From assembly GCF_000302595.1 (NCBI RefSeq), contig NZ_JH947128.1, positions 1 through 64,000 on the forward strand: 64,000 nucleotides of DNA, in the 5' to 3' direction. Positions within the stretch are counted from its first letter, which is position 1, and the number at the start of each line of letters is the position of its first letter. The notes below the pieces were generated by a model, which saw only the letters and a list, made by a program, of their open reading frames with translations, had not been told where the DNA came from and did not search any database. Positions 1 through 64,000 of this stretch are shown here, one piece after another. A program made the position numbers and the translations under genes. This DNA is from Pedobacter arcticus A12. Lineage in GTDB: Bacteria > Bacteroidota > Bacteroidia > Sphingobacteriales > Sphingobacteriaceae.

Positions 1-235
1 AAAGGTGTGGCTTTTTTATTTATCCCGCAAGAGATGAACGGGTTTATTTTAATTATTTTTTGCTTTTTTCCGTAAGGGACTGATTGTCTGATGGAAATGT
101 TTTGCTGGTACAGTGCAGAAGGTATTCTGAAATCTATCTCTGATACATATGAACGGATTGAAACGTACGGTACATGGGTTAGCTTAATAAATCCCTCATT
201 ACGCCATCAGCCGATTGCTAACGGTTCAGTTGCAC

Positions 236-249
236 GGAGCTAAAGCTCC
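236..249. repeat. Small REP-like hairpin (GGAGCTAAAGCTCC)
   Basis: GGAGCT and AGCTCC form a 6-bp stem around AA. The core GCTAAAGC resembles the GCTGAAGC cores at 440-449 and 476-485, so the three may be one family of short palindromes. No gene overlaps it. Confidence 0.4.
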
Positions 250-439
250 TGGCGGGTGAAAGCGGAATGGATCTGAGAAAAGGATATGTGGTTTTAGGTC
301 TGGCAATATATCCTGGATATCTAGTTTTAATATATAAAAGATTTCTAGCTGGACCGAACGGTCTGCCTGCTAAACATATTTTGGCAAAGTGTTGGATGGA
401 AACTTGTTGGACTGGAGGAATCAGAATCTATAAAGATTA

Positions 440-449
440 GGCTGAAGCC
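440..449. repeat. Small REP-like hairpin (GGCTGAAGCC)
   Basis: GGCT/AGCC around GA. This is the same 10-bp core as in the long hairpin 27 bp downstream. It is probably a degenerate copy. Confidence 0.35.
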
Positions 450-467
450 AAATATCTGAATGAATTT

Positions 468-493
468 TATCATCGGGCTGAAGCCCGATGATA
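468..493. repeat. Perfect 12-bp hairpin with GGGCTGAAGCCC core
   Basis: Positions 468-479 pair perfectly with 482-493, around a 2-base centre (GA). There is no run of T after it, so it is not an obvious terminator. CGGGCTGAAGCCCG-type palindromes are REP-like repeats I associate with Bacteroidota genomes. That association is from memory and needs a genome-wide count. Confidence 0.6.
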
Positions 494-610
494 TTGAAAG
501 AGCTTTAAATTAATAATTGAGACTATTCAAATAATCTTGCCTAGTTATATATAAAGGTGATTATAATCTAGAAACATGCTGAATACTGGATTTGCTTTTA
601 CATAAGGTGG

Positions 611-907
611 GTTTTGGGTCTTATCTCAGGCAAGATATTGCTTCTCGCTGTTCAAATCGGCGATATCAGCGTTCTCGCACAGCCTTTTCTACCCTCCGAC
701 CGACAATGGCAGGCAGTTTTTCGGAAAAAAGCACCTAATCCTGAAAGGAGTGGACATATGAAAGTCTATAAAAACAACAATAGATTGAATAAACTCCCAC
801 CTGCACCGATTGCTACAAAGGATTACTTTGACTTCTTCATCATTTCCGCAACCGAAAAGGGTAAAAACAAGCTTAGTACTTGGGCTTAATAGGAGAAGAC
901 CCAAAAC
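611..907. repeat. 12-bp inverted repeats enclosing a 273-bp segment
   Basis: GTTTTGGGTCTT at 611-622 is the exact reverse complement of 896-907. The ends enclose almost exactly the small ORF region. This could be a MITE-like relic, a long-range RNA hairpin or chance. I see no clear target-site duplication outside the ends. Confidence 0.3.
758..889 (+). CDS. Possible 43-residue peptide with strong Shine-Dalgarno
   Basis: An ATG at 758 follows GAAAGGAG at 743-750, a strong Shine-Dalgarno with 7-base spacing. Such sites are rare in this window, which makes the start stand out. The frame gives 43 residues: a basic, Asn-rich N-terminus (KNNNRLNK), a PPAP stretch, an aromatic patch (YFDFF) and a basic tail ending LSTWA, then TAA followed by TAG. 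There is no signal peptide or family I know. The same frame is open further upstream, to an ATG at 614. No modification enzyme lies nearby, so a peptide natural product is not supported. It is a real small gene or chance; confidence is low. Confidence 0.25.
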   Translation: MKVYKNNNRLNKLPPAPIATKDYFDFFIISATEKGKNKLSTWA

Positions 908-1545
908 TTGCATTACTACATTATTAAATTTATTGCTTATATCATAAACATGAAGATGTAGCTTTGAATAGGTATGGAAAGCAAAACCACCAACCGTATT
1001 ATTTTAGGAAACTTTAATTGTTTTAATGAGTTTAACCGAAATCCAGCTTCCTTTGAAAACTGCTTTGAATATTATTACAGGAAACATGCAACCATTATAT
1101 ATAGGACTACTTCGTATACATAAGATAAGCATTTTTGAAACCGGGGATCATTGGGTGGAATGATGTTCAATAAACGGGATGGAAATGGATACCCGCCTGA
1201 GGGATGGACCTGTCTTTTGGGTGTGGCTAACGCTGTGTTGTGGAATTGTGCGGCGAGGTGCAGTATGAATGGACAGCGCGACTGCAGCCCGCTATGAAAC
1301 CTAGAACGCTGTTTTTCTGAATATGATCCGATGCTCACTCCACTCGGTGTCTTGTTAGCAATAATACCTTAACATGTTGCTGTTCATATATTATATAATA
1401 TACTTGGTAGAATTTGGTGTTTGCATCAAATCTTACGGGTAATTCACATCGCAAATCTGACAAAGTGTCGCTTGATATTCACCAAAAACTGACGAGATAA
1501 GTGACTAAAAACTGCCACTACTAACATATAACTGCCAGTTTGGTA

Positions 1546-1562
1546 TTGGCACAAGGCTTGTT
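1546..1562 (+). promoter_or_regulatory. Candidate sigma-54 promoter of dnaK
   Basis: TTGGCAC, five bases, then TTGTT matches the -24/-12 consensus TGGCAC-N5-TTGC in spacing, with GC changed to GT at -12. Just upstream, ACTGCCA occurs twice (1511 and 1531), and TGCCA at 1533 is inverted against TGGCA at 1547, which could be an operator. Inference from sequence only. Confidence 0.4.
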
Positions 1563-1586
1563 AAATAGGTTTCAGTTATAATTTTG
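1558..1586 (+). promoter_or_regulatory. Housekeeping-type promoter of dnaK
   Basis: TTG at 1558-1560 and TAATTTTG at 1579-1586 fit the Bacteroidota sigma-A pattern (TTG, about 19 bases, TAnnTTTG). The start codon follows 24 bases after the -7 box. It overlaps the -12 end of the sigma-54 candidate, so the two would be alternatives. Confidence 0.5.
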
Positions 1587-1610
1587 TTAATAATAAAAAT
1601 CATATAAATC

Positions 1611-3521
1611 ATGTCAAAAATTATCGGAATCGACTTGGGAACTACCAACTCATGTGTATCTGTAATGGAAGGTAACGAGCCTGTTGTTATTTCTAATAGC
1701 GAAGGAAAACGTACTACGCCATCAATAGTTGCATTTGTAGAAGGTGGGGAGCGTAAAGTTGGTGATCCTGCGAAACGCCAGGCAATTACTAACCCAACCA
1801 AGACCATTTATTCAATCAAGCGTTTCATGGGAAACAGCTTTGATGAGGTATCTAAAGAACTTACGAGAGTACCTTATAAAGTTGTTAAAGGTGATAACAA
1901 TACGCCGAGAGTAGAAATTGATGACCGTAAATATACGCCACAAGAAATTTCTGCAATGATTCTTCAGAAAATGAAGAAAACTGCTGAGGATTTCTTAGGT
2001 ACTGAAGTTACTGAAGCTGTCATTACTGTTCCTGCTTATTTTAACGATGCACAACGTCAGGCTACGAAAGAAGCTGGTGAAATTGCTGGTTTAAAAGTAC
2101 GTAGAATCATTAACGAGCCGACTGCTGCTGCGCTTGCTTATGGTTTAGACAAGGCTCACAAAGACATGAAAATTGTTGTGTTTGACTGTGGCGGTGGTAC
2201 GCATGACGTTTCGATCCTTGAATTAGGTGACGGCGTTTTTGAAGTAAAATCTACTGAAGGTGACACGCATTTAGGTGGTGACGACTTTGACCAAGTAATT
2301 ATTGATTGGTTAGCTGACGAATTCAAGACGGAAAACGGAATGGATTTAGTAAAGGACCCAATGGCATTGCAACGTTTGAAAGAGGCTGCAGAAAAAGCTA
2401 AGATTGAATTGTCTAGCGCTGTTAGTACTGAGATTAACTTACCTTATATTACTGCTGATGCAAGCGGACCTAAGCACTTAGTGCGTTCTTTATCTAAAGC
2501 TAAGTTTGAATCTTTAGCTTCTGATTTAATTAAGAGAACTATCGCTCCATGTAAGTCTGCTTTGAAGAATGCAGGAATGAGTACTTCTGATATCGACGAA
2601 ATTATTTTAGTTGGTGGTTCTACTCGTATTCCTGCGATACAGGAAGCGGTTGAGAAATTCTTCGGAAAAGCGCCATCAAAAGGTGTTAACCCAGATGAGG
2701 TTGTTGCTATTGGTGCTGCAATTCAAGGTGGTGTTTTAACTGGAGAGGTGAAAGACGTTTTATTATTAGATGTTACTCCACTTTCTTTAGGCATTGAAAC
2801 AATGGGTGGTGTAATGACTAAATTAATTGAGTCTAACACAACTATTCCATCTAAAAAATCTGAAACTTTCTCTACTGCATCTGACAGTCAGCCTTCTGTA
2901 GAGATTCATATTTTACAAGGTGAGCGCCCAATGGCGAAGGATAACCGTACAATTGGACGTCTCCACTTAGACGGTATTCCACCTGCACCACGTGGTGTAC
3001 CTCAAATTGAAGTAACTTTTGATATTGATGCTAACGGTATTTTACATGTTGGTGCAAAGGATAAAGCTACTGGTAAAGAGCAAAAAATTAGAATTGAAGC
3101 TTCATCTGGTTTATCTGACGAAGAAATTCAAAAGATGAAAGCAGAAGCAGAAGCAAATGCTGAGTCTGATAAAGTAGCGAAAGAAGAAGCTGACAAAGTT
3201 AACACTGCTGATGCTTTGATTTTCTCTACGGAGAAGCAGATTAAAGAGTATGGTGATAAAATTCCAGCTGATAAGAAAGCGCCAATTGAAGAGTCTTTAA
3301 AATCTTTGAAAGATGCTTATGCTGCTAAGGATTTTGCTGCTATTGATGTAGCTTCTGAAAAATTAAATGCAGCTTGGGCTACAGCATCTGAAGACATGTA
3401 CAAAGCAACTGAAGGCGGTGCTGCGGGAGCTCCACAAGGGGATACTGCTGAAGCTGGAAACGCAGCGGATGATGTTACGGATGTTGACTTTGAGGAAGTA
3501 AAAGACGAAGAGAAGAAGTAA
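1611..3521 (+). CDS. dnaK: Chaperone protein DnaK (Hsp70)
   Basis: ATP-driven chaperone that binds exposed hydrophobic segments of unfolded proteins, working with DnaJ and GrpE in the cytoplasm. The 636 residues are full length. The phosphate-1 motif [10 protein letters not shown] is at residues 5-14, the phosphate-2 motif DCGGGTHDV at 192-200, and an adenosine-motif VGGSTRIP lies near 337. A substrate-binding domain starts at about 390, and the acidic tail ends in [13 protein letters not shown]. The Cys and His in the phosphate-2 motif replace the usual Leu and Phe of proteobacterial DnaK; I recall the GGGTHDVS variant from other Bacteroidota, so it is lineage-typical. Not next to dnaJ or grpE; it is followed by its own terminator. 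Confidence 0.98.
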
Positions 3522-3577
3522 TCTTTTTGAGAAGCTTAAAGCGGAAGGCTTAAGGCTGAAAACTTTCGAGTGATATT

Positions 3578-3609
3578 AAATCCCGTTCTATTAATTTAGA
3601 ACGGGATTT
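3578..3609 (+). terminator. Rho-independent terminator after dnaK
   Basis: TCCCGTTCTA (3581-3590) pairs with TAGAACGGGA (3597-3606), extended by AAA/TTT and followed by T-rich sequence. It sits 57 bases after the dnaK stop. Between the stop and the hairpin is a GCTTAAAGC/GGCTGAAA-like stretch typical of simple repeats in this window. The rest of the 3522-3867 gap holds nothing I recognise. Confidence 0.85.
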
Positions 3610-3867
3610 TTCGGTTTAATTAAACGCAGGATCCTCGAAAAGAGAGACCCCTGTTTTGACAGAGTCATAAAGACAGACTTCTATTACCAAATGAAAATCA
3701 CAAAATTGGTAGTATATAACTACCTTGCTTGTGAGACTTCTAATTCCTCCACGTGACGAAAAATTTCTTGCCAAATTCATTTGTCACGGTAACTTCACAC
3801 TCCTAATTTTGTAGTCATTTGACCGTCAGAAGCTATTGCCACCGTAAAGCTTACAACGAAAATCAAA

Positions 3868-3875
3868 TATCTTTG
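3868..3875 (+). promoter_or_regulatory. -7 box TATCTTTG directly before the oxidoreductase start
   Basis: A perfect TAnnTTTG box ends only four bases before the ATG at 3880. Transcription from it would begin at or next to the start codon, giving a leaderless message, unless a later start is used. Confidence 0.5.
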
Positions 3876-3879
3876 TAAC

Positions 3880-4887
3880 ATGAAAAAAATTAAGCTGAGT
3901 GTTTTGGATCAAACACCGATTCGTAAAGGGAGCAATGCTTCAGAATCTTTGCAAGAAACCATTGAATTAGCGAAGCTTGCCGACGAATTAGGCTATACCC
4001 GTTATTGGCTGAGCGAACACCATAATTCACAAACGTTGGCAACGGGTTCACCAGAAATAATGATAGCCCGCTTGGGTACCGAAACAAAAAACATTCGTTT
4101 GGGTTCTGGCGGTATGATGATGCCTAATCACAGTACTTTAAGGGTTGCCGAAAACTTTAGAGTATTAGAAGGTTTATATCCCAACCGAATTGACTTGGGA
4201 ATGGGTAGGGCGCCAGGCACTGATAGAATGACGGCTCATCTATTAAACCCTTCAAACCAATTTAGCCCCAAAGATTATATTCAGCAACTAAGAGATTTAC
4301 AACATCTTTTTAACGATGAACCTTTAGAAGGTATCAGCGAAGCAAAAGTGCAAGCAATTCCTATCATTAATACTATTCCAAATTTATGGATTTTAACCTC
4401 AAGTGGCGAAAGTGCTTTAATCGCTGCTCATTTTGGAATGGCCATGTCTTTTGCGCAGTTCATTAACCCAGTGGGCGGTGCTGTCGCGATTAAAAATTAC
4501 AAAGCGCAATTCCAGCCTTCTGCAGAACTTCATGAGCCCCAAACAAGTGTTGGAATTTTTGGCTTTTGTAGTGAGGATGAAGAGAAAGTTAAAAGAGTGC
4601 AAGCGTTAATGGATTATCGTTTAATGAGTTTTGAGCGAGGCGATTTCAACAAAATCTACTCTTACGAAGATATCAAAGACGAAGAATACGATGCACAAGA
4701 ATGGCAAAGGGTGTTGCATAACCGCCAGAGAATGGCCGTAGGCACACCTACACAGATGAAACAGCAGATAGAGAAAATTTGTGAGGACTTTGATACGGAT
4801 GAAGTTATTATTTCTACGTTTACGGAAAGCAAAGCCGATAGACTCGATTCTTACAGGCTTTTAGCCAGCACATTTGGCTTATCTTAA
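3880..4887 (+). CDS. LLM-class flavin-dependent oxidoreductase
   Basis: A 335-residue protein of the bacterial luciferase-like monooxygenase family, a TIM-barrel enzyme that uses reduced flavin. The N-terminus (KLSVLDQTPIRKG) and the following ELGYTRYWLSEHHN, then RIDLGMGRAPGTD near residue 110, are hallmarks of the single-subunit branch related to E. coli YhbW. The substrate is unknown. It stands alone, between the dnaK terminator and a SulP transporter, so the context does not help. The start fits family N-termini and lies four bases after a promoter-like box. Confidence 0.9.
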   Translation: MKKIKLSVLDQTPIRKGSNASESLQETIELAKLADELGYTRYWLSEHHNSQTLATGSPEIMIARLGTETKNIRLGSGGMMMPNHSTLRVAENFRVLEGLYPNRIDLGMGRAPGTDRMTAHLLNPSNQFSPKDYIQQLRDLQHLFNDEPLEGISEAKVQAIPIINTIPNLWILTSSGESALIAAHFGMAMSFAQFINPVGGAVAIKNYKAQFQPSAELHEPQTSVGIFGFCSEDEEKVKRVQALMDYRLMSFERGDFNKIYSYEDIKDEEYDAQEWQRVLHNRQRMAVGTPTQMKQQIEKICEDFDTDEVIISTFTESKADRLDSYRLLASTFGLS

Positions 4888-5030
4888 ACCCTGTTTATTA
4901 CGTTATTTTAGCAGATAAGTTGTCAGAAAACATCTTTTATTTATCTTCGTGGCATATCTGAGAATAGCATGTAGCTATTTAAAACACGCTGTTAAAGCAT
5001 AAAATTAGATATTCTGAAAACAGCTCATCA

Positions 5031-6560
5031 ATGAAAGCCCTATTAAATCTATTCGACTTTAAAAGCAAAATTGACTATAAAGTTGAGATTCTTGCGGGCA
5101 TTACCGTTGCAATGACGATGATGCCCGAATCTTTATCATTCGCCATTTTAGCTGGTTTTCCACCCTTAACGGGATTATACGCCGCCTTTATTATGGGATT
5201 GGTTACCTCAATTTTAGGTGGCCGGCCAGGTTTGATTTCTGGTGGTGCTGGGGCAACAGTAGTGGTTTTAATAGCACTTATGCAAACCCAAGGAATTGAA
5301 TACGTTTTTGCAGCAGTGGCGTTGGCAGGCGTTGTTCAAATTTTAGTCGGTGTTTTTAAACTAGGTAAATTTATCAGGTTGGTACCACAACCAGTGATGT
5401 ATGGCTTTGTAAACGGATTGGCTGTTATTATTTTTATGGCCCAGTTTGAGCAATTTAAAACAGTGGTTAACGGAAATGAAGTTTGGCTAACGGGTGCGCC
5501 ATTACTTATTATGGCTGGCTTGGTTGCGCTAACAATTGCTATTGTATTCGTTTTTCCGAAAATCACTAAAGCCGTTCCTCCATCTTTAGTAGCTATTATT
5601 GTAGTTTTTCTAATTGTTTGGGGTTTCGGTATTGACACTAAAACGGTGAGCGATATTGCTTCAATTAGTGGTGGATTCCCTCCTTTCCATATCCCAAACA
5701 TCCCATTTAACTTCCAAACATTAGAAATTATTGCACCCTATGCATTTGTGATGGCAGGCGTGGGTTTAACAGAAGGCCTGTTGACTCTAAATTTAGTAGA
5801 TGAAATGACCGCTACTCGCGGAAACAGTAACAGAGAATGCTTAGCGCAGGGAACTGCAAATATTTTAAATGGCTTTTTTACAGGGATGGGTGGCTGTCCA
5901 ATGATTGCTCAAACCTTGGTCAATCTTTCCGCGGGCGCAAGAGCTCGACTTTCTGGAATTGTAGCATCTCTCACTATTTTAGCAATCATTTTATTTGGTG
6001 CACCCGTGATTGGATTAGTTCCAATGGCTGCTTTAACAGGAGTAATGATTATGGTTGCGGTAGGTACTTTTGAGTGGATCAGCTTTAGAATAGTGAACAA
6101 AATGCCCAAACAAGATATCTTTGTTGGGATTTTAGTGGCCGTAATTACCATTTGGCTACATAATTTAGTATTAGCTGTTTTAATCGGCGTAATCATATCA
6201 GCTTTGGTTTTTGCCTGGGAAAGTGCTAAACGCATTCGAGCCCGCAAATACATCGATGAAAATGGTGTAAAGCATTACGAGATTTTTGGACCTTTGTTTT
6301 TTGCTTCTGTAGCTAATTTTACTGATAAATTTGACCCAATTAACGACCCAAATGAAGTTATTATCGATTTTAAAGAAAGTAAAGTGGCAGATATGTCGGG
6401 AATCGATGCCCTTAATAAGCTTACCCAACGTTATAAAAACACTGGTAAAAAGTTGCATTTAAAGCATTTGAGCGCAGATTGCTTACAGTTGTTAGAAAAT
6501 GCAAGCGACGTTATTGACATTAACATTATAGAAGATCCAACTTACAAAGTATTGCGATAA
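5031..6560 (+). CDS. SulP family inorganic anion transporter with STAS domain
   Basis: A 509-residue integral membrane protein. Residues 15-400 carry many hydrophobic helices, with the SulP signature region (AGITVAMTMMPESLSFAILAG) at residues 22-42. The C-terminal part from about 425 is a cytoplasmic STAS domain (VIIDFKESKVADMSGIDAL). SulP proteins move sulfate, bicarbonate or other anions, often with Na+ or H+. Pedobacter-type members next to no sulfur genes cannot be assigned a substrate; here no cysteine or carbonic anhydrase gene adjoins it. Length is typical for the short bacterial class. Confidence 0.92.
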   Translation: MKALLNLFDFKSKIDYKVEILAGITVAMTMMPESLSFAILAGFPPLTGLYAAFIMGLVTSILGGRPGLISGGAGATVVVLIALMQTQGIEYVFAAVALAGVVQILVGVFKLGKFIRLVPQPVMYGFVNGLAVIIFMAQFEQFKTVVNGNEVWLTGAPLLIMAGLVALTIAIVFVFPKITKAVPPSLVAIIVVFLIVWGFGIDTKTVSDIASISGGFPPFHIPNIPFNFQTLEIIAPYAFVMAGVGLTEGLLTLNLVDEMTATRGNSNRECLAQGTANILNGFFTGMGGCPMIAQTLVNLSAGARARLSGIVASLTILAIILFGAPVIGLVPMAALTGVMIMVAVGTFEWISFRIVNKMPKQDIFVGILVAVITIWLHNLVLAVLIGVIISALVFAWESAKRIRARKYIDENGVKHYEIFGPLFFASVANFTDKFDPINDPNEVIIDFKESKVADMSGIDALNKLTQRYKNTGKKLHLKHLSADCLQLLENASDVIDINIIEDPTYKVLR

Positions 6561-6595
6561 GCATCTTCACAAAACAGCTTAATTGACACCCATAA

Positions 6596-6630
6596 GCTTT
6601 ATATATATCCTTTAGTGATATATATAAAGC
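6596..6630. terminator. 14-bp AT-rich hairpin after the SulP gene
   Basis: GCTTTATATATATC (6596-6609) pairs perfectly with 6617-6630 around a 7-base loop. It lacks a following T-run, so it may terminate, protect a 3' end or process the message. It lies upstream of the start I choose for the next gene. Confidence 0.5.
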
Positions 6631-6703
6631 CGTGTGCCAAATAATTTAACAGAAATTAACATCGAATTAATTAAGCTAAACTACATTTTTCTCAAATTTG
6701 GTG

Positions 6704-6711
6704 TAGATTTG
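6704..6711 (+). promoter_or_regulatory. -7 box TAGATTTG of the phosphatase-superfamily gene
   Basis: A perfect TAnnTTTG match, 21 bases before the ATG at 6733. It supports that ATG over an in-frame GTG at 6634. No clean -33 TTG is visible. Confidence 0.4.
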
Positions 6712-6732
6712 ATTCCTAATCCACCCCTAACG

Positions 6733-8676
6733 ATGCAGTTTACGCCAAATAACCAAACTGACAACTCCTTTAATAAAATCCTGTCAAAACGATTTGGTTC
6801 TGTTTTCTTACTCTATTTAATCATCGTAAGTATAGCCTTAATCACTCGTACAGCCTTGTTATTAAAATCTGGGAGTAGTTTCGATTGGAGCTTCTCCAAC
6901 ATTTTAGGTGTTTTTGGTATTGGTTTTTTTTACGATACGGTAATGGCATCATATTTCTGCATTCCGCTGGTTTTATACATCTGGCTAATGCCCAATAAGT
7001 GGTTCAAAATGCATGGACATCGCTTTTTTCTGTATGCTTTTTTTATTCCTGTTATCTTCCTGCTCCTTTTTAACATCATTTCCGAATGGTTTTTTTGGGA
7101 CGAATTTTCTACTCGGTATAACTTTATAGCTGTTGATTACTTGGTTTATACTACAGAAGTAATCGGGAATATCTGGGAATCGTATCCAGTGATTCCCATC
7201 ATCATCGTAATACTACTCATTAGTTTGGGCATATTTTATCTGTTGAAAAGCACCATTTCTTCGGTTTTAAAAAGCGATATGCGTTTTGCGAAAAGAACTA
7301 CTGTTGCATTGGTTTTATTAGCTGTACCGATGCTATCTTGGTTATTTGTATCTAATAAAGGAAAAGAATTTAGCGAAAACCAATATGCGGTTGAACTTGC
7401 CGGTGATGGAATTTATGATTTTGGTGCTGCGTTTTGGAACAACGAGTTGGACTATAATAAATTTTATGCAACAATAGATCAAAAAAAGGCTTTTACAATA
7501 GTAAACACGTTATTGAGCGATAGTGGCACTACCGCAATTCCAAATAACAAAGAATTAATAAGGAACGTTAACCAAGGAACAATTACTAAACCTTATAACG
7601 TGGTATTGATTAGCGTGGAAAGCTTAAGCGCAAGCTTTTTAAGTAGCTACGGCAATACAGAAAATCTTACACCCGAAATGGACAGCCTTGCCAAAAAAGG
7701 AATTTTATTCACTAACCTCTATGCTTCCGGTACAAGAACTGTTCGAGGTTTAGAGGCCTTGTCGCTATCTATCCCGCCAACTCCAGGCCAGTCCATTGTT
7801 AAACGACCCAACAATAGCGATTTATTTAGTTTAGGAAATGTATTGAATGCAAACGGCTACCAAACCCAATATATTTACGGAGGGTACAGTTATTTTGATA
7901 ATATGAAAACCTTTTTTAGTGGCAACGGCTATCATGTTATAGATCGGGACGATATCAAGAACAAAAAAGACATTCATTATGAGAATATTTGGGGTGTTGC
8001 CGATGAAGACCTTTTCAACTTATCGTTAAATACATTAGATAAAAACTATAAAAACGGAAAACCTTTTTTTAGTCAGATTATGACGGTTACCAACCACCGA
8101 CCTTTCACGTATCCCGATGGTAGAATTGATATTCCATCGAAAACTAATCGCCAAGGAGCTGTAAAATACACGGATTATGCCATTGGTAAATTTATAAAAG
8201 ACGCAAGTACAAAACCTTGGTTTAAAAATACCATTTTTATTATCGTTGCAGACCATTGTGCATCCAGCGCCGGAAAAACAGAATTGCCCGTAAGTAGCTA
8301 CCACATTCCAATGATTATGTATGCGCCGGCTTTAATGAACCCTCAAATTTTTAACGAGCTCACCGCACAAATCGACATCGTTCCAACCATTTTGGGGCTT
8401 TTAAAGCTAAACTATCAGTCAAAGTTTTTTGGTAGAGATGTTTTCAACCACAAAACAAAAACACCTTGGGCATTTGTGAGTACCTACGAAAAGCTCGGTT
8501 ATTACAAAAATGGAGATTTGTTGGTACTTTCTCCACAAAAAAAAGTAGAGCAGTTTAAAGTGATGCCAAACCAAGACCAAATTCCAGAAAAGGTAGACGA
8601 AAAGCTCAAAGAAGAAGCAATCGCGTTTTACCAAACGGCCAGTTATCTCTATAAAAACCGACAGTATTCAAAATAA
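6733..8676 (+). CDS. LTA synthase-like membrane sulfatase/phosphoglycerol transferase
   Basis: About 647 residues. The N-terminal third has five or so transmembrane segments. An extracytoplasmic alkaline-phosphatase-superfamily domain follows, starting at VVLISVESLSASF (near residue 289). The likely nucleophile region is GTRTVRG near 333, and a metal-binding VADHCAS lies near 504. This matches the family of lipoteichoic acid synthase and phosphoglycerol transferases. In a Gram-negative cell the likely job is transfer of a phosphoglycerol or similar head group to a periplasmic glycan or lipid; the substrate is not deducible. Start: an in-frame GTG 33 codons upstream would place the promoter box inside the gene, so the ATG at 6733 is preferred. 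Confidence 0.85.
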   Translation: MQFTPNNQTDNSFNKILSKRFGSVFLLYLIIVSIALITRTALLLKSGSSFDWSFSNILGVFGIGFFYDTVMASYFCIPLVLYIWLMPNKWFKMHGHRFFLYAFFIPVIFLLLFNIISEWFFWDEFSTRYNFIAVDYLVYTTEVIGNIWESYPVIPIIIVILLISLGIFYLLKSTISSVLKSDMRFAKRTTVALVLLAVPMLSWLFVSNKGKEFSENQYAVELAGDGIYDFGAAFWNNELDYNKFYATIDQKKAFTIVNTLLSDSGTTAIPNNKELIRNVNQGTITKPYNVVLISVESLSASFLSSYGNTENLTPEMDSLAKKGILFTNLYASGTRTVRGLEALSLSIPPTPGQSIVKRPNNSDLFSLGNVLNANGYQTQYIYGGYSYFDNMKTFFSGNGYHVIDRDDIKNKKDIHYENIWGVADEDLFNLSLNTLDKNYKNGKPFFSQIMTVTNHRPFTYPDGRIDIPSKTNRQGAVKYTDYAIGKFIKDASTKPWFKNTIFIIVADHCASSAGKTELPVSSYHIPMIMYAPALMNPQIFNELTAQIDIVPTILGLLKLNYQSKFFGRDVFNHKTKTPWAFVSTYEKLGYYKNGDLLVLSPQKKVEQFKVMPNQDQIPEKVDEKLKEEAIAFYQTASYLYKNRQYSK

Positions 8677-8756
8677 ATTGCTTTTATATTTATTGTCAAT
8701 CAATATTTTTATCAAATAATTTATACTTTGGTAAGGTTAGTTGTTAAAATTTTAGG

Positions 8757-10463
8757 ATGCAAAAAGATTTATTCAGAAAAAAATCTATCAGTAAAATATT
8801 AAAAGATAGTGCTGATGGTTACGGCGATGCAGAGCACAGTTCTTTAAGCAAAGTTTTAACGGTAAAAGACCTCACTTTTATGGGAATTGCCGCCGTAGTT
8901 GGGGCAGGCATTTTTTCTACCATTGGCGAAGCTTCTTTTAACGGTGGTCCCGGCGTAAGTATTTTATTTGTACTTACCGCAATTACCTGCGGATTTTCAG
9001 CGCTTTGTTATGCCGAATTTGCGTCCAGAATTCCCGTTGCCGGCAGTGCTTACACTTATGCTTATGCCTCTTTCGGAGAATTAATTGCTTGGATTATCGG
9101 TTGGGATTTGCTGATGGAATATGCTATCGGAAATATCGCCGTGGCAATATCATGGAGTGGTTATTTTGTGAATCTGCTTAAAGGATTCAACATTAGTTTA
9201 CCGCCTTATCTTACTTTAGATTATTTTTCTGCTTACAAAGCCAACGAATCACTAATAGCAAGTGGTGGCGATCTTTCTAAAATGAGCGATAGTATGCAGA
9301 CTGCCGCTAGCGCCTGGGCAACTGCTCCACAAATCGGAGGCTTGCGCCTGATTGCAGATTTTCCTGCGTTATTGATTGTTTTTATAATTACTGCTTTGGT
9401 TTATGTGGGCATTAAGGAAACTAAAAAAGCAACGAATGCCATGGTAATTTTAAAGATCACCGTAGTTTTAGCAGTTATTGTTATCGGCTTCTTTTACGTA
9501 ACACCAGCTAACTGGCATCCGTTTTTACCCAACGGTTTTAGCGGAATGATGAAAGGAGTTTCGGGTGTTTTCTTTGCTTACATAGGTTTCGATGCAATTT
9601 CTACAACCGCCGAAGAATGTAAAAACCCTCAGCGAGATTTACCCCGAGGAATGATTTATTCCCTAATTATTTGCACTGTACTTTATATTTTAGTTGCCTT
9701 AGTGTTAACAGGGATGGTTAATTTTAGTGAATTGGCTGTAGCCGACCCGCTAGCTTTTGTTTTTGAACGCGTAGGCTTAACTAAAATAAGCTATATAATT
9801 TCTATAAGTGCAGTTATTGCAACAGCCAGCGTACTGCTGATTTTTCAGATGGGGCAACCCCGTATTTGGATGAGCATGAGTAGAGATGGGTTATTGCCAA
9901 AAGCTTTTTCAAGAATTCATCCTAAGTTTAAAACTCCGGGATTTGCAACAATTGTTACTGGTTTTGTGGTAGCAATTCCAGCTTTGTTTATGAATTTAAC
10001 CGAAGTAACCGACCTAACCAGCATTGGAACTTTATTTGCTTTTGTTTTGGTTTGTGGAGGGGTTTTACTTTTACCACCAGATACCGATATAAACACGAAT
10101 AGAAAACGCTTTAAAATGCCTTACATCAATGGAAAGTTTATTGTACCAATATTATTCATTTTAGGTATTTCTTTCTTTTACGATGACATTTTAAACCATT
10201 TCGATTTTAGCGACGGATGGTTAGTTATTAGAGAAAAGCTTCCACTTTATCTTTATCTGATTTTAGCTTTAGTGATAAGCGTTTTATCATTTACCAAAAG
10301 CTTATCGCTGATTCCTGTACTGGGCTTATTAAGCTGCGGTTATTTAATGACTGAATTGGGCTATACCAATTGGTTGCGCTTTTTAATCTGGTTGGCAATT
10401 GGTATGGTGGTTTATTTTGGCTATAGCTACAAGAATAGTAAGTTGAATACGGACGAGAAGTAA
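8757..10463 (+). CDS. APC family amino acid permease
   Basis: A 568-residue transporter with 12 or more hydrophobic helices. The signature GIAAVVGAGIFSTIG in helix 1 (from about residue 42) and the following ALCYAEFASRIPVAGSAYTY are diagnostic of the amino acid-polyamine-organocation superfamily. Overall it resembles the cationic amino acid transporter (CAT) branch, including the unwound-helix region FFAYIGFDAISTTAEECKNP. Substrate unproven. The start follows family N-termini with a short cytoplasmic tail. It is followed by 217 bases with no gene, then a convergent lipoprotein gene. Confidence 0.92.
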   Translation: MQKDLFRKKSISKILKDSADGYGDAEHSSLSKVLTVKDLTFMGIAAVVGAGIFSTIGEASFNGGPGVSILFVLTAITCGFSALCYAEFASRIPVAGSAYTYAYASFGELIAWIIGWDLLMEYAIGNIAVAISWSGYFVNLLKGFNISLPPYLTLDYFSAYKANESLIASGGDLSKMSDSMQTAASAWATAPQIGGLRLIADFPALLIVFIITALVYVGIKETKKATNAMVILKITVVLAVIVIGFFYVTPANWHPFLPNGFSGMMKGVSGVFFAYIGFDAISTTAEECKNPQRDLPRGMIYSLIICTVLYILVALVLTGMVNFSELAVADPLAFVFERVGLTKISYIISISAVIATASVLLIFQMGQPRIWMSMSRDGLLPKAFSRIHPKFKTPGFATIVTGFVVAIPALFMNLTEVTDLTSIGTLFAFVLVCGGVLLLPPDTDINTNRKRFKMPYINGKFIVPILFILGISFFYDDILNHFDFSDGWLVIREKLPLYLYLILALVISVLSFTKSLSLIPVLGLLSCGYLMTELGYTNWLRFLIWLAIGMVVYFGYSYKNSKLNTDEK

Positions 10464-10680
10464 AGTCTATTTAACCCATTTACTGTGCAATACTGAGATA
10501 GCTATATCGATTAGGTGGTAAGTTGAACGATGGGTTTAAAACTATGTGCTAATTTAGATAAGTGTTTTTAACCACTGAGGACGGGGAGTTCACAAAGATA
10601 AGCGCCCAAAGAATATTCCATCTTATCAAGTAGCTTCTTGAACTACTAGCTATTTTTACTTCGCATTGAAGTTATCGGAT

Positions 10681-11124
10681 TTACTCAAAAATGTAAATCA
10701 AATATTGCGGACTCATTCCATTCGCAGCAATCGGCACATAGTATTTCAGTTGCTTTTCACTTTGTTCCGCCAACGTATATTTTCCTGTGTTTATGGTCAA
10801 TTCTTGAGTAGTACTGTTAAAGCTGTAATTCTGAATCTCAGTTTGCTGTTGGTCAGCGCTCGACTTTAACGCTCCTCTATTTATAGTAAGTTTCCCATCC
10901 GCACCAAACTTAAAGGTATCATCTTTTTCAAAATCTTGAATTGCGTAATACACCACTCTTCCAGCAGGATTCGTTAGTGGGTTAGTTGATGTGTTTTTAT
11001 CGACCAAAGCTAGTTTCCAAGTTTTTGAAGTTAGGAAATTAACTTTATCATTATCCTTTTTACAACTTAAAAAAGCAAGTGCAAAAAACATCAACACACT
11101 TAGAATTTTAGTTTTCATAATCAT
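10681..11124 (-). CDS. Small predicted lipoprotein, lipocalin-like
   Basis: 147 residues with a signal peptide and a clear lipobox (ALAFLSC, Cys at residue 21), followed by charged residues KKDND. The mature part is beta-rich, with FLTSKTWKLALVDK at its start, a pattern common in Bacteroidota lipocalin-like lipoproteins. Function unknown; probably outer-membrane or periplasm anchored. Two ATGs lie two codons apart (11124 and 11118) and either could start it. It is downstream of pdhC but separated from it by a strong terminator. Confidence 0.75.
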   Translation of the reverse strand: MIMKTKILSVLMFFALAFLSCKKDNDKVNFLTSKTWKLALVDKNTSTNPLTNPAGRVVYYAIQDFEKDDTFKFGADGKLTINRGALKSSADQQQTEIQNYSFNSTTQELTINTGKYTLAEQSEKQLKYYVPIAANGMSPQYLIYIFE

Positions 11125-11191
11125 AGGTTATAAGATTCAAAGAAAACATTTTATTTGAATAAAAACTATAAGAAAATCCCCTCTAGCAGAA

Positions 11192-11217
11192 AAACCTCGC
11201 CGTAAACGGCGAGGTTT
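11192..11217 (-). terminator. Terminator after pdhC
   Basis: AAACCTCGCCG (11192-11202) pairs with CGGCGAGGTTT (11207-11217) around TAAA. On the minus strand the stem is followed by TTT, right after the pdhC stop. Confidence 0.85.
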
Positions 11218-11239
11218 CAATAACTATTTAAAAAAAAAC

Positions 11240-12913
11240 TTATGCCAATAATGTAATTGGCGCTTCTAATAATGCTTTTAACGTTTGTAAAAATTTAGCT
11301 CCTGTCGCACCATCAATAACTCTATGGTCGCAACCTAAACTCAATCTCATGATGTTTCCTGGAACAACTGCTCCATTTTTAACAACGGGCACTTGTTGAA
11401 TTGCACCAACAGATAAAATAGCACCGTCTGGTGTATTAATGATGGATGTAAAATCATCAATACCAAACATTCCTAAGTTAGACACTGTGAAAGTTGAACC
11501 TTCCCAATCTTTAGGTTGCAGTTTTTTAGCTTTCGCTTTTTGAGCGAAGTCTTTTACTTCCGCAGAAATGTGCGATAAGCTTTTTCCATCTGCAAAACGA
11601 ATAACTGGCACCAATAAACCATCTTCAATAGCCATTGCAACTCCAATATTTGTATGCTCGTTAAAACGGATTTTATCTCCTCTGAACGATGAGTTAACCG
11701 CAGGATGTTGCTTTAAAGCAATTGCAACCGCTTTAATTACGATATCATTGAAAGAAACCTTAACTGGAGCAACCGTATTGATTTGCGTACGGGCAGCCAT
11801 AGCGCCTTCCATATCAACAGTAATGTTTAAGTAGAAATGCGGTGCTGTAAATAAGCTTTCTGATAAACTACGGCTAATTGCTTTACGCATCTGAGAAACT
11901 GGTTTCTCAGTAAAACGTTCTTCGCCAACATATTGAGGAATAACAGGTGCTGGAGCCGCTGACTTAGCTACAGAAGCATCTGAACTTGCTGGTGCCGCTT
12001 GTGCTGACTCTTGTATTGCTGATGGTGTATAATCTTCAACATCTTTCTTTACAATCCGTCCGCCTTCTGCACTTCCTTTAACATCATTTAAGTTGATGCC
12101 TTTATCTTCCGCTAATTTCTTAGCTAACGGAGAAGCTTTTACTCTACTATCATCAGATGACGCTGGAGAAACTTCTTTTACTTCTTCTTTAACAGGAGAT
12201 GCTACTGCGTCTGGCGTTGCTGGAGCTTTTTCTTCTACTTTACTTTCTTCTTTTTTAGCTTGTGGTTTATCACCATTCAACAATGGAGTAATATCTGTAC
12301 CTTCTTTACCAACAATGGCAATAATACCATTTACTGGCACAGCCTCACCTTCTTTACAAGCTAAATATAATAAAGTTCCTTCTTCATAACCTACCACTTC
12401 CATGGTTGCTTTGTCAGTTTCAACATCAGCAAGGCTATCGTCTGCTTTTATTTTATCGCCAACTTTAAAGTTCCACTTATTAATAACACCTTCTGTCATG
12501 GTATCACTAAGGGCAGGCATTCTAATAATATTTGCTTCGATATTAGCAGTATCAACAACGGTAGCTGAAGCCTCTTCTTTCGAAGTTTCTGCCTCTGGTG
12601 CTTTTTCTTCTTCCTTCGTATCTTCTTTAGCAGCACTTGGACTCGCACCTGCTAAAGCTGCAGAATAATCTTCACCTTTTTCGCCAATAATTGCAATCAA
12701 ACCATCAACTGGCACAGCTTTCCCTTCTTCAACACCTATATAAAGGAGCGTACCTTCTTGAAAAGATTCGAAATCCATAGTCGCTTTGTCGGTTTCAATT
12801 TCAGCAACAACATCTCCTGCTTTTATTGAATCACCAACTTTTTTATGCCACTTTGCTAAAACACCTTCAGTCATGGTGTCACTCATTTTGGGCATTTTTA
12901 TCGCTTCAGCCAT
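11240..12913 (-). CDS. pdhC: Pyruvate dehydrogenase E2, dihydrolipoamide acetyltransferase
   Basis: The E2 core of pyruvate dehydrogenase moves acetyl groups from E1 to CoA on swinging lipoyl arms. 557 residues: lipoyl domain 1 (lipoylated Lys43 in ETDKAT), lipoyl domain 2 (Lys168 in the same motif), a peripheral-subunit-binding domain near 258-295 (SPLAKKLAEDKGI), then the catalytic domain from about 330. The catalytic His is at 530 in DHRVIDG. Acidic/Ala-rich linkers join the domains. It lies 36 bases downstream of pdhA on the same strand, so the two form an operon. The E1-beta gene is not adjacent. Confidence 0.96.
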   Translation of the reverse strand: MAEAIKMPKMSDTMTEGVLAKWHKKVGDSIKAGDVVAEIETDKATMDFESFQEGTLLYIGVEEGKAVPVDGLIAIIGEKGEDYSAALAGASPSAAKEDTKEEEKAPEAETSKEEASATVVDTANIEANIIRMPALSDTMTEGVINKWNFKVGDKIKADDSLADVETDKATMEVVGYEEGTLLYLACKEGEAVPVNGIIAIVGKEGTDITPLLNGDKPQAKKEESKVEEKAPATPDAVASPVKEEVKEVSPASSDDSRVKASPLAKKLAEDKGINLNDVKGSAEGGRIVKKDVEDYTPSAIQESAQAAPASSDASVAKSAAPAPVIPQYVGEERFTEKPVSQMRKAISRSLSESLFTAPHFYLNITVDMEGAMAARTQINTVAPVKVSFNDIVIKAVAIALKQHPAVNSSFRGDKIRFNEHTNIGVAMAIEDGLLVPVIRFADGKSLSHISAEVKDFAQKAKAKKLQPKDWEGSTFTVSNLGMFGIDDFTSIINTPDGAILSVGAIQQVPVVKNGAVVPGNIMRLSLGCDHRVIDGATGAKFLQTLKALLEAPITLLA

Positions 12914-12949
12914 TGTATGTTTGAATAAATTTGTCTTTAAAAATTAAAA

Positions 12950-13945
12950 TTAATCTTTGATGAAAGGATAGTTTGGTTCTGCATACACATCTGTATATAG
13001 TTCAGATGGATCTGGAAACGGAGATTCTTCTGCAAATTTAACAGCCTCTTCTATCTGTGCTTTTACTTTTGCAGCAATTTGATCAAACCACTCTTGATCA
13101 GCCCATTTCTCTTTCTCAATTTGAGTTTTAACTACCTCGATAGGGTCTTTTGCTTTATATTCTTCAACCTCTTCTTTGGTACGGTATTTCTGAGGATCGG
13201 ACATAGAGTGTCCTTTATATCTATAAGTTCTTATTTCTAAGAAAGTTGGACCTTCGTCTTTTCTAGCTCGTTGGATAGCTTCGTCCATTGCGTTATGTAC
13301 AGCAACTGGATCCATTCCATCAACCGGCATACAAGGCATTTCGTATCCTAAACCTAATTTATAAATATCAGTGGTATTTGCAGTACGAGCAACTGAAGTT
13401 CCCATAGCATATCCATTGTTTTCAACAACAAAAATTACTGGTAACTTCCAAAGCATTGCCATGTTGAAGGTTTCGTTTAACGCACCTTGACGTACGGCAC
13501 CATCACCCATGTAACAAATATTCACGTTGTCTGTACCTTTGTACTTTTCAGCGAAAGCAATACCTGCACCTACTGGAATTTGACCTCCAACGATTCCATG
13601 ACCGCCATAAAAATGATGTTCTTTACTAAAAAAGTGCATTGAACCACCTTTTCCTTTTGAACAACCCGTTGCTTTACCGTAAAGTTCGGCCATAGCTAAG
13701 TTCGGAGACATTCCTAATGCGATCGGGTGTGCATGGTCACGATAAGTAGTAATCATACTATCACCCTTTTTAATCGTGGACATTGCACCTGCTATTACAG
13801 CCTCTTGACCAATATATAGGTGACAAAAACCTCTAATCTTTTGCTGACCATATAACTGACCTGCTTTTTCCTCAAATCTTCTAAGTAGAAGCATTAACTC
13901 ATACCAATACAGATACGTCTCTTTTGTAATTGCAATTGAACTCAT
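12950..13945 (-). CDS. pdhA: Pyruvate dehydrogenase E1 component subunit alpha
   Basis: 331 residues of the thiamine-diphosphate-dependent E1 alpha family. It decarboxylates pyruvate together with E1 beta and passes the acetyl group to E2. Seen: the region around GGSMHFF (residues 100-106), the cofactor motif GDG at 147-149 closing with NN at 176-177, and the phosphorylation-loop-like RYKGHSMSDP. It is the first gene of the pdhA-pdhC pair. The beta subunit must be encoded elsewhere, an arrangement I recall from other Bacteroidota. The ATG at 13945 fits family length. Confidence 0.96.
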   Translation of the reverse strand: MSSIAITKETYLYWYELMLLLRRFEEKAGQLYGQQKIRGFCHLYIGQEAVIAGAMSTIKKGDSMITTYRDHAHPIALGMSPNLAMAELYGKATGCSKGKGGSMHFFSKEHHFYGGHGIVGGQIPVGAGIAFAEKYKGTDNVNICYMGDGAVRQGALNETFNMAMLWKLPVIFVVENNGYAMGTSVARTANTTDIYKLGLGYEMPCMPVDGMDPVAVHNAMDEAIQRARKDEGPTFLEIRTYRYKGHSMSDPQKYRTKEEVEEYKAKDPIEVVKTQIEKEKWADQEWFDQIAAKVKAQIEEAVKFAEESPFPDPSELYTDVYAEPNYPFIKD

Positions 13946-13967
13946 TTGTACATTTGATTATGGAAAG

Positions 13968-13975
13968 CAAATCTA
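13968..13975 (-). promoter_or_regulatory. -7 box TAGATTTG of the pdhA-pdhC operon
   Basis: A perfect TAnnTTTG on the minus strand, 22 bases before the pdhA ATG. No clear -33 TTG is seen. Confidence 0.4.
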
Positions 13976-14094
13976 TCAATAACTTGGCAAAAATAAAACC
14001 TGTTACCTCTTTTAATTGATATTAAATTAAGATGTGTTGCTGTTGTTTTATGATTGGTAAGGATTTGGGCGCTTAAACACGCTGTACGTTATAT

Positions 14095-14120
14095 CTTTTT
14101 GGTCTAAAAAAACCAAAAAG
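14095..14120. repeat. 9-bp hairpin in the pdhA / NlpC divergent gap
   Basis: CTTTTTGGT (14095-14103) pairs with ACCAAAAAG (14112-14120). It sits midway between divergent genes. Apart from this and two promoter boxes, the 13946-14352 gap shows nothing. Confidence 0.4.
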
Positions 14121-14253
14121 GATGTCACTTCCATCGTTAGCGCAAATAAAATTCAATCAAAAAATTACCTATAATTAAACAACCTGCCAGCACACCTCTC
14201 AGATGCCATACCGTTGATATTGTTAAAAAGAGTTAAAACCTTTTGCCTATTAC

Positions 14254-14283
14254 TTGCGTAGAAGAAAATTAACCTTACTTTTG
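14254..14283 (+). promoter_or_regulatory. Promoter of the NlpC/P60 gene
   Basis: TTG at 14254-14256, 19 bases, then TACTTTTG at 14276-14283: a good fit to the Bacteroidota consensus, about 70 bases before the chosen start. Confidence 0.55.
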
Positions 14284-14352
14284 TAGCTTAATAAAATAAA
14301 CAGTTGCTTTAGCCGTTTATAATTGACCTATAGCCCAAAACGTAGTCAAACA

Positions 14353-14919
14353 ATGAAGAAAGTTTTAATTTTTACCCTTTTAGTTAGTGCATTTTTAAAC
14401 CTAAAAGCTCAAAATACTAAAGTCGCATCTTCATCAACAACCCAAAAAACAGAAGTTTCTGATCCCGATAATCTGGCGAGTCAATTTTTCTCGCAGGTGA
14501 TGGGCGTGGCTGTTTCCGCAACCAGCAATACAAAGATGTACCAGTTTATTTACGACTGGTTAGGCACACCTTATCGTTTAGGCGGTGATACTAAAAAAGG
14601 AATTGATTGCTCTGGTTTTGCATTTGAATTGTACAACAAAACGTTCAATACTATTATAGGAACAAACTCTAGAAACATCTTTAGCATGGTTAATCCTATT
14701 AACAAGGTTGATTTAAAAGAAGGAGATCTAGTTTTTTTTAAAATACACAGCAAATCAATTAGCCATGTAGGCGTTTATATTGGCGACAAAAAGTTTGCTC
14801 ATGCATCGTCTAGCCGTGGCGTAATGATTAGTAATTTAGAAGAGCCCTATTGGCAACGCTATTTTTATAAAGGTGGCCGAGTTTTAGAAAGCCTAAAAAA
14901 CCAACTGAATAACGACTAA
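14353..14919 (+). CDS. Secreted NlpC/P60 family cysteine peptidase
   Basis: 188 residues: a signal peptide (MKKVLIFTLL through LKAQ, residues 1-20), a Ser/Thr-rich stretch, then an NlpC/P60 domain. Catalytic Cys86 is in DCSGFAFELY, with His138 in SHVGVYIG and a further His150 in FAHASSSRG. These enzymes cut peptide cross-bridges of peptidoglycan in the periplasm. An in-frame ATG ten codons upstream would put basic residues before the signal peptide, so I use the internal ATG at 14353. Monocistronic, ended by a hairpin at 14981. Confidence 0.9.
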   Translation: MKKVLIFTLLVSAFLNLKAQNTKVASSSTTQKTEVSDPDNLASQFFSQVMGVAVSATSNTKMYQFIYDWLGTPYRLGGDTKKGIDCSGFAFELYNKTFNTIIGTNSRNIFSMVNPINKVDLKEGDLVFFKIHSKSISHVGVYIGDKKFAHASSSRGVMISNLEEPYWQRYFYKGGRVLESLKNQLNND

Positions 14920-14980
14920 TAGCAATCATAAAATAGAAAGCTAAAGGCTTAACGCATAAGAATTGCCATAACACATTTTG

Positions 14981-15006
14981 AAATCCCACTCCCAAAAGCG
15001 GGATTT
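14981..15006 (+). terminator. Terminator of the NlpC/P60 gene
   Basis: AAATCCC (14981-14987) pairs with GGGATTT (15000-15006), followed by a run of T. It also sits at the end of the convergent gene at 15010. Confidence 0.75.
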
Positions 15007-15009
15007 TTT

Positions 15010-15195
15010 TTATGATTCATCTTTTGTTGTTCTCACCAAGCTAATGCCGGTAAAGAAAAAGATTACTCCTAAAACACCTAAAACAATTACAGTTCTGGTA
15101 TCTCCGCTATGTTGTACAAAAGATACGGCTGTGTAAATTAAACCTATTATCCCAAGTATGGTTAATATGGCGCCAAAAGTTCTTTTTAAGTTCAT
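15010..15195 (-). CDS. Small two-helix membrane protein
   Basis: 61 residues with two hydrophobic segments (about residues 6-28 and 35-55) and a polar C-terminal end (RTTKDES). No family is recognised with confidence; similar short two-helix proteins are common in Bacteroidota. It follows another tiny membrane protein gene (15239-15400) by 43 bases on the same strand, which suggests co-transcription. Confidence 0.65.
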   Translation of the reverse strand: MNLKRTFGAILTILGIIGLIYTAVSFVQHSGDTRTVIVLGVLGVIFFFTGISLVRTTKDES

Positions 15196-15238
15196 GTTAT
15201 TTATCTAAAAATTAGGGTACAATTAAAAATACTTAATT

Positions 15239-15400
15239 TTACTTTTTTACCTTGGCCCAAATGAAACCGACAACAAACAGAATAAATACAACAACAAATA
15301 TCCCTACGTAATAACCAGCTTTAAAAACACCTTCTATTGCGGCGCAACTACTTAATGATAAAACAAGTAGGAAAAATATGGGTAGTATAAACTTTTTCAT
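15239..15400 (-). CDS. 53-residue lipoprotein with one membrane helix
   Basis: Starts at the ATG on 15398-15400 and ends at the TAA on 15239-15241. The N-terminus MKKFILPIFFLLVLSLSSC is a typical Bacteroidota lipoprotein signal with Cys19. It is followed by AAIEGVFKAGYYVG, a hydrophobic helix (IFVVVFILFVVGFIW) and a basic end (AKVKK). The composition and clean signal make it a probable real gene in spite of its length. Function unknown. It lies between the sod terminator and the 61-residue membrane protein. Confidence 0.65.
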   Translation of the reverse strand: MKKFILPIFFLLVLSLSSCAAIEGVFKAGYYVGIFVVVFILFVVGFIWAKVKK

Positions 15401-15413
15401 TTTGAACACAAAA

Positions 15414-15441
15414 AAACGGGAAGATGAATTTCTCCCCGTTT
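15414..15441 (-). terminator. Terminator after the superoxide dismutase gene
   Basis: AAACGGG (15414-15420) pairs with CCCGTTT (15435-15441). Read on the minus strand it is followed by seven T. It sits 27 bases after the sod stop. Confidence 0.75.
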
Positions 15442-15467
15442 CAATTAGTCTTCAAAATGATGCCAAA

Positions 15468-16073
15468 CTATTTTGCAGTCGCAAAACGCTTTGCTACTTC
15501 TTCCCAATTAATGGTATTGAAAAAAGCTGTCAGGTAATCTGGACGTCTGTTTTGGTAATTCAAATAGTAAGCATGCTCCCAAACATCAACCCCTAAGATT
15601 GGTGTTCCTTGCACTTCTGCAATATCCATCAAAGGATTATCTTGGTTTGGCGTAGAAGTAACTGCTAATTTACCATCAGCGCCTACAATTAACCATGCCC
15701 AGCCAGATCCAAAACGAGTTGCTCCTGCTTGTGAAAAAGCAGTTTTAAAATCTTCGAAAGAACCAAAAACTGCATCAATAGCTGATGCTAATTCGCCACT
15801 TGGTTTTCCACCTGCGTTTGGCGCCATTACTGTCCAAAATAATGAATGGTTAAAATGACCACCACCATTGTTTCTAACTGCTGCTGGGTATTTAGAAATA
15901 TTTTTACAGATATCTTCGATAGAAGAAGAATCATCTTTACCTTCTAAAGCTTTGTTAAGGTTGGTTACGTAAGCAGCATGGTGTTTTCCATGGTGGATTT
16001 CCATTGTTGCTTTATCAATGTTTGGTTCTAATGCGTCTGATGCGTACGGTAACGCAGGTAATTCAAAAGCCAT
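15468..16073 (-). CDS. Superoxide dismutase, Mn/Fe type
   Basis: Converts superoxide to oxygen and hydrogen peroxide in the cytoplasm. 201 residues, normal length. Metal ligands by position are His27, His76, Asp163 and His167 (DVWEHAYY). Gln144 in the TPNQDN stretch, together with glycines at 70-72, is the arrangement usual in Mn or cambialistic enzymes rather than strict Fe enzymes. The metal cannot be fixed from sequence alone. It is transcribed alone, with a terminator behind it. Confidence 0.95.
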
Positions 16074-16147
16074 AATAATAGTTTTTAGGGTTGTTAATAA
16101 TAATGATAAATATAAGCACCTGAATTTTAAAGATATTCAGATTAATG

Positions 16148-16624
16148 TTAAGATTTGTTTCTTTTTTTGAGAAAGAAGGTTTTAACGAGCTCACTACATT
16201 CTGTCTCAAAAACTCCGCCAACATATTGAGTTTTAGGATGTAAAATATTTTGTGACAATCGAGAGAATCCTCTTTGCGGATCATGAGCTCCAAAAACAAT
16301 CCTAGAAATCTGTGTCCAATAAGCCGCACCTGCGCACATTACACAGGGCTCAAGCGTAACATATAGTGTACAGTCGGTTAAATACTTTCCTCCTAAAAAA
16401 TTTGAAGCGGCCGTAAAAGCCTGCATTTCCGCATGTGCCGTTACATCGTTGAGTTGTTGGGTTAAGTTGTGTCCTTTACCAATGATCCGTCCTTTGCAAA
16501 CCAAAACTGCGCCTACCGGGATTTCATCTGCATCCGATGCTAAGTTGGCTTCTTTTAAAGCTTCTTTCATAAAGAATTCATCTTCGGGGATAGTTGGCTC
16601 GTTTGTGAAGGAATAGTACTTCAT
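16148..16624 (-). CDS. tadA: tRNA adenosine(34) deaminase TadA-like nucleoside deaminase
   Basis: About 158 residues of the cytidine/deoxycytidylate deaminase fold. Zinc site: HAE at 64-66 in AHAEMQAF, with Cys94 and Cys97 in PCVMCAGA. This is the TadA pattern, an enzyme that makes inosine at the wobble base of tRNA-Arg; other nucleoside deaminases share it, so the exact role is inferred. An in-frame ATG seven codons upstream (16645) is possible, but the N-terminus from MKYYSF fits relatives better. The next gene downstream is sod, about 75 bases away. Confidence 0.88.
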   Translation of the reverse strand: MKYYSFTNEPTIPEDEFFMKEALKEANLASDADEIPVGAVLVCKGRIIGKGHNLTQQLNDVTAHAEMQAFTAASNFLGGKYLTDCTLYVTLEPCVMCAGAAYWTQISRIVFGAHDPQRGFSRLSQNILHPKTQYVGGVFETECSELVKTFFLKKRNKS

Positions 16625-16811
16625 ATTTTTTGGATTGGATTGCAAATATAAGACTTGTGTTAAGCCTTAGGTAGATTTTTGTTACATAAACATTGATACT
16701 TGACATTTGCAAGGCTACTGATAGCTTTTTATTATCATTTGTCAAAATCTATCTTTTTTGAAACTTTCTGAGTTCCTTCACGTAAATCTCATTATAAAAA
16801 ATTAAAATAAT

Positions 16812-17948
16812 ATGATTACAAAATTATCTAAACTCTTGTTTGCTGTTTTAATTACTTCTTATACAGTTACTTTTGCACAAACCACAACTGTTTTAAATTT
16901 CGGCAACAATGAAGCAATAAAGTGGGACGACGGTGTTGCAGAAGATGGAGACGGCGGATCTAGTGATATTGCCGGGATTACTTTACAAGTTTACAACATT
17001 ACCGATAACTCAGGAACAAAACTGGTAAGTAAAATAAAATGGTATAACAATACTGATTTATCGTCATCGGCCCCAACATACAATGCTATTACTGAAGATT
17101 TTGACAGTTCAGCAGGTTCAAAAGGAATGGCTATAAAATCAAAAGACAACAAAATCTTTAACCTTAATAGTTTTATCTGGTATGATTGGGGTTTTACCGA
17201 TGGCGCAATAGTTACAGTTGATGGCTATTTGAATGGCGTTAAAACTGTAACAACAACATTTCAATCTAACACCGAAATATCTCAAGGTGTGTCTGCTCCA
17301 GTTAATGTCTCTTTTTCAGCAACTCCTATAAACAACATTGATGAAGTAAGAATGACTTTCTCCTCTAACAATCGCTATCCATCAATAAACAAGATCAGCG
17401 TTACCACGAATGTTACACTTCCAGTTAGTATTCTAAATTTTGAAGCAAAAAGAGAAAATAGCAGTGGAGTATTGCTAAACTGGAATACCTCATCAGAGCT
17501 GAATAACAAACAGTTTATTCTTAAACACTCTTTGGATGGAAAGAACTTTGAAACCATAATCACTACAAATAGCAAAGGAGCTAATGCAAACAAATACAGT
17601 TTTAACCATTCAAATGCATCTAATAGCTTAAATTACTATGAATTATTACAGGAAGATTACGATGGAACAGTGCAAAGCTTAGGCATAAAAAGCGTAAGTG
17701 CCATTTTCGATACGCAAGTTAGCGTTTACCCTAACCCCACAAAAGATTATACCATTGTACAATTTAAGGCTGGCCTATTTAACAATGCAACTTTATTAGA
17801 TTTAAACGGTAAAACAATTCAGGATTTTGTAGTTAGCCCTATGCTTAATAACATAAAATTTGATTTACGAAATTTAGCTCCAGGAACATATATCGTAGAA
17901 TTGAAAGGAGAAACTTCAAGGATTGTCAAGAAAATCTCAATACTTTAA
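16812..17948 (+). CDS. T9SS-secreted protein with C-terminal sorting domain
   Basis: 378 residues: a signal peptide (to about TFAQ, residue 23), a body of beta-rich sequence with many Asn, Ser and Thr, and a region from about residue 200 (LPVSILNFEAKRENS) typical of the linker before type IX sorting domains. The end has VYPNPTKDYTIVQF and LAPGTYIVELKG, the hallmark of the type A sorting domain. The protein is therefore expected to cross the outer membrane by the type IX system and be anchored or released. The N-terminal body is not assigned. Single gene with its own terminator. Confidence 0.88.
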   Translation: MITKLSKLLFAVLITSYTVTFAQTTTVLNFGNNEAIKWDDGVAEDGDGGSSDIAGITLQVYNITDNSGTKLVSKIKWYNNTDLSSSAPTYNAITEDFDSSAGSKGMAIKSKDNKIFNLNSFIWYDWGFTDGAIVTVDGYLNGVKTVTTTFQSNTEISQGVSAPVNVSFSATPINNIDEVRMTFSSNNRYPSINKISVTTNVTLPVSILNFEAKRENSSGVLLNWNTSSELNNKQFILKHSLDGKNFETIITTNSKGANANKYSFNHSNASNSLNYYELLQEDYDGTVQSLGIKSVSAIFDTQVSVYPNPTKDYTIVQFKAGLFNNATLLDLNGKTIQDFVVSPMLNNIKFDLRNLAPGTYIVELKGETSRIVKKISIL

Positions 17949-17969
17949 AATTTAAATAATCCGAACATA

Positions 17970-18000
17970 AAGCCTGATTTTATCTGTGACAATCAGGCTT
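17970..18000 (+). terminator. Terminator of the T9SS cargo gene
   Basis: AAGCCTGATT (17970-17979) pairs perfectly with AATCAGGCTT (17991-18000), then a run of T. Confidence 0.9.
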
Positions 18001-18140
18001 TTTTTGTGGAGCAATATTAAATCAGTTAAGAAATCCTAACTGAAAAACCGTTAAAGTACATTGACTGTTATTCAAAATGAACTTAATTCGCCTGTAACTA
18101 TTGATGAATTTCTAGCTCTAAATACCAAAAAACAAAGACC

Positions 18141-18464
18141 ATGATTGTAACAACAACAAATAACATTGAAGGAAAAAAAGTAGTTAAATACTTAGGAATC
18201 GTTTCTGGCGAAGCTATTATTGGCGCCAACTTTATCAAAGATTTTTTTGCAAGTGTGCGAGATATCGTGGGTGGCCGAGCAGGAAGTTATGAAGAGGGTT
18301 TGCGTGAAGCAAAAAACATTGCCATGGCAGAAATGCAAGATTATGCAGCGAGATTAGGCGCCAACGCTATTTTAGGAGTGGACTTAGATTATGAGACAAT
18401 GGGAAGTGCTGGCAGTATGTTGATGGTATCGGCAAGTGGCACTGCGGTTATTATTGAGAATTAA
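18141..18464 (+). CDS. YbjQ/UPF0145 family protein
   Basis: 107 residues matching the YbjQ (heavy-metal-binding-domain-like, UPF0145) family: [24 protein letters not shown] at the front, [14 protein letters not shown] in the middle, and [14 protein letters not shown] toward the end. The family forms a pentameric ring; a cellular role is not established. Length is typical. No operon partner. Confidence 0.9.
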
Positions 18465-18541
18465 ATTGTAAAAGACTATCTCGAATTTTATTAATTTATT
18501 TCAAAAAATATTTTCAAATTTGTTTTTAGAAAATCAAACCT

Positions 18542-18922
18542 ATGAAACCGAGACTGTTATTCCTTTTACCTTTACTATTTTTACTGGGCTGTGAAAAAGA
18601 CGATAAACCAGACATAGCAATTAAAGAAACTGTAAAAATGTACATTTTTGCAAGCACTGGTATTTATTTAACGGGGACTACCCCACCAATTTTAGAATTA
18701 TCGGGAACAAACATAGAAACCGTCAAAAATATAACAAGCGGCAGTCACATTTTAGAAGTTGAATATCCAAAAGGAGAAAAGCAGACGTTAACACTAAAAT
18801 CATCAAGACCTGATTTAGATGTTTTCCTTCAAGTTTCTAAAACCTTAAGTCATAATGTAACCGGTGACATAGTTGATCAATATGCAATGAAATCTCTTAC
18901 CGTTACATTTATCGCTGAATAA
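18542..18922 (+). CDS. Predicted lipoprotein, function unknown
   Basis: 126 residues with a signal peptide (PRLLFLLPLLFLLGC) and lipid-attachment Cys17, followed by EKDDKPD. The rest is beta-rich (KMYIFASTGIYLTG, HILEVEYPKGEKQTLTLKS) without a family I recognise. It converges on aspS with a shared perfect hairpin between them. Confidence 0.7.
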   Translation: MKPRLLFLLPLLFLLGCEKDDKPDIAIKETVKMYIFASTGIYLTGTTPPILELSGTNIETVKNITSGSHILEVEYPKGEKQTLTLKSSRPDLDVFLQVSKTLSHNVTGDIVDQYAMKSLTVTFIAE

Positions 18923-18931
18923 AAACTTAAT

Positions 18932-18970
18932 AAAAAGAGAGAGATTTTATTTCAAAATCTCTCTCTTTTT
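18932..18970. terminator. Bidirectional terminator, 17-bp perfect stem
   Basis: 18932-18948 pairs perfectly with 18954-18970 (AAAAAGAGAGAGATTTT and its complement) around ATTTC. The A and T ends let it stop transcription from both the lipoprotein gene and aspS. Confidence 0.9.
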
Positions 18971-20739
18971 TAAACCGTAGTTTCTATACTCAATTCCTTC
19001 TTCTGCTTATCATCGATTGTTGATGGAGAATCAATCATCACATCTCTGCCAGAGTTATTCTTAGGAAAAGCAATTACATCACGAATAGAATCCAGACCGG
19101 CAAAAATAGAAACCAATCTATCAAAACCGAAAGCAATACCACCATGAGGAGGTGCACCATATTCAAAAGCTTCTAATAAAAACCCGAATTGTTTCTGTGC
19201 TTCTTCTGGCGTAAAACCTAAGTGTTTGAACATGATAGACTGTAATTCTCTATCGTGGATACGTATGGAGCCGCCACCTATTTCTGTTCCGTTGATTACC
19301 AAATCGTAGGCATTTGCCCTTACTTCGCCTGGGTTGCTATCCAACATCGCGATATCTTCTGGCTTTGGTGATGTAAATGGGTGGTGCATTGCATGGTAAC
19401 GCTCACTTTCCTCATCCCACTCCAACAACGGAAAGTCTATAACCCAAAGCGGTGCAAATTTATTTTTATCGCGTAAGCCTAAGCGGTTACCCATTTCCAA
19501 ACGAAGCTCGTTCAATTGCTTGCGGGCTTTATCAGTTCCACCAGCCATAATTAAAACTAAATCACCTGGCTCGGTATTAAAAGCTACCGACCATTTTTGC
19601 AATTGTTCCTCGTTGTAGAATTTATCTACTGAAGATTTTAAAGTGCCATCTTCGTTATGGCGCATATAAATTAAACCTGTTGCACCAATTTGCGGACGTT
19701 TTACAAAATCTGTAAGTTCATCCAATTGCTTACGGGTATATGATGCAGCACCTTTTGCATTGATACCAACAACCAGTTCTGCGTTATCAAAAACTGGGAA
19801 CCCAAACCCACGCACTAGGTCTCCCTCTCCTTCGGAGAGGACTGGGGTGAGGCTTACAAACTTCATTTCAAAACGGATATCTGGCTTATCAGAACCGTAG
19901 AAACGCATCGCATCAGCATAATCCATTCGAGGAAAATCTTCAAACTCTAACCCTTTCACATTTTTAAACATGTGACGAGTTAAACCTTCGAACAAATTCA
20001 AAATATCTTCTTGCTCAATGAAAGCCATTTCACAATCTATCTGCGTAAACTCTGGCTGGCGATCCGCTCTTAAATCTTCATCTCTAAAACATTTTACAAT
20101 CTGAAAGTAACGGTCGAAACCGGAAACCATTAATAATTGTTTAAAGGTTTGTGGCGATTGTGGTAAAGCATAAAACTCACCCGGATTCATACGGCTAGGC
20201 ACTACAAAATCTCTTGCACCTTCTGGCGTTGATTTGATTAAAACCGGAGTTTCAACTTCTAAAAAGCCCTGAGCATCTAAATATTTACGGATTTCTTGCG
20301 CCATTTTATGACGAAGAATTAAATTATTACGAACAGGATTACGGCGCAAATCCAAATAGCGATATTTCATACGCAACTCTTCTCCCCCGTCGGTTTCATC
20401 CTCAATCATAAACGGAGGTAATTTCGCAACGTTTAAAATCTCCAGATCAGCAACTTTAATTTCTATTTCTCCGGTTGAAATTTTTGGGTTTTTGTTCGAG
20501 CGTTCAAGAACAGTTCCTTTTACTTTAATCACAAACTCGCGACCTAAATCTTTTACTTTTGAGCGTAGCGTAGCTTCGTCATCGGTATTAACTACCAATT
20601 GGGTTAAGCCGTAACGGTCTCTTACATCAATAAATGTGGTTCCACCTAAATCTCTTGATTTTTGTACCCAACCGCTCAATATAACTTCCTGACCTAGATT
20701 TTCGATGGTTAATTCACCGCAAGTATGTGTTCTGTGCAT
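18970..20739 (-). CDS. aspS: Aspartate--tRNA ligase with in-frame repeat insertion
   Basis: Charges tRNA-Asp with aspartate. 589 residues: N-terminal OB-fold anticodon domain, class II catalytic core with motif 2 ([16 protein letters not shown], near 218) and motif 3 (GIAFGFDRL, near 536), and the bacterial insertion domain between. Within the insertion domain, residues 296-307 ([12 protein letters not shown]) are encoded by a copy of the palindromic repeat at 19821-19854. It adds a short charged loop without breaking the frame. The enzyme must be functional, as it is essential and I see no second copy here. Confidence 0.97.
19821..19854 (-). repeat. Palindromic element copy A, in frame in aspS
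   Basis: On the minus strand: arm AGCCTCACCCCAG, then core CCTCTCC-GAA-GGAGAGG. It is read in the aspS frame as [11 protein letters not shown]. Same family as copies B-E. Confidence 0.9.
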
Positions 20740-20917
20740 GATGTTGCTTTTTGTAATAAATATTACGTTTTGTAATAATCTGCGAATATAAGGTAAATAT
20801 ATTTTTATTTGAATTAGTCATCAGTGGATTTACGAGATAAAACCAGTTCATCTACTTGCAGAACTAAACGGACAAAATTTTAATGAAAAATTGCTTTCTT
20901 TGAATGAATTATAAATT

Positions 20918-20943
20918 AAACACCAGATTAGCATCTGGTGTTT
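20918..20943 (-). terminator. Terminator after rbfA
   Basis: AAACACCAGAT (20918-20928) pairs perfectly with ATCTGGTGTTT (20933-20943) around TAGC. The remainder of the 20740-21093 gap shows no gene or other structure on either strand. Confidence 0.75.
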
Positions 20944-21093
20944 TAGACAGGCAGACCTTCCATATCCGTCATCAACTGAAAATTGAACTAAAAAGGTTTT
21001 TGGGTTTGCGGATCAAAATCACCACTCGGATAAAATTCAGGTTAAAGGTAAATTAATAGTCGATGGGCCAAACCAGCACTCACCGTTCAAAAA

Positions 21094-21462
21094 TCACTCT
21101 TCAGATGAATCTTCACTTTTTTGAATTCCACTAAAAACCTTGTCCATACGCTCAACATATTCGTTGGTATCATCTACAAAAAAATCAAGTTGCGGAACAC
21201 TCTTAACTTGATCCTTAATACGCTTCCCAAGGGTATATCTAATCTCAGCAGTTTTTTCTCTGATGGTTCTGATAGCTGTATCGGTATCCTCTGCATTAAA
21301 AAAGCTTAGAAAAACCCTTACTACTCCTAAATCTGGCGTTGCTCTCACTTTGGTAACAGTAATCATCACGTTAGGTAAAAAGGTATTTCCTTCCCGTTGA
21401 AAAATCTCTCCCAAATCTTTCTGTATCACTCTCGCAAATTTCTGCTGTCTTTTTGATTCCAT
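21094..21462 (-). CDS. rbfA: 30S ribosome-binding factor RbfA
   Basis: 122 residues, usual length. RbfA binds the 16S rRNA 5' helix region and helps late maturation of the small subunit. N-terminal SKRQQKFARVIQKDLGEIF and then VTVTKVRATPDLGVVRVF-like and PQLDFFVDDTNEY segments are family hallmarks. It lies 86 bases downstream of hflX on the same strand. The gap is filled by a hairpin repeat, so whether the two share a transcript is unclear. The acidic C-terminal end (EDSSEE) is normal. Confidence 0.93.
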   Translation of the reverse strand: MESKRQQKFARVIQKDLGEIFQREGNTFLPNVMITVTKVRATPDLGVVRVFLSFFNAEDTDTAIRTIREKTAEIRYTLGKRIKDQVKSVPQLDFFVDDTNEYVERMDKVFSGIQKSEDSSEE

Positions 21463-21488
21463 TTTTTTGAAGTTAAAAGTAGAAAGTT

Positions 21489-21539
21489 AAAAGTAGAAAG
21501 TTTAATCTGCTTACTGGCAATTTTAAACTTTCTACTTTT
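21489..21539. repeat. 17-bp hairpin of the AAAGT repeat family
   Basis: 21489-21505 (AAAAGTAGAAAGTTTAA) pairs perfectly with 21523-21539 around a 17-base loop. It is preceded by another AAAAGTAGAAAGTT unit at about 21474. Same simple motif as in the repeats near argD, argC and odhB. Confidence 0.7.
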
Positions 21540-21547
21540 CACTTTCT

Positions 21548-22750
21548 TTAATATAAAAAATTATTAAAAGGATAAATCTTCTGGTTTACGGTTTTTACAC
21601 TTTCGTAAATACGGTTGCGTAATTCTTCTACGTTCTCCTTTTCTGTAGCTGATATAAATATGGCGGGGCTGTTATGTTTAGCCATCCAACTGTTTTTAAA
21701 ATCTGCCAAAGTCATTTTAGGTTTTTCTTCATTTTCAACCTCCCAATCTTGTCCAGCTTCCGCCTCGTGGTAGTTATCTATTTTATTGAAAACAGTAATC
21801 ATTTCCTTATCAATAGCACCTAACTCTTTTAAAGTTTCGTTTACTGTACGGATCTGATCTTCAAAACTTGGGTGAGATATATCTACCACGTGAATTAAAA
21901 TATCAGCCTCGCGTACTTCATCTAAAGTAGATTTAAAACACTCTACCAAATGGTGAGGCAGTTTTCTGATAAACCCTACCGTATCCGAAAGTAAAAAAGG
22001 CACATTATCCAGAACGACTTTTCTAACGGTTGTGTCTAATGTTGCGAACAGTTTATTTTCGGCAAAAACATCTGACTTCGAAAGCATATTCATAATGGTA
22101 GACTTGCCCACGTTGGTATAGCCAACCAAAGCTGCCCTAACCAGTTCTTTACGGTTTTTACGTTGGGTTTCGTTTTGCCTGTCAATTAGTGATAACCTTT
22201 CCTTAAGTACAGAAATCTTTTCCTTAATCATCCGCCTATCACTTTCAATTTGCGTTTCCCCTGGCCCACGCATTCCAATACCACCTTTTTGGCGTTCTAA
22301 GTGTGTCCACATCCGCGTTAAGCGAGGCAATAAATATTGTAATTGCGCTAATTCTACCTGTGTTTTAGCTTGTGCAGATTGTGCTCTACTTGCAAAAATA
22401 TCTAAAATCAGATTGCTTCTATCAAGCACCTTAACATTTAACTCCTTCTCAATATTCCGCAATTGCATCGGCGAAAGCTCATCGTCAAAAACAACAATGT
22501 CTATCTCCTCAGCTTTAACATAATCACGAATTTCTTCTAGCTTTCCGGTACCTACAAAGGTTGCTCTTTCTGGACGCAACATTTTCTGTGTAAACCGTTT
22601 TTCGGTAACACCACCAGCTGTTTCTACTAAAAAAGCAAGCTCGTCCAAGTATTCTTTCTCTTGCTCCTCTGTTTGGTTAGCAGTTATTAAACCCACTAAA
22701 ACCACCCGTTCGGCTTTAGCTTCTGTATCGTAAAATTTCTTTTTTGGCAT
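21548..22750 (-). CDS. hflX: GTPase HflX
   Basis: A 400-residue ribosome-associated GTPase that splits stalled or heat-damaged ribosomes. N-terminal HflX domain (FVGTGKLEEIRDYV; DDELSPMQLRNIE), the glycine-rich helical linker GGIGMRGPGETQIE, then a G domain with P-loop GYTNVGKST near 210, DTVGFIRKLPHHLVECF (switch II), and NKID. The frame and start are typical. It is the upstream gene of hflX-rbfA on the minus strand. Confidence 0.96.
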   Translation of the reverse strand: MPKKKFYDTEAKAERVVLVGLITANQTEEQEKEYLDELAFLVETAGGVTEKRFTQKMLRPERATFVGTGKLEEIRDYVKAEEIDIVVFDDELSPMQLRNIEKELNVKVLDRSNLILDIFASRAQSAQAKTQVELAQLQYLLPRLTRMWTHLERQKGGIGMRGPGETQIESDRRMIKEKISVLKERLSLIDRQNETQRKNRKELVRAALVGYTNVGKSTIMNMLSKSDVFAENKLFATLDTTVRKVVLDNVPFLLSDTVGFIRKLPHHLVECFKSTLDEVREADILIHVVDISHPSFEDQIRTVNETLKELGAIDKEMITVFNKIDNYHEAEAGQDWEVENEEKPKMTLADFKNSWMAKHNSPAIFISATEKENVEELRNRIYESVKTVNQKIYPFNNFLY

Positions 22751-22870
22751 TTATTCCCTTTCTATTGGCAAAGATACAATATGCTTGCCAATTGTTGGAT
22801 AAACTATCGCAATATAAACAAGTAAGCCAACACAAAATCACAAACATTTTATTGCCCAACTTGTTAAGTT

Positions 22871-23053
22871 ATGAAACAACAAAAACATCTTATTACAGTG
22901 CAAAACAAAAATGGGAAACCAATTGCTAAAAATAACTTACCTACAAAAATATGCCTGAGCTGTAAAAAAGCATTTGGCTGGCGCAAAAAATGGAAAAATT
23001 GTTGGAATGACGTAAAATATTGCAGTAAGCATTGCCAAAACATTAAATATTAA
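22871..23053 (+). CDS. DUF2256 family zinc-ribbon-like small protein
   Basis: 60 residues. Two cysteine pairs (CLSC, and YCSKHC) frame a Trp/Lys-rich block (WRKKWKNCWNDVKYC), the DUF2256 signature. Members are commonly found beside photolyase/cryptochrome genes, as here: the cryptochrome DASH gene starts 44 bases after this stop. The function is not established; zinc binding is inferred from the cysteines. Confidence 0.88.
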   Translation: MKQQKHLITVQNKNGKPIAKNNLPTKICLSCKKAFGWRKKWKNCWNDVKYCSKHCQNIKY

Positions 23054-23096
23054 GCAATATTGCATAAAACACCCTTTTTGTTAATTTTTGTAGAGA

Positions 23097-24395
23097 ATGA
23101 GCGGAAAAACAATACTTGTATGGTTTAGAAATGATTTGCGAATCCACGATAATGAGATCTTATGGGAAGCCACGCAAAAAGCATCAACCATAGTCCCTGT
23201 TTATTGTTTAGACCCTCGCTATTTTACCCAAACCAGTTTTGGAACACAAAAAACCGGAAATTTTAGGGCGCAATTTCTATTGGAAAGTCTTGCCGATTTA
23301 AAAAGCTCTTTACAGCAATTAGGTGGCGATTTATTAATTGTAAAAGGCTTACCTGGCGAAATATTACCAGAAATATGCAAAAAGTATAATGTTGACGAAG
23401 TTTATCACCATCGCGAAGTAGCATCAGAAGAAACTGCTATCTCTTCTGACGTAGAAGATACACTTTGGAAAATGCAACTCAATCTAAAGCATTTTATTGG
23501 TCATACCATGCACCATAAAGAAGACTTGCCTTTCCCAATCAAAGACATCCCGGACGTGTTTACAAAATTCCGTAAAAAGGTAGAACGCGAAGCCGAGATA
23601 CGGCCATCTTTTGATACGCCTACACAAATTAATGTCCCAAAAAATCTTGAACAAAGTAACATCCCTACACTGGATGACCTAGGTTTAGTTCATTCAACAG
23701 TAGACAACAGACAGGTTTTAAACTTTAAAGGCGGCGAAACTGAAGGCTTAAAAAGATTAAAGCATTATTTATGGGATACTGATTCACTTAAAACCTATAA
23801 AAAAACCAGAAACGGTTTATTAGGTGCTGATTATAGTTCTAAGTTTTCTCCTTGGTTGGCTGCAGGTTGCTTATCCCCGCGGGCTATTTATTGGGAGGTA
23901 AAACAATACGAAAAAGAACGTGGCGCAAACGACTCTACCTATTGGTTGATTTTTGAATTGCTCTGGCGAGACTATTTTCGGTTTATGTTTAAAAAACATG
24001 GCACCAGTTATTTTGTTGAGGAAGGTTTCAAAGGTAAGTCTCAAGAATATGCAGACAACCAAATCTTGCTTTTTGAGAATTGGAAAAATGCAAAAACGGG
24101 AATCCCTTTTGTTGATGCTAATATGAAAGAGTTGAATCTTACTGGCTTCATGAGCAACCGCGGACGCCAAAACGTGGCATCGTACTTAGTGAATGATTTA
24201 AAAGTGAACTGGACTTGGGGTGCTGCATATTTTGAAGAAAAGCTGATTGATTACAGTCCTGCAAGCAATTGGGGAAACTGGGCCTACATTGCAGGTGTTG
24301 GAAATGACCCACGAGACAACAGGTATTTTAATATTGAAAAACAGGCTAGCGAATACGACCCCAAGGGAGAGTATGTTGATTTTTGGCTGAAGTAA
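23097..24395 (+). CDS. Cryptochrome DASH / photolyase family protein
   Basis: 432 residues. N-terminal photolyase antenna domain (ILVWFRNDLRIHDNEIL) and C-terminal FAD domain (FSPWLAAGCLSPRAIYWEV; LLWRDYFRFM; FMSNRGRQNVASYLVNDL; WGNWAYIAGVGNDPRDNRYF). The last block and overall layout are those of cryptochrome DASH, which binds FAD and an antenna folate and repairs pyrimidine dimers in single-stranded or loop DNA. It is followed 87 bases later by a B12-type MerR regulator and preceded by DUF2256, so the three look like a light-response unit. Confidence 0.93.
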   Translation: MSGKTILVWFRNDLRIHDNEILWEATQKASTIVPVYCLDPRYFTQTSFGTQKTGNFRAQFLLESLADLKSSLQQLGGDLLIVKGLPGEILPEICKKYNVDEVYHHREVASEETAISSDVEDTLWKMQLNLKHFIGHTMHHKEDLPFPIKDIPDVFTKFRKKVEREAEIRPSFDTPTQINVPKNLEQSNIPTLDDLGLVHSTVDNRQVLNFKGGETEGLKRLKHYLWDTDSLKTYKKTRNGLLGADYSSKFSPWLAAGCLSPRAIYWEVKQYEKERGANDSTYWLIFELLWRDYFRFMFKKHGTSYFVEEGFKGKSQEYADNQILLFENWKNAKTGIPFVDANMKELNLTGFMSNRGRQNVASYLVNDLKVNWTWGAAYFEEKLIDYSPASNWGNWAYIAGVGNDPRDNRYFNIEKQASEYDPKGEYVDFWLK

Positions 24396-24439
24396 TACGG
24401 TTAAAATAAATCGCTTTTTTTAAAAAACAAACGCCTCCC

Positions 24440-24447
24440 TATCTTTG
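24440..24447 (+). promoter_or_regulatory. -7 box TATCTTTG of the B12 MerR regulator
   Basis: A perfect TAnnTTTG, 35 bases before the TTG start at 24483. It suggests the regulator has its own promoter rather than only read-through from the cryptochrome. Confidence 0.45.
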
Positions 24448-24482
24448 TTAACAAAGCATAAAACATAAAATAGCAAAGACTT

Positions 24483-25367
24483 TTGAAACATTTTTCCATT
24501 AGTGATATTGAAGGTTTAACCGGAATTAAAGCCCATACCATTAGGATTTGGGAACAGCGTTATGATCTTTTTCGCCCTAAAAGAACCAATACCAATATCC
24601 GTTATTATGATGATAACGATTTGTGCCTCTTTTTAAATATTGCAACATTAAACGAAAACGGTTACAAAATCAGTAAAATTTCTAAAATGAATACTGATGA
24701 AATTGTGGATACCGTGAAAAATCTACAAGGCGATATCCAAAATGTTTCGTCGCAATCTCAGGCGCTTTGCAACGCTATGATTAAAATGGACGAGCGTGAA
24801 TTCGAGGAGGTTTTAGACGACTGTATCATTAAGCTTGGACTAGAGGAAACCATGACCGAGATTCTGTTTCCTTTTTTATGTAAAGTTGGCGAAATGTGGC
24901 AGGTTGGAACTATAAATCCTGCACATGAACACTTTGCCACCCATAAAATAGCGCAGAAAATTATTGAGGCAACTTACGCTATTAAAATAAATCCAAAACC
25001 CGATGCCAAGAAGTTTGTATTATTTTTACCTCCTTTAGAACAACACGAACTGGGTTTGCTTTTCGCACAATTTTTGTTGCGAAAGTATGGTCACCATTGC
25101 TTATACCTCGGTCAAAACTTACCGTTTGAAACATTGGCACAAGTGATCAGTTATTACGAACCGGATTTTGCATTTACCGTTTTAACAACTGCGCTTTCTA
25201 ACGTTAATGTTGAAAACACCTTAGAAAACTTAAAAAAGGCCACTCCTAACGTTAAGCTAATTATAACTGGAAATCTTGTTGCAAATCTCAACTACCAAAA
25301 CACAGATCTTCTCCTGCTTATTAAAAGTATCACTTCTTTTACAACGTTCTTAAGCGATAATTTGTAA
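24483..25367 (+). CDS. MerR-family regulator with B12-binding domain (CarH/LitR-like)
   Basis: 294 residues. An N-terminal winged-helix MerR domain (FSISDIEGLTGIKAHTIRIW) is followed by a helical domain and a Rossmann cobalamin-binding domain. The light-sensor motif W-x9-EH is present (W in GEMWQVG, EH in PAHEHFAT), and the EQHELG box matches the family cobalamin-ligand His site. In CarH, adenosylcobalamin holds a DNA-bound tetramer in the dark, and light breaks it to relieve repression. By analogy this protein probably controls the adjacent cryptochrome operon, itself, or both. The start is TTG, because the family N-terminus begins exactly there. Confidence 0.88.
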   Translation: MKHFSISDIEGLTGIKAHTIRIWEQRYDLFRPKRTNTNIRYYDDNDLCLFLNIATLNENGYKISKISKMNTDEIVDTVKNLQGDIQNVSSQSQALCNAMIKMDEREFEEVLDDCIIKLGLEETMTEILFPFLCKVGEMWQVGTINPAHEHFATHKIAQKIIEATYAIKINPKPDAKKFVLFLPPLEQHELGLLFAQFLLRKYGHHCLYLGQNLPFETLAQVISYYEPDFAFTVLTTALSNVNVENTLENLKKATPNVKLIITGNLVANLNYQNTDLLLLIKSITSFTTFLSDNL

Positions 25368-25448
25368 AAACCTTCGGTTTGTTATGAATAGCCAATTTTA
25401 AGGCTTATTTTAATGGTATTATATTAGTGCTTTACGAAGCTATTTATT

Positions 25449-25456
25449 TACTTTTG
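25449..25456 (+). promoter_or_regulatory. -7 box TACTTTTG of odhA-odhB
   Basis: A perfect TAnnTTTG, 24 bases before the odhA ATG. The -33 element is not clear. Confidence 0.45.
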
Positions 25457-25480
25457 CAAACGAACCATATTAAATTTTAG

Positions 25481-28282
25481 ATGGATACTTTATCTTATCT
25501 CAGCAACGCAGATTCAGCCTATATTGATTCTTTATATCAATCGTACAAAGAAGATCCTCAGTCAGTAGATTTCGGGTGGCAGAAATTTTTTGAAGGTTTT
25601 GATTTCGGACAACAGTCTGAAACTGAAACTACGGAAACAACAGCAGATGGTTCTCCACCGGCTCATGTTTTAAAAGAAATTAATGTGCTTAACATGATTT
25701 ACGGTTACCGTAGTCGTGGGCACCTTTTTACCAAAACAAATCCTGTTAGAGAAAGAAGAAAATATTTTCCTGGGAAAGACCTAGAAACTTTTGGATTAGC
25801 ACAAACAGATCTTGAAACTGTATTTAACGCAGGTGTTGAGGTAGGCTTAGGCCCATCTAAATTGAAAGACATTTACCAATTACTGGAAGACACTTACAGC
25901 CAGTCAATTGGTATCGAATATACTTACATGCGTAACCCTATCAAACTAAAATGGTTTGAGGAGCGTATGGAAAAAACCAGAAACAAGCCTGATTTTAATG
26001 TAGAAACTAAGAAGAGAATTCTTAATAAGCTAAACCAAGCGGTTGCTTTTGAAAGCTTTTTGGGGACTAAGTTTTTGGGTCAGAAAAGATTCTCACTTGA
26101 AGGTGCAGAAGCATTAATCCCAGCTTTAGATTCTGTAATTGAAAAAGGTGCAGATTTAGGAATAGAGGAATTTGTTATTGGAATGGCACACCGTGGAAGG
26201 TTAAATGTTTTAACCAACATTATGGGCAAAACCTATAAAGATGTGTTTTCTGAATTTGAAGGAAAATACAACAAAGACCTTCCTTTTGGTGGAGACGTTA
26301 AATACCATTTAGGATTTTCATCTGATGTTGAAACTTCTTCATCAAAAAAGGTACACTTGAGTCTTTGCCCAAATCCATCGCATTTAGAAACAGTTGCTGC
26401 CGTTGTTGAAGGTATCACCCGTTCTAAAATGGATTTAAAATACCAGAGCGACTACAAACGTATTGCCCCAATTCTTTTACACGGCGATGCCTCTGTTGCT
26501 GGACAAGGTTTGGTTTACGAAGTTTTACAGATGTCTAAATTAGATGCCTACAAAACCGGCGGGACTATCCATTTGGTAATTAACAACCAAGTTGGTTTCA
26601 CCACCAACTATAAAGATGCTCGCTCATCAACCTATTGTACAGATATTGCAAAAGTTACACTTTCTCCAGTTTTCCATGTAAATGGCGACGATGTTGAATC
26701 TGTAGTATATGCCATTAATATGGCGATGGAATACCGTCAGCGTTTCCATAATGATGTGTTTATTGATATTTTATGTTACCGTAGGTATGGACATAACGAG
26801 GCTGATGAACCGCGTTTTACCCAACCGTTGCTTTACAAAATCATAGAAAAACACCCTAACCCCAGAGAAATCTATGTGGAGAAATTGCTTTCTTCTGGTG
26901 CGGTAGATATTAAGTTGGCAAAGCAGATGGAGAAGGAATTTAAAGACCTGCTTCAAGAGCGTTTGAACGAATCTAAAGAAGACCCAGGTGCACCAACAAA
27001 CCCAGCTTTCTCTGGTGCTTGGAGTAAAATGAGGTTTTCTAAACAAGAGGATTTTGAAACATCTCCAGAGACCGGCGTTAGCAAAAAAGTTTTTCTCGAA
27101 ATCTCTAAAAGCATATCTCAGTTACCTAAGGATAAAAAATTCTTGGGCAAAATAGAGCGTCTTTTTGGCGAGCGTTTAAAAATGGCTACCGAAACTCATG
27201 TCTTTGACTGGGCTATGGGCGAATTAATGGCCTATGCAACTTTAGTTAACGAGGGCATAAGAGTAAGAATGAGCGGACAGGATGTAGAGCGTGGAACTTT
27301 CTCTCACAGGCATGCCGTGGTTAAAATGGAAGACTCTGAAGAGGAATACACGCCTATTGAGCATGTCTCCGCAACACAAGCGCCTTTCGAGATTTACAAC
27401 TCACACCTTTCCGAATACGGTGTTTTAGGTTTTGAGTATGGTTATGCCATGGCAAACCCTAACGCTTTAACCATTTGGGAAGCACAATTTGGAGATTTCT
27501 TCAACGGTGCCCAAATTATTTTTGACCAATATATTTCCTCTGCCGAAACTAAATGGCAAAGAGCAAATGGTTTAGTCCTATTACTGCCCCACGGTTATGA
27601 AGGACAAGGTCCAGAACACTCTTCTGCAAGGATTGAGCGTTTCTTAGAACTTTGTGCCGAATATAACATACAGGTAATCAACTGTACTACACCAGCTCAG
27701 TTTTTCCATGCATTACGCCGTCAGTTAAAAAGAGATATCCGTAAGCCATTGATCAACTTCTCGCCAAAAAGCTTATTAAGATTTCCAAAATGTGTATCGC
27801 CTTTAACTGATTTTACTGATGGAAAATTCCAAGAAGTAATTGATGATAAAAATGCTAAGGCAGATAAAGTAGAAAGAGTATTAATTTGCTCTGGTAAAAT
27901 TTACTACGATCTTTTGGAAGAGCAAGAAAAAGATAAACGCAACGATGTTGCAGTAGTAAGGTTAGAGCAAATGTACCCTACGCCTTACAAACAATTAGAT
28001 GCAATTAAAGCTAAATACAATAAGGCAAAATTTATTTGGGTACAGGAAGAACCAGAAAACATGGGACCTTGGCCGTTTATTTGCCGTATTTTCAGAAAGT
28101 CTGATTTTAATTTTGAGGTAATCTCTAGAAAGCCTGCAAGTAGCCCTGCAACCGGATTTGCTAAACAACATTTGGCAGAACAAGCTGCGATTGTTGCAAA
28201 GGCTTTTAATTTAGAAAACGTAGAACAAGTAAAAGAAATAGTTAAAAAAACCTCTAAAGCCAAAACAGCTAAGGTAGATTAG
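25481..28282 (+). CDS. odhA: 2-oxoglutarate dehydrogenase E1 component
   Basis: 933 residues, normal for the homodimeric E1 of the 2-oxoglutarate dehydrogenase complex, which decarboxylates 2-oxoglutarate with thiamine diphosphate in the citric acid cycle. Visible: N-terminal E2-interaction segment (LSNADSAYIDSLYQSYKEDP), GMAHRGRLNVLTNI, LHGDASVAGQGLVYE, the cofactor region around HVNGDDVESV, and the C-terminal LPHGYEGQGPEHSSAR. It is followed 24 bases later by odhB, so they form an operon. The E3 gene is not adjacent. Confidence 0.97.
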   Translation: MDTLSYLSNADSAYIDSLYQSYKEDPQSVDFGWQKFFEGFDFGQQSETETTETTADGSPPAHVLKEINVLNMIYGYRSRGHLFTKTNPVRERRKYFPGKDLETFGLAQTDLETVFNAGVEVGLGPSKLKDIYQLLEDTYSQSIGIEYTYMRNPIKLKWFEERMEKTRNKPDFNVETKKRILNKLNQAVAFESFLGTKFLGQKRFSLEGAEALIPALDSVIEKGADLGIEEFVIGMAHRGRLNVLTNIMGKTYKDVFSEFEGKYNKDLPFGGDVKYHLGFSSDVETSSSKKVHLSLCPNPSHLETVAAVVEGITRSKMDLKYQSDYKRIAPILLHGDASVAGQGLVYEVLQMSKLDAYKTGGTIHLVINNQVGFTTNYKDARSSTYCTDIAKVTLSPVFHVNGDDVESVVYAINMAMEYRQRFHNDVFIDILCYRRYGHNEADEPRFTQPLLYKIIEKHPNPREIYVEKLLSSGAVDIKLAKQMEKEFKDLLQERLNESKEDPGAPTNPAFSGAWSKMRFSKQEDFETSPETGVSKKVFLEISKSISQLPKDKKFLGKIERLFGERLKMATETHVFDWAMGELMAYATLVNEGIRVRMSGQDVERGTFSHRHAVVKMEDSEEEYTPIEHVSATQAPFEIYNSHLSEYGVLGFEYGYAMANPNALTIWEAQFGDFFNGAQIIFDQYISSAETKWQRANGLVLLLPHGYEGQGPEHSSARIERFLELCAEYNIQVINCTTPAQFFHALRRQLKRDIRKPLINFSPKSLLRFPKCVSPLTDFTDGKFQEVIDDKNAKADKVERVLICSGKIYYDLLEEQEKDKRNDVAVVRLEQMYPTPYKQLDAIKAKYNKAKFIWVQEEPENMGPWPFICRIFRKSDFNFEVISRKPASSPATGFAKQHLAEQAAIVAKAFNLENVEQVKEIVKKTSKAKTAKVD

Positions 28283-28306
28283 TGACGAGGTTATATTAAA
28301 GAAATT

Positions 28307-29839
28307 ATGAGCTTAGAAATTAAAGTACCCGCAGTAGGCGAATCAATTACAGAAGTTATATTAGCTAAATGGCTTAAAAATGATGGCGACCATGTTGAAA
28401 TGGATGAAGTTATTGCCGAATTAGAATCTGACAAAGCAACTTTTGAATTAACAGCAGAAAGTGCCGGAACATTAAAGTTGGTAGCAAAAGAAGGCGACAC
28501 TCTTGAAATTGGTGCCTTAGTTTGTAAAATTGAAGAAGGTGGAGCGGGGAATGCTGAAAGCGAAAAGCCAGAAGCTGAAAGCGAAGAGAAAACTGAAGAA
28601 AAACCTGCTAATGATTCCAAATCTGAAGCTAAAGAAACTACAATTAAAGTACCTAGTGTTGGTGAATCCATCACTGAAGTTACTTTAACCACATGGTTAA
28701 AACAAAACGGTGATTACGTGGAACTAGACGAAGTAATTGCGGAATTAGAATCTGATAAAGCAACTTTTGAATTACCTGCAGAAGCAGCTGGCATATTAAA
28801 TACTGTTGCTAACGAAGGTGACACTCTAGCTATTGGCGCTGTTGTAGCAACGATTTCTGGTGGTGCAAAAGTTGAAAGTCAAAAGTCAAAAGTTGACAGC
28901 GTTGCACCGACTGAAAAATCAGGGACTTCTTACGCAGATAAATCTCCATCACCTGCTGCTGCAAAAATTTTAGCAGAAAAAGGTATTGACACTAAAGACG
29001 TTAAAAGTACTGGCGTAGATGGTAGAATTACAAAAGAGGATGCAATGAACGCCCAAAAGGTTGACAGTTCAAAGGCGAAAGTAGAAAGTGCTGTATCGAA
29101 AACTACAGGTAACACTTCTGCACCGGCAATTGCTGGAGCTAGAGATGAACGTAGAGAGAAGATGACTTCTTTACGTAAAACGATTTCAAAACGTTTGGTT
29201 ACCGTGAAAAACGAAACTGCGATGTTAACTACTTTTAACGAAGTAAACATGGCGCCTATCATGGAACTGAGAAAAAAATACAAGGATTCATTCAAAGAAA
29301 AGCATGGCGTAGGCTTAGGTTTTATGTCTTTCTTTACCAAAGCAGTTACCGAAGCTTTAAAAGATTTCCCAGCTGTAGGTGCAAGGATTGACGGTGAAGA
29401 AATAGTTTACAGCAACTTTGCTGATGTTTCTATTGCAGTATCGGCACCAAAAGGCTTGGTAGTACCTGTAATCAGAAATGCTGAAAGCATGACGATGGCC
29501 GAGATTGAGAAAGAAGTAGTAAGATTAGCGGTTAGAGCAAGAGATGGTAAGTTAGGAATAGACGAGATGACTGGGGGAAACTTTACCATTACCAATGGTG
29601 GAATTTTTGGTTCTATGCTTTCTACACCTATCATTAATGCACCACAATCTGCAATTTTAGGAATGCACAATATTGTAGAACGCCCAGTTGCAGAAAACGG
29701 TCAAGTTGTAATTCGTCCAATTATGTATGTGGCTCTTTCTTATGACCACAGAGTAATTGATGGAAGAGAGTCAGTAAGTTTCTTGGTAAAAGTTAAACAA
29801 CTTTTAGAAGATCCTGCTCGGCTTTTGTTAGGCATTTAA
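28307..29839 (+). CDS. odhB: 2-oxoglutarate dehydrogenase E2, with two lipoyl domains
   Basis: The dihydrolipoamide succinyltransferase core of the complex. 510 residues, about 100 longer than single-lipoyl relatives, because two near-identical lipoyl domains are present: Lys43 and Lys151, both in [16 protein letters not shown] subunit-binding domain follows near 213-246 ([13 protein letters not shown]), then the catalytic domain with DHRVIDG near 484. The linkers at residues 187-198 and about 250-262 are encoded by AAAGTTGAAAGT-type repeat DNA (28867-28899 and 29055-29090). Most OdhB proteins carry one lipoyl domain; the duplication looks recent. Confidence 0.96.
28867..28899 (+). repeat. 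AAAGTTGAAAGTC repeat tract inside odhB
   Basis: Tandem AAAAGTTGAAAGTC / AAAAGTC / AAAAGTTGACAG units encode residues [12 protein letters not shown] of the OdhB linker. Same motif as the intergenic repeats of the window. Confidence 0.6.
29055..29090 (+). repeat. Second AAAGT repeat tract inside odhB
   Basis: AAAAGGTTGACAGTTC / AAAGGCGAAAGTAGAAAGT encodes the [11 protein letters not shown] linker, a diverged relative of the tract at 28867. Confidence 0.5.
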
Positions 29840-29860
29840 TTTATTGAATATATAAATATC

Positions 29861-29892
29861 AAACCTCTGCGCTTTCAAAAGTTCAGAGGTTT
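29861..29892 (+). terminator. Terminator of odhA-odhB
   Basis: AAACCTCTG (29861-29869) pairs with CAGAGGTTT (29884-29892), followed by T-rich sequence, 22 bases after the odhB stop. Confidence 0.85.
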
Positions 29893-29918
29893 TTGTTTTA
29901 TTTGGAAAAACATTACGC

Positions 29919-30932
29919 ATGAGATTAAAAAAACTATTTTTTATTTTACTGATTCTGACGTTTGCAGGAGTAAAGCAAAACTTCGCTCAACAATTGGAAG
30001 GTGCTATTGACTTTCATGGCTTTGTAGACAATAGAGAATATGCTAAAACAGACCGGTTTTCTCCTACTTACTTTGGCGCTCGCTTTTCTCCAGAAATTGG
30101 CTTGTTGATAGATAGCGTACATCGGTTTAGGGTTGGTGTAAATATGCTGAAGACTTTTGGTTCAAAAGATTTTACGGATAAAGTAGATGCTGTTGTTTAT
30201 TACCAATATCAAAAACAAAAGCACACTTTTTTTATAGGTGCTTTTCCTCGAGTAGGATTAATTGACGATTATCCAATTGCATTACTTTCTGATACTTTAA
30301 ATTATTTCCGCCCAAATATTGAGGGGATGCTTTATCAATACCAAACCGCAGAATTTAAACAGAATATTTGGATAGATTGGACAGGCAAACAAACTGCCAC
30401 AGACCGCGAAACCTTTCTATTTGGTTTTTCCGGCAAATACGAGCCAGGGATATTTTACTTAAGCCATTATGCCTATATGTTCCACAATGCTTTATCAGAA
30501 ATTTCCCTCCCCAACCAACATTTGGAAGATAATGGGGCGGTACAGCTACAGTTTGGTTTAGATCTTGGCAAAAGAACATTTCTAGATTCGTTGACCATTA
30601 GCGCAGGTCCAATGATTTCGATAGAAAGAACCAGAAACATAACAGGCATCCAAACTCCGAAAGGATTTATCAGCTATTTATATGCAGGCTATAAGCAGTT
30701 CAGTTTAAAAAACACATTTTACGCTGGCGAAGGTCATCATTTAATTAATGGCGATTTGTTTTATTCTGCCAAACAGTACGACAGATTGGATTTGGGATGG
30801 ACGCCTATTTCTTACAAAAACGTTGAAGGGGGTTTTGTTCTCAGTTTCCACTTTTTAGATAATATTATTAATAGCCAACAAGCTTTTTCTTTGCGCTATC
30901 GAATTAGTGGCAGTAAAAACTTGAGCCGGTAG
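29919..30932 (+). CDS. Predicted outer membrane beta-barrel protein
   Basis: 337 residues with a signal peptide (LFFILLILTFAGVKQNFAQ, to about residue 24). The rest alternates polar and aromatic residues in strand-like fashion (FRVGVNMLKTFG, VVYYQYQKQKHTFFIGAF, LRYRISGSK), as in outer membrane barrels. No named family is recognised. It follows the odhB terminator and stands alone. Next comes the repeat block that borders the Fic gene. Confidence 0.65.
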   Translation: MRLKKLFFILLILTFAGVKQNFAQQLEGAIDFHGFVDNREYAKTDRFSPTYFGARFSPEIGLLIDSVHRFRVGVNMLKTFGSKDFTDKVDAVVYYQYQKQKHTFFIGAFPRVGLIDDYPIALLSDTLNYFRPNIEGMLYQYQTAEFKQNIWIDWTGKQTATDRETFLFGFSGKYEPGIFYLSHYAYMFHNALSEISLPNQHLEDNGAVQLQFGLDLGKRTFLDSLTISAGPMISIERTRNITGIQTPKGFISYLYAGYKQFSLKNTFYAGEGHHLINGDLFYSAKQYDRLDLGWTPISYKNVEGGFVLSFHFLDNIINSQQAFSLRYRISGSKNLSR

Positions 30933-30998
30933 CGTTGCTTACCCAAAGTATTGAGCCAAAAATTCATTCAAAATATTAAGCCGAATCAACAAATTTTT

Positions 30999-31094
30999 CA
31001 TGTCGATTGAATCGACATGAAAAATAACGTGTCGAAAAAATCGATAAAAATCGACATGACAGGACAACATGTCGATTGAATCGACATGAGGATT
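30999..31094. repeat. Triple-hairpin repeat block, downstream side of fic
   Basis: Three palindromes in a row: CATGTCGATT-G-AATCGACATG (30999-31019), a looser CGTGTCGA...TCGACATG (31029-31058), and the first again (31068-31088), ending GAGGATT. The whole block is a direct repeat of the one at 32211-32308, on the other side of the Fic gene. Confidence 0.9.
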
Positions 31095-31099
31095 CGGAC

Positions 31100-32194
31100 T
31101 TATCTTGATAAAATATCCATTAAACCTTTATTGATATAATAGGTTTCTTTACCAATTTTGACTGTATCTAAAAAACCTATTTTCTCTAGTTTTTTCAAAT
31201 ATTCTGAGGCAGTTTGTCGCTTGGCGATATTATTTTCCTCTAAAATTTTAATTTTGATATATGGATAACTGTATAGCAAATCGCAAAGTTCTCTGGAGTA
31301 AGATGCTTTCAGTGCTTTCTTTATATCCGCTTCAGAATCGGCTTTTAATTGTAAAATAGCATTGATTTTTTTCAACGTTAAAGCCGAAGTTTCTCCCACT
31401 CCTTTTACAATAAACAAAACCCATTCTGCCCAGTTTCCTTTTTCGGTAACTTCCCTTAACAAGCGGTAATAATCCGATTTATTTTGGATGATATAATAAC
31501 TCAGATACAAAACGGGTAATCCAATTAAGTTTTGGTTAATGAGATAAAGCACATTTAAAATCCTGCCGGTTCTCCCGTTCCCATCAGAAAATGGGTGGAT
31601 AGATTCGAACTGGTAGTGAATCAAAGCCATTTTCACCAAACCGTCCAAGTCAGAAAAATCATCATCATTCATGAAATTCTCTAATGCTTTCAGCTTTTCA
31701 CGGATGATTTGATCACCTTCTGGCGGTGTGTAAACCACTTGTTTATTGCTCGGGTTTGCCAGCTTTGTACCAGGTGTATTCCTAATATTTTCGTCGGTAT
31801 TTCTTAAGCGTTGCATAATGCCTACCAATAAATTGGTAGTGATGAAACCTTTTTTCTCCATTTCATCCAACCCCCAATACATGGCTTCACGATATTGGAT
31901 AACCTCTTTTGCTGCTGCGTTTTTAATGGTATCAGAAATTCGTAAAGTTTCTTGGTAAAGCTCATCTTGGGTGGTCACAATGTTCTCGATGGCGCTGGAT
32001 TCCTTACTTTCTTGCAAAACAATGGTGTTTAGCAATAAATTCGGATTAGGCAGTGTTTGGCAATAACCTTTCAACTCGGCCAAAAGCTTATTAGCTTCAA
32101 TGCTTGCTTTTAAAATCTCAACACTTTCCAAATTGGTTCTTGGAGGCAATGGAGGCAAAGCATTGTAAGGTTTATTTTTATCGAATTTCTTCAT
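31100..32194 (-). CDS. Fic family protein (putative AMP transferase) with winged helix
   Basis: 364 residues from the ATG at 32194. Fic proteins usually transfer AMP from ATP to a Ser, Thr or Tyr of a target. Seen: an N-terminal helix with the inhibitory motif S-xxx-EN (SSAIEN, residues 66-71), which is class II; the catalytic loop HPFSDGNGRTGR, His200; and a C-terminal winged-helix-like region (AKRQTASEYLKKLEKIGFL) that could bind DNA. An upstream in-frame ATG at 32230 lies inside the palindrome block, so the internal ATG is preferred. The gene is enclosed by two copies of a triple-hairpin repeat. Target unknown. Confidence 0.93.
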   Translation of the reverse strand: MKKFDKNKPYNALPPLPPRTNLESVEILKASIEANKLLAELKGYCQTLPNPNLLLNTIVLQESKESSAIENIVTTQDELYQETLRISDTIKNAAAKEVIQYREAMYWGLDEMEKKGFITTNLLVGIMQRLRNTDENIRNTPGTKLANPSNKQVVYTPPEGDQIIREKLKALENFMNDDDFSDLDGLVKMALIHYQFESIHPFSDGNGRTGRILNVLYLINQNLIGLPVLYLSYYIIQNKSDYYRLLREVTEKGNWAEWVLFIVKGVGETSALTLKKINAILQLKADSEADIKKALKASYSRELCDLLYSYPYIKIKILEENNIAKRQTASEYLKKLEKIGFLDTVKIGKETYYINKGLMDILSR

Positions 32195-32210
32195 TTTCTT
32201 CCTTTTTTTA

Positions 32211-32308
32211 TATGTCGATTGAATCGACATGATAAAATAACGTGTCGAAAATAATCAAAAAAATCGACACGATAAAATAACATGTCGATTAAATCGACAT
32301 GAGGATTT
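32211..32308. repeat. Triple-hairpin repeat block, upstream side of fic
   Basis: Same order as the block at 30999: TATGTCGATT-G-AATCGACATG (32211-32231), CGTGTCGA...TCGACACG (32241-32271), CATGTCGATT-A-AATCGACATG (32281-32301), then GAGGATT. It begins 16 bases before the fic start codon, so it covers the promoter region. Confidence 0.9.
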
Positions 32309-32410
32309 TACTCAGAATTCCGATTATAAAAGAGGTGTTTTTCCGCAATAGGGATTGGTGCGAAAATCCTTTTAATTTTTCATCAGCAAAAAGATTGGAG
32401 AGAAAGCCCG

Positions 32411-32431
32411 ACCCCGATTTTTCATCGGGGT
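32411..32431 (-). terminator. Hairpin after argE
   Basis: ACCCCGAT (32411-32418) pairs with ATCGGGGT (32424-32431). It lies 14 bases after the argE stop, without a T-run. It could end the arginine transcript or protect its 3' end. Confidence 0.5.
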
Positions 32432-32444
32432 ATTGCCAAAAATC

Positions 32445-33509
32445 TTATAACACTACTTTTTCTATCATCTTAATATAGCCGGTAATGCCTTCTTCAATTT
32501 CTTTTACATACACATACTCATCTGCGGTATGAGACCTTGCGGAATCGCCGGGCCCACACTTTAAAGATGGAATATCTAGTAATGACTGATCTGAAGTGGT
32601 TGGCGAGCCATAAGTTTTTTTACCTAAAGCAATTCCAGCTTGTACAATTGGGTGTTCTTTTGGGATAGATGATGGCTTTAACCTAATAGAACGCGGGATA
32701 ACCTCGCAATTCACAAATTGGCGGATAATTTTCAATACATCTTCATTACTGTAAGCATCTGTTACACGTACGTCAACCGTAAAAGTGCAATTATCGGGTA
32801 CAACGTTATGTAAAGAACCAGCGTTAATGATGGTGGCAGTCATTTTAATTGGACCTAAAGTTGGCGAAACCTTAGTGAATTGATAGGTCTGAAACCATTC
32901 AATATCTCTTAAAGCTTTATAGATTGCATTGTCACCTTCGTTACGGGCAGCATGACCTGATTTTCCTTTTACATGACAATCTAACACTAACAAACCTTTT
33001 TCGGCAATGGCTAAATCCATCAAAGTCGGTTCGCCGATAATGGCAAAGTCAAGCTTACCAAGCTCTGGAATAATAGACTCTAATCCACCTTTACCAGAAT
33101 TTTCTTCTTCGGCGGTAGTGGCAATGGCAATGTTATATTTTAAATTTTCCTGATTATAAAAATGTAGAAATGTAGCAATCAAAGACACCAAACAACCACC
33201 AGCGTCATTACTTCCCAAACCAAATAGTTTACCATCTACCACATCCGGAGAAAATGGATCACGAGTATAACTCTTATTTGGCTTTACGGTATCGTGATGT
33301 GAGTTGAGTAAAACAGTTGGCTTTTTAGCATCGAAATGCTTGTTGTAAGCCCAAATATTAAACCCTTTCGTTTGGAAATCCACACCGCTCTCTGTGAAAA
33401 AATCAGTTAATATTTTAAAAGTGTCTCCTTCTTCCTTACTGAAAGAAGGTGTTGAAATTAACTTTTTTAGCAGTGAAACTGCATTATCATATAGTAAGTC
33501 TTCAGCCAT
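32445..33509 (-). CDS. argE: M20 family acylornithine/acylcitrulline deacylase (ArgE)
   Basis: 354 residues of the M20 metallopeptidase fold. Zinc-site residues are visible in NSHHDTV, GLGSNDAGG, TAEEENSG and GEPT, with the last His in SARSHTADEY. In arginine synthesis this enzyme removes the acyl group. With an ArgF'-type transcarbamylase upstream, the substrate is more likely N-acylcitrulline than N-acylornithine; that is inference from the pathway. It is the last arginine gene of the cluster. argH, which I would expect next, is replaced by the Fic cassette. Confidence 0.88.
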   Translation of the reverse strand: MAEDLLYDNAVSLLKKLISTPSFSKEEGDTFKILTDFFTESGVDFQTKGFNIWAYNKHFDAKKPTVLLNSHHDTVKPNKSYTRDPFSPDVVDGKLFGLGSNDAGGCLVSLIATFLHFYNQENLKYNIAIATTAEEENSGKGGLESIIPELGKLDFAIIGEPTLMDLAIAEKGLLVLDCHVKGKSGHAARNEGDNAIYKALRDIEWFQTYQFTKVSPTLGPIKMTATIINAGSLHNVVPDNCTFTVDVRVTDAYSNEDVLKIIRQFVNCEVIPRSIRLKPSSIPKEHPIVQAGIALGKKTYGSPTTSDQSLLDIPSLKCGPGDSARSHTADEYVYVKEIEEGITGYIKMIEKVVL

Positions 33510-33565
33510 TCTAACGTATCCTTTTTCCCTTGATTCTTATATCTTAAATCTTTGCTCTTTGTTCC

Positions 33566-34378
33566 TTATTCTTTAGTATACAACTCACCAGCAATTTTTG
33601 CCGACATTTTAATACCTTTAATCATAGCGGAGCTAAAGCCATTATGTTCCATTTCATTCAATCCGGCAATGGTACAGCCTTTTGGCGAAGTAACTTTATC
33701 AATCTCATGTTCTGGGTGCGATGCCAATTGCAACAATAAATCTGCAGCACCTTTTGCAGTTTGCGCAGCCATCATCAATGCATCATGCGCATGGAAGCCC
33801 ACTTCAACGCCGCCTTGGGATGCTGCTCTGATGGAACGCAAAAAGAATGCGATTCCACAAGCACATAAAGCTGTCGCAGAAGTCATTAAATCCTCTTGGA
33901 TTTGGATAGAAATACCTACGGTATCAAAAATCTGTTTCACTGTTGCTAAGCTTTCCGTCGATGCATTATCAGTGGCAAAACAGGTCATAGATTGTTGTAT
34001 CGCGATAGCCGTGTTTGGCATTACGCGTACAACTTCTAAATCTTTATAAAGCTTTTCCTTAATATTATTACAGGTTACGCCCGAAACTACCGAAGTGAAT
34101 AACTGCATTTTTGGATTGATTGAGGATTTAATCTCGTCCAGAACCTTATTTACCTGCTGAGGTAAAACTGCTAAAACAATAATATCCGCACCTTTTACCG
34201 CTTCTGCATTATTATTTGTGGTGTTAAAACCTTGCTCAGCATATTCTGTTAAACCGTTTAAGGTTCTACGCGTTAAAGTAATAGCTTCAGCTTTGTATAA
34301 ACCACTTTTGACTAAACCTTTAGCCAAAGACAAGCCCATATTTCCGCTACCGATGATGGTTATTTTTTTTGAGTTCAT
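33566..34378 (-). CDS. proC: Pyrroline-5-carboxylate reductase
   Basis: 270 residues. NADPH-binding Rossmann motif at the start (ITIIGSGNMGLSLAKGL), then VLPQQVNKVLDEI, RVMPNTAIAIQQSMT, and the C-terminal dimer domain with SPKGCTIAGL. It makes proline from pyrroline-5-carboxylate. Its place between argB and argE links proline and arginine synthesis, which share glutamate semialdehyde chemistry. The intergenic stretch to argE (33510-33565) is a simple CTTGATTCTTATATC-type repeat. Confidence 0.95.
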   Translation of the reverse strand: MNSKKITIIGSGNMGLSLAKGLVKSGLYKAEAITLTRRTLNGLTEYAEQGFNTTNNNAEAVKGADIIVLAVLPQQVNKVLDEIKSSINPKMQLFTSVVSGVTCNNIKEKLYKDLEVVRVMPNTAIAIQQSMTCFATDNASTESLATVKQIFDTVGISIQIQEDLMTSATALCACGIAFFLRSIRAASQGGVEVGFHAHDALMMAAQTAKGAADLLLQLASHPEHEIDKVTSPKGCTIAGLNEMEHNGFSSAMIKGIKMSAKIAGELYTKE

Positions 34379-34432
34379 TTTGTTTAGTTTATTAGTCGCT
34401 GTTTGAATTAGCCATTAGTTTTTTCTTCTCCA

Positions 34433-34526
34433 CGTCATTTCGAGGTACGAGAAATCTCACAAGTAAAGCCTCGATATAAAAATGCATACCAGGCGGTGAG
34501 ATGTTTCACTATCGTTTAACATGACG
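34433..34526. repeat. Inverted-repeat element between argB and proC
   Basis: CGTCAT...GAAATCTCAC at 34433-34460 is mirrored by GTGAGATGTTTC...ATGACG at 34497-34526, forming an interrupted hairpin of about 94 bases. Elements beginning CGTCATTTCGAGGTACGAG are dispersed repeats I recall from Bacteroidota genomes. Only one clear copy is in this window. Confidence 0.5.
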
Positions 34527-34585
34527 ATATATTTTAACTTTTATAGCCCCCCACAATTCAGCTCTGCACTCTCTGTGGTTAGAAC

Positions 34586-35473
34586 TTATTTCACCAATTT
34601 AGTCCCAAATTCTTTCCCAGTTTCCAAATCATTTAAATCATCTGCTTTACCGATATAAACTGTAGATACACCTTTGTTAATTGCATCAAAAGCGTTATGT
34701 AATTTAGGTAACATTCCGTCGGCAACAATACCTTTTGCTTTTAAATCCTCGTATTTGACTGGGTCAATTTCTTTAATCACCGATGTTTCATCATCAACAT
34801 CGACCAAAACGCCTTTTTTCTCGAAACAATAAACCAAAGAAGTTTCGTAAGTTTTGGCCATTGCAACCGCCAAAGTAGCAGCAACTGTATCGGCATTGGT
34901 ATTCAAAAGCTGGCTTTTGCCATCGTGTGTGATTGCAGAAAAAACTGGAATAAAACCCGCTTCAATTAATTTGGTCAGACTTTCTGTACCAATAGAATTT
35001 TCATCTAAATCGCCCACAAAACCAAAATCAACTTCTTTTATTGTAGCATCCGTTGTGGATTTTATTTGTTGAACGGGGCGTTTTTTTGCTTTAATCAAAT
35101 TACCGTCTGCACCGCTCAAACCTAAAGCATTACAGCCAAACATTTGCAGTTGCGCTACCAAGTTCTTGCTGATTAAACCGGCGTAAACCATCGTCACAAC
35201 CCGCAAAGTTTCAATATCAGTAACTCTACGTCCATCAACCATTTTGGCTTCGATATGCATTTCGGCAGCCAATTTAGTTGCCATTTTACCACCGCCGTGA
35301 ACCAATATTTTATTCCCCTTTAAGCCAGCAAAAACTTTTAAAAACTCGTGAAGTTTCTCGGAATTATCGATAACGTTGCCGCCAATTTTTATGACATAGA
35401 GAGCCTCACCCCGACCCTCTCCTAAGGAGAGGGAGGTTGAAGTGGATATATTTTGTGGGTTATTTGATTTCAT
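34586..35473 (-). CDS. argB: N-acetylglutamate kinase family protein, repeat-extended N-terminus
   Basis: 295 residues. Phosphorylates the acylated glutamate in the second step of arginine synthesis. Amino-acid kinase motifs: VIKIGGNVI near residue 28, LVHGGGKMATKL, and DGMLPKLHNAFDAI with a late Lys. Relatives begin just before the VIKIGG block; here about 24 extra residues precede it, and residues 13-24 (SLSLGEGRGEAL region) come from a copy of the palindromic element. No other in-frame start codon exists after the element, so it is translated. Confidence 0.94.
   Translation of the reverse strand: MKSNNPQNISTSTSLSLGEGRGEALYVIKIGGNVIDNSEKLHEFLKVFAGLKGNKILVHGGGKMATKLAAEMHIEAKMVDGRRVTDIETLRVVTMVYAGLISKNLVAQLQMFGCNALGLSGADGNLIKAKKRPVQQIKSTTDATIKEVDFGFVGDLDENSIGTESLTKLIEAGFIPVFSAITHDGKSQLLNTNADTVAATLAVAMAKTYETSLVYCFEKKGVLVDVDDETSVIKEIDPVKYEDLKAKGIVADGMLPKLHNAFDAINKGVSTVYIGKADDLNDLETGKEFGTKLVK
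35402..35435 (+). repeat. Palindromic element copy B, in frame in argB
   Basis: On the plus strand: AGCCTCACCCCGACC then CTCTCC-TAA-GGAGAG. argB reads the opposite strand, giving TSLSLGEGRGEAL. Orientation is reversed relative to copy A. Confidence 0.9.
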
Positions 35474-35513
35474 TAGTTTATTTATTCTCGTTTTTTTTCG
35501 ACAATATAGGAAA

Positions 35514-35545
35514 GTCCTCTCCTTCGGAGAGGATTAGGTGAGGCT
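35514..35545 (-). repeat. Palindromic element copy C, forms the 3' end of argF'
   Basis: On the minus strand: AGCCTCACCTAAT then CCTCTCC-GAA-GGAGAGG. argF' enters the element in the same frame as aspS (SLT) and stops at the TAA created by the variant arm. Confidence 0.9.
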
Positions 35546-36490
35546 TATGCTCTCTAACATCTCCTTTAATACTGCCTGAGCTGCCCAAACTCTATTATTT
35601 GCTTGGTTTAACACCAAAGAATTTGGTCCGTCTAAAATTTCATGAGAAAGTTCTAATCCTCTACGTACCGGCAAACAATGCATTACACCTGCATTATTGG
35701 TCAATTTTAACTTCTCGTTAGTCATCATCCAACCTTCACCATCAGTTAAAATTTTTCCGTAATCGTTATAAGACGACCAGTTTTTCACATAAACAAAATC
35801 GGCACCGGACAAAGCTTCATCCTGATTATTGGTTACTGTTGCGTCTCCAACGAATTGAGGTGCCAAATCATAACCTTCCGGATGGGTGATTACAAAATCG
35901 TAATCTGCTTTGTTCATCCACTCGGCAAAAGAATTCGCAACTGCTTGTGGCAATGGCTTTACGTGAGGTGCCCAAGTTAAAACAACTTTAGGCTTTGCTG
36001 TTTTTTTTAATTCTTCTATCGTGATTAAATCTGCCAAGCTTTGTAAAGGATGGCGTGTTGCCGACTCTAAACTTACCACCGGCACACCGCTGAATTTGAC
36101 AAATTTGTTGAATATTGTTTCTGCATAATCATCCTCTCGGTCAACTAAGCCAGGGAAAGAGCGGAAACCAATGATATCGCAATATTGCCCCATTACCCCA
36201 GCTGCTTCGCGAATATGCTCCACTGTTGTACCATTCATGATTACACCGTCCTGAGTTTCCAAAGCCCAACCTTCCTTGTCCAAGTTCATCACAATAACTT
36301 GCATTCCTAAGTTCATCCCCGCCTTTTGCGTACTTAAACGGGTACGTAAACTCGGGTTTAAGAAAATTAAACCTAAGGTTTTATGCTTGCCTAGCTGTTC
36401 ATCAACAAAAGGTTTTTTCTTTAACGAAATCGCATCGGAAAGTAATTGTTGAATATCGGTTACGTCGTTTACAGAAGAGAATAATTTCAT
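35534..36490 (-). CDS. argF': N-acylornithine carbamoyltransferase (ArgF' type)
   Basis: 318 residues, clearly of the acetyl/succinyl-ornithine transcarbamylase branch known from Xanthomonas and Bacteroides fragilis, not ordinary ArgF. Seen: carbamoyl-phosphate loop SLRTRLST at 47-54, then HPLQSLADLITIEE and MHCLPVRRG. The residue that sets succinyl versus acetyl specificity (Pro90 in the B. fragilis enzyme, Glu in the Xanthomonas one) is Val90 here. The last residues (SLT) and the stop codon come from a palindromic repeat. It works between argD and argE in the linear acyl-citrulline route. Confidence 0.93.
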   Translation of the reverse strand: MKLFSSVNDVTDIQQLLSDAISLKKKPFVDEQLGKHKTLGLIFLNPSLRTRLSTQKAGMNLGMQVIVMNLDKEGWALETQDGVIMNGTTVEHIREAAGVMGQYCDIIGFRSFPGLVDREDDYAETIFNKFVKFSGVPVVSLESATRHPLQSLADLITIEELKKTAKPKVVLTWAPHVKPLPQAVANSFAEWMNKADYDFVITHPEGYDLAPQFVGDATVTNNQDEALSGADFVYVKNWSSYNDYGKILTDGEGWMMTNEKLKLTNNAGVMHCLPVRRGLELSHEILDGPNSLVLNQANNRVWAAQAVLKEMLESISLT

Positions 36491-36507
36491 TGATTGGAGT
36501 TGATAAA

Positions 36508-36681
36508 TTACAATTTATATTTTTTCATTACTTCGTCAGTAGGTTTTGTAAGGTTTAGTTTACCTTCTTGCTGACCTTTCTTAATTCCGTCTACTACATG
36601 CGGAGGTAAAACACTATTAGTACTTAAAAATGACTTATAATCCCCCAAATTATTTTGACGATCACTTTTATTTTCTTTCAT
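36508..36681 (-). CDS. Small unknown protein between argD and argF'
   Basis: 57 residues from the ATG at 36679-36681 to the TAA at 36508-36510, in line with the operon: 34 bases after argD and 17 before argF'. Polar N-terminus (KENKSDRQNNLGDYKSFL), then LPPHVVDGIKKGQQEGK and an end DEVMKKYKL. No signal or membrane segment. It fits the gap exactly and reads like a soluble helical protein, so I take it as a probable gene; no family is recognised. A regulator or antitoxin-like peptide is only a guess. Confidence 0.5.
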   Translation of the reverse strand: MKENKSDRQNNLGDYKSFLSTNSVLPPHVVDGIKKGQQEGKLNLTKPTDEVMKKYKL

Positions 36682-36715
36682 TAACTAAGTGCGTTATACT
36701 GGAATATAAATAGAC

Positions 36716-37843
36716 TTACATCTCTTTAGAAAATGCTTCTAAGAATCTATCCGCGTGTGCCATTGTTAAATTTAATGCAGGTAACAACCTAATCACATTT
36801 GGACTAGCTGCTCCTGTAAATATATGATGTTTAAAAAGCAATTCTTTTTTTACATGTGCTAATTCCTCGGGTAAATCTATTCCAATCATTAACCCTCTTC
36901 CTCTTACCTCGGTAATTTTATCAAACTTCTTTAATTCAGCAATCAAATAATCTCCACCTTTTCCAGCGTTAGCAATCAAATAATCTTGTTCAATTACTTC
37001 TAAAACTGCCAACGCAGCAGCACAGGCTAAATGGTTACCACCAAAAGTAGTCCCCAACATACCATGCCAAGGCTTTAATTTCGGACTGATACTGATGGCT
37101 CCAATTGGAAACCCGTTACCCATTCCTTTTGCCATGGAATAAATATCAGCGTCTACTCCTGCAAAATCTTGAGAGTAGAACTTGCCACTTCTACCGTAAC
37201 CACACTGAACAGAATCCGCGATAAAATAAGCTCCATGCTGATCACACAATGAACGTATAGCCTGTAGAAATTCGTTGCTAGCTACCCTAATTCCACCCAC
37301 GCCTTGAATTCCTTCGATAATTACTGCACAAATTTCTTCTCCTTCATCTTCAAAAACTGCTTTCAGTGCTTTTACATCGTTAAAAGGCAAAATAATTGAA
37401 TTTGGATTTTGGTTAACCGGAGCGATAATCTTAGGGTTATCCGTTACAGAAACCGCCAAAGAAGTTCTACCGTGAAAAGCTTTGGTAAAAGAAATTATTT
37501 TCTTTCTTCCGTTAGCAAAAGAAGCTAGCTTTAAAGCATTTTCGTTCGCTTCAGCGCCGGAGTTACATAAAAACAATTGGTAGTCTTCCTTGCCAGAAAC
37601 CTGTCCTAATTTTTCGGCCAGTTCTACCTGCAACGGAATTTCAATTGAATTGGAATAAAAACCAATCTGATTCAACTGGTCGGTCAATCGCTTTACATAA
37701 TGCGGATGCGTATGTCCGATAGAAATCACCGCGTGACCGCCGTATAAATCTAAATATTCTTGTCCTTTACTGTCCCAAACTAGGCTACCTTGGCCTTTTA
37801 CAATGTTGATATTGTTGATTGGGTATACGTCGAATAATTTCAT
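36716..37843 (-). CDS. argD: Acylornithine aminotransferase
   Basis: 375 residues of the class III PLP aminotransferases. Converts N-acylglutamate semialdehyde to N-acylornithine. Seen: GHTHPHYVKRL near the start, NSGAEANENALKLA, FHGRTSLAVSVT, the PLP-Lys loop SMAKGMGNGFPIGA, and GTTFGGNHLACAAA. Length is usual. It lies downstream of the four-helix protein, separated by an AAAGTT-type repeat. Confidence 0.95.
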   Translation of the reverse strand: MKLFDVYPINNINIVKGQGSLVWDSKGQEYLDLYGGHAVISIGHTHPHYVKRLTDQLNQIGFYSNSIEIPLQVELAEKLGQVSGKEDYQLFLCNSGAEANENALKLASFANGRKKIISFTKAFHGRTSLAVSVTDNPKIIAPVNQNPNSIILPFNDVKALKAVFEDEGEEICAVIIEGIQGVGGIRVASNEFLQAIRSLCDQHGAYFIADSVQCGYGRSGKFYSQDFAGVDADIYSMAKGMGNGFPIGAISISPKLKPWHGMLGTTFGGNHLACAAALAVLEVIEQDYLIANAGKGGDYLIAELKKFDKITEVRGRGLMIGIDLPEELAHVKKELLFKHHIFTGAASPNVIRLLPALNLTMAHADRFLEAFSKEM

Positions 37844-37852
37844 TCTTTTTAA

Positions 37853-37884
37853 AAGTTTAAAGTTGAGAGTGAAAAGTTTAAAGT
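37853..37884. repeat. AAAGTTTAAAGTTGAGAGT repeat, one side of the four-helix gene
   Basis: AAAAGTTTAAAGTTGAGAG followed by a second AAAAGTTTAAAGTT. The matching inverted motif (CTTTAAACTTTGAACTTTC) is at 38288-38309, on the other side of the four-helix gene. Confidence 0.6.
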
Positions 37885-37929
37885 TCCACCTAGCTTTTTA
37901 AAAAAATCAATATAAAATTGACTTGGGTT

Positions 37930-38283
37930 TTAAAGTCTTACCTTTTTAATAAGAGAAATCAGCATAGCTTTAATTTCTCCTATTGATTTGTTAAGTGTAA
38001 TAAAATCTGTCTCAGAAATATAATTGAGTTCCTTCGAAAGAAAAATTAAATACTCGGCTTCCTGTGAGGAACCTAGTGAGATTTGTAGAAAGTTAGCAAA
38101 GTCCTTTTGAGTAAATCTACCAGAACCTTCTGCAATATTTGTGGGGATTGAATATCCGGATCGTCGTAATTGACTAACTAAACCAAAAATTTCTTCTTTC
38201 GGAAAACTCTTAGTGATTTTATAAATCTCTAGAGTAAGCTCATGTGATTTTTTCCAGACTTGAAGATCCTTATAATTTTGCAT
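37930..38283 (-). CDS. Four-helix bundle protein (23S rRNA intervening-sequence family)
   Basis: 117 residues. YKDLQVWKKSHELTLEIYKI at the start, FGLVSQLRRSGYSIPTNIAEG in the middle, and ISLGSSQEAEYLI are the hallmarks of the S23/IVP family of pentameric four-helix proteins. These were first seen in 23S rRNA intervening sequences but are scattered in many genomes. Function unknown. It sits inside the arginine operon between argC and argD and is bordered by inverted AAAGTT-type repeats, which suggests it was inserted. Confidence 0.9.
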   Translation of the reverse strand: MQNYKDLQVWKKSHELTLEIYKITKSFPKEEIFGLVSQLRRSGYSIPTNIAEGSGRFTQKDFANFLQISLGSSQEAEYLIFLSKELNYISETDFITLNKSIGEIKAMLISLIKKVRL

Positions 38284-38287
38284 GTCG

Positions 38288-38309
38288 TCACTTTAAACTT
38301 TGAACTTTC
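38288..38309. repeat. Inverted AAAGTT motif, other side of the four-helix gene
   Basis: CTTTAAACTTTGAACTTTCA, the reverse complement of the motif at 37853-37884, placed just upstream of the four-helix gene and downstream of argC. Confidence 0.55.
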
Positions 38310-38311
38310 AA

Positions 38312-39379
38312 CTAAAAATAAGAAGCCTTCAACCTCAACCCTGCTTTCTCATCCAACCCAAACATCAAGTTCATATTTTGTACTGCTTGTCCGGATGCAC
38401 CCTTTAATAAATTGTCTGTGATGGATAAAATCAACAATTTATCACCGTGTTTTTCTAAATGGATTAAGCATTTGTTGGTATTTACCACTTGCTTTAAATC
38501 GATGTTAGCTTTACTCACATGTGTGAAAGGAGCATCTTTATAAAAATCCTGATAAAGTTTCTCTGCTTCTTCCAACCTTAAATCACAGTCGGTATAAATG
38601 GATGCTATAATTCCACGGGGAAATGCTCCTCGGTATGGAATAAAGTTGAGCCTCACCCCAGCCCTCTCCGAAGGAGAGGGAGTGCCGTTCAAGTTTTTAT
38701 CTTCAAGCGGAGAAAAGCTATTTAAGGTTTCACCAATTTCATTTAAATGCTGATGTTCGAAAGCTTTATAAACCGATAAATTATTATTTCTCCAGCTAAA
38801 ATGGGATGTTGCTCCTGGTTTTTGCCCGGCACCAGTTGAACCTGTTGTTGCCGAAATATGCACTTCAGATTTTAACAAACCAGCAGCTGCCAAAGGCAAT
38901 AAGCCCAACTGCAAACAAGTTGCAAAACAACCAGGATTGGCAATATTGGTTGCCGATTTTATTTTTTCTTTGTTCAATTCAGGCAAGCCGTAAGTAAAAA
39001 GTCGAGAGTTGAAAGTTGAAAGTTGCTGATCGGACTTTATACTTTGCACTTTTAACTCTGAACTATTTTTAAGTCTGAAATCCTGAGATAAATCAATGAT
39101 TTTAATTCTGTCTTCGAACTTATTTGCTTCTAAAAACTTTCTGGCGTCGCCATGCCCCACACAAAGGAAAAGCACATCAATATCCTGCGAAAGCTCATTG
39201 GTAAACTTCAAATCGGTATCACCGAATAAATCAGTGTGAACATCTGAAACTAAATTTCCAGCGTTACTATTACTATGAACAAAAGCAATATCAACGTTTG
39301 GATGATTAACTAAAATCCTTAATAATTCACCGCCTGTATAACCTGCTCCGCCTACAATCCCTGCTTTAATCTTTTTCAT
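38312..39379 (-). CDS. argC: N-acylglutamate-5-phosphate reductase with two repeat insertions
   Basis: 355 residues; typical enzymes of this branch are about 25-30 shorter. NADP-dependent reduction of the acyl-glutamyl phosphate. Seen: AGIVGGAGYTGGELLRIL at the start, the catalytic Cys in ANPGCFATC, and HQHLNEIGE near residue 205. The excess length is repeat DNA: residues 105-127 (KVQSIKSDQQLSTFNSR region) come from an AAAGT hairpin, and residues 233-244 ([11 protein letters not shown]) from a palindromic element. Both fall between conserved blocks, so the enzyme is probably active. Confidence 0.94.
   Translation of the reverse strand: MKKIKAGIVGGAGYTGGELLRILVNHPNVDIAFVHSNSNAGNLVSDVHTDLFGDTDLKFTNELSQDIDVLFLCVGHGDARKFLEANKFEDRIKIIDLSQDFRLKNSSELKVQSIKSDQQLSTFNSRLFTYGLPELNKEKIKSATNIANPGCFATCLQLGLLPLAAAGLLKSEVHISATTGSTGAGQKPGATSHFSWRNNNLSVYKAFEHQHLNEIGETLNSFSPLEDKNLNGTPSPSERAGVRLNFIPYRGAFPRGIIASIYTDCDLRLEEAEKLYQDFYKDAPFTHVSKANIDLKQVVNTNKCLIHLEKHGDKLLILSITDNLLKGASGQAVQNMNLMFGLDEKAGLRLKASYF
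38649..38682 (+). repeat. Palindromic element copy D, in frame in argC
   Basis: On the plus strand: AGCCTCACCCCAGCC then CTCTCC-GAA-GGAGAG. argC reads the other strand as [12 protein letters not shown], a different frame from that used in argB. Confidence 0.9.
39001..39065. repeat. AAAGT-family hairpin inside argC
   Basis: AGAGTTGAAAGTTGAAAGT (from 39005) can pair imperfectly with ACTTTATACTTTGCACTTTTAACTCT-type sequence ending near 39059. The whole insert is translated in argC. Same family as 21489-21539 and 37853-37884. Confidence 0.65.
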
Positions 39380-39459
39380 CTTTTTATAAGGTTTGAGGTG
39401 AAAGGTTTAGGGTGGAAGATTTAAAAGCCATGCAGACCTTTTACCTCACACCGTATACC

Positions 39460-40653
39460 TTAACCCTCATTATTCACTTTATGCCAAATAGCTACTTGAT
39501 TTCCAAAAATCTTAGAGAATCCTTTAACATCTTCTCCAGTATAACCTTCGTTCATTTCGCCGTAGCTACCAAATTTACTGCTCATTAAATCGTTTTCAGA
39601 TTCAATTCCGATAACCACAAATCGATAAGGGAATAACTGTATAAATACTTTTCCGTTTACCGTTTTTTGAGTATTGGTCAAAAAAGCCTCGATATCACGC
39701 ATAATTGGGTCATGAAACTGCCCCTCATGCATCCAGTTTCCGTAAAACATCGACAACTGATCTTTCCAGCTCAACTGCCATTTGGTTAATGTATGCTTTT
39801 CTAAAGCATGGTGTGCTTTGATAATCACCATCGGTGCAGCCGCTTCAAAACCTACGCGTCCTTTAATCCCAATAATGGTATCACCCACGTGGATATCTCT
39901 ACCAATTCCAAAAGGTGCAGCAATTTCTTGCAATGCCTGAATTGCTTCTGACGGATGCTTGTATTTTTTTCCGTTTACGGCGATTAACTCCCCTTTTAAA
40001 AATTCAAGCTCTAAATCTTCTGGAGTGCTTTTAGTAACCTGAGTTGGCCAGGCCTCTTCTGGCAACATTCCTTTTGATGATAAAGTTTCTTTTCCGCCAA
40101 CGGAAGTTCCCCAAATTCCTTTATTGATTGAATATTGTGCTTTTTCTGCGTTAACCTCTACACCATGTTTGTGCAGGTATTCAATCTCCGCGTCGCGACT
40201 TAGTTTTAAATCTCTGATTGGTGTAATGATGCCTACTTTAGGAATCACGATATTAAAAATCATATCGAAACGAACTTGATCATTTCCCGCTCCAGTGCTT
40301 CCATGGGCTACAAAATCAGCGTTAATCTCTTTTGCGTAATTTGCTATTGCTGTGGCCTGAGTAACTCGTTCTGCACTTACAGAAAGTGGATACGTATTAT
40401 TTTTCAATACATTACCAAAAACCAAATACTTCAGATAATCATCGTAATAACCTTTAACAGCATCAACTGCATGGTGGGATTTTACGCCTAAACTGTATGC
40501 TCGTTCTTCAATCTGCTTCAATTCTTCATCAGAAAAACCACCTGTATTTACAATAACAGAATGCACTTCTAAATCTAAATCCTTCGTTAAATATATACAA
40601 CAAAATGAGGTATCTAAACCTCCGCTAAATGCTAAAACAACTTTTTTCTTCAT
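39460..40653 (-). CDS. argG: Argininosuccinate synthase
   Basis: 397 residues. ATP-dependent joining of citrulline and aspartate. N-terminal P-loop-like KKVVLAFSGGLDTSFC, then VNTGGFSDEEL, HGSTGAGNDQVRFD, and SVGGKETLSSKG. It follows the GNAT gene in the cluster by 102 bases. The gap holds an AGATATGAG/CTCAAATCT imperfect hairpin. Length and motifs are normal. Confidence 0.96.
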   Translation of the reverse strand: MKKKVVLAFSGGLDTSFCCIYLTKDLDLEVHSVIVNTGGFSDEELKQIEERAYSLGVKSHHAVDAVKGYYDDYLKYLVFGNVLKNNTYPLSVSAERVTQATAIANYAKEINADFVAHGSTGAGNDQVRFDMIFNIVIPKVGIITPIRDLKLSRDAEIEYLHKHGVEVNAEKAQYSINKGIWGTSVGGKETLSSKGMLPEEAWPTQVTKSTPEDLELEFLKGELIAVNGKKYKHPSEAIQALQEIAAPFGIGRDIHVGDTIIGIKGRVGFEAAAPMVIIKAHHALEKHTLTKWQLSWKDQLSMFYGNWMHEGQFHDPIMRDIEAFLTNTQKTVNGKVFIQLFPYRFVVIGIESENDLMSSKFGSYGEMNEGYTGEDVKGFSKIFGNQVAIWHKVNNEG

Positions 40654-40755
40654 GTATTTTTAGATATGAGTATTGGGATGTTAGATATAAGACCTTTTGA
40701 GTTTGCCGTTAGGCGTTTTCTCAAATCTAATATCTATCATCTCAAATCTTTTTTT

Positions 40756-41415
40756 TTAATTCGCCAAACTTATTCCTATGATTTTTGTGAAGCTTTTCAG
40801 TTTTGCTTCTATTCTTTTAAAAAGGGTTGCCTTTTTTGTTATTTGTTTAAAACGTTCTTCTTCCTCTACTTTTTTTTCTGCGGGGTCGTAAAGCATCGCT
40901 GTACACATACAGTTTTGGCGACCTTTACTTACCAGAATATCATAATTAACACAGCTTCTACATCCATCCCAAAACTTTTCATCTTGGGTAAGTTCAGAGT
41001 AGGTAACCGGTTCGTATCCTAAATCAGAATTGATTTTCATTACGGCTAAGCCGGTTGTTAAACCAAATATTTTTGCATCAGGATATTTTTGTCTGGAAAG
41101 CTGAAAAACCTTGGTTTTAATGGCTTTTGCCAAACCACACTTACGGTAAATAGGGTTAACGATTAAGCCTGAGTTTGCTACAAAATCTCCATGGCTCCAG
41201 GTTTCGATATAACAAAATCCTGCCCAAGTACCATCTTTATGCAAAGCGATAACTGCTTTGCCTTCCAGCATTTTATTTGAAATATATTCTGGAGAACGTT
41301 TTGCAATACCAGTACCTCTTGCTTTTGCAGAAACTTCCATTTCATTACAAATGGTTTCTGCAAAACCAACATGCTGTAGACCTGCAACTAATATATTAAA
41401 ATCGGGATTATGCAT
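40756..41415 (-). CDS. GNAT-family acetyltransferase at the head of the arginine cluster
   Basis: 219 residues. GNAT fold with the acyl-CoA loop region VNPIYRKCGLAKAIKTK (near residue 88). The C-terminal part has an unusual cysteine set (CRSC, then CMC) and a basic tail. As the first gene of an arginine cluster that shows no classical argA or argJ, it is the obvious candidate for the glutamate N-acyltransferase that starts the pathway. That is inference from position and fold; I cannot tell acetyl from succinyl. The start at 41415 gives a complete fold. Confidence 0.8.
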   Translation of the reverse strand: MHNPDFNILVAGLQHVGFAETICNEMEVSAKARGTGIAKRSPEYISNKMLEGKAVIALHKDGTWAGFCYIETWSHGDFVANSGLIVNPIYRKCGLAKAIKTKVFQLSRQKYPDAKIFGLTTGLAVMKINSDLGYEPVTYSELTQDEKFWDGCRSCVNYDILVSKGRQNCMCTAMLYDPAEKKVEEEERFKQITKKATLFKRIEAKLKSFTKIIGISLAN

Positions 41416-41797
41416 TTATTGAGGTGGGGATTGTACCCACGTTTTCTGTTATACAACAATAAGTCTTTTTTTGATGAAACCATCGCTCACCGATGGCGTA
41501 AAGGGGGTTATTTCCGTTCTCAGACCAATCAAAATCTGGGAGCAGATAGCGGTCTTCGTCGCAATGATATTGTTCTGAAAGAAGGTAAATAAATAAACAT
41601 AGAAACAGCATACACCTGAGCAGGAGTATTACTGAATTGTATATGTAAATTATTTTGTTTCATCTTTTAAAATAGCAGGCATTAAACCCTGTATTGCAAC
41701 GCAAAATAGCGCATAATTTTCTTTAAATACAACATTTAACGCAATTAATCATCGGTTTTTACACTACACTAATAAAGCCAAAACGCAAATACAAAAA
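41416..41797. other. Intergenic stretch with hairpins, no gene
   Basis: Short open frames occur on both strands at about 41408-41611 but have no family and overlap each other. A small inverted repeat CCATCG-CTCAC-CGATGG lies near 41489. The motif TCGTCGCAATGA near 41556 recalls CGTCATTGCGA-type dispersed repeats. Nothing else is seen. Confidence 0.5.
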
Positions 41798-41827
41798 AAA
41801 CCGCCTTAAAATAAATTTAAGAGCGGT
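41798..41827 (-). terminator. Terminator after the desaturase gene
   Basis: AAACCGC at 41798-41804 pairs with GCGGTTT at about 41823-41829, with TTAAA/TTTAA inside. On the minus strand it is followed by a run of T. Confidence 0.7.
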
Positions 41828-41857
41828 TTCAAATATTGAACTATTGCTTAAACTACC

Positions 41858-42586
41858 TTACACTTTCTTTAGTCTGATGATGCGACACCAATGCATTACT
41901 TTGAGCACCGGATAAACAGGATCAATCTCAAACCACTTTTTTGCGAAGTTTGCACTGTTCGGGAATTTATGATGATTGTTCTGGAACAGTTCGCCAAGCA
42001 TTAAAAAATCAAATGGTGTGGTGTTTTTTGATTTATCATCATTATCAAAATTGGAATACCCGTATTTATGACCGCACCAGTTAACAATAGCGCCATGTAA
42101 AGGTCCCATTACAAAATGGAAAGGCAACAGTAACCACATCCACCATTGTGTAGCAAAGGCTACATAAAACGCAACGTATCCTAAAGAAAACAAGACTCTA
42201 GAAAACACTGAAGTGCCTAAATCATCAATCAACTTCCATTCGGCATAGTCTCCTCTAAACTGTGGCTCTGGCTGTTCCAAATCTTTTTCAAAAATATGGT
42301 AGGTTCCACGGGTGTTCCACATCATTTGAAATACGTCTTCAAAAAAATGAGGAGAGTGCGGATCTTTTTCCGTATCACTAAAAGCATGGTGCATACGGTG
42401 CATAATAGCGTAAGCTTTTGGTTTTAGATAAGATGCACCCTGACCAACATAAGTTAAAATATAAAAGAATTTATACCAGAAACTGTTAAGATGAAACATC
42501 TTATGTGACGCGTACCTGTGCAGAAAAAAGGTTTGTACAAACAAAGAGATGAACCAGTGAGCAATGAAAAATATAATAATGTACAT
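41858..42586 (-). CDS. Membrane fatty acid (acyl-CoA) desaturase
   Basis: 242 residues with four or so hydrophobic segments and the three His boxes of the delta-9 desaturase superfamily: HRYASH, HRMHH and NNHHKFP. These bind two irons that insert a double bond into acyl chains at the membrane. The protein is short for a stearoyl-CoA desaturase but usual for the compact bacterial group. A role in membrane fluidity is inferred. It has its own terminator. Confidence 0.9.
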   Translation of the reverse strand: MYIIIFFIAHWFISLFVQTFFLHRYASHKMFHLNSFWYKFFYILTYVGQGASYLKPKAYAIMHRMHHAFSDTEKDPHSPHFFEDVFQMMWNTRGTYHIFEKDLEQPEPQFRGDYAEWKLIDDLGTSVFSRVLFSLGYVAFYVAFATQWWMWLLLPFHFVMGPLHGAIVNWCGHKYGYSNFDNDDKSKNTTPFDFLMLGELFQNNHHKFPNSANFAKKWFEIDPVYPVLKVMHWCRIIRLKKV

Positions 42587-42864
42587 GCTTGCGCTGTTAT
42601 TGTAAATTTATGAATTTGAATTAAGTGGCGAATTTAACCAATGATTGCAGATTATAGCGTGACAATAATCATTTGTGCAAAAAAATAACTGAATTATGGC
42701 ATTAAACTTAATTATCCGTCAGAGTATAAACGAGGTTTATGCTGAGTTGGATGGTGTAATTACAAAATTTATTGATGAGAGGAATAACTCAAACTCCTGG
42801 GGCTGATTTAGAATTAGGGTATAGATTTTGTTTTATTGGATGATATACCAAAAAATATAAAGTT

Positions 42865-43212
42865 ATGAGACTACCACACGGAAGCTACGATACGCTATCG
42901 GAAGCAATGAACAAACTAAAAGAACAAGGATTTACGTATGATTTCGATTTTAAACATGCACACTTATGCTGTGGTTCAGAAAACAGAGAGTATGGTTCTG
43001 ATGAACTAAAAATTATCGAAGTACACCGCTTTGAAGGAATCACCGACCCAGAAGACAGTTCTATTTTATATGCAGTTGAAAGCAATGATGGCGCTAAAGG
43101 ATTGGTGGTTGATGCTTACGGAATGTATGCCGACGCCGAAAAAACGGAATTTATGAGCTCAATTGAGATTGTGGACCACAACCAAGATCCTGAACATAAA
43201 ACGGACATCTAA
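42865..43212 (+). CDS. Conserved small protein of unknown function
   Basis: 115 residues, acidic and soluble. YDTLSEAMNKLKEQGFTYDF at the start, AHLCCGSENREY, then VHRFEGITDPEDSSILYAVES, GLVVDAYGMYAD near residue 78. Relatives in Bacteroidota are often labelled phosphoribosylpyrophosphate synthetase, but nothing of that enzyme is present, so I treat the label as an error. Function unknown. Convergent with the MoxR gene. Confidence 0.7.
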   Translation: MRLPHGSYDTLSEAMNKLKEQGFTYDFDFKHAHLCCGSENREYGSDELKIIEVHRFEGITDPEDSSILYAVESNDGAKGLVVDAYGMYADAEKTEFMSSIEIVDHNQDPEHKTDI

Positions 43213-43251
43213 AACCGCTATACAAACTCACCGAGGAAAGAGATTGGCTAG

Positions 43252-44214
43252 TTAAAAAAGCATAGCAATAATGTCTTCAGCGCTAAGTGCATCAGCTTCA
43301 GCTTTGTAATTCCTCACAATCCGATGTTTTAGAATTGCGGTAGCAACTGCTTGCACATCTTCAATATCTGGAGAATATTTACCGTGGATTGCTGCATGGC
43401 ATTTTGCGCCAATCACCAGAAACTGTGAAGCCCGCGGACCTGCACCCCATGATAAATATTTGTTTACCGCATCGGTAGCATATTGTGTTTGTGGTCGGGT
43501 TTTTACTACCAACTTCACGGCGTATTCTAAAACATGGCTAGAAACGGGTATTTTCTTAATTAATTCCTGAAAATAAGAGATTTGATTGGCGTTCAATATC
43601 CTTTTCAAATCTGCTACTTTACCGCTAGTGGTATTTTTAACAATATTCAGCTCTTCCTCAAAACTGGGGTAACCTAAATCCACATTGAACATAAAACGGT
43701 CCAATTGCGCTTCTGGTAAGGGATAGGTTCCCTCCTGTTCAATCGGGTTCTGGGTTGCTAAAACAAAAAATGGTTTTGGTAAAGCGTGAGTAATGCCGGC
43801 TGCAGTTACCGATTTTTCTTGCATCGCCTCCAACAAGGCAGCCTGCGTTTTCGGTGGTGTACGGTTAATCTCATCTGCCAAAATGATATTTGAAAAAATT
43901 GGCCCTCTTATAAACTTAAAATGCCTGTCTTCGCCTAAAATCTCACTCCCTATAATATCCGACGGCATTAAGTCTGGCGTAAACTGAATTCGGTTGAAAG
44001 ATAAATCCAACACGTTAGCTACCGTTTGCACCAATAGTGTTTTTGCTAAACCTGGCACACCAACTAGCAAACAATGCCCGTTACTAAAAACGGAAATCAG
44101 TACAGATTTTACAACTTCATCTTGCCCCACAATGACTTTAGAAATTTCTTTCCTAATTTCATCGTACACCTTACTAAAGGCATCTATTGCGTCTGCGTCT
44201 GATTGGTAATTCAT
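43252..44214 (-). CDS. MoxR family AAA+ ATPase
   Basis: 320 residues from the ATG at 44214, one base after the stop of the isomerase gene upstream. Walker A VGVPGLAKTLL, Walker B ILADEINRTPPKTQAALLEAM, sensor 1 ATQNPIEQEGTYPLPEAQLDRF. MoxR ATPases help mature or activate protein complexes, often with von Willebrand factor A proteins; no such genes are next to it here. An in-frame ATG 11 codons upstream would overlap the previous gene, so the later one is chosen. Operon with the two isomerase genes. Confidence 0.95.
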   Translation of the reverse strand: MNYQSDADAIDAFSKVYDEIRKEISKVIVGQDEVVKSVLISVFSNGHCLLVGVPGLAKTLLVQTVANVLDLSFNRIQFTPDLMPSDIIGSEILGEDRHFKFIRGPIFSNIILADEINRTPPKTQAALLEAMQEKSVTAAGITHALPKPFFVLATQNPIEQEGTYPLPEAQLDRFMFNVDLGYPSFEEELNIVKNTTSGKVADLKRILNANQISYFQELIKKIPVSSHVLEYAVKLVVKTRPQTQYATDAVNKYLSWGAGPRASQFLVIGAKCHAAIHGKYSPDIEDVQAVATAILKHRIVRNYKAEADALSAEDIIAMLF

Positions 44215-44215
44215 A

Positions 44216-45592
44216 TTATTTTGCTGCAGCTGTTGGGCTATCTGCAATCCATTCTTTTAAAAGATCGCAACCCGTATAATCTTCATCAATTTTAATGTAA
44301 GTTGATTTTCTTCTCTTCTCAAACCATTTACTCACCGTTTTATTGATTTTATCTTCGTAAGCAGCGTCCTTAATTTTAGGTAAATCCTGATCTAAATTTG
44401 CTGTATGTGGAGGTATTTTGCTTTTCAAGTACATAAAACGGTAGCCTGATTTACCACGAGCATCTGTAAACATTGCTGGAGTTGAATAAGTTCCAACTTT
44501 CATTGTATCGATGGTTAAAAATACTTTTGGATCTAAGCGGTCTGTTGGGATAAAAGTAGTACGTGATTGTACGTTTTCTGCGTTCAGCATCATTCCACCG
44601 TTAAATTTAGTTTCTTTCTCATCAGAAAAAAGAGACGCAGCGGTAGAAAAATCAAGCTTTCCGGCTTTCACTTTTTGGTAGGTAGAATCAATTTCAACCC
44701 TTGCTCTTTCTAATGCAGCAGCAGGGGTTTCTGGAATAACTAAAATATGCCTAACCCTAACCTGTTCTCCTCTACGTTCCAAAACTTCTAAAAAATGGAA
44801 GCCAAACTCGGTTTCAAACACGGGCGACATTTCTTTTTCTTTTAATTTAAAAGCCCAAGAAGTAAATTCTTTTGCCATGGTCTGTCTGTCAAAAAATGGC
44901 AGCTCACCACCTTCTCTTGCCGAACCTGGGTCTTGCGAGTACAAACGAGCTAAAGTAGCAAAGCTATCACCACCTTTAATTCTCAACCTTAGTGCTTCAG
45001 CCTTATCTTTAAAAATCTCTTTTTCCTTTTTGGTCAAATCTGGATAAACTACAATTTCACCTACTTCAACTTCGGTATTAAACTGAGGCAAAGAATCTTT
45101 AGGGAAAGCTTCAAAAAAGCGCTTAACCTCTAAAGGCGTAACTTCAACTTTTTCAGTAATTTTTGCCTGCATTTTTTGTGCAACCAATTGCTCTCTAATC
45201 TCGGGTCTAATCTCATCTTTATATTGTATCAAAGATCTACCTAGAAAGCCTTCTAACTTTTCTTGTCCGCCTGCTCTTGAGGTCATCACACGCATTCTCC
45301 GCTCAATCTCACCGTCAACATCGTCATCTTCTACCGAAATAGAATCTAAAACTGCCTGTTGCGTCAATAACTTTTGGCTTAACATATTTTGCAAAAAGCT
45401 ACATTTAATTTCCTCATCAGCCTTATTACCCTGCACTAAATATTGCGCATATTGCTGGTCAATCTCCGATTTTAGGATAATATTATCTCCTACAACGGCA
45501 ACCACTTTGTCTACCACTTTATCCTGATTTTGTGCGTAGCTGTTTGCCAAACCTAAAAAGATGATACCTATTAATACTATGTATTTCTTCAT
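44216..45592 (-). CDS. SurA-like periplasmic peptidyl-prolyl isomerase
   Basis: 458 residues. Signal peptide (YIVLIGIIFLGLANSYAQ), N-terminal chaperone region (VVAVVGDNIILKSEIDQQY), then two PpiC/parvulin domains (about 165-275 and 285-390, the second starting VRVRHILV). This is the SurA arrangement: a periplasmic chaperone for outer membrane proteins. The start overlaps the end of the previous lipoprotein gene by four bases, showing tight coupling. The last gene of the trio is MoxR. Confidence 0.92.
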   Translation of the reverse strand: MKKYIVLIGIIFLGLANSYAQNQDKVVDKVVAVVGDNIILKSEIDQQYAQYLVQGNKADEEIKCSFLQNMLSQKLLTQQAVLDSISVEDDDVDGEIERRMRVMTSRAGGQEKLEGFLGRSLIQYKDEIRPEIREQLVAQKMQAKITEKVEVTPLEVKRFFEAFPKDSLPQFNTEVEVGEIVVYPDLTKKEKEIFKDKAEALRLRIKGGDSFATLARLYSQDPGSAREGGELPFFDRQTMAKEFTSWAFKLKEKEMSPVFETEFGFHFLEVLERRGEQVRVRHILVIPETPAAALERARVEIDSTYQKVKAGKLDFSTAASLFSDEKETKFNGGMMLNAENVQSRTTFIPTDRLDPKVFLTIDTMKVGTYSTPAMFTDARGKSGYRFMYLKSKIPPHTANLDQDLPKIKDAAYEDKINKTVSKWFEKRRKSTYIKIDEDYTGCDLLKEWIADSPTAAAK

Positions 45593-46449
45593 TTATCGTA
45601 TATTTCTAATTCGTTATTTTTTTGAGCCTCAGTAAACACTTCTTTTTCCATTTGATTTATGAGTGCCAATTTTCGCTGATTTAAAATCAGGTTTTTAATA
45701 TTTTCTTTTTCAAAAACTATCGGCGACAAGCTATCCCTAAATTTTGAATCTCGCAAAATTATAAGATATAATGCATTATTATCAGAAATTTCAAAAATAC
45801 GATTTAAATTATTGTAATTGTTTTCTGATATCCTTGAAATAGGCAACGTTTTCTCTAGGTCATCTATATAGTGCCATGCGGTATCCAACAAAGAAAAATT
45901 TGGAGAGTACTTAAAGCAATACTTCTCTAATAAATCCACATCACGCATATCTTTTGAAGAGAATAGCTTCTTTACCATTGGTATTTTAGGTGCGTTTTCT
46001 GGTAGTTTGATGTACGAAACTTTTAGAATTGGCTTTTTAAGCTGAAAATTATCTTTATTATCGTTATAAAATTTCTGAATTTCTTCATCGCCAACCAAGG
46101 TATCCAACTTTTGTCTGATGAGTTCCTGCTCATACTCAAACCTAATTAACGACATTTTATAGTTAGCCAAACGGCTTTCTATGCTTTTATTATCGATGTT
46201 TACATTATTCTCTGCCTGATGCTGAATAACCTGCTCATGTTGCCACTGATCTATAAATGCTTTTACAATGGCGACGCTGTCGTTTCCATGAGTGTTTTTA
46301 GGCACCAGACCGTCTAAGTCAGAAAGATACAAGTATTTGTCAAAGGCCTTTGCAATAGGTTTGCCCTTTGAATCGCTGAAGTTACTACAGGAAATTAGGA
46401 CTAAACTTAACGAGAATAAGTACGTTAGATTTTTAAACAATTGCATCAT
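45589..46449 (-). CDS. PpiC-related lipoprotein
   Basis: 286 residues from the ATG at 46449. Signal peptide with lipobox (SLVLISC), Cys near residue 21. Helical chaperone-like body (FIDQWQHEQVIQHQAE; ESRLANYKMSLIRFEYEQEL) and a poorly conserved parvulin-like middle (KKPILKVSYIKLPENAP). Probably the lipid-anchored partner of the SurA-like protein encoded next. Upstream in-frame ATG (46509) gives a basic, non-signal leader, so it is rejected. Divergent from the gene at 46532. Confidence 0.8.
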   Translation of the reverse strand: MMQLFKNLTYLFSLSLVLISCSNFSDSKGKPIAKAFDKYLYLSDLDGLVPKNTHGNDSVAIVKAFIDQWQHEQVIQHQAENNVNIDNKSIESRLANYKMSLIRFEYEQELIRQKLDTLVGDEEIQKFYNDNKDNFQLKKPILKVSYIKLPENAPKIPMVKKLFSSKDMRDVDLLEKYCFKYSPNFSLLDTAWHYIDDLEKTLPISRISENNYNNLNRIFEISDNNALYLIILRDSKFRDSLSPIVFEKENIKNLILNQRKLALINQMEKEVFTEAQKNNELEIYDK

Positions 46450-46531
46450 TTTGGAACGAAAGTAAAGTCTTTTTAGCGTAATTTGGCCATGCTTTAGAAT
46501 TTTTAACATTTTTTAGCGAATTTCACAACGC

Positions 46532-47188
46532 ATGAATCCACTACAAACAGATAATTTAATTGCCTTAAGTTTATTGTTAGATGAAGATATCTATGTTTTA
46601 AATGATTTACCTAAAAAAGAGTTCGACCAAATTGTAGCCGAAAAACCTGTTGAGGTTTCAGCTAAAACCACAGAGACAAACAACAGCCCAGTTGTGGAGA
46701 TTCCAAAAATCGAGAAACAGACAATTCCCTCTCCTAGCCCAGAAGTCAGTCCGGCAACTATAATTCCAAAAATTGAGAAAGCAAGTGTGCCTTTAAAAAC
46801 AAAAAATGATGGTTTTGAGTATTTAGGAGAAAACAACAAATACATTTTAATTATCGTAAATAACGAGCAAGAAAAGTTTTTAAACAAAGCGGATTTAGCG
46901 TTTCTTGTAAAAATAATGGGCGCTAAAAAATGGGTATTAGAAGACGTTGCTATTGTAAACATGGCGAAATACGAGGACTTAAACTTTGAGGATTTAACAG
47001 CCTATTTTGCTTGCAATAAAATAGTCACTTTTGGTTTTAATCCGGCAGTTTTAAATATTGTTGGCGCTGTGGCAAACCAAAAAACCACTTATAAAAATGT
47101 TGCTGTTTTAGGAACCTGGGATTTACCAAAATTACAGACCGACGTACCCAAGAAAACTATTTTTTGGAATCAACTTAAGGCATTTTAA
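46532..47188 (+). CDS. Conserved protein of unknown function
   Basis: 218 residues. Short N-terminal helix (DNLIALSLLLDEDIYVL), a Pro/Glu/Lys/Thr-rich linker from about 35 to 90, then a compact alpha/beta domain (YILIIVNNEQEKFLNKADLA, LVKIMGAKKWVLEDVAIVNM, KIVTFGFNPAVLNIV). Two-part layout with a flexible linker. I do not recognise the family. It is divergent from the isomerase operon and 211 bases ahead of rdgB. Confidence 0.65.
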   Translation: MNPLQTDNLIALSLLLDEDIYVLNDLPKKEFDQIVAEKPVEVSAKTTETNNSPVVEIPKIEKQTIPSPSPEVSPATIIPKIEKASVPLKTKNDGFEYLGENNKYILIIVNNEQEKFLNKADLAFLVKIMGAKKWVLEDVAIVNMAKYEDLNFEDLTAYFACNKIVTFGFNPAVLNIVGAVANQKTTYKNVAVLGTWDLPKLQTDVPKKTIFWNQLKAF

Positions 47189-47300
47189 TGATTGAAGGAG
47201 TGAAGTAAAGAATGATTGAAGAATGGAATGAGTGAAGGAGAGAATGATGGAGGAGTGGAATAATGGAATGAGTGAAGGATGGAATAATGGAAAGGTAGAA
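47188..47300. repeat. Degenerate tandem GAATGAGTGAAGG-type repeats
   Basis: The units GATTGAAGGAGTGAAG, GAATGATTGAAG, GAATGAGTGAAGGAG, GAATAATGGAATGAGTGAAGG follow each other with small changes. No protein family is seen across it. It separates the unknown gene from rdgB. Confidence 0.7.
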
Positions 47301-47326
47301 TTAGAACAACAACGGCTTTACCCAAA

Positions 47327-47392
47327 ACTTTTTACTTTTTACTTTTTACTTTTACTTTTTACTTTTTACTTTTTACTTTTTACTTTTTACTT
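47327..47392 (+). repeat. Nine-unit ACTTTTT heptamer array before rdgB
   Basis: Nine units of ACTTTTT (one is 6 bases) plus a partial unit run from 47327 to 47392. Eight A and the rdgB ATG at 47400 follow. The array occupies the region where the promoter and 5' UTR should be. Confidence 0.9.
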
Positions 47393-47399
47393 AAAAAAA

Positions 47400-47975
47400 A
47401 TGGGACAAAAATTGGTTTTTGCAACCAACAATCAGCATAAGTTAGACGAAGTCCAGCTAAAAGTTGGCAATAGCTTTAAAATTGTTAGTCTAAAAGAGAT
47501 TGGTTGCTTTGAAGATATTGAAGAAACTGGCCTAACGCTTGAAGAAAACGCGAGTATCAAAAGTCAGTACATCTACAAAAATTACAATTTAGATTGCTTT
47601 GCAGATGATACTGGTTTAGAGATTTTTGCTTTGAACAATGAACCCGGAGTTTACTCTGCCCGTTATTCTGGTGATAGGGATTTTACCAAAAACATGGATT
47701 TGGTATTGCAGAAAATGCAGGGCATCAATGATAGAGGCGCAAGGTTTAGAACCGTAATCTCCCTAATTATTGAGGGCAAGGAGCATCTTTTTGAGGGAAT
47801 TGTAAACGGCACCATCCGTACAGAAAAAAGTGGTGAAGAAGGTTTTGGTTACGACCCAATTTTTGAACCCGAAGGCTACAACATTACTTTTGCCGAAATG
47901 AGTTTAGAGGAGAAAAACATAATTAGTCACCGTGGAAGAGCGATGGAAAAACTGATTCAATTTTTAAAAAATTAA
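47400..47975 (+). CDS. rdgB: XTP/dITP diphosphatase, RdgB/HAM1 family
   Basis: 191 residues from the ATG at 47400. Hydrolyses non-canonical purine triphosphates (dITP, XTP). Seen: LVFATNNQHKLDEV (substrate loop), LEENASIKSQYIYKNYNLDCFADDTGLEI, ARYSGDRDF, SGEEGFGYDPIFEPEG. The frame is open 56 codons further upstream through the repeat array, but that would encode a low-complexity FTFYFLL tail unlike the family, so the internal ATG is correct. The GNAT gene follows 5 bases later. Confidence 0.95.
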   Translation: MGQKLVFATNNQHKLDEVQLKVGNSFKIVSLKEIGCFEDIEETGLTLEENASIKSQYIYKNYNLDCFADDTGLEIFALNNEPGVYSARYSGDRDFTKNMDLVLQKMQGINDRGARFRTVISLIIEGKEHLFEGIVNGTIRTEKSGEEGFGYDPIFEPEGYNITFAEMSLEEKNIISHRGRAMEKLIQFLKN

Positions 47976-47980
47976 TAACA

Positions 47981-48487
47981 ATGCAAATTACGCTTAGTAA
48001 AACTACTGATATCCCACAGATTTTTAAACTTTATGATGAAGCAATCGCTTACCAAAAGGCTGTTAAAGGGAACGTTTGGAAAGGTTTTGAAGTTTCATTA
48101 ATTGAACAGGAAATTGCCGAACAAAGACATTACGTTATCACAGAAGGAGATGATGTTGCCTGTACTTTTGTACTTTCTTTTGATGATGAACTGATTTGGA
48201 AAGAAGCGAACAAAGACAAAGCGGTTTATATCCACCGCGTTGCTGTAAACCCTAAATTTAGAGGAAAAGGCTATATCAATATTATTATAGATTGGTTAAA
48301 AGGTAAGGCAAAAGAATTAGCTATTGACTATATTAGGCTTGACACGGAGAGCGGGAACGACAAAATCAAAAATTACTACCTCAGCTGTGGCTTAACTTTT
48401 AAAGGTTCAACTAAAATAGATTGGGAAGCAGGTATGCCAGCACATTACAAAAATGCCACATTGATTTTATTTGAGATTAAGCTTTGA
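47981..48487 (+). CDS. GNAT family N-acetyltransferase
   Basis: 168 residues. Starts 5 bases after rdgB, so co-transcribed. GNAT motif A region: AVYIHRVAVNPKFRGKGYINIIIDWLKGKA, then IRLDTESGNDKIKNYYLSCGL. Target unknown; small-molecule amines or protein termini are usual for the family. Convergent with pth. Confidence 0.88.
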   Translation: MQITLSKTTDIPQIFKLYDEAIAYQKAVKGNVWKGFEVSLIEQEIAEQRHYVITEGDDVACTFVLSFDDELIWKEANKDKAVYIHRVAVNPKFRGKGYINIIIDWLKGKAKELAIDYIRLDTESGNDKIKNYYLSCGLTFKGSTKIDWEAGMPAHYKNATLILFEIKL

Positions 48488-48502
48488 TGGCTTTACCTAA
48501 AA

Positions 48503-49066
48503 CTACTTCTTATTAAAATTAGTCATCGTTAACTCAATACCAATGGTTACAAATGCTTTAATCATTTGAATAGATTTATCAATTAAGGCAGGCAATTCCG
48601 GGATTTCATCATCATCAAAACCGCTTAACACGTAATCTACCTGTCGGCCTTTTGCAAAATTATCACTTACACCAAAGCGCAGACGAGCGTACTCGTTAGA
48701 ACCCAATAAGCCTTCGATGCTTTTTAAACCGTTATGCCCGGCAGCGCTACCTTTCGGTTTTATCCGTACAGACCCAAATGGGATTGCCAAATCATCCACC
48801 ACAATCAGCACATTTTCTATCGGGATTTTAAGTTCCTGCATCCAATGCCTCACGGCTTTACCGCTTAAGTTCATGTAAGTAGTTGGTTTTATTAAACATA
48901 AGGTTCTTCCTTTATGGCTTATTTCAGTGTAGCCTGCCAACTTCATGGTCGAAAAGCTTACCCCGGCTTCCTTCGCCATTGCATCCAACACCATAAAACC
49001 AATATTATGGCGTGTATCTGCATACTCTGAACCTATATTTCCTAAACCTACAATCAGATATTTCAT
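48503..49066 (-). CDS. pth: Peptidyl-tRNA hydrolase
   Basis: 187 residues. Frees tRNA from dropped-off peptidyl-tRNA. Seen: LIVGLGNIGSEYADTRHNIGFM at the start (catalytic His in RHN), KPTTYMNLSGKAVRHW, VVDDLAIPFGSVRIKPKGSAAGHNGLKSIE, and RLRFGV. All family residues are present. It lies 40 bases downstream of tsaD on the same strand. Confidence 0.96.
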   Translation of the reverse strand: MKYLIVGLGNIGSEYADTRHNIGFMVLDAMAKEAGVSFSTMKLAGYTEISHKGRTLCLIKPTTYMNLSGKAVRHWMQELKIPIENVLIVVDDLAIPFGSVRIKPKGSAAGHNGLKSIEGLLGSNEYARLRFGVSDNFAKGRQVDYVLSGFDDDEIPELPALIDKSIQMIKAFVTIGIELTMTNFNKK

Positions 49067-49106
49067 TATTCAAATAAAAGCATCCGGCCTAAACCGAAAA
49101 TAAATA

Positions 49107-50108
49107 TTAAAAAGGCATCCTTGCCAAAGGCGCAACCTCCTGCCCCACAAAATCCTTTGCTAAAAACTTGTAATATCCCGCAATGGCAATCATCGCAGCA
49201 TTATCTGTACAATATTCAAACTTTGGGATAAAAACATTCCATCCTTCTTTTGTTGCCATGGCATTTAAACCATCTCGCAAACCAGAATTTGCAGAAACCC
49301 CCCCGGCAATCGCAACATCTGTAATCTCGTACTGCACCGCCGCTTTCTTAAGTTTATTTAACAAGATAGAAACAATGCGACTTTGTACAGAAGCACAGAT
49401 ATCATTCATGTTTTCATGCAAAAAACCTGGATTTAGTTTAACGTTATCTCTCACAAAATAAAGAATAGCGGTTTTTAATCCGCTGAAGCTAAAGTTAAGT
49501 TCTGGAATCTGTGGTTCTGTAAATTTGTATTTATTTGGATCGCCCAGTTTTGCATTTTTATCAACCAATGGTCCGCCGGGGTAAGGCAATCCTAAAATTT
49601 TAGCAGTTTTATCAAAAGCTTCACCGGCGGCATCGTCTAAAGTTTCGCCAACCACTTCCATATCAAAATAATTTTTCACCAAAACTATCTGTGTATGCCC
49701 TCCAGACACCGTTAAACACAGAAATGGAAATAGCGGTTTTGGCTCATCAATAAAATGTGCTAAAATATGCGCCTGCATGTGGTTAACTTCAATTAACGGA
49801 ATGTTATTTGCTAAAGCAAAAGCCTTAGAAAAGCAGGTGCCCACCAACAGCGACCCCAGCAAGCCTGGACCGCGAGTAAAAGCAACTGCATCTATTTGTT
49901 TTTTATGTATTTTCGCAGCAGTAATAGCCTGATGAACAGCTGGGACAATATTTTGTTGGTGAACACGCGAAGCTAGTTCGGGCACAACACCACCATAAAG
50001 TTCGTGTATAGTTTGGTTTGCTATAATATTAGACACTATTTTACCGTCTATACAAACAGAGGCTGAGGTTTCATCGCAGGAGGATTCAATTCCGAGAATA
50101 ATTGACAC
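49107..50108 (-). CDS. tsaD: tRNA threonylcarbamoyladenosine transferase subunit TsaD
   Basis: 333 residues from a GTG at 50108. Transfers the threonylcarbamoyl group to A37 of ANN-reading tRNAs, with TsaB and TsaE. Seen: IILGIESSCDETSAS, TRGPGLLGSLLVG, the metal motif HMQAHILAH, GHTQIVLVK, PGGPLVD, and GGVSANSGLRD. The ATG nine codons upstream (50135) would add FLYLKPSF, which is unlike relatives; the GTG gives the canonical N-terminus. Followed by pth. Confidence 0.93.
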   Translation of the reverse strand: MSIILGIESSCDETSASVCIDGKIVSNIIANQTIHELYGGVVPELASRVHQQNIVPAVHQAITAAKIHKKQIDAVAFTRGPGLLGSLLVGTCFSKAFALANNIPLIEVNHMQAHILAHFIDEPKPLFPFLCLTVSGGHTQIVLVKNYFDMEVVGETLDDAAGEAFDKTAKILGLPYPGGPLVDKNAKLGDPNKYKFTEPQIPELNFSFSGLKTAILYFVRDNVKLNPGFLHENMNDICASVQSRIVSILLNKLKKAAVQYEITDVAIAGGVSANSGLRDGLNAMATKEGWNVFIPKFEYCTDNAAMIAIAGYYKFLAKDFVGQEVAPLARMPF

Positions 50109-50192
50109 AAAAGAGGGTTTTAAATATAAAAACACAAAAATATCAAAAAAGTATTCAAAATAACGCTTTACATCCTTGTTGCTATCATATTA

Positions 50193-53100
50193 TTGTTGGC
50201 AGGCATTATTTTGTCGCTACAACTTAAACCCGTTCAAACTTGGGCTGCAAAAAAAGCGGCTACTTTTCTATCTTCAGAGCTAAAAACGCAGGTGCAAATT
50301 AAAAGTTTGTATTTGGAACCTTTTAAATCATTGGTGTTAGAAGGTTTTTTTATTGCTGATTTAGATAAAGACACCTTATTAAATGCACCCAAACTTACGG
50401 TCGATATTGCCTACTTCGCTCCGTTTAAAGAACGAAAAATCACGCTACAAAGCATTGAACTGGAAAACGCGACTTTCTACTTAAAGGAATATAAAGACAC
50501 AACCACAAACCTATCCTTTATTATCAATTACTTTAATAGCGGCGTGGTAGATACAACCGTAAAAAAGAAACCTTTTGATTTTACGCTGAATAATGCAACA
50601 ATCAAAAACCTAGATTTTAGGTATAAAAACTACCGCACAAGAGATACGTTGATTAACGGAGTTAATTACGACGACGTACATATTACCCACTTAAGCACCA
50701 ATTTAGAAAACATAAATACCAAAGATTATATTTTAAAGGCGAAAATCAATAAGCTAACTTTTAAAGAGCGTAGCGGTTTTGTTTTGAATAACCTAACCGC
50801 CAACGCAACAATTGCTTCCGACAGGATTGTATTAGAACAATTGTATTTAAAAACTCCAAAATCTAGCTTACGAGATTATTTTAGCATGCGCTTTAAAAGC
50901 TATGCAGATTTTGATGACGTAATTAACAAAGTGACTATGGAAGGTCATTTTAAAAATGCAAGAATAGATGCTAAAGACATTGCTTTTTTTGCGCCACAGA
51001 TTGACTATATCACCCTTCCTATTGATGTTACCGGTGTAATTAAAGGAAAAGTAAATGGTTTAAAAGCAAAGGACTTACTGATTAAGGCTGGAAAAACCAC
51101 CTACATCAAAGGTGATTTTGAAGTAAAAGGCTTGCCCGAAACAAAAAACACCTTTTTGGATTTAAACTTCAAGCAGATTTACTCTAACAAAGCAGACGTT
51201 GATTATATTATTGAGCGCTTAACTGGAAATAAGAAGAATACGTTACCAGATGTGATCAACAAGTTTGGCAATATTAACTTCAAAGGGCAGTTTACTGGTT
51301 TTTTTAATGATTTTGTTGCTTACGGCGATTTTAAAACAAAACTAGGGCAAATAAAATCGGATGTTAACATGAAAATCAACCGTAATAATGTGCCTTCCTA
51401 TAGCGGTAAACTACAAGCAATAGATTTCAACCTTGGCGATTTAATTGGGGAAGAATCTATCAACCGGACATCTTTTGTTGCAAATATTGACGGGCGTGGT
51501 TTTGATTTAAACCAGCTTACCGAAAAACTAGATGTAAAGGCAACCTATTTTGAATTTAATGGTTACAGCTACAGAAACATCAAGGTAAACGGGAACATTA
51601 ACAAGCAGGTATTTGATGGTAAACTTAACATCGATGATAAAAACATCAATCTTGACTTTGATGGAAAAGCAAACTTAAACCCAAACTTACCTGAGTTTAA
51701 TTTTATTGCGAATGTACAACAGGCCAGACTGCATAAACTGAATTTTGGGAAAGACACCCTTTCGGTGGATGCGGTTATAAACACCAACTTTAAAGGCAGT
51801 AACCTAGCGAACATTCAAGGGCAGTTTAATGTAAACGATTTAAGAGTTACCACTACAGAAAAATCAGTGGTTATTGATTCGGTACAGTTAAAAGCCGAAG
51901 GCGTGGGAACCGACCGTTTATTGGCGCTAACTTCTAACATTGGAGATGCTTACATTAAAGGCGAGTATGATTTAAATACGCTACCATCTGCGTTCAAAAC
52001 CATTGTTAAAAAATATATCCCATCGTACCGAACGGCTATTGTAAAGCCAAAAAATCAGAACTTTGAATTTAGAGTCGATTTGAAAAACTTCGATTACCTA
52101 TCTAGCTTATTAATTCCTGAACTAAAAATACCGGAAAGGGGTGCGTTTTACGGCAAATTTAATTCTAGCAAAGACACCGTTACCTTAAGTGGTTTTGTAA
52201 AAACACTTACCTATAACGACATTACTTTTAACAATATTATTATTGACCAAAACACCAACAGCAAATCTTTAGAAGCGATTGTATCTATGGATAAGGTGCA
52301 GTTTTCTGAGGGTGGCGCTTTTGTACAGAACATCATTATTCAAAACACCTTAAGAAACGACAGCCTTACGTTCAACGTAAAGTTATCAGACAAAGATGCT
52401 ATTAACCAACTGGATTTATACGGATTGGTGAAATTTGGCACCGATACGCTTGCGCAGATTAGTTTACTACCGTCTGAGGTCATCATCGATAACCAGGTAT
52501 GGAAAATACAGGACCAGGTTAAGATCAAATTCGAAAACGCTCGTACATTAATTGAGAATTTTGAATTGAGTAGCAATAATCAATTAATTGCCATTAATGG
52601 AGCCATATCCAAAAACCCAGAAGACGGGCTGGAAGTGGTGATCAAAGATTTCAAAATTTCATCATTAAGTCAGGTTACTAAGGCTTATGGCGTGGATTTA
52701 AGTGGAACATTAAATGGAACAGCAAACCTTTCTGCAATTTTAGGTACGCCAAATATCAAATCGGATTTAACAGTTGACACTTTAAAATACAACAACACCC
52801 TTATTGGTAATTTAAAAACGGTTTCCGTTTACAACAACGCTACCAACAAGCTTGATGTTGACGCCAGCATTTTTAAAGGCAATACCAAAACAATGGACGT
52901 TAAGGGTAATATTGACATTAAAAGCGAGACTAACAATCTTAACTTAGATGTTGCCTTAGATAAAACCGAACTGGTAATTGTTGAACCTTTTGTAAAGAAC
53001 TTAGTTTCTAATTTAAAAGGCCAAATTAGCTCTGATTTAAAAGTTACCGGTAAGTTTAACAACCCAAAAATTGACGGTACGGTTGACTTTTTAAACACCG

Positions 53101-54611
53101 GAGTTACGGTTAATTACCTGAAAACTGCTTACACTTTTACGCACAAAGTAACCGTAGAAAATAGTGTGATCAACATCAACAACCTTAAATTAACGGATAT
53201 CAATGGTAATATCGCAACTGCAAACGGAACTGTTGACCTACGCAAGCCAGACAACCCAACCATTACTGCCGAAATTAATGCCACAAATTTTATGGCTTTA
53301 AACACCACGGCCAAAGACAACCCACTCTATTACGGTAAAGCTTTTGCAACGGGAAAGTTCACATTTGCAGGACCTACCGATGCGATGAAAATCAACATCA
53401 AAGCGAAAACGGAAAAAGGCACAGAGTTTACAATTCCTTTAAACGGTGCTTCTACGGTTAGTTCTGATGATTTTATTACCTACGTTGCCAAAGATTCTTC
53501 CTTAAATAAAAAAGAAGCTGTTAATTATTTCAACGGTTTAACCATGGAGTTTGACTTAGCCGTTGATGAAGGAACAACAGCTAATATTTTAACGGAAGTA
53601 GGGAATTTAACCGGACAGGGAACGGCCCAGTTAAATCTTAAAATTACCAGTTTAGGCGATTTTGAAATGAAAGGCGATTATATCATCGATGCTGGTCAGT
53701 TTGATTTTACAGCCAATAACCTCATTGATAAAACTTTCGATATTAAAAAAGGTGGTACCCTAAGATGGACTGGCGACCCAAGTGATGCAGAAATCAACAT
53801 CAACGCGAGTTATACTACTAGAGCTTCTCTCGCTCCTTTATATGCGGCGGCTGGGCGTACTTTACCAGATAAAGATCAGAATCTGCGTGTACTTGCAGAG
53901 GCTGACATGCTTTTGAAAGGCTCGTTGTTAAACCCACAGGTTGATTTTAATTTAAGTTTCCCAAACAACTCTGGCTATATGACAGAGTTGCAAGGTTATT
54001 TAGATGATAAAGATAACGAAGCGCAACAAGTAATTAATTTGGTGGTGCGTAACAGCTTTAACGGCAATTCTAGCGCTGGTATCGGTATTGATAACCAAAC
54101 CTTAATTGGCTCGGGGCTGGAACTTGGTTTTAGTAAACTGCAGAACATTGTATCACAAACATTGGGTGTAAAAAACCTAGATTTCAACTTACGTTCTTTA
54201 AGTGAGTTTGGTATTGGTTACAGCTTTTTTAACAATCGATTAAAAGTGCAGGGCAATTTCGTAAACAATAAATACGACAATGATTACTTTAACAATAACG
54301 TTTTCAATTCGTCTTTTAACGATTTAACCCGAGATGCGCAGATGACTTACGACATTAAGAAAGATGGAAGTTTGGTAGGTAAAATCTTCAACAGGCCATC
54401 AAGCCGTGATTTTTTTAACTTGAATAACGACATTTACACAAACGGAGTTGGTTTAGTGTATGTGCAGGAATACGACACGTTTAAAGAATTTATCCAGAAT
54501 ACTTTCGGCAGAGCCAAAAAGAAAACCGAAGAACAGGAAAAAGAAGAATCAGAAAGCCGAAGCAAAACTCGCCAGTCGCCTATAGTTTATCCACCTAAAA
54601 AGGAGGATTAG
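50193..54611 (+). CDS. TamB-like translocation/assembly module protein
   Basis: About 1472 residues from the first usable start, a TTG at 50193. An N-terminal hydrophobic segment, then a very long beta-rich body of repeated strands, and a C-terminal TamB/DUF490 domain with SGYMTELQGYLDDKDNEAQQV. TamB-type proteins span the periplasm and move lipids or help outer membrane proteins assemble. The coding frame continues with membrane-helix-like residues (KVFKITLYILVAIILL) upstream of the TTG to a stop at 50127, with no ATG, GTG or TTG on the way. So the true start is uncertain, and a non-canonical codon near 50142 is possible. The C-terminus is lysine/glutamate-rich. Confidence 0.88.
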   Translation: MLAGIILSLQLKPVQTWAAKKAATFLSSELKTQVQIKSLYLEPFKSLVLEGFFIADLDKDTLLNAPKLTVDIAYFAPFKERKITLQSIELENATFYLKEYKDTTTNLSFIINYFNSGVVDTTVKKKPFDFTLNNATIKNLDFRYKNYRTRDTLINGVNYDDVHITHLSTNLENINTKDYILKAKINKLTFKERSGFVLNNLTANATIASDRIVLEQLYLKTPKSSLRDYFSMRFKSYADFDDVINKVTMEGHFKNARIDAKDIAFFAPQIDYITLPIDVTGVIKGKVNGLKAKDLLIKAGKTTYIKGDFEVKGLPETKNTFLDLNFKQIYSNKADVDYIIERLTGNKKNTLPDVINKFGNINFKGQFTGFFNDFVAYGDFKTKLGQIKSDVNMKINRNNVPSYSGKLQAIDFNLGDLIGEESINRTSFVANIDGRGFDLNQLTEKLDVKATYFEFNGYSYRNIKVNGNINKQVFDGKLNIDDKNINLDFDGKANLNPNLPEFNFIANVQQARLHKLNFGKDTLSVDAVINTNFKGSNLANIQGQFNVNDLRVTTTEKSVVIDSVQLKAEGVGTDRLLALTSNIGDAYIKGEYDLNTLPSAFKTIVKKYIPSYRTAIVKPKNQNFEFRVDLKNFDYLSSLLIPELKIPERGAFYGKFNSSKDTVTLSGFVKTLTYNDITFNNIIIDQNTNSKSLEAIVSMDKVQFSEGGAFVQNIIIQNTLRNDSLTFNVKLSDKDAINQLDLYGLVKFGTDTLAQISLLPSEVIIDNQVWKIQDQVKIKFENARTLIENFELSSNNQLIAINGAISKNPEDGLEVVIKDFKISSLSQVTKAYGVDLSGTLNGTANLSAILGTPNIKSDLTVDTLKYNNTLIGNLKTVSVYNNATNKLDVDASIFKGNTKTMDVKGNIDIKSETNNLNLDVALDKTELVIVEPFVKNLVSNLKGQISSDLKVTGKFNNPKIDGTVDFLNTGVTVNYLKTAYTFTHKVTVENSVININNLKLTDINGNIATANGTVDLRKPDNPTITAEINATNFMALNTTAKDNPLYYGKAFATGKFTFAGPTDAMKINIKAKTEKGTEFTIPLNGASTVSSDDFITYVAKDSSLNKKEAVNYFNGLTMEFDLAVDEGTTANILTEVGNLTGQGTAQLNLKITSLGDFEMKGDYIIDAGQFDFTANNLIDKTFDIKKGGTLRWTGDPSDAEININASYTTRASLAPLYAAAGRTLPDKDQNLRVLAEADMLLKGSLLNPQVDFNLSFPNNSGYMTELQGYLDDKDNEAQQVINLVVRNSFNGNSSAGIGIDNQTLIGSGLELGFSKLQNIVSQTLGVKNLDFNLRSLSEFGIGYSFFNNRLKVQGNFVNNKYDNDYFNNNVFNSSFNDLTRDAQMTYDIKKDGSLVGKIFNRPSSRDFFNLNNDIYTNGVGLVYVQEYDTFKEFIQNTFGRAKKKTEEQEKEESESRSKTRQSPIVYPPKKED

Positions 54612-54744
54612 GCATTAGTATAAGGAATTCATTGATCATTGGTTTACTAGTCAATAGAGAATAGTCAGCAGTGAGTTATCTATTCTCTCATTCAAAATTC
54701 TACCATTCGATTATTAGAGATTGCAGAGTCGTCCTGCAAGTCAG
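54612..54744. other. Short gap with an AGAGAATAG / CTATTCTCT inverted repeat
   Basis: An AGAGAATAG motif near 54655 is repeated inverted near 54681 (CTATTCTCT). No gene. Copy E of the palindromic element follows directly. Confidence 0.4.
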
Positions 54745-54778
54745 CTCCCTCTCCTTCGGAGAGGGCTGGGGTGAGGCT
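54745..54778 (-). repeat. Palindromic element copy E, at the stop of the M1 peptidase gene
   Basis: On the minus strand: AGCCTCACCCCAGCC then CTCTCC-GAA-GGAGAG. The AG that begins the element is the last two bases of the peptidase TAG stop codon (54777-54779). TamB and the peptidase converge here. Confidence 0.9.
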
Positions 54779-56759
54779 ACCTTCTCCAAATATCATTCTC
54801 AGAGTTTACATCTGGTAATAAATGTTCAGGATCAAAAACTACTGATTTTATTTCTTCTGTTGATGGATAACTAAATGTCCAATTGGTGTTTCTTGCCCAA
54901 ATTTCAACCGGCAGTTGAATAGTTTCTGTTTTACCACTTACAGTCTCTACTTTCAAAATAACGGGTAAAGGCATTTTTTCTAGACATGACAAGGTAATTA
55001 AAGCTCCGTTTTTAGGATTATCCTTTACATAGCTCACACTGTTTACAGCAATATCCGCTCGCCAATTATTGATAAACCAACCACGCCAAAACCATCTTAA
55101 ATCTTCCCCGGCTACGTTTTCTAGGGTTCTAAAAAAGTCGGTTGGTGTAGGGTGTTTAAATGCCCAACGGTCTATATAAGTTTTAAAAGCTAAATCAAAA
55201 CGCTCTTTCCCTAAAATCTGGTCTCGCAAAATTGTTAAACCCGCAGCTGGTTTACGATAGCACAAAGTACCTATGTGTGCTTCTTTCATATTATCCGGGC
55301 TAGTCATAATAGGCTCAAAAAGCGGATTTGTATAATAATTAGCTAGCTGGTGCATATCCGATTTTTCTTTTGGTTTATACTCACCATTGTTAAAATCTGC
55401 TGTGGTTAGTCCGTTTAAGAAAGTATTCAGGCCTTCATCTAACCAACCATAAAGTCTTTCGTTAGAACCCACAACCATTGGGAACCAATTATGTCCAAAT
55501 TCATGATCTGTAACACCCCATAAACGATCTTTAACAGATTTCCAGCTGCAAAAAACAATACCCGGATATTCCATCCCGCCAACGTTTGCTGCAACATTAA
55601 TAGCAGTTGGGTAAGTGTACTCATACCACATTTTAGAGTTAAACTCAATAGATTTTTTCACGTACTCGGTAGATCTTCCCCAAGCATTGCTACCTGCGCT
55701 TTCTACCGGATAAGCAGAAATCGCCATAGCAGATTTACCGCTCGGTAAATTCATTTTGGCAGCATCAACAACAAAAGCCGGCGATGAAGCCCAAGCCACA
55801 TCTCTTGAATTTTTTATCTTAAACTTCCAAGTGAGTTCTGCCTTTCCCTTTGGGCGTGAGTTAGCATCCGTAACCTCTTTTGCTGTACGGATAAATACAG
55901 TTTCATCACTTTTACCAGCCTCTTTCCAACGTTTTAATTGTTCTGCAGTATAAACTTCCTGAGGATTTTGCAATTCGCCAGAACAAACTACAATATGATT
56001 GCTTGGAGCAGTTATGGCTACATCAAAATCGCCATATTCTAAGTAAAACTCACCCGGTCCGGTGTATGGCAAGGTATTCCAACCGCTAATATCATCGTAA
56101 ACGCACATTCTTGGATACCATTGCGCCATCGCAAAAATCTTCCCGTTCTTGGTTTGCAAAACGCCCATCCTATCCGATCCATACTCTGGAGAAAGAAAAG
56201 AGAAATCAATTTTCAACTTGATTGATGCTCCATCCGCTTTTAAATTTTCGGGTAGAAAAACCTGCATACGCGTATCGTTAATTAAGTACTTTAAGTCAAC
56301 ATTGGTAGCTTTGCCGTTAATGGACAACAACTTAACAGTGCTTAATGTATTTCCGCCATCCAGTTTTTGTCCTTTGCTGCCATTTCTGCTTCCAGTTGGC
56401 GGGATAATCGAATTCCCCCTTGAGCCATCCTTAAAAATATTTTGGTCTAATTGCATCCAGATAAAAGAAAGTTCATCTGGACTATTGTTGGTATAGGTTA
56501 AAACTTCTGATCCAACTATTTTATTCTCATCATTATTCAAATGCGCAGTAAGTTGATAATCTGCTCTGTTTTGCCAGTAGGCATGTCCGGGTTGTCCACT
56601 TGCACTCCGATAGGTGTTTCCATCTTGAGTATAAAAAGAAGATCCGAAGGCATCATTATAATTATAGTTGCCTTGGTTTTTAGGGCTGGCATCTTCCTGT
56701 GCAGAAACTACACCGCAGGTTAGCAACATTGAGCAAACCAGTAAAATTATTTTAGTCAT
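54777..56759 (-). CDS. M1 family metallopeptidase
   Basis: 660 residues. Signal peptide ([18 protein letters not shown]). Zinc site HEFGH (His near 419) with the downstream Glu in [13 protein letters not shown], and a GGMEYPG motif in place of the usual GAMEN substrate loop, as in many Bacteroidota M1 relatives. Probably a periplasmic or surface aminopeptidase; the exact substrate is unknown. The stop codon overlaps a palindromic repeat copy. Lies downstream of the gene at 56829 on the same strand. Confidence 0.92.
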
Positions 56760-56828
56760 TTAAAAATGTTTTAGAACCATTAAAATACTTCCATTTTAGA
56801 AAAACCATTCATTTTAACATGAATGTTA

Positions 56829-57551
56829 CTAAAAATTGCCGGTAAAGGAAGTTTTTGGCAGGTTTGGGTAGATGCGTTGCTCGGCAGGCAATTTAATATA
56901 ACTGTTGTATGAATTTACAATGTAGGTTCGTAATTCCACATCGTCCATGGCTTGCACTTGCGAATAAGTGGGGCGGTAGTACGACATAAAATCTTCCAAA
57001 AGCTGGCCTCTGATTTTGGTAAGCTGTGTAACCAAAGGTTTGCTAAATTTTTGATCTATCAACTTCTCATTAAGCTCGCTATCCATAAACTTTTGGAATG
57101 CCCGTTTTTCTTTGGATTGTTTACTAAAAGCATTTACTAAACTCACTTTTCCATCTAAAGAAAAAACGTTGGTACTAGCATATGAGTAAGCTGAAGAATA
57201 AGCTGTTCTAACATCCTCAGGTTTTCTAATATCTTTTGCGCTCACAATTACTTCGTCTAAAACAATCAAACTTGGACGCATCAAAACGAGTTTTGGACGC
57301 ATGTTTTCTAAAATAAGCGTATCGCTCTCATAACCTGGGCAAGTAAACACAATCAGATCACCTAAATCTGCTTTTACGGTAAAATCTCCCCTTTGCCCAC
57401 TGTGGTCAACCTCTCTTTGAGTTAGGTTATTTACAAAAACAAGTTTGAGTTTATTGCGTGTATCAGCGTCATAAGCTGTGCCCACGATGGTCATCTGCGC
57501 CTTTAATAAAAAAGGGAACAGCAAAAGAAATAGTAGAACAGCGTTTTTCAT
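56829..57551 (-). CDS. Carboxypeptidase-regulatory-like domain protein
   Basis: About 240 residues from the ATG at 57551. Signal peptide (MKNAVLLFLLLFPFLLKAQ), then an N-terminal beta-sandwich of the CarboxypepD_reg-like kind (VGTAYDADTRNKLKLVFVNN, FTVKADLGDLIVFTCPGYE, VLDEVIVSAKD), then a helical tail (FMDSELNEKLIDQKF, FMSYYRPTYSQVQAMDD). Such proteins are cell-envelope components in Bacteroidota; the function is not defined. Two further in-frame ATGs upstream give a leader without signal character. Confidence 0.75.
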   Translation of the reverse strand: MKNAVLLFLLLFPFLLKAQMTIVGTAYDADTRNKLKLVFVNNLTQREVDHSGQRGDFTVKADLGDLIVFTCPGYESDTLILENMRPKLVLMRPSLIVLDEVIVSAKDIRKPEDVRTAYSSAYSYASTNVFSLDGKVSLVNAFSKQSKEKRAFQKFMDSELNEKLIDQKFSKPLVTQLTKIRGQLLEDFMSYYRPTYSQVQAMDDVELRTYIVNSYNSYIKLPAEQRIYPNLPKTSFTGNF

Positions 57552-57619
57552 CATTACAAAAATCTGCGAATAAGTTTTGATTAGCAAATGCTTAACATAT
57601 TTTAACGCAATTTTTACGC

Positions 57620-57970
57620 TTAGCCAAAAAGCTCAGCATAGGTTTGCTCATCAAAACCAATCGTATTGCCCTTATCACTTTCAATAACGGGTCTTTTGAT
57701 GGCGCTGGTATTAGCTATCATTAATTTTACAGCAGTATCTTCATTAATCACAGTATTTTTCTGTGTTTCATCTAAATTACGCCATGTTAAACCTTTTTTG
57801 TTCAGCACTTTCTCCCAACCAAATTCTTTACACCACTTTTCAAGATGCGCCGTATCAATACCTAACTTTTTATAGTCACGAAACTGATAATCAATACCTT
57901 TTTCTTCAAAAAACGTTCTTGCTTTTTTTACAGAGCCACAATTAGGGATTCCAAATATTTCGACTTTCAT
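57620..57970 (-). CDS. ArsC/Spx family protein
   Basis: 116 residues of the thioredoxin-fold ArsC/Spx family: MKVEIFGIPNCGSVKKARTF with the single catalytic-type Cys10, RDYKKLGID, WCKEFGWEKVLNKKGLTWR, and IKRPVIE near residue 92. It lacks the second Cys of a CxxC pair, as in YffB-like members rather than Spx regulators. Role unknown; a glutathione- or thioredoxin-linked reductase is usual for the group. Confidence 0.85.
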   Translation of the reverse strand: MKVEIFGIPNCGSVKKARTFFEEKGIDYQFRDYKKLGIDTAHLEKWCKEFGWEKVLNKKGLTWRNLDETQKNTVINEDTAVKLMIANTSAIKRPVIESDKGNTIGFDEQTYAELFG

Positions 57971-58219
57971 AGCCTGCTAATTTAAGGCTTTTAATGGGGA
58001 GTTGAAAACAAAACTCGCTATCCAACACCATTGCCTCAATTTACAAATGAGCCTATTTAAATTAAAATTTAAAAAGAATATTTATTTAAATTTTGGTAGC
58101 CCAACACTTTAAATAACATACAAAATCTTTATAATATGTAATAAAATTAGTATTGAACACTACTTTGTAATAAAAATTCCTATTTTTCGTCGCTATTCAA
58201 TAATCACCAATTTTAGAAC

Positions 58220-59128
58220 ATGATTAAAAAATTACACAAACAAGGGTTAAAACTCGTTCTCTTACTATGCCTTCTATCCGTCTTTTCGGCTCAAGGTTCA
58301 ACTTTTTCATCTCCAAAAACATCCTCTGATAGCATCATTAGGATACTTGCAATTGGCAACAGTTTCTCTGAAGATGCCATGGAGCATTTTTTATATGGCT
58401 TGGCCAATGCAGCTGGTAAAAAAGTAATTATTGGCAACTTATTTATTGGCGCTTCTGATTTAGATCTGCACTGGAAAAATGCATCAGAAAATAATGCAAA
58501 ATACAATTACAGAAAAGTAAATATACGGGGCGAGAAAACAAAAACACCCGGTGTAGCTATCTCAACCGTACTCGCGGATGAAAAATGGGATTATATCAGT
58601 TTTCAGCAGGTGAGCAATAAATCTGGTGTTTATGAAACATATTTAACACCGCTTTCAAATTTATTGAGTTATGTAAAAGAAAGAAGCACTAATCCTAACG
58701 CAAAATACGTTTTACACCAAACTTGGGCTTATGTTAAAGCATCAAAAAACAAAAAGTTTGAGACCTATAACAACAGTCAGGACGAGATGTACAGCGCCAT
58801 AGCTTCGACCACCAAAAAAATAAATAAAAAATATAAATTCGACGTATTGATTCCGGCAGGTACTGCTGTACAGAACGCTAGAACATCTTTTATTGGTGAT
58901 AAAATTAATCGTGATGATTTTCACCTGAGCTTTTATTTAGGAAGATACACCGCATCTTGTGCTTGGTACGAAATGATTTTCAAAAAAAGTGTTATTGGCA
59001 ATACTTTTCATCCGGAAGAGATCAGTGATTATGAGGCAGAAATGGCACAAACCGCAGCACACAAAGCTTGCAAAAAACCGTATCGGGTTACAAGGCTGAA
59101 AAAATTTGAACAGCAAGAGCAACCGTAG
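58220..59128 (+). CDS. DUF4886 domain protein (SGNH-hydrolase-like)
   Basis: 302 residues with a signal peptide (LVLLLCLLSVFSAQGSTF). The domain begins IRILAIGNSFSEDAMEHFL; GNSFS (Ser near 48) matches the nucleophile position of SGNH hydrolases. DDFHLSFYLGRYTASCAWYEM near the end resembles the family's D-x-x-H block. Often near polysaccharide genes in Bacteroidota; an esterase activity on glycans is inferred. Next gene is the ECF sigma factor 160 bases away. Confidence 0.85.
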   Translation: MIKKLHKQGLKLVLLLCLLSVFSAQGSTFSSPKTSSDSIIRILAIGNSFSEDAMEHFLYGLANAAGKKVIIGNLFIGASDLDLHWKNASENNAKYNYRKVNIRGEKTKTPGVAISTVLADEKWDYISFQQVSNKSGVYETYLTPLSNLLSYVKERSTNPNAKYVLHQTWAYVKASKNKKFETYNNSQDEMYSAIASTTKKINKKYKFDVLIPAGTAVQNARTSFIGDKINRDDFHLSFYLGRYTASCAWYEMIFKKSVIGNTFHPEEISDYEAEMAQTAAHKACKKPYRVTRLKKFEQQEQP

Positions 59129-59294
59129 TTTTTACAGTCCCCGAAATCTTAAACATGATTTGGACCGTAAATAATACAAAAAAACAGTAGGCTTAAAGGG
59201 CGACCTAATAAATTATAATTTCGCTTTCCCCGAAAAAAAAGCTACTTTAATTACAAATAAATTATAACCCATTTTAATAAATCTTTAATTGCAA

Positions 59295-59864
59295 ATGGCG
59301 GCGTACGACAAATATTCTGATGCTGATCTTTTACGTTTGTTAAAGAGTGGCGACCACCATGCTTATTCCGAGATATATAATCGATATAACGGGTTGTTAT
59401 ATGTTTTTGCCTACAGGCGATTAAAAAACAGAGAAGAAGCTAGGGATGTAATTCATGAACTGTTCCTTAAGTTATGGGCAGACCATGAAACAATTTCCGA
59501 AAACTTTGTACTTGCCGCCTACCTTTATACGGCCGTTCGTAATAGAATTATCAACGTTATTACGCACCAAAAAGTAGCGACAAGATACCTTGATTCTTTT
59601 AACGGCTATTTAGAACAATCGTCTTACAACAATACCGATTTTTTGGTTAGGCATAACGATTTAGCCAGTTTTATCGAAAAAGAAATCTCAAACCTTCAAC
59701 CCAGAATGCGGAAGGTTTTTGAACTGAGCCGTAAAACAAACCTTACCCGAAAAGAAATTGCCGCGGAACTCAATATATCCGAAGAAACGGTAAAAAGCCA
59801 TATGCATGCTGCTTTAAAAATTTTAAAAGTAAAGCTAGGTGCACTTGTGCTATTTGTATTCTAA
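59295..59864 (+). CDS. ECF sigma-70 factor, FecI-like (Bacteroidota type)
   Basis: 189 residues from the ATG at 59295; the frame is also open two codons upstream to a TTG. Region 2 (YSEIYNRYNGLLYVFAYRRL) and region 4 (LSRKTNLTRKEIAAELNISEETVKSHMHAAL) are intact. It is followed by a FecR-type anti-sigma gene and a SusC/TonB receptor with an STN domain. The trio is a cell-surface signalling system in which the receptor signals through FecR to release the sigma factor. Confidence 0.93.
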   Translation: MAAYDKYSDADLLRLLKSGDHHAYSEIYNRYNGLLYVFAYRRLKNREEARDVIHELFLKLWADHETISENFVLAAYLYTAVRNRIINVITHQKVATRYLDSFNGYLEQSSYNNTDFLVRHNDLASFIEKEISNLQPRMRKVFELSRKTNLTRKEIAAELNISEETVKSHMHAALKILKVKLGALVLFVF

Positions 59865-59948
59865 TCTTTTTTACAAAAACTTCCATATCCACTAACCCCT
59901 TGCCCTTTGTTAATTGTTTTATTATCAAAAGGGGCCTAATTGCCAATT

Positions 59949-61073
59949 ATGAACCGACAACCCGCAGAAGATATTCTATTAAAATATAAAAATGGAGAAG
60001 CTACCGCTAACGAAAAAAAGTTAGTGGAAGACTGGATTATTAATGGAGTAGATGCTGACTTTGACCTTACTGATGAGGAACTTCTGGAAGATCTGATGCT
60101 GATCAGAGCCAGACTAAATTTAAATACGGTACAAAAACCAAAAATTGTTTTATGGCAGCGCATAGCTGTAGCTGCTTCTATCGTATTAGTCACAGCGGTG
60201 AGCATTACTTTATACGTTTCTAAAAAACAAGATAATTTAGCTAAAAACCACATCCAAACAAAAATAAGAGATAAAGTGGCGATAGGCAATATAGCTACCT
60301 TAACCTTGTCTGATGGATCGTTAATGAAACTAGATTCTTCTGTAGATGAGATTAAAAAAGAAAACGGTATTGAAATAGCAAACGACGGAAACGGCAATTT
60401 AACCTACCAAGTTGCAAAAGAAAACAGCAATCCAAATAGCAACAGGTTTAATACCGTTACTACGCCACGTGGCGGAACTTATAAAGTTACCTTGCCAGAC
60501 GGAAGTAAAGTGTGGTTAAACGCATCTTCTTCCCTGTATTTCCCTGTTGCATTCTCGGGAGACGTACGATCTGTAACGCTAACCGGCGAAGGTTACTTTG
60601 AAGTAGCTAAGGCTAATAAAAAGTTTATTGTTACGGTAAATAATACCACGGTTGAAGTTTTGGGAACGCATTTCAACATCAATTCCTATACAAACGAACA
60701 AACGCGAAATATTACTTTAGTAGAAGGCAGTGTTAAAGTTGCCAACGGAAATTCAACTGCTATTTTGAAACCTAGCGACCAAGCCGTAGTAAACCCACTC
60801 AGCAATAATATCAACATTAAGCATAACGTAGATACCGAAACTTTAACTGCCTGGAAAGATGGCACTTTTAAATTCAACAATACCGATTTAAAAACCATTA
60901 TGCGCCAATTAGAGCGGTGGTACGACATTGATATTGACGAAAATACGATACCAAATAAACAGTTCAACGGTACAATATCCAGAGATGTGAAATTATCTGA
61001 AGTGCTTGCCATGATTGAACTTACCAGTAACCTAAATTTTAAAATTGAAGGAAGGAACTTGAAAATGAAATAA
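59949..61073 (+). CDS. FecR family anti-sigma/sigma-regulator protein
   Basis: 374 residues. Short cytoplasmic N-terminus, a membrane helix near residues 70-90 (IAVAASIVLVTAVSITLYV), then a periplasmic FecR domain (TPRGGTYKVTLPDGSKVWLNASSSL; TLTGEGYFEVAK; VEVLGTHFNI; LVEGSVKV) and a C-terminal segment (DTETLTAWKDGTFKFNNTDLKTIM) of the DUF4974 kind. It holds and activates the sigma factor encoded upstream. An in-frame TTG three codons earlier is less likely than the ATG. Confidence 0.94.
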   Translation: MNRQPAEDILLKYKNGEATANEKKLVEDWIINGVDADFDLTDEELLEDLMLIRARLNLNTVQKPKIVLWQRIAVAASIVLVTAVSITLYVSKKQDNLAKNHIQTKIRDKVAIGNIATLTLSDGSLMKLDSSVDEIKKENGIEIANDGNGNLTYQVAKENSNPNSNRFNTVTTPRGGTYKVTLPDGSKVWLNASSSLYFPVAFSGDVRSVTLTGEGYFEVAKANKKFIVTVNNTTVEVLGTHFNINSYTNEQTRNITLVEGSVKVANGNSTAILKPSDQAVVNPLSNNINIKHNVDTETLTAWKDGTFKFNNTDLKTIMRQLERWYDIDIDENTIPNKQFNGTISRDVKLSEVLAMIELTSNLNFKIEGRNLKMK

Positions 61074-61182
61074 AAACTATCTAAGAAAATACAAAGCCGG
61101 AAAGCAGCAACTTATCCGGCTTATAGTATCAGACAATAACTTCGTTAAACCAATTATTATCTAACCACCTAATTACAAATAT

Positions 61183-64000
61183 ATGGATTTTACTGTTCAT
61201 AGCCTTAGAATGCTATGCCCCAAAAAAATTAGACTTAGCAATTTTTTTGAACCCAAAAGTATAATTATGAAGCTACTCGCAATTATATTGCTCACCGCCT
61301 CACTACAAGTAAGTGCAACGGCATTTTCGCAAATAAACGTAGTTGCAAACAAACTTTCAATAGAACAGGTATTAAAGCAAATTGAAAAACAAAGTGGATA
61401 CACCGTTTTTTATGATGCAGATTACCTCAAGGTTGCAAACCCGGTAACACTATCGCTTAAAGGTGCTTCTTTAGAAGAAAGCCTTGAGGCCTGTTTCAAA
61501 AACCAGCCTTTTACTTACCAAATTATTGCTAAAACAATAATTATAAAAAGCAAAAAGCCTGTAGAAAGAAAAGACGTAATTATCACCGGAAAAGTTGTGG
61601 ATGAAAACGGCTTAGAAATGCCCGGAGTTACCGTAAAAATACGAAATGCGAATGTTGGTGTTGTTACCAGTAACAACGGCCTATACCGTATAAGTGTACC
61701 CGATGAAAAATCGACCACACTTGTTTTTTCATTTTTGGGCTACTTAACTCAAGAAGTACAGTTAAACGGCAAGCTTGTATTAAACGTTAAAATGGCCGAA
61801 GATCTAAAACAATTGAGCGAAGTTGTAGTGATTGGTTATGGTTCTGTTGAGCGAGGAGACTTAACAGGCGCCGTGTCGTCCATTAAAATGGTTGATTTTT
61901 ACAAAGCCCCGGTTACTTCTTTTGAGGAAGCTTTAGCTGGTCGTGTGGCGGGTGTTACTGTTTCTGGTTCTGATGGTCAGCCCGGCGCAGTTAACAATAT
62001 CGTAATTCGCGGACCAGGTTCAATTACTCAGGACAACTCACCTTTATACGTTATTGACGGTTTTCCTATGGAAGATTCTGACAATAGCTCTGTTAACCCA
62101 AATGATATTGAATCGATTGATATTTTAAAAGATGCATCTTCTACCGCGATTTATGGTTCAAGAGGTGCCAACGGCGTTATTATCATCACCACTAAAAAAG
62201 GTAAAAAAGGCGATCCGGTAATCAATTTCAACTCGTACTACGGACTTCAGAACAACAACAAGCGAATTGATGTATTAAGCCCTTATGAGTTTGTTAAAGT
62301 TCAAATCGAACAATCTTCTGGCGCAGCGGTGAATACTGCAGCACAATTATATACTCCAGCAGAGGTTCCCATTACCGATCCTTTCTACAACGCAAACGGA
62401 AATACACTAGAGTCGTATAGAAAAGTAAAAGGCTTAAACTTACAGGATCAGTACTTTAGAACTGCAGCTGTACAAAACTATGACCTTTCGCTTAGAGGCG
62501 GAACAGATAAAACGCTTTACTCGATTTCTGCCAACGTACGTGATATGCAAGGAATTATTATCAATTCTGGCATAACCAGATACCAAGGCAGAATAACCTT
62601 AGACCAAACGGTAAACAAAAAACTTAAAGTTGGAACCAACATCAACTTAAGTAAAAACACAACTTTCGGTACTGTTCAAATCAATCCGAACGGAAGCGAC
62701 AATCCATCGTTATATCAAATGTACTCGGTATGGGGATATCGCCCGGTTTCTGGTTTAGAGGATGTGAGTTTGGGAGAGGAACAATTTGACCCCGAAGCTA
62801 CCGGCGATGATTACCGTTATAACCCAGTTATCAGTGCGAAAAACGAGCTTCGCGAGTCAATTAGCAATATGTTATCTGCAAATGGTTATGCAGAGTATGC
62901 TTTCAATAAAAACTTTAAGTTAAGAGTTGCCGTAGGTTTAAATAACAGATTCTACAGTACAGAGTCATTCAATAACTCGATGACAGTTTCTGGTAATCCT
63001 CGTAACAACCCGTCTCGTGGACCTAACGGATCACTATATAATGGGATATCTACCAATATTTTGAATGAGAACACTTTATCGTATGTAAAAACTTTAAACA
63101 AGGTTCATAAGATAAACGCTGTTGTAGGTTACACTACGCAAACTAACAAACTAACAAGAAGTGGTTTTGCTGGTAGCCTTGTTCCAAATGAAGGTTTAGG
63201 CACCGACGGTATTGACGAAGGTTTAACCCAAATTGGTACATCAGGCAGTTCTAGCTGGGGCTTGATGTCTTATTTAGCTCGTGTTAACTATATCTATAAC
63301 GGAAAATACCTATTAACAGGCTCATTCAGATCAGATGGATCTTCCAAATTTGCCGAAGGACACCGTTGGGGTTACTTCCCATCTGGAGCTTTTGCTTGGA
63401 TAGCAAGTAAAGAAGATTTCTTTAAAAACCAGGATTACATGAGTAATCTAAAGTTTAGAGCGAGTTATGGCCACACGGGGAATAACAGAATTGGAGATTT
63501 TGACTATTTAACTACCATCAGTTTTCCAACAAATGGAGGTTATTCTTACAACAACGGACAACCAGAAAAAGGCGCTGTAATAAACGCTGTGGGTAACGTA
63601 GATTTAAGATGGGAAACCACAAAACAAGCTGATTTAGGTGTCGACATCGGTTTCTGGAAAGACAGGATTAAGATTACTGCAGACATTTACAGAAAAGTTA
63701 CCGATGACCTATTGTTAAAAGCAGATCTTCCAGGATCAACTGGTATTAGATCGGCTTTTAAAAACGTTGGTAAAATGTCTAACGAAGGTTTAGAGCTAAG
63801 CTTGAACACCGTAAATATCAACACTAAAAACTTTAACTGGTCAAGTAATTTTAACATCGCGTTTAATAAAAACGAAGTATTATCTCTTGCAGAAAACCAA
63901 AATGCTTTGGCCAGAACCGTTCGTTTTGACGGACAGTATAACGGACTTTTCTCTTATATCTCTTTAGTTGGGCAACCAATAGGACAGATATATGGATTAT
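61183..64000 (+). CDS. SusC-type TonB-dependent receptor with STN domain (3' end outside window)
   Basis: 939 codons are visible and the frame is open at the edge. Long N-terminus before a signal peptide (KLLAIILLTASLQVSATAFSQ; second in-frame ATG at 61267), an STN signalling domain (about residues 50-115), a CarboxypepD_reg domain (VIITGKVVDENGLEMPGVTV), then the plug with SEVVVIGYGSVERGDLTGAVSS, DNSPLYVIDGFPMED and ASSTAIYGSRGANGVIIITTKKG, and the start of the barrel. The STN domain and the FecI/FecR genes upstream make it a signalling receptor that imports a ligand, probably a glycan or peptide. A SusD partner would be expected just beyond the window. Confidence 0.93.
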   Translation, partial: MDFTVHSLRMLCPKKIRLSNFFEPKSIIMKLLAIILLTASLQVSATAFSQINVVANKLSIEQVLKQIEKQSGYTVFYDADYLKVANPVTLSLKGASLEESLEACFKNQPFTYQIIAKTIIIKSKKPVERKDVIITGKVVDENGLEMPGVTVKIRNANVGVVTSNNGLYRISVPDEKSTTLVFSFLGYLTQEVQLNGKLVLNVKMAEDLKQLSEVVVIGYGSVERGDLTGAVSSIKMVDFYKAPVTSFEEALAGRVAGVTVSGSDGQPGAVNNIVIRGPGSITQDNSPLYVIDGFPMEDSDNSSVNPNDIESIDILKDASSTAIYGSRGANGVIIITTKKGKKGDPVINFNSYYGLQNNNKRIDVLSPYEFVKVQIEQSSGAAVNTAAQLYTPAEVPITDPFYNANGNTLESYRKVKGLNLQDQYFRTAAVQNYDLSLRGGTDKTLYSISANVRDMQGIIINSGITRYQGRITLDQTVNKKLKVGTNINLSKNTTFGTVQINPNGSDNPSLYQMYSVWGYRPVSGLEDVSLGEEQFDPEATGDDYRYNPVISAKNELRESISNMLSANGYAEYAFNKNFKLRVAVGLNNRFYSTESFNNSMTVSGNPRNNPSRGPNGSLYNGISTNILNENTLSYVKTLNKVHKINAVVGYTTQTNKLTRSGFAGSLVPNEGLGTDGIDEGLTQIGTSGSSSWGLMSYLARVNYIYNGKYLLTGSFRSDGSSKFAEGHRWGYFPSGAFAWIASKEDFFKNQDYMSNLKFRASYGHTGNNRIGDFDYLTTISFPTNGGYSYNNGQPEKGAVINAVGNVDLRWETTKQADLGVDIGFWKDRIKITADIYRKVTDDLLLKADLPGSTGIRSAFKNVGKMSNEGLELSLNTVNINTKNFNWSSNFNIAFNKNEVLSLAENQNALARTVRFDGQYNGLFSYISLVGQPIGQIYGL

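Follow-up and report, generated by a model that had tools for sequence, protein, structure and literature searches.

Introduction

Palindromes of the intrastrand-triplex type have been known for years, and the literature that we examined names no enzyme that mobilizes them. The PIT/TM_ECO repeats, whose TM_ECO copies were counted in proteobacteria, follow the layout CCCTCNCCC, N3-6, GGGNGAGGG, N3, GGGNGAGGG (Holder 2015, PMC4666352). Partial parallels are offered by the REPtrons, in which an enzyme gene is flanked by palindromes thought to be spread by it (PMC3733652), by the EDxHD homing endonucleases, and by the Rickettsia palindromic elements (RPEs). Here, we analyze a short palindrome that recurs in the window, i.e., the whole 64-kb stretch of Pedobacter DNA under study. 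New here is the observation that three-arm palindromes of this kind flank DUF559 endonuclease genes.

Results

Three-Arm Palindromes in the Window and Their Host Genes

A pattern search of the window verified all five copies of the ~34-bp element that the original prediction had listed (Table 1). The coding contexts it had given for aspS, argF′, argC and argB and for the M1 peptidase stop match the ORF readings, and an independent translation of the consensus agrees that five frames are open and one contains a TGA. On one strand the element reads CCCTCTCC-TTC-GGAGAGGG-CTG-GGGTGAGG. Its pyrimidine arm pairs with the purine arm that follows, and the third arm matches the latter in the manner of a putative purine-motif intrastrand triplex. 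Motif finding and covariation recovered the arm order and short loops of the PIT/TM intrastrand triplex repeat, with arms of 8 nt rather than 9 nt; the suggested link to RPEs is only an analogy. Over 34 nt, the copy at 38649 is the exact reverse complement of the one at 54745, and the spacing between the arms is about one base shorter in the copy at 35513.

Table 1. Palindromes of the window and the ORFs they touch. Orientation (+) denotes the strand reading AGCCTCACCCC...GGAGAGG. The names aspS, argB, argF′ and argC come from the original prediction and sequence reading, not from a family search.
Feature	Position	Strand	Remark
Palindrome copy	19821-19854	(-)	three-arm, in frame within aspS
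aspS host ORF	18970..20739	(-)	589 aa
Palindrome copy	35402-35435	(+)	near argB start; left half of inverted pair
argB host ORF	34586..35473	(-)	
Palindrome copy	35513-35546	(-)	3′ end of argF′; right half of inverted pair
argF′ host ORF	35534..36490	(-)	gene end supplied by palindrome, ..ESISLT then stop
Palindrome copy	38649-38682	(+)	in frame within argC (PSPSERAGVR)
argC host ORF	38312..39379	(-)	
Palindrome copy	54745-54778	(-)	at stop of preceding gene
M1-type peptidase ORF	54777..56759	(-)	name from the original prediction

The argB copy is translated from the opposite strand as SLSLGEGRGEA (context ..SLSLGEGRGEALY..), and a similar peptide occupies the equivalent ArgB position in G013, G007 and G014, the last two of which also carry C-terminal copies related to that of argF′. 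Together, the argB and argF′ copies form an inverted pair spaced 100 bp core to core; the genome holds four such pairs at 97-102 bp. At the peptidase ORF, the TAG stop is composed of a host T and the first two bases, AG, of the palindrome.

Comparison with orthologues supports entry into aspS, as had been predicted: The AspRS loop is empty in 13 of 13 genomes outside the genus, and orthologues of 93% identity in G011 and G001 lack the insert. Among the 17 genus genomes with aspS, the loop is empty in six, occupied in (+) orientation in four and in (-) orientation in three, and holds a degraded or vestigial (-) copy in another four. The argC insert is absent from ArgC of G001 and G007 and lies in the opposite orientation within the same loop in G013 and G010. 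Rather than the clean insertions that had been expected, both the aspS and the argC events are replacements of a few host codons, and no target duplication was recognized. In a weak test for co-conversion at aspS, which we do not count as support, the stretch just right of the site shows 4 changes per 30 between G013 and G012 (gene average ~1.4 per 30) and the 240 bp left of it are identical between G008 and G012; no clear tract was found.

In the 4.23-Mb genome (G000), AGCCTCACCCCNNCCCTCTCCNNNGGAGAGG has 29 matches at ≤3 mismatches and a wider pattern covering three subtypes has 40, each against 0 for its control (reversed for the former), so the copies are not due to chance. The 39 of these 40 that were classified comprise nine interior, six N-terminal, five C-terminal, three edge and 16 intergenic copies; 20 lie within or extend an ORF, as do 46 of the 79 classified (83 found) elsewhere in the genus. 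A set of 119 stretches from other species contains 132 copies, of which 29 are interior and 78 intergenic at a coding density of 86% by ORFs; therefore, palindromes are depleted in genes relative to random placement. Usage of frames is uneven in this set: 25 of the 29 correspond to the SLTPxLSxGEG or the SLSxGEGxGEA type, so that each orientation is read mostly in a single phase when within a gene. The statement that most copies lie in coding DNA holds for the window. The picture of a mobile-looking, mostly open palindrome that enters genes stands, but given this depletion and the preferred phase, openness in any frame can be only part of the explanation.

Association with DUF559 Nuclease Genes

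Across 85 Bacteroidota DUF559 loci, a three-arm motif occurs within 250 bp on the 5′ side in 61, on the 3′ side in 59 and on both sides in 51, leaving 34 in which it is missing on one or both sides; control flanks gave 0/37 (aspS 0/29, Y1_Tnp 0/8). Of the genus matches, 16 of 22 were used, since two lay at contig ends and four were weak or partial; of the 30 phylum loci, 29 were used. Outside Bacteroidota, the motif is found on both sides of five, on one side of four and on neither side of four of 13 DUF559 loci. Stem sequences vary from locus to locus (36 distinct purine arms), and the three arms covary: Among 137 perfect hairpins in DUF559 flanks, 115 have a third arm with no more than one mismatch, compared with a mean of 58 and a maximum of 75 upon permutation and a maximum of 33 in shuffled flanks. 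In E. coli K-12, a TM_ECO copy lies ~170 bp from ycjD; of 5426 genomes, 3362 contain the ycjD/TM_ECO region at ≥80% cover, and the three genomes lacking it that were opened have other genes there and no clean empty site.

The DUF559 gene comprises ~110 codons, is Vsr-like, and is related in sequence to a mobile-intron endonuclease: PDB 3r3p, titled ‘Mobile intron protein’ and taken here to be I-Bth0305I, was matched at E 2.2e-8 by a profile built from 13 DUF559 proteins, which places the enzyme in a homing family of nucleases. Values of dN/dS are 0.07-0.12 in the five of ten pairs with a finite value, pointing to a nuclease that is kept under purifying selection.

Across the genus, two nuclease types pair with two palindrome types. 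Palindromes of the CCCCCC type number 8, 14 and 7 in G015, G003 and G005, whose nuclease goes with this type of its own, one in G016 and none in the other 14 genomes; the GCCTCA type numbers 0, 0, 0 and 1 in the same four. G008, G001, G017 and G012 have 2-8 GCCTCA-type copies and no leuS unit, so one has to postulate that their nuclease was lost or acts in trans. In G002, the flanking palindrome is confined to its two DUF559 flanks and is not dispersed.

Full Units Within leuS and Other Host Genes

A full unit consists of a palindrome, the DUF559 gene and a second palindrome. Nine of the 18 genus genomes have it within leuS, and in eight of these the frame is uninterrupted; in G005 the frame breaks just past the DUF559 domain near a long C run, possibly an assembly error. 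The tally counts G004 as neither empty nor full (its own copy is at a contig end and the fetched one looks foreign), and leuS of G009 is partial. The sole full unit found in G000 occupies the leuS loop that precedes the EVFTTRVDT motif, and no second leuS exceeded the cut-off in this genome. The 3′ leuS palindrome is CCCTCTCC/GGAGAGGG/GGGTGAGG in G013 and G007, with one change in G010, and CCTTCTCC/GGAGAAGG/GGATGAGG in G014, G006 and G000.

Beyond the genus, unit hosts are leuS, metH, icmF, recG and hsdR, and units cluster by host gene; L274 was rejected as a leuS host when sequence reading showed a different gene. Empty, palindrome-only and full alleles were observed at the same sites: IcmF is empty in L173, holds a lone palindrome in L196 and the complete unit in L152, where the left end of the unit is the type-A palindrome of the window, and leuS carries an inverted pair without nuclease in L144, L129 and L198. 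As the leuS inserts of ~150-240 aa are mostly DUF559 plus palindromes, an intein fold would hardly fit; no intein was named by NCBIfam among 69 ORFs, 29 of which were covered at E 1e-60 to 1e-30 only and few of the other 40 of which contain the unit. An AlphaFold model of LeuRS-DUF559 from L227 (mean pLDDT 37.6) gives no structural information.

Discussion

We judge it likely that the palindromes of the window derive from the ends of a mobile DUF559 unit, homing-like and apparently unspliced, as non-autonomous copies that lack the nuclease. Such a unit is usually open in one frame and could therefore occupy a host gene and become part of the protein translated from it. We infer that the nuclease would recognize the three-arm ends of its unit, probably while the DNA is single-stranded in replication or repair, and that it would cut at these ends, at the empty allelic site or at both; subsequent repair would copy the whole unit, or one end alone, to new places. 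Insertions would survive where a host loop or gene end tolerates added residues, and loss of the nuclease would leave inverted pairs and single palindromes.

Alternatively, hairpins or triplex repeats might already have been present and served as targets for DUF559 homing nucleases, attracting them without being part of a unit. Palindromes do occur without DUF559, sites in leuS and icmF included; in G000, 40 palindromes stand beside a single palindrome-flanked DUF559 unit, and the leuS loop holds unrelated repeats in G008, G012, G011, G017 and G009. A single prior hairpin, however, would not yield matched, locus-specific arms on both sides as in 51/85 loci, the G015/G003/G005 nuclease type comes with its own palindrome type, and the empty IcmF of L173 compared with L152 and L196, although not a close pair, also points against this explanation, which we regard as unlikely. 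A stand-alone MITE-like element moved by an unidentified transposase, with a secondary DUF559 link, would account for in-frame entry into unrelated genes much as proposed for RPEs (PMC10969869). Motif density, however, is 4.31 and 3.15 per kb near DUF559 versus 0.26 and 0.12 far from it (~17- and 26-fold), and palindrome types match nuclease types (the transposase search covered Y1_Tnp), which makes this alternative distinctly improbable.

Less probable still is an element retained because it serves the host in gene regulation or DNA structure, e.g., as a terminator, attenuator or replication pause: Several copies do lie at gene ends and stops, and the leuS 5′ element is conserved as DNA (synonymous distance 0-0.37 with near-saturated flanks; Nei-Gojobori, 16 codons), but presence is scattered, orientations are opposite at one site among close relatives, copy number ranges from 0 to 40 per genome within one genus, and PIT motifs are stated to have neither promoter nor terminator activity (Discussion of PMC4666352). 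REP elements moved by RAYT (Y1 tyrosine) transposases, suggested by the REP-like size, inverted pairs and intragenic copies and by ten Y1_Tnp matches in G000, are the least credible source, and this mobilizer was rejected as largely refuted: None of eight Y1_Tnp loci has a flanking three-arm motif (five are equal-scoring copies, hence few are independent), and L039-L043, four weaker matches and one strong, lack a core palindrome.

With little more than even confidence, we extend the mobile DUF559 unit to a mobile element of a new class, in which intrastrand-triplex palindromes enclose a DUF559 gene. It would lie in frame in loops of enzymes that are essential or belong to the core (LeuRS, MetH, IcmF, RecG, HsdR), be translated there without splicing, home via recognition of its three-arm ends, and be the source of PIT/TM-type palindromes in several bacterial phyla. 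DUF559 is a candidate mobilizing enzyme for triplex-type palindromes, which makes the question testable. Nuclease domains persist within near-indispensable enzymes, flanked by palindromes that occur alone in other genes; if the proposal is true, odd in-frame peptides in annotated proteins (SLTPTLSEGEG, PSPSERAGVR) are explained, and repeats taken for curiosities of DNA structure are footprints of mobile elements.

Comparison with Known Systems

The window element shares with PIT/TM_ECO its layout and its dispersed, strain-variable occurrence; it differs in its 8-nt arms, its occurrence in Bacteroidota, its frequent in-frame position in genes and its tie to DUF559. Triplex folding was demonstrated for TM_ECO oligonucleotides and is putative for the Bacteroidota palindromes. 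Like REPtrons, the DUF559 unit combines an enzyme gene with flanking palindromes that it may spread, and both have non-autonomous copies, inverted pairs and some intragenic copies. In contrast to REPtrons, no Y1/HuH transposase was found beside the palindromes, the enzyme is a PD-(D/E)XK/Vsr-like nuclease, and the unit can sit in frame within host enzymes. With the EDxHD homing endonucleases (I-Bth0305I) it has in common a related nuclease sequence, conserved enzymes as hosts and the same host gene across families; in contrast to these, no intron or intein was recognized, the host frame continues through the nuclease, and the unit has palindromic ends along with dispersed nuclease-less copies. 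Finally, RPEs and the window palindromes both lie in frame within unrelated protein genes, but the latter, at ~34 nt versus ~150 bp and in another phylum, have a three-arm design and a candidate autonomous partner.

Palindrome Copies Within and Between Genes

The original prediction had placed five copies of the palindrome in the window, all of which are present on re-examination of the sequence. Contig 4 of the 4.23 Mb genome (G000) carries the window; in this genome a narrow search pattern matches 29 places and a wide one, covering subtypes A, B, and C, matches 40 (control: 0 for each). With the wide pattern, copies occur in 13 of the 18 genus genomes (range 0 to 40 per genome), and a scan of species genomes yielded at least 119 stretches with the element; among the 80 stretches listed, 75 are labelled as Bacteroidota, four as Cloacimonadales (one MAG), and one as Saccharibacteria.

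It had also been proposed that the element, open in almost any frame, is suited to invading genes. With ORFs called by length and codon usage rather than by a gene caller, 39 of the 40 copies in G000 were classified as interior (9), N-terminal (6), C-terminal (5), edge (3), or intergenic (16), and 79 of 83 in the other genus genomes as interior (32), N-terminal (11), C-terminal (3), edge (11), or intergenic (22). Among the matches listed, the 119 species stretches have a coding density of 86% by ORFs; of their 132 copies, 78 are intergenic and 29 interior, while 11 lie at an N-terminus, 5 at a C-terminus, 8 on an edge, and 1 within a small ORF. A single phase is used by 25 of these 29 interior copies. 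Consequently, genes are entered frequently, yet more rarely than expected at random, and the reading frame of in-gene copies is selected. Four inverted pairs in G000 share a core-to-core spacing of 97–102 bp, with spacers that look unrelated.

Comparison with orthologues revealed empty sites in AspRS and ArgC, in line with insertion, but the insertions are not clean: they replace a few codons of the host, and neither gene showed a recognisable target duplication. Beyond the genus, the AspRS loop is short in all 13 genomes compared. In the 17 genus genomes with a match, the site is empty in G011, G001, G006, G012, G010, and G002, carries SLTPxLSxGEG in G000, G014, G017, and G013, holds the reverse orientation (APLLWRGGGEA) in G007, G004, and G008, and retains degraded reverse copies in G005, G016, and G015 and a vestigial one in G003. 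These states are scattered over the gene tree, whose starred branches force at least three changes per label. ArgC is empty in G001 and G007 and carries the opposite orientation in G013 and G010. Hosts of in-frame copies, named by NCBIfam, include leuS, miaB, metH, valS, icmF, ileS, purH, and hisD, among others.

Association With DUF559 Nuclease Genes

The palindromes are probably the footprint of something larger. In LeuRS of L227 (a Cyclobacteriaceae bacterium) and IcmF of L152 a DUF559 domain adjoins the palindrome, which led to the association with this nuclease. PF04480 has 22 matches in 15 of the 18 genus genomes, and 170 of 296 Bacteroidota genomes have a match; nine genus genomes carry DUF559 inside leuS. 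Eight of the nine read through the unit in one uninterrupted leuS frame (in G015 up to the contig end); in G005 (contig C160, L299) the frame breaks directly after the domain, beside a run of C, either genuinely or through faulty assembly. Without DUF559, leuS has short loops in G002, G016, and G001 and other repeats in the same loop in G008, G012, G011, G017, and G009. In G000, the only ORF above the LeuRS cut-off is the DUF559-bearing one, so that the cell's LeuRS would be translated together with the nuclease if neither the mRNA nor the protein undergoes processing. Among 40 further Bacteroidota DUF559 loci, 19 lie in frame within longer ORFs; by eye, L323 and L326 look like leuS, and 12 other host ORFs received no NCBIfam name at the limits used. 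That DUF559 units lie in frame inside host genes is well supported. Sixteen columns are invariant across 13 aligned DUF559 proteins including YcjD; among them are E, D, E, and H, which, judging by the fold, we take to be the active site.

The tie between triplex-type palindromes and DUF559 likewise has good support. In the first of two non-random sets, made up of 16 genus loci, whose leuS members are orthologous to each other, and 29 best-scoring phylum loci, the three-arm motif occurs 5' in 35, 3' in 32, and on both sides in 30; in the 40 loci from further down the list the numbers are 26, 27, and 21. Control flanks of aspS (0/29) and Y1_Tnp (0/8, five of the eight equal-scoring) lack it. Outside Bacteroidota (12 plasmid loci picked for diversity plus ycjD), it flanks both sides in 5 of 13 (Sphingomonas, Synechocystis, Deinococcus twice, Sinorhizobium), one side in four, and neither in four. 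At 66 of 85 loci we found 137 perfect hairpins with 36 distinct purine arms; the third arm matches with at most one mismatch in 115 (103 exactly), against a mean of 58 (maximum 75) after permuting purine arms among hairpins, relatedness ignored, and 22 (maximum 33) in shuffled flanks. In the 3' leuS palindrome all three arms change jointly between species, from a G.G:C to an A.A:T triple.

Positions of units, hosts, and further repeats
Feature	Genome or stretch	Position
leuS unit, GCCTCA-type palindromes, inverted, both sides	G000, G006, G007, G010, G013, G014	
leuS unit, CCCCCC-type palindromes	G003, G005, G015	
DUF559 host leuS (NCBIfam)	L377, L382, L383, L390; L227	
DUF559 host metH (NCBIfam)	L331, L354, L355, L366	
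DUF559 host icmF (NCBIfam)	L362, L365; L152	
DUF559 host hsdR (NCBIfam)	L328, L330, L334, L343, L385	
DUF559 host recG (NCBIfam)	L386, L388	
DUF559 fused in frame with start of putative HisF (read by eye); G007 counterpart has in-frame stop	G017, G007; L306, L313	
PglX-like methylase ORF with in-frame REP-associated tyrosine transposase match plus palindrome	L285	5–2812 (−)
TM_ECO copy ~170 bp downstream of ycjD (DUF559 gene), and degenerate palindrome overlapping ycjD end	E. coli K-12, L320	5205–5240 and 5398–5420
Inverted palindrome pairs	G000	C2:593542/593644, C2:639824/639923, C3:708653/708750, window 35416/35516
Near-duplicate blocks of a different palindrome, ATGTCGATTGAATCGACATG, ~1.2 kb apart	window	30994–31094, 32206–32307
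AATGATTGAAGG-like and ACTTTTT tandem repeats in close proximity	window	47187–47394
117-aa ORF between argC and argD	window	37855–38318
Inverted AAAGTT-rich repeats flanking this ORF	window	37856–37884, 38290–38318

The 117-aa ORF and its repeats are perhaps another small mobile unit. In related species (L416, L417, L411, L419, L420) the DUF559-bearing LeuRS loop contains other in-frame repeats (GACTTCGGACTT-like, ATCAAGAATC-like): one loop, several kinds of invader.

Site States and Nuclease Types

The same site is found in several states. At the position of the full L227 unit, LeuRS of M. gilvus (L129), M. polytrichastri (L144), and Mucilaginibacter sp. (L198) has two palindromes in inverted orientation, separated by a short spacer. 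Before GNNGLGLMLLG of IcmF, L173 is empty, L196 has one palindrome (LTPALSEGEG), and L152 and L362 have the full unit, which in L152 forms part of a 1275-codon frame without stop and has the window's type-A palindrome at its left end.

Palindrome type goes with nuclease type. The six genomes with a GCCTCA-type leuS unit hold 40, 11, 15, 14, 10, and 7 such palindromes, the other twelve 0–8 (one-sided Mann–Whitney p 0.0005, kinship ignored and leuS copies counted). Among the 18 genomes the CCCCCC type is restricted to G015 (8), G003 (14), G005 (7), and G016 (1), with 4, 4, and 2 at the unit on the leuS contig in the first three and the remainder elsewhere. A DUF559 tree separates both nuclease types with modest support (108 columns). 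It unites leuS, metH, icmF, and recG insertions, four unnamed ORFs, and two stand-alone genes in one 31-row clade (SH-aLRT 98) and places four of five hsdR insertions in a separate clade (SH-aLRT 99); host labels require 14 changes versus 38.9 after shuffling.

Over ten species pairs, synonymous sites in the LeuRS flanks and in DUF559 are saturated or nearly so. DUF559 dN/dS, finite for five of these pairs, is 0.07–0.12 there, and the 5' leuS palindrome has a synonymous distance of 0–0.37 and zero amino-acid changes. The nuclease is maintained, and the palindrome is kept at the level of DNA through selection or conversion. The unit may move by homing, and the direction of cause between palindromes and DUF559 is likewise something that we infer.

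Comparison With Known Systems

Rickettsia palindromic elements (PMC10969869) and EDxHD enzymes (PMC3943268) have been treated before, and a Vsr-like DUF559 protein of Caulobacter causes an SOS response in methylase-less cells (PMC12907096). Enterobacter 638 has 100 CCCTCTCCC palindromes (PMC2869309). The intrastrand-triplex repeat TM_ECO has 3610 copies across 262 proteobacterial genomes (PMC4666352); the available text of that paper names no mobiliser. Open-licence papers yielded no link between DUF559 and such repeats, which speaks weakly against an earlier report of one. REPtrons and REPs within genes have already been described (PMC3733652). The DUF559–palindrome unit would work like a REPtron or a homing element, although it falls short of the full definition of either.
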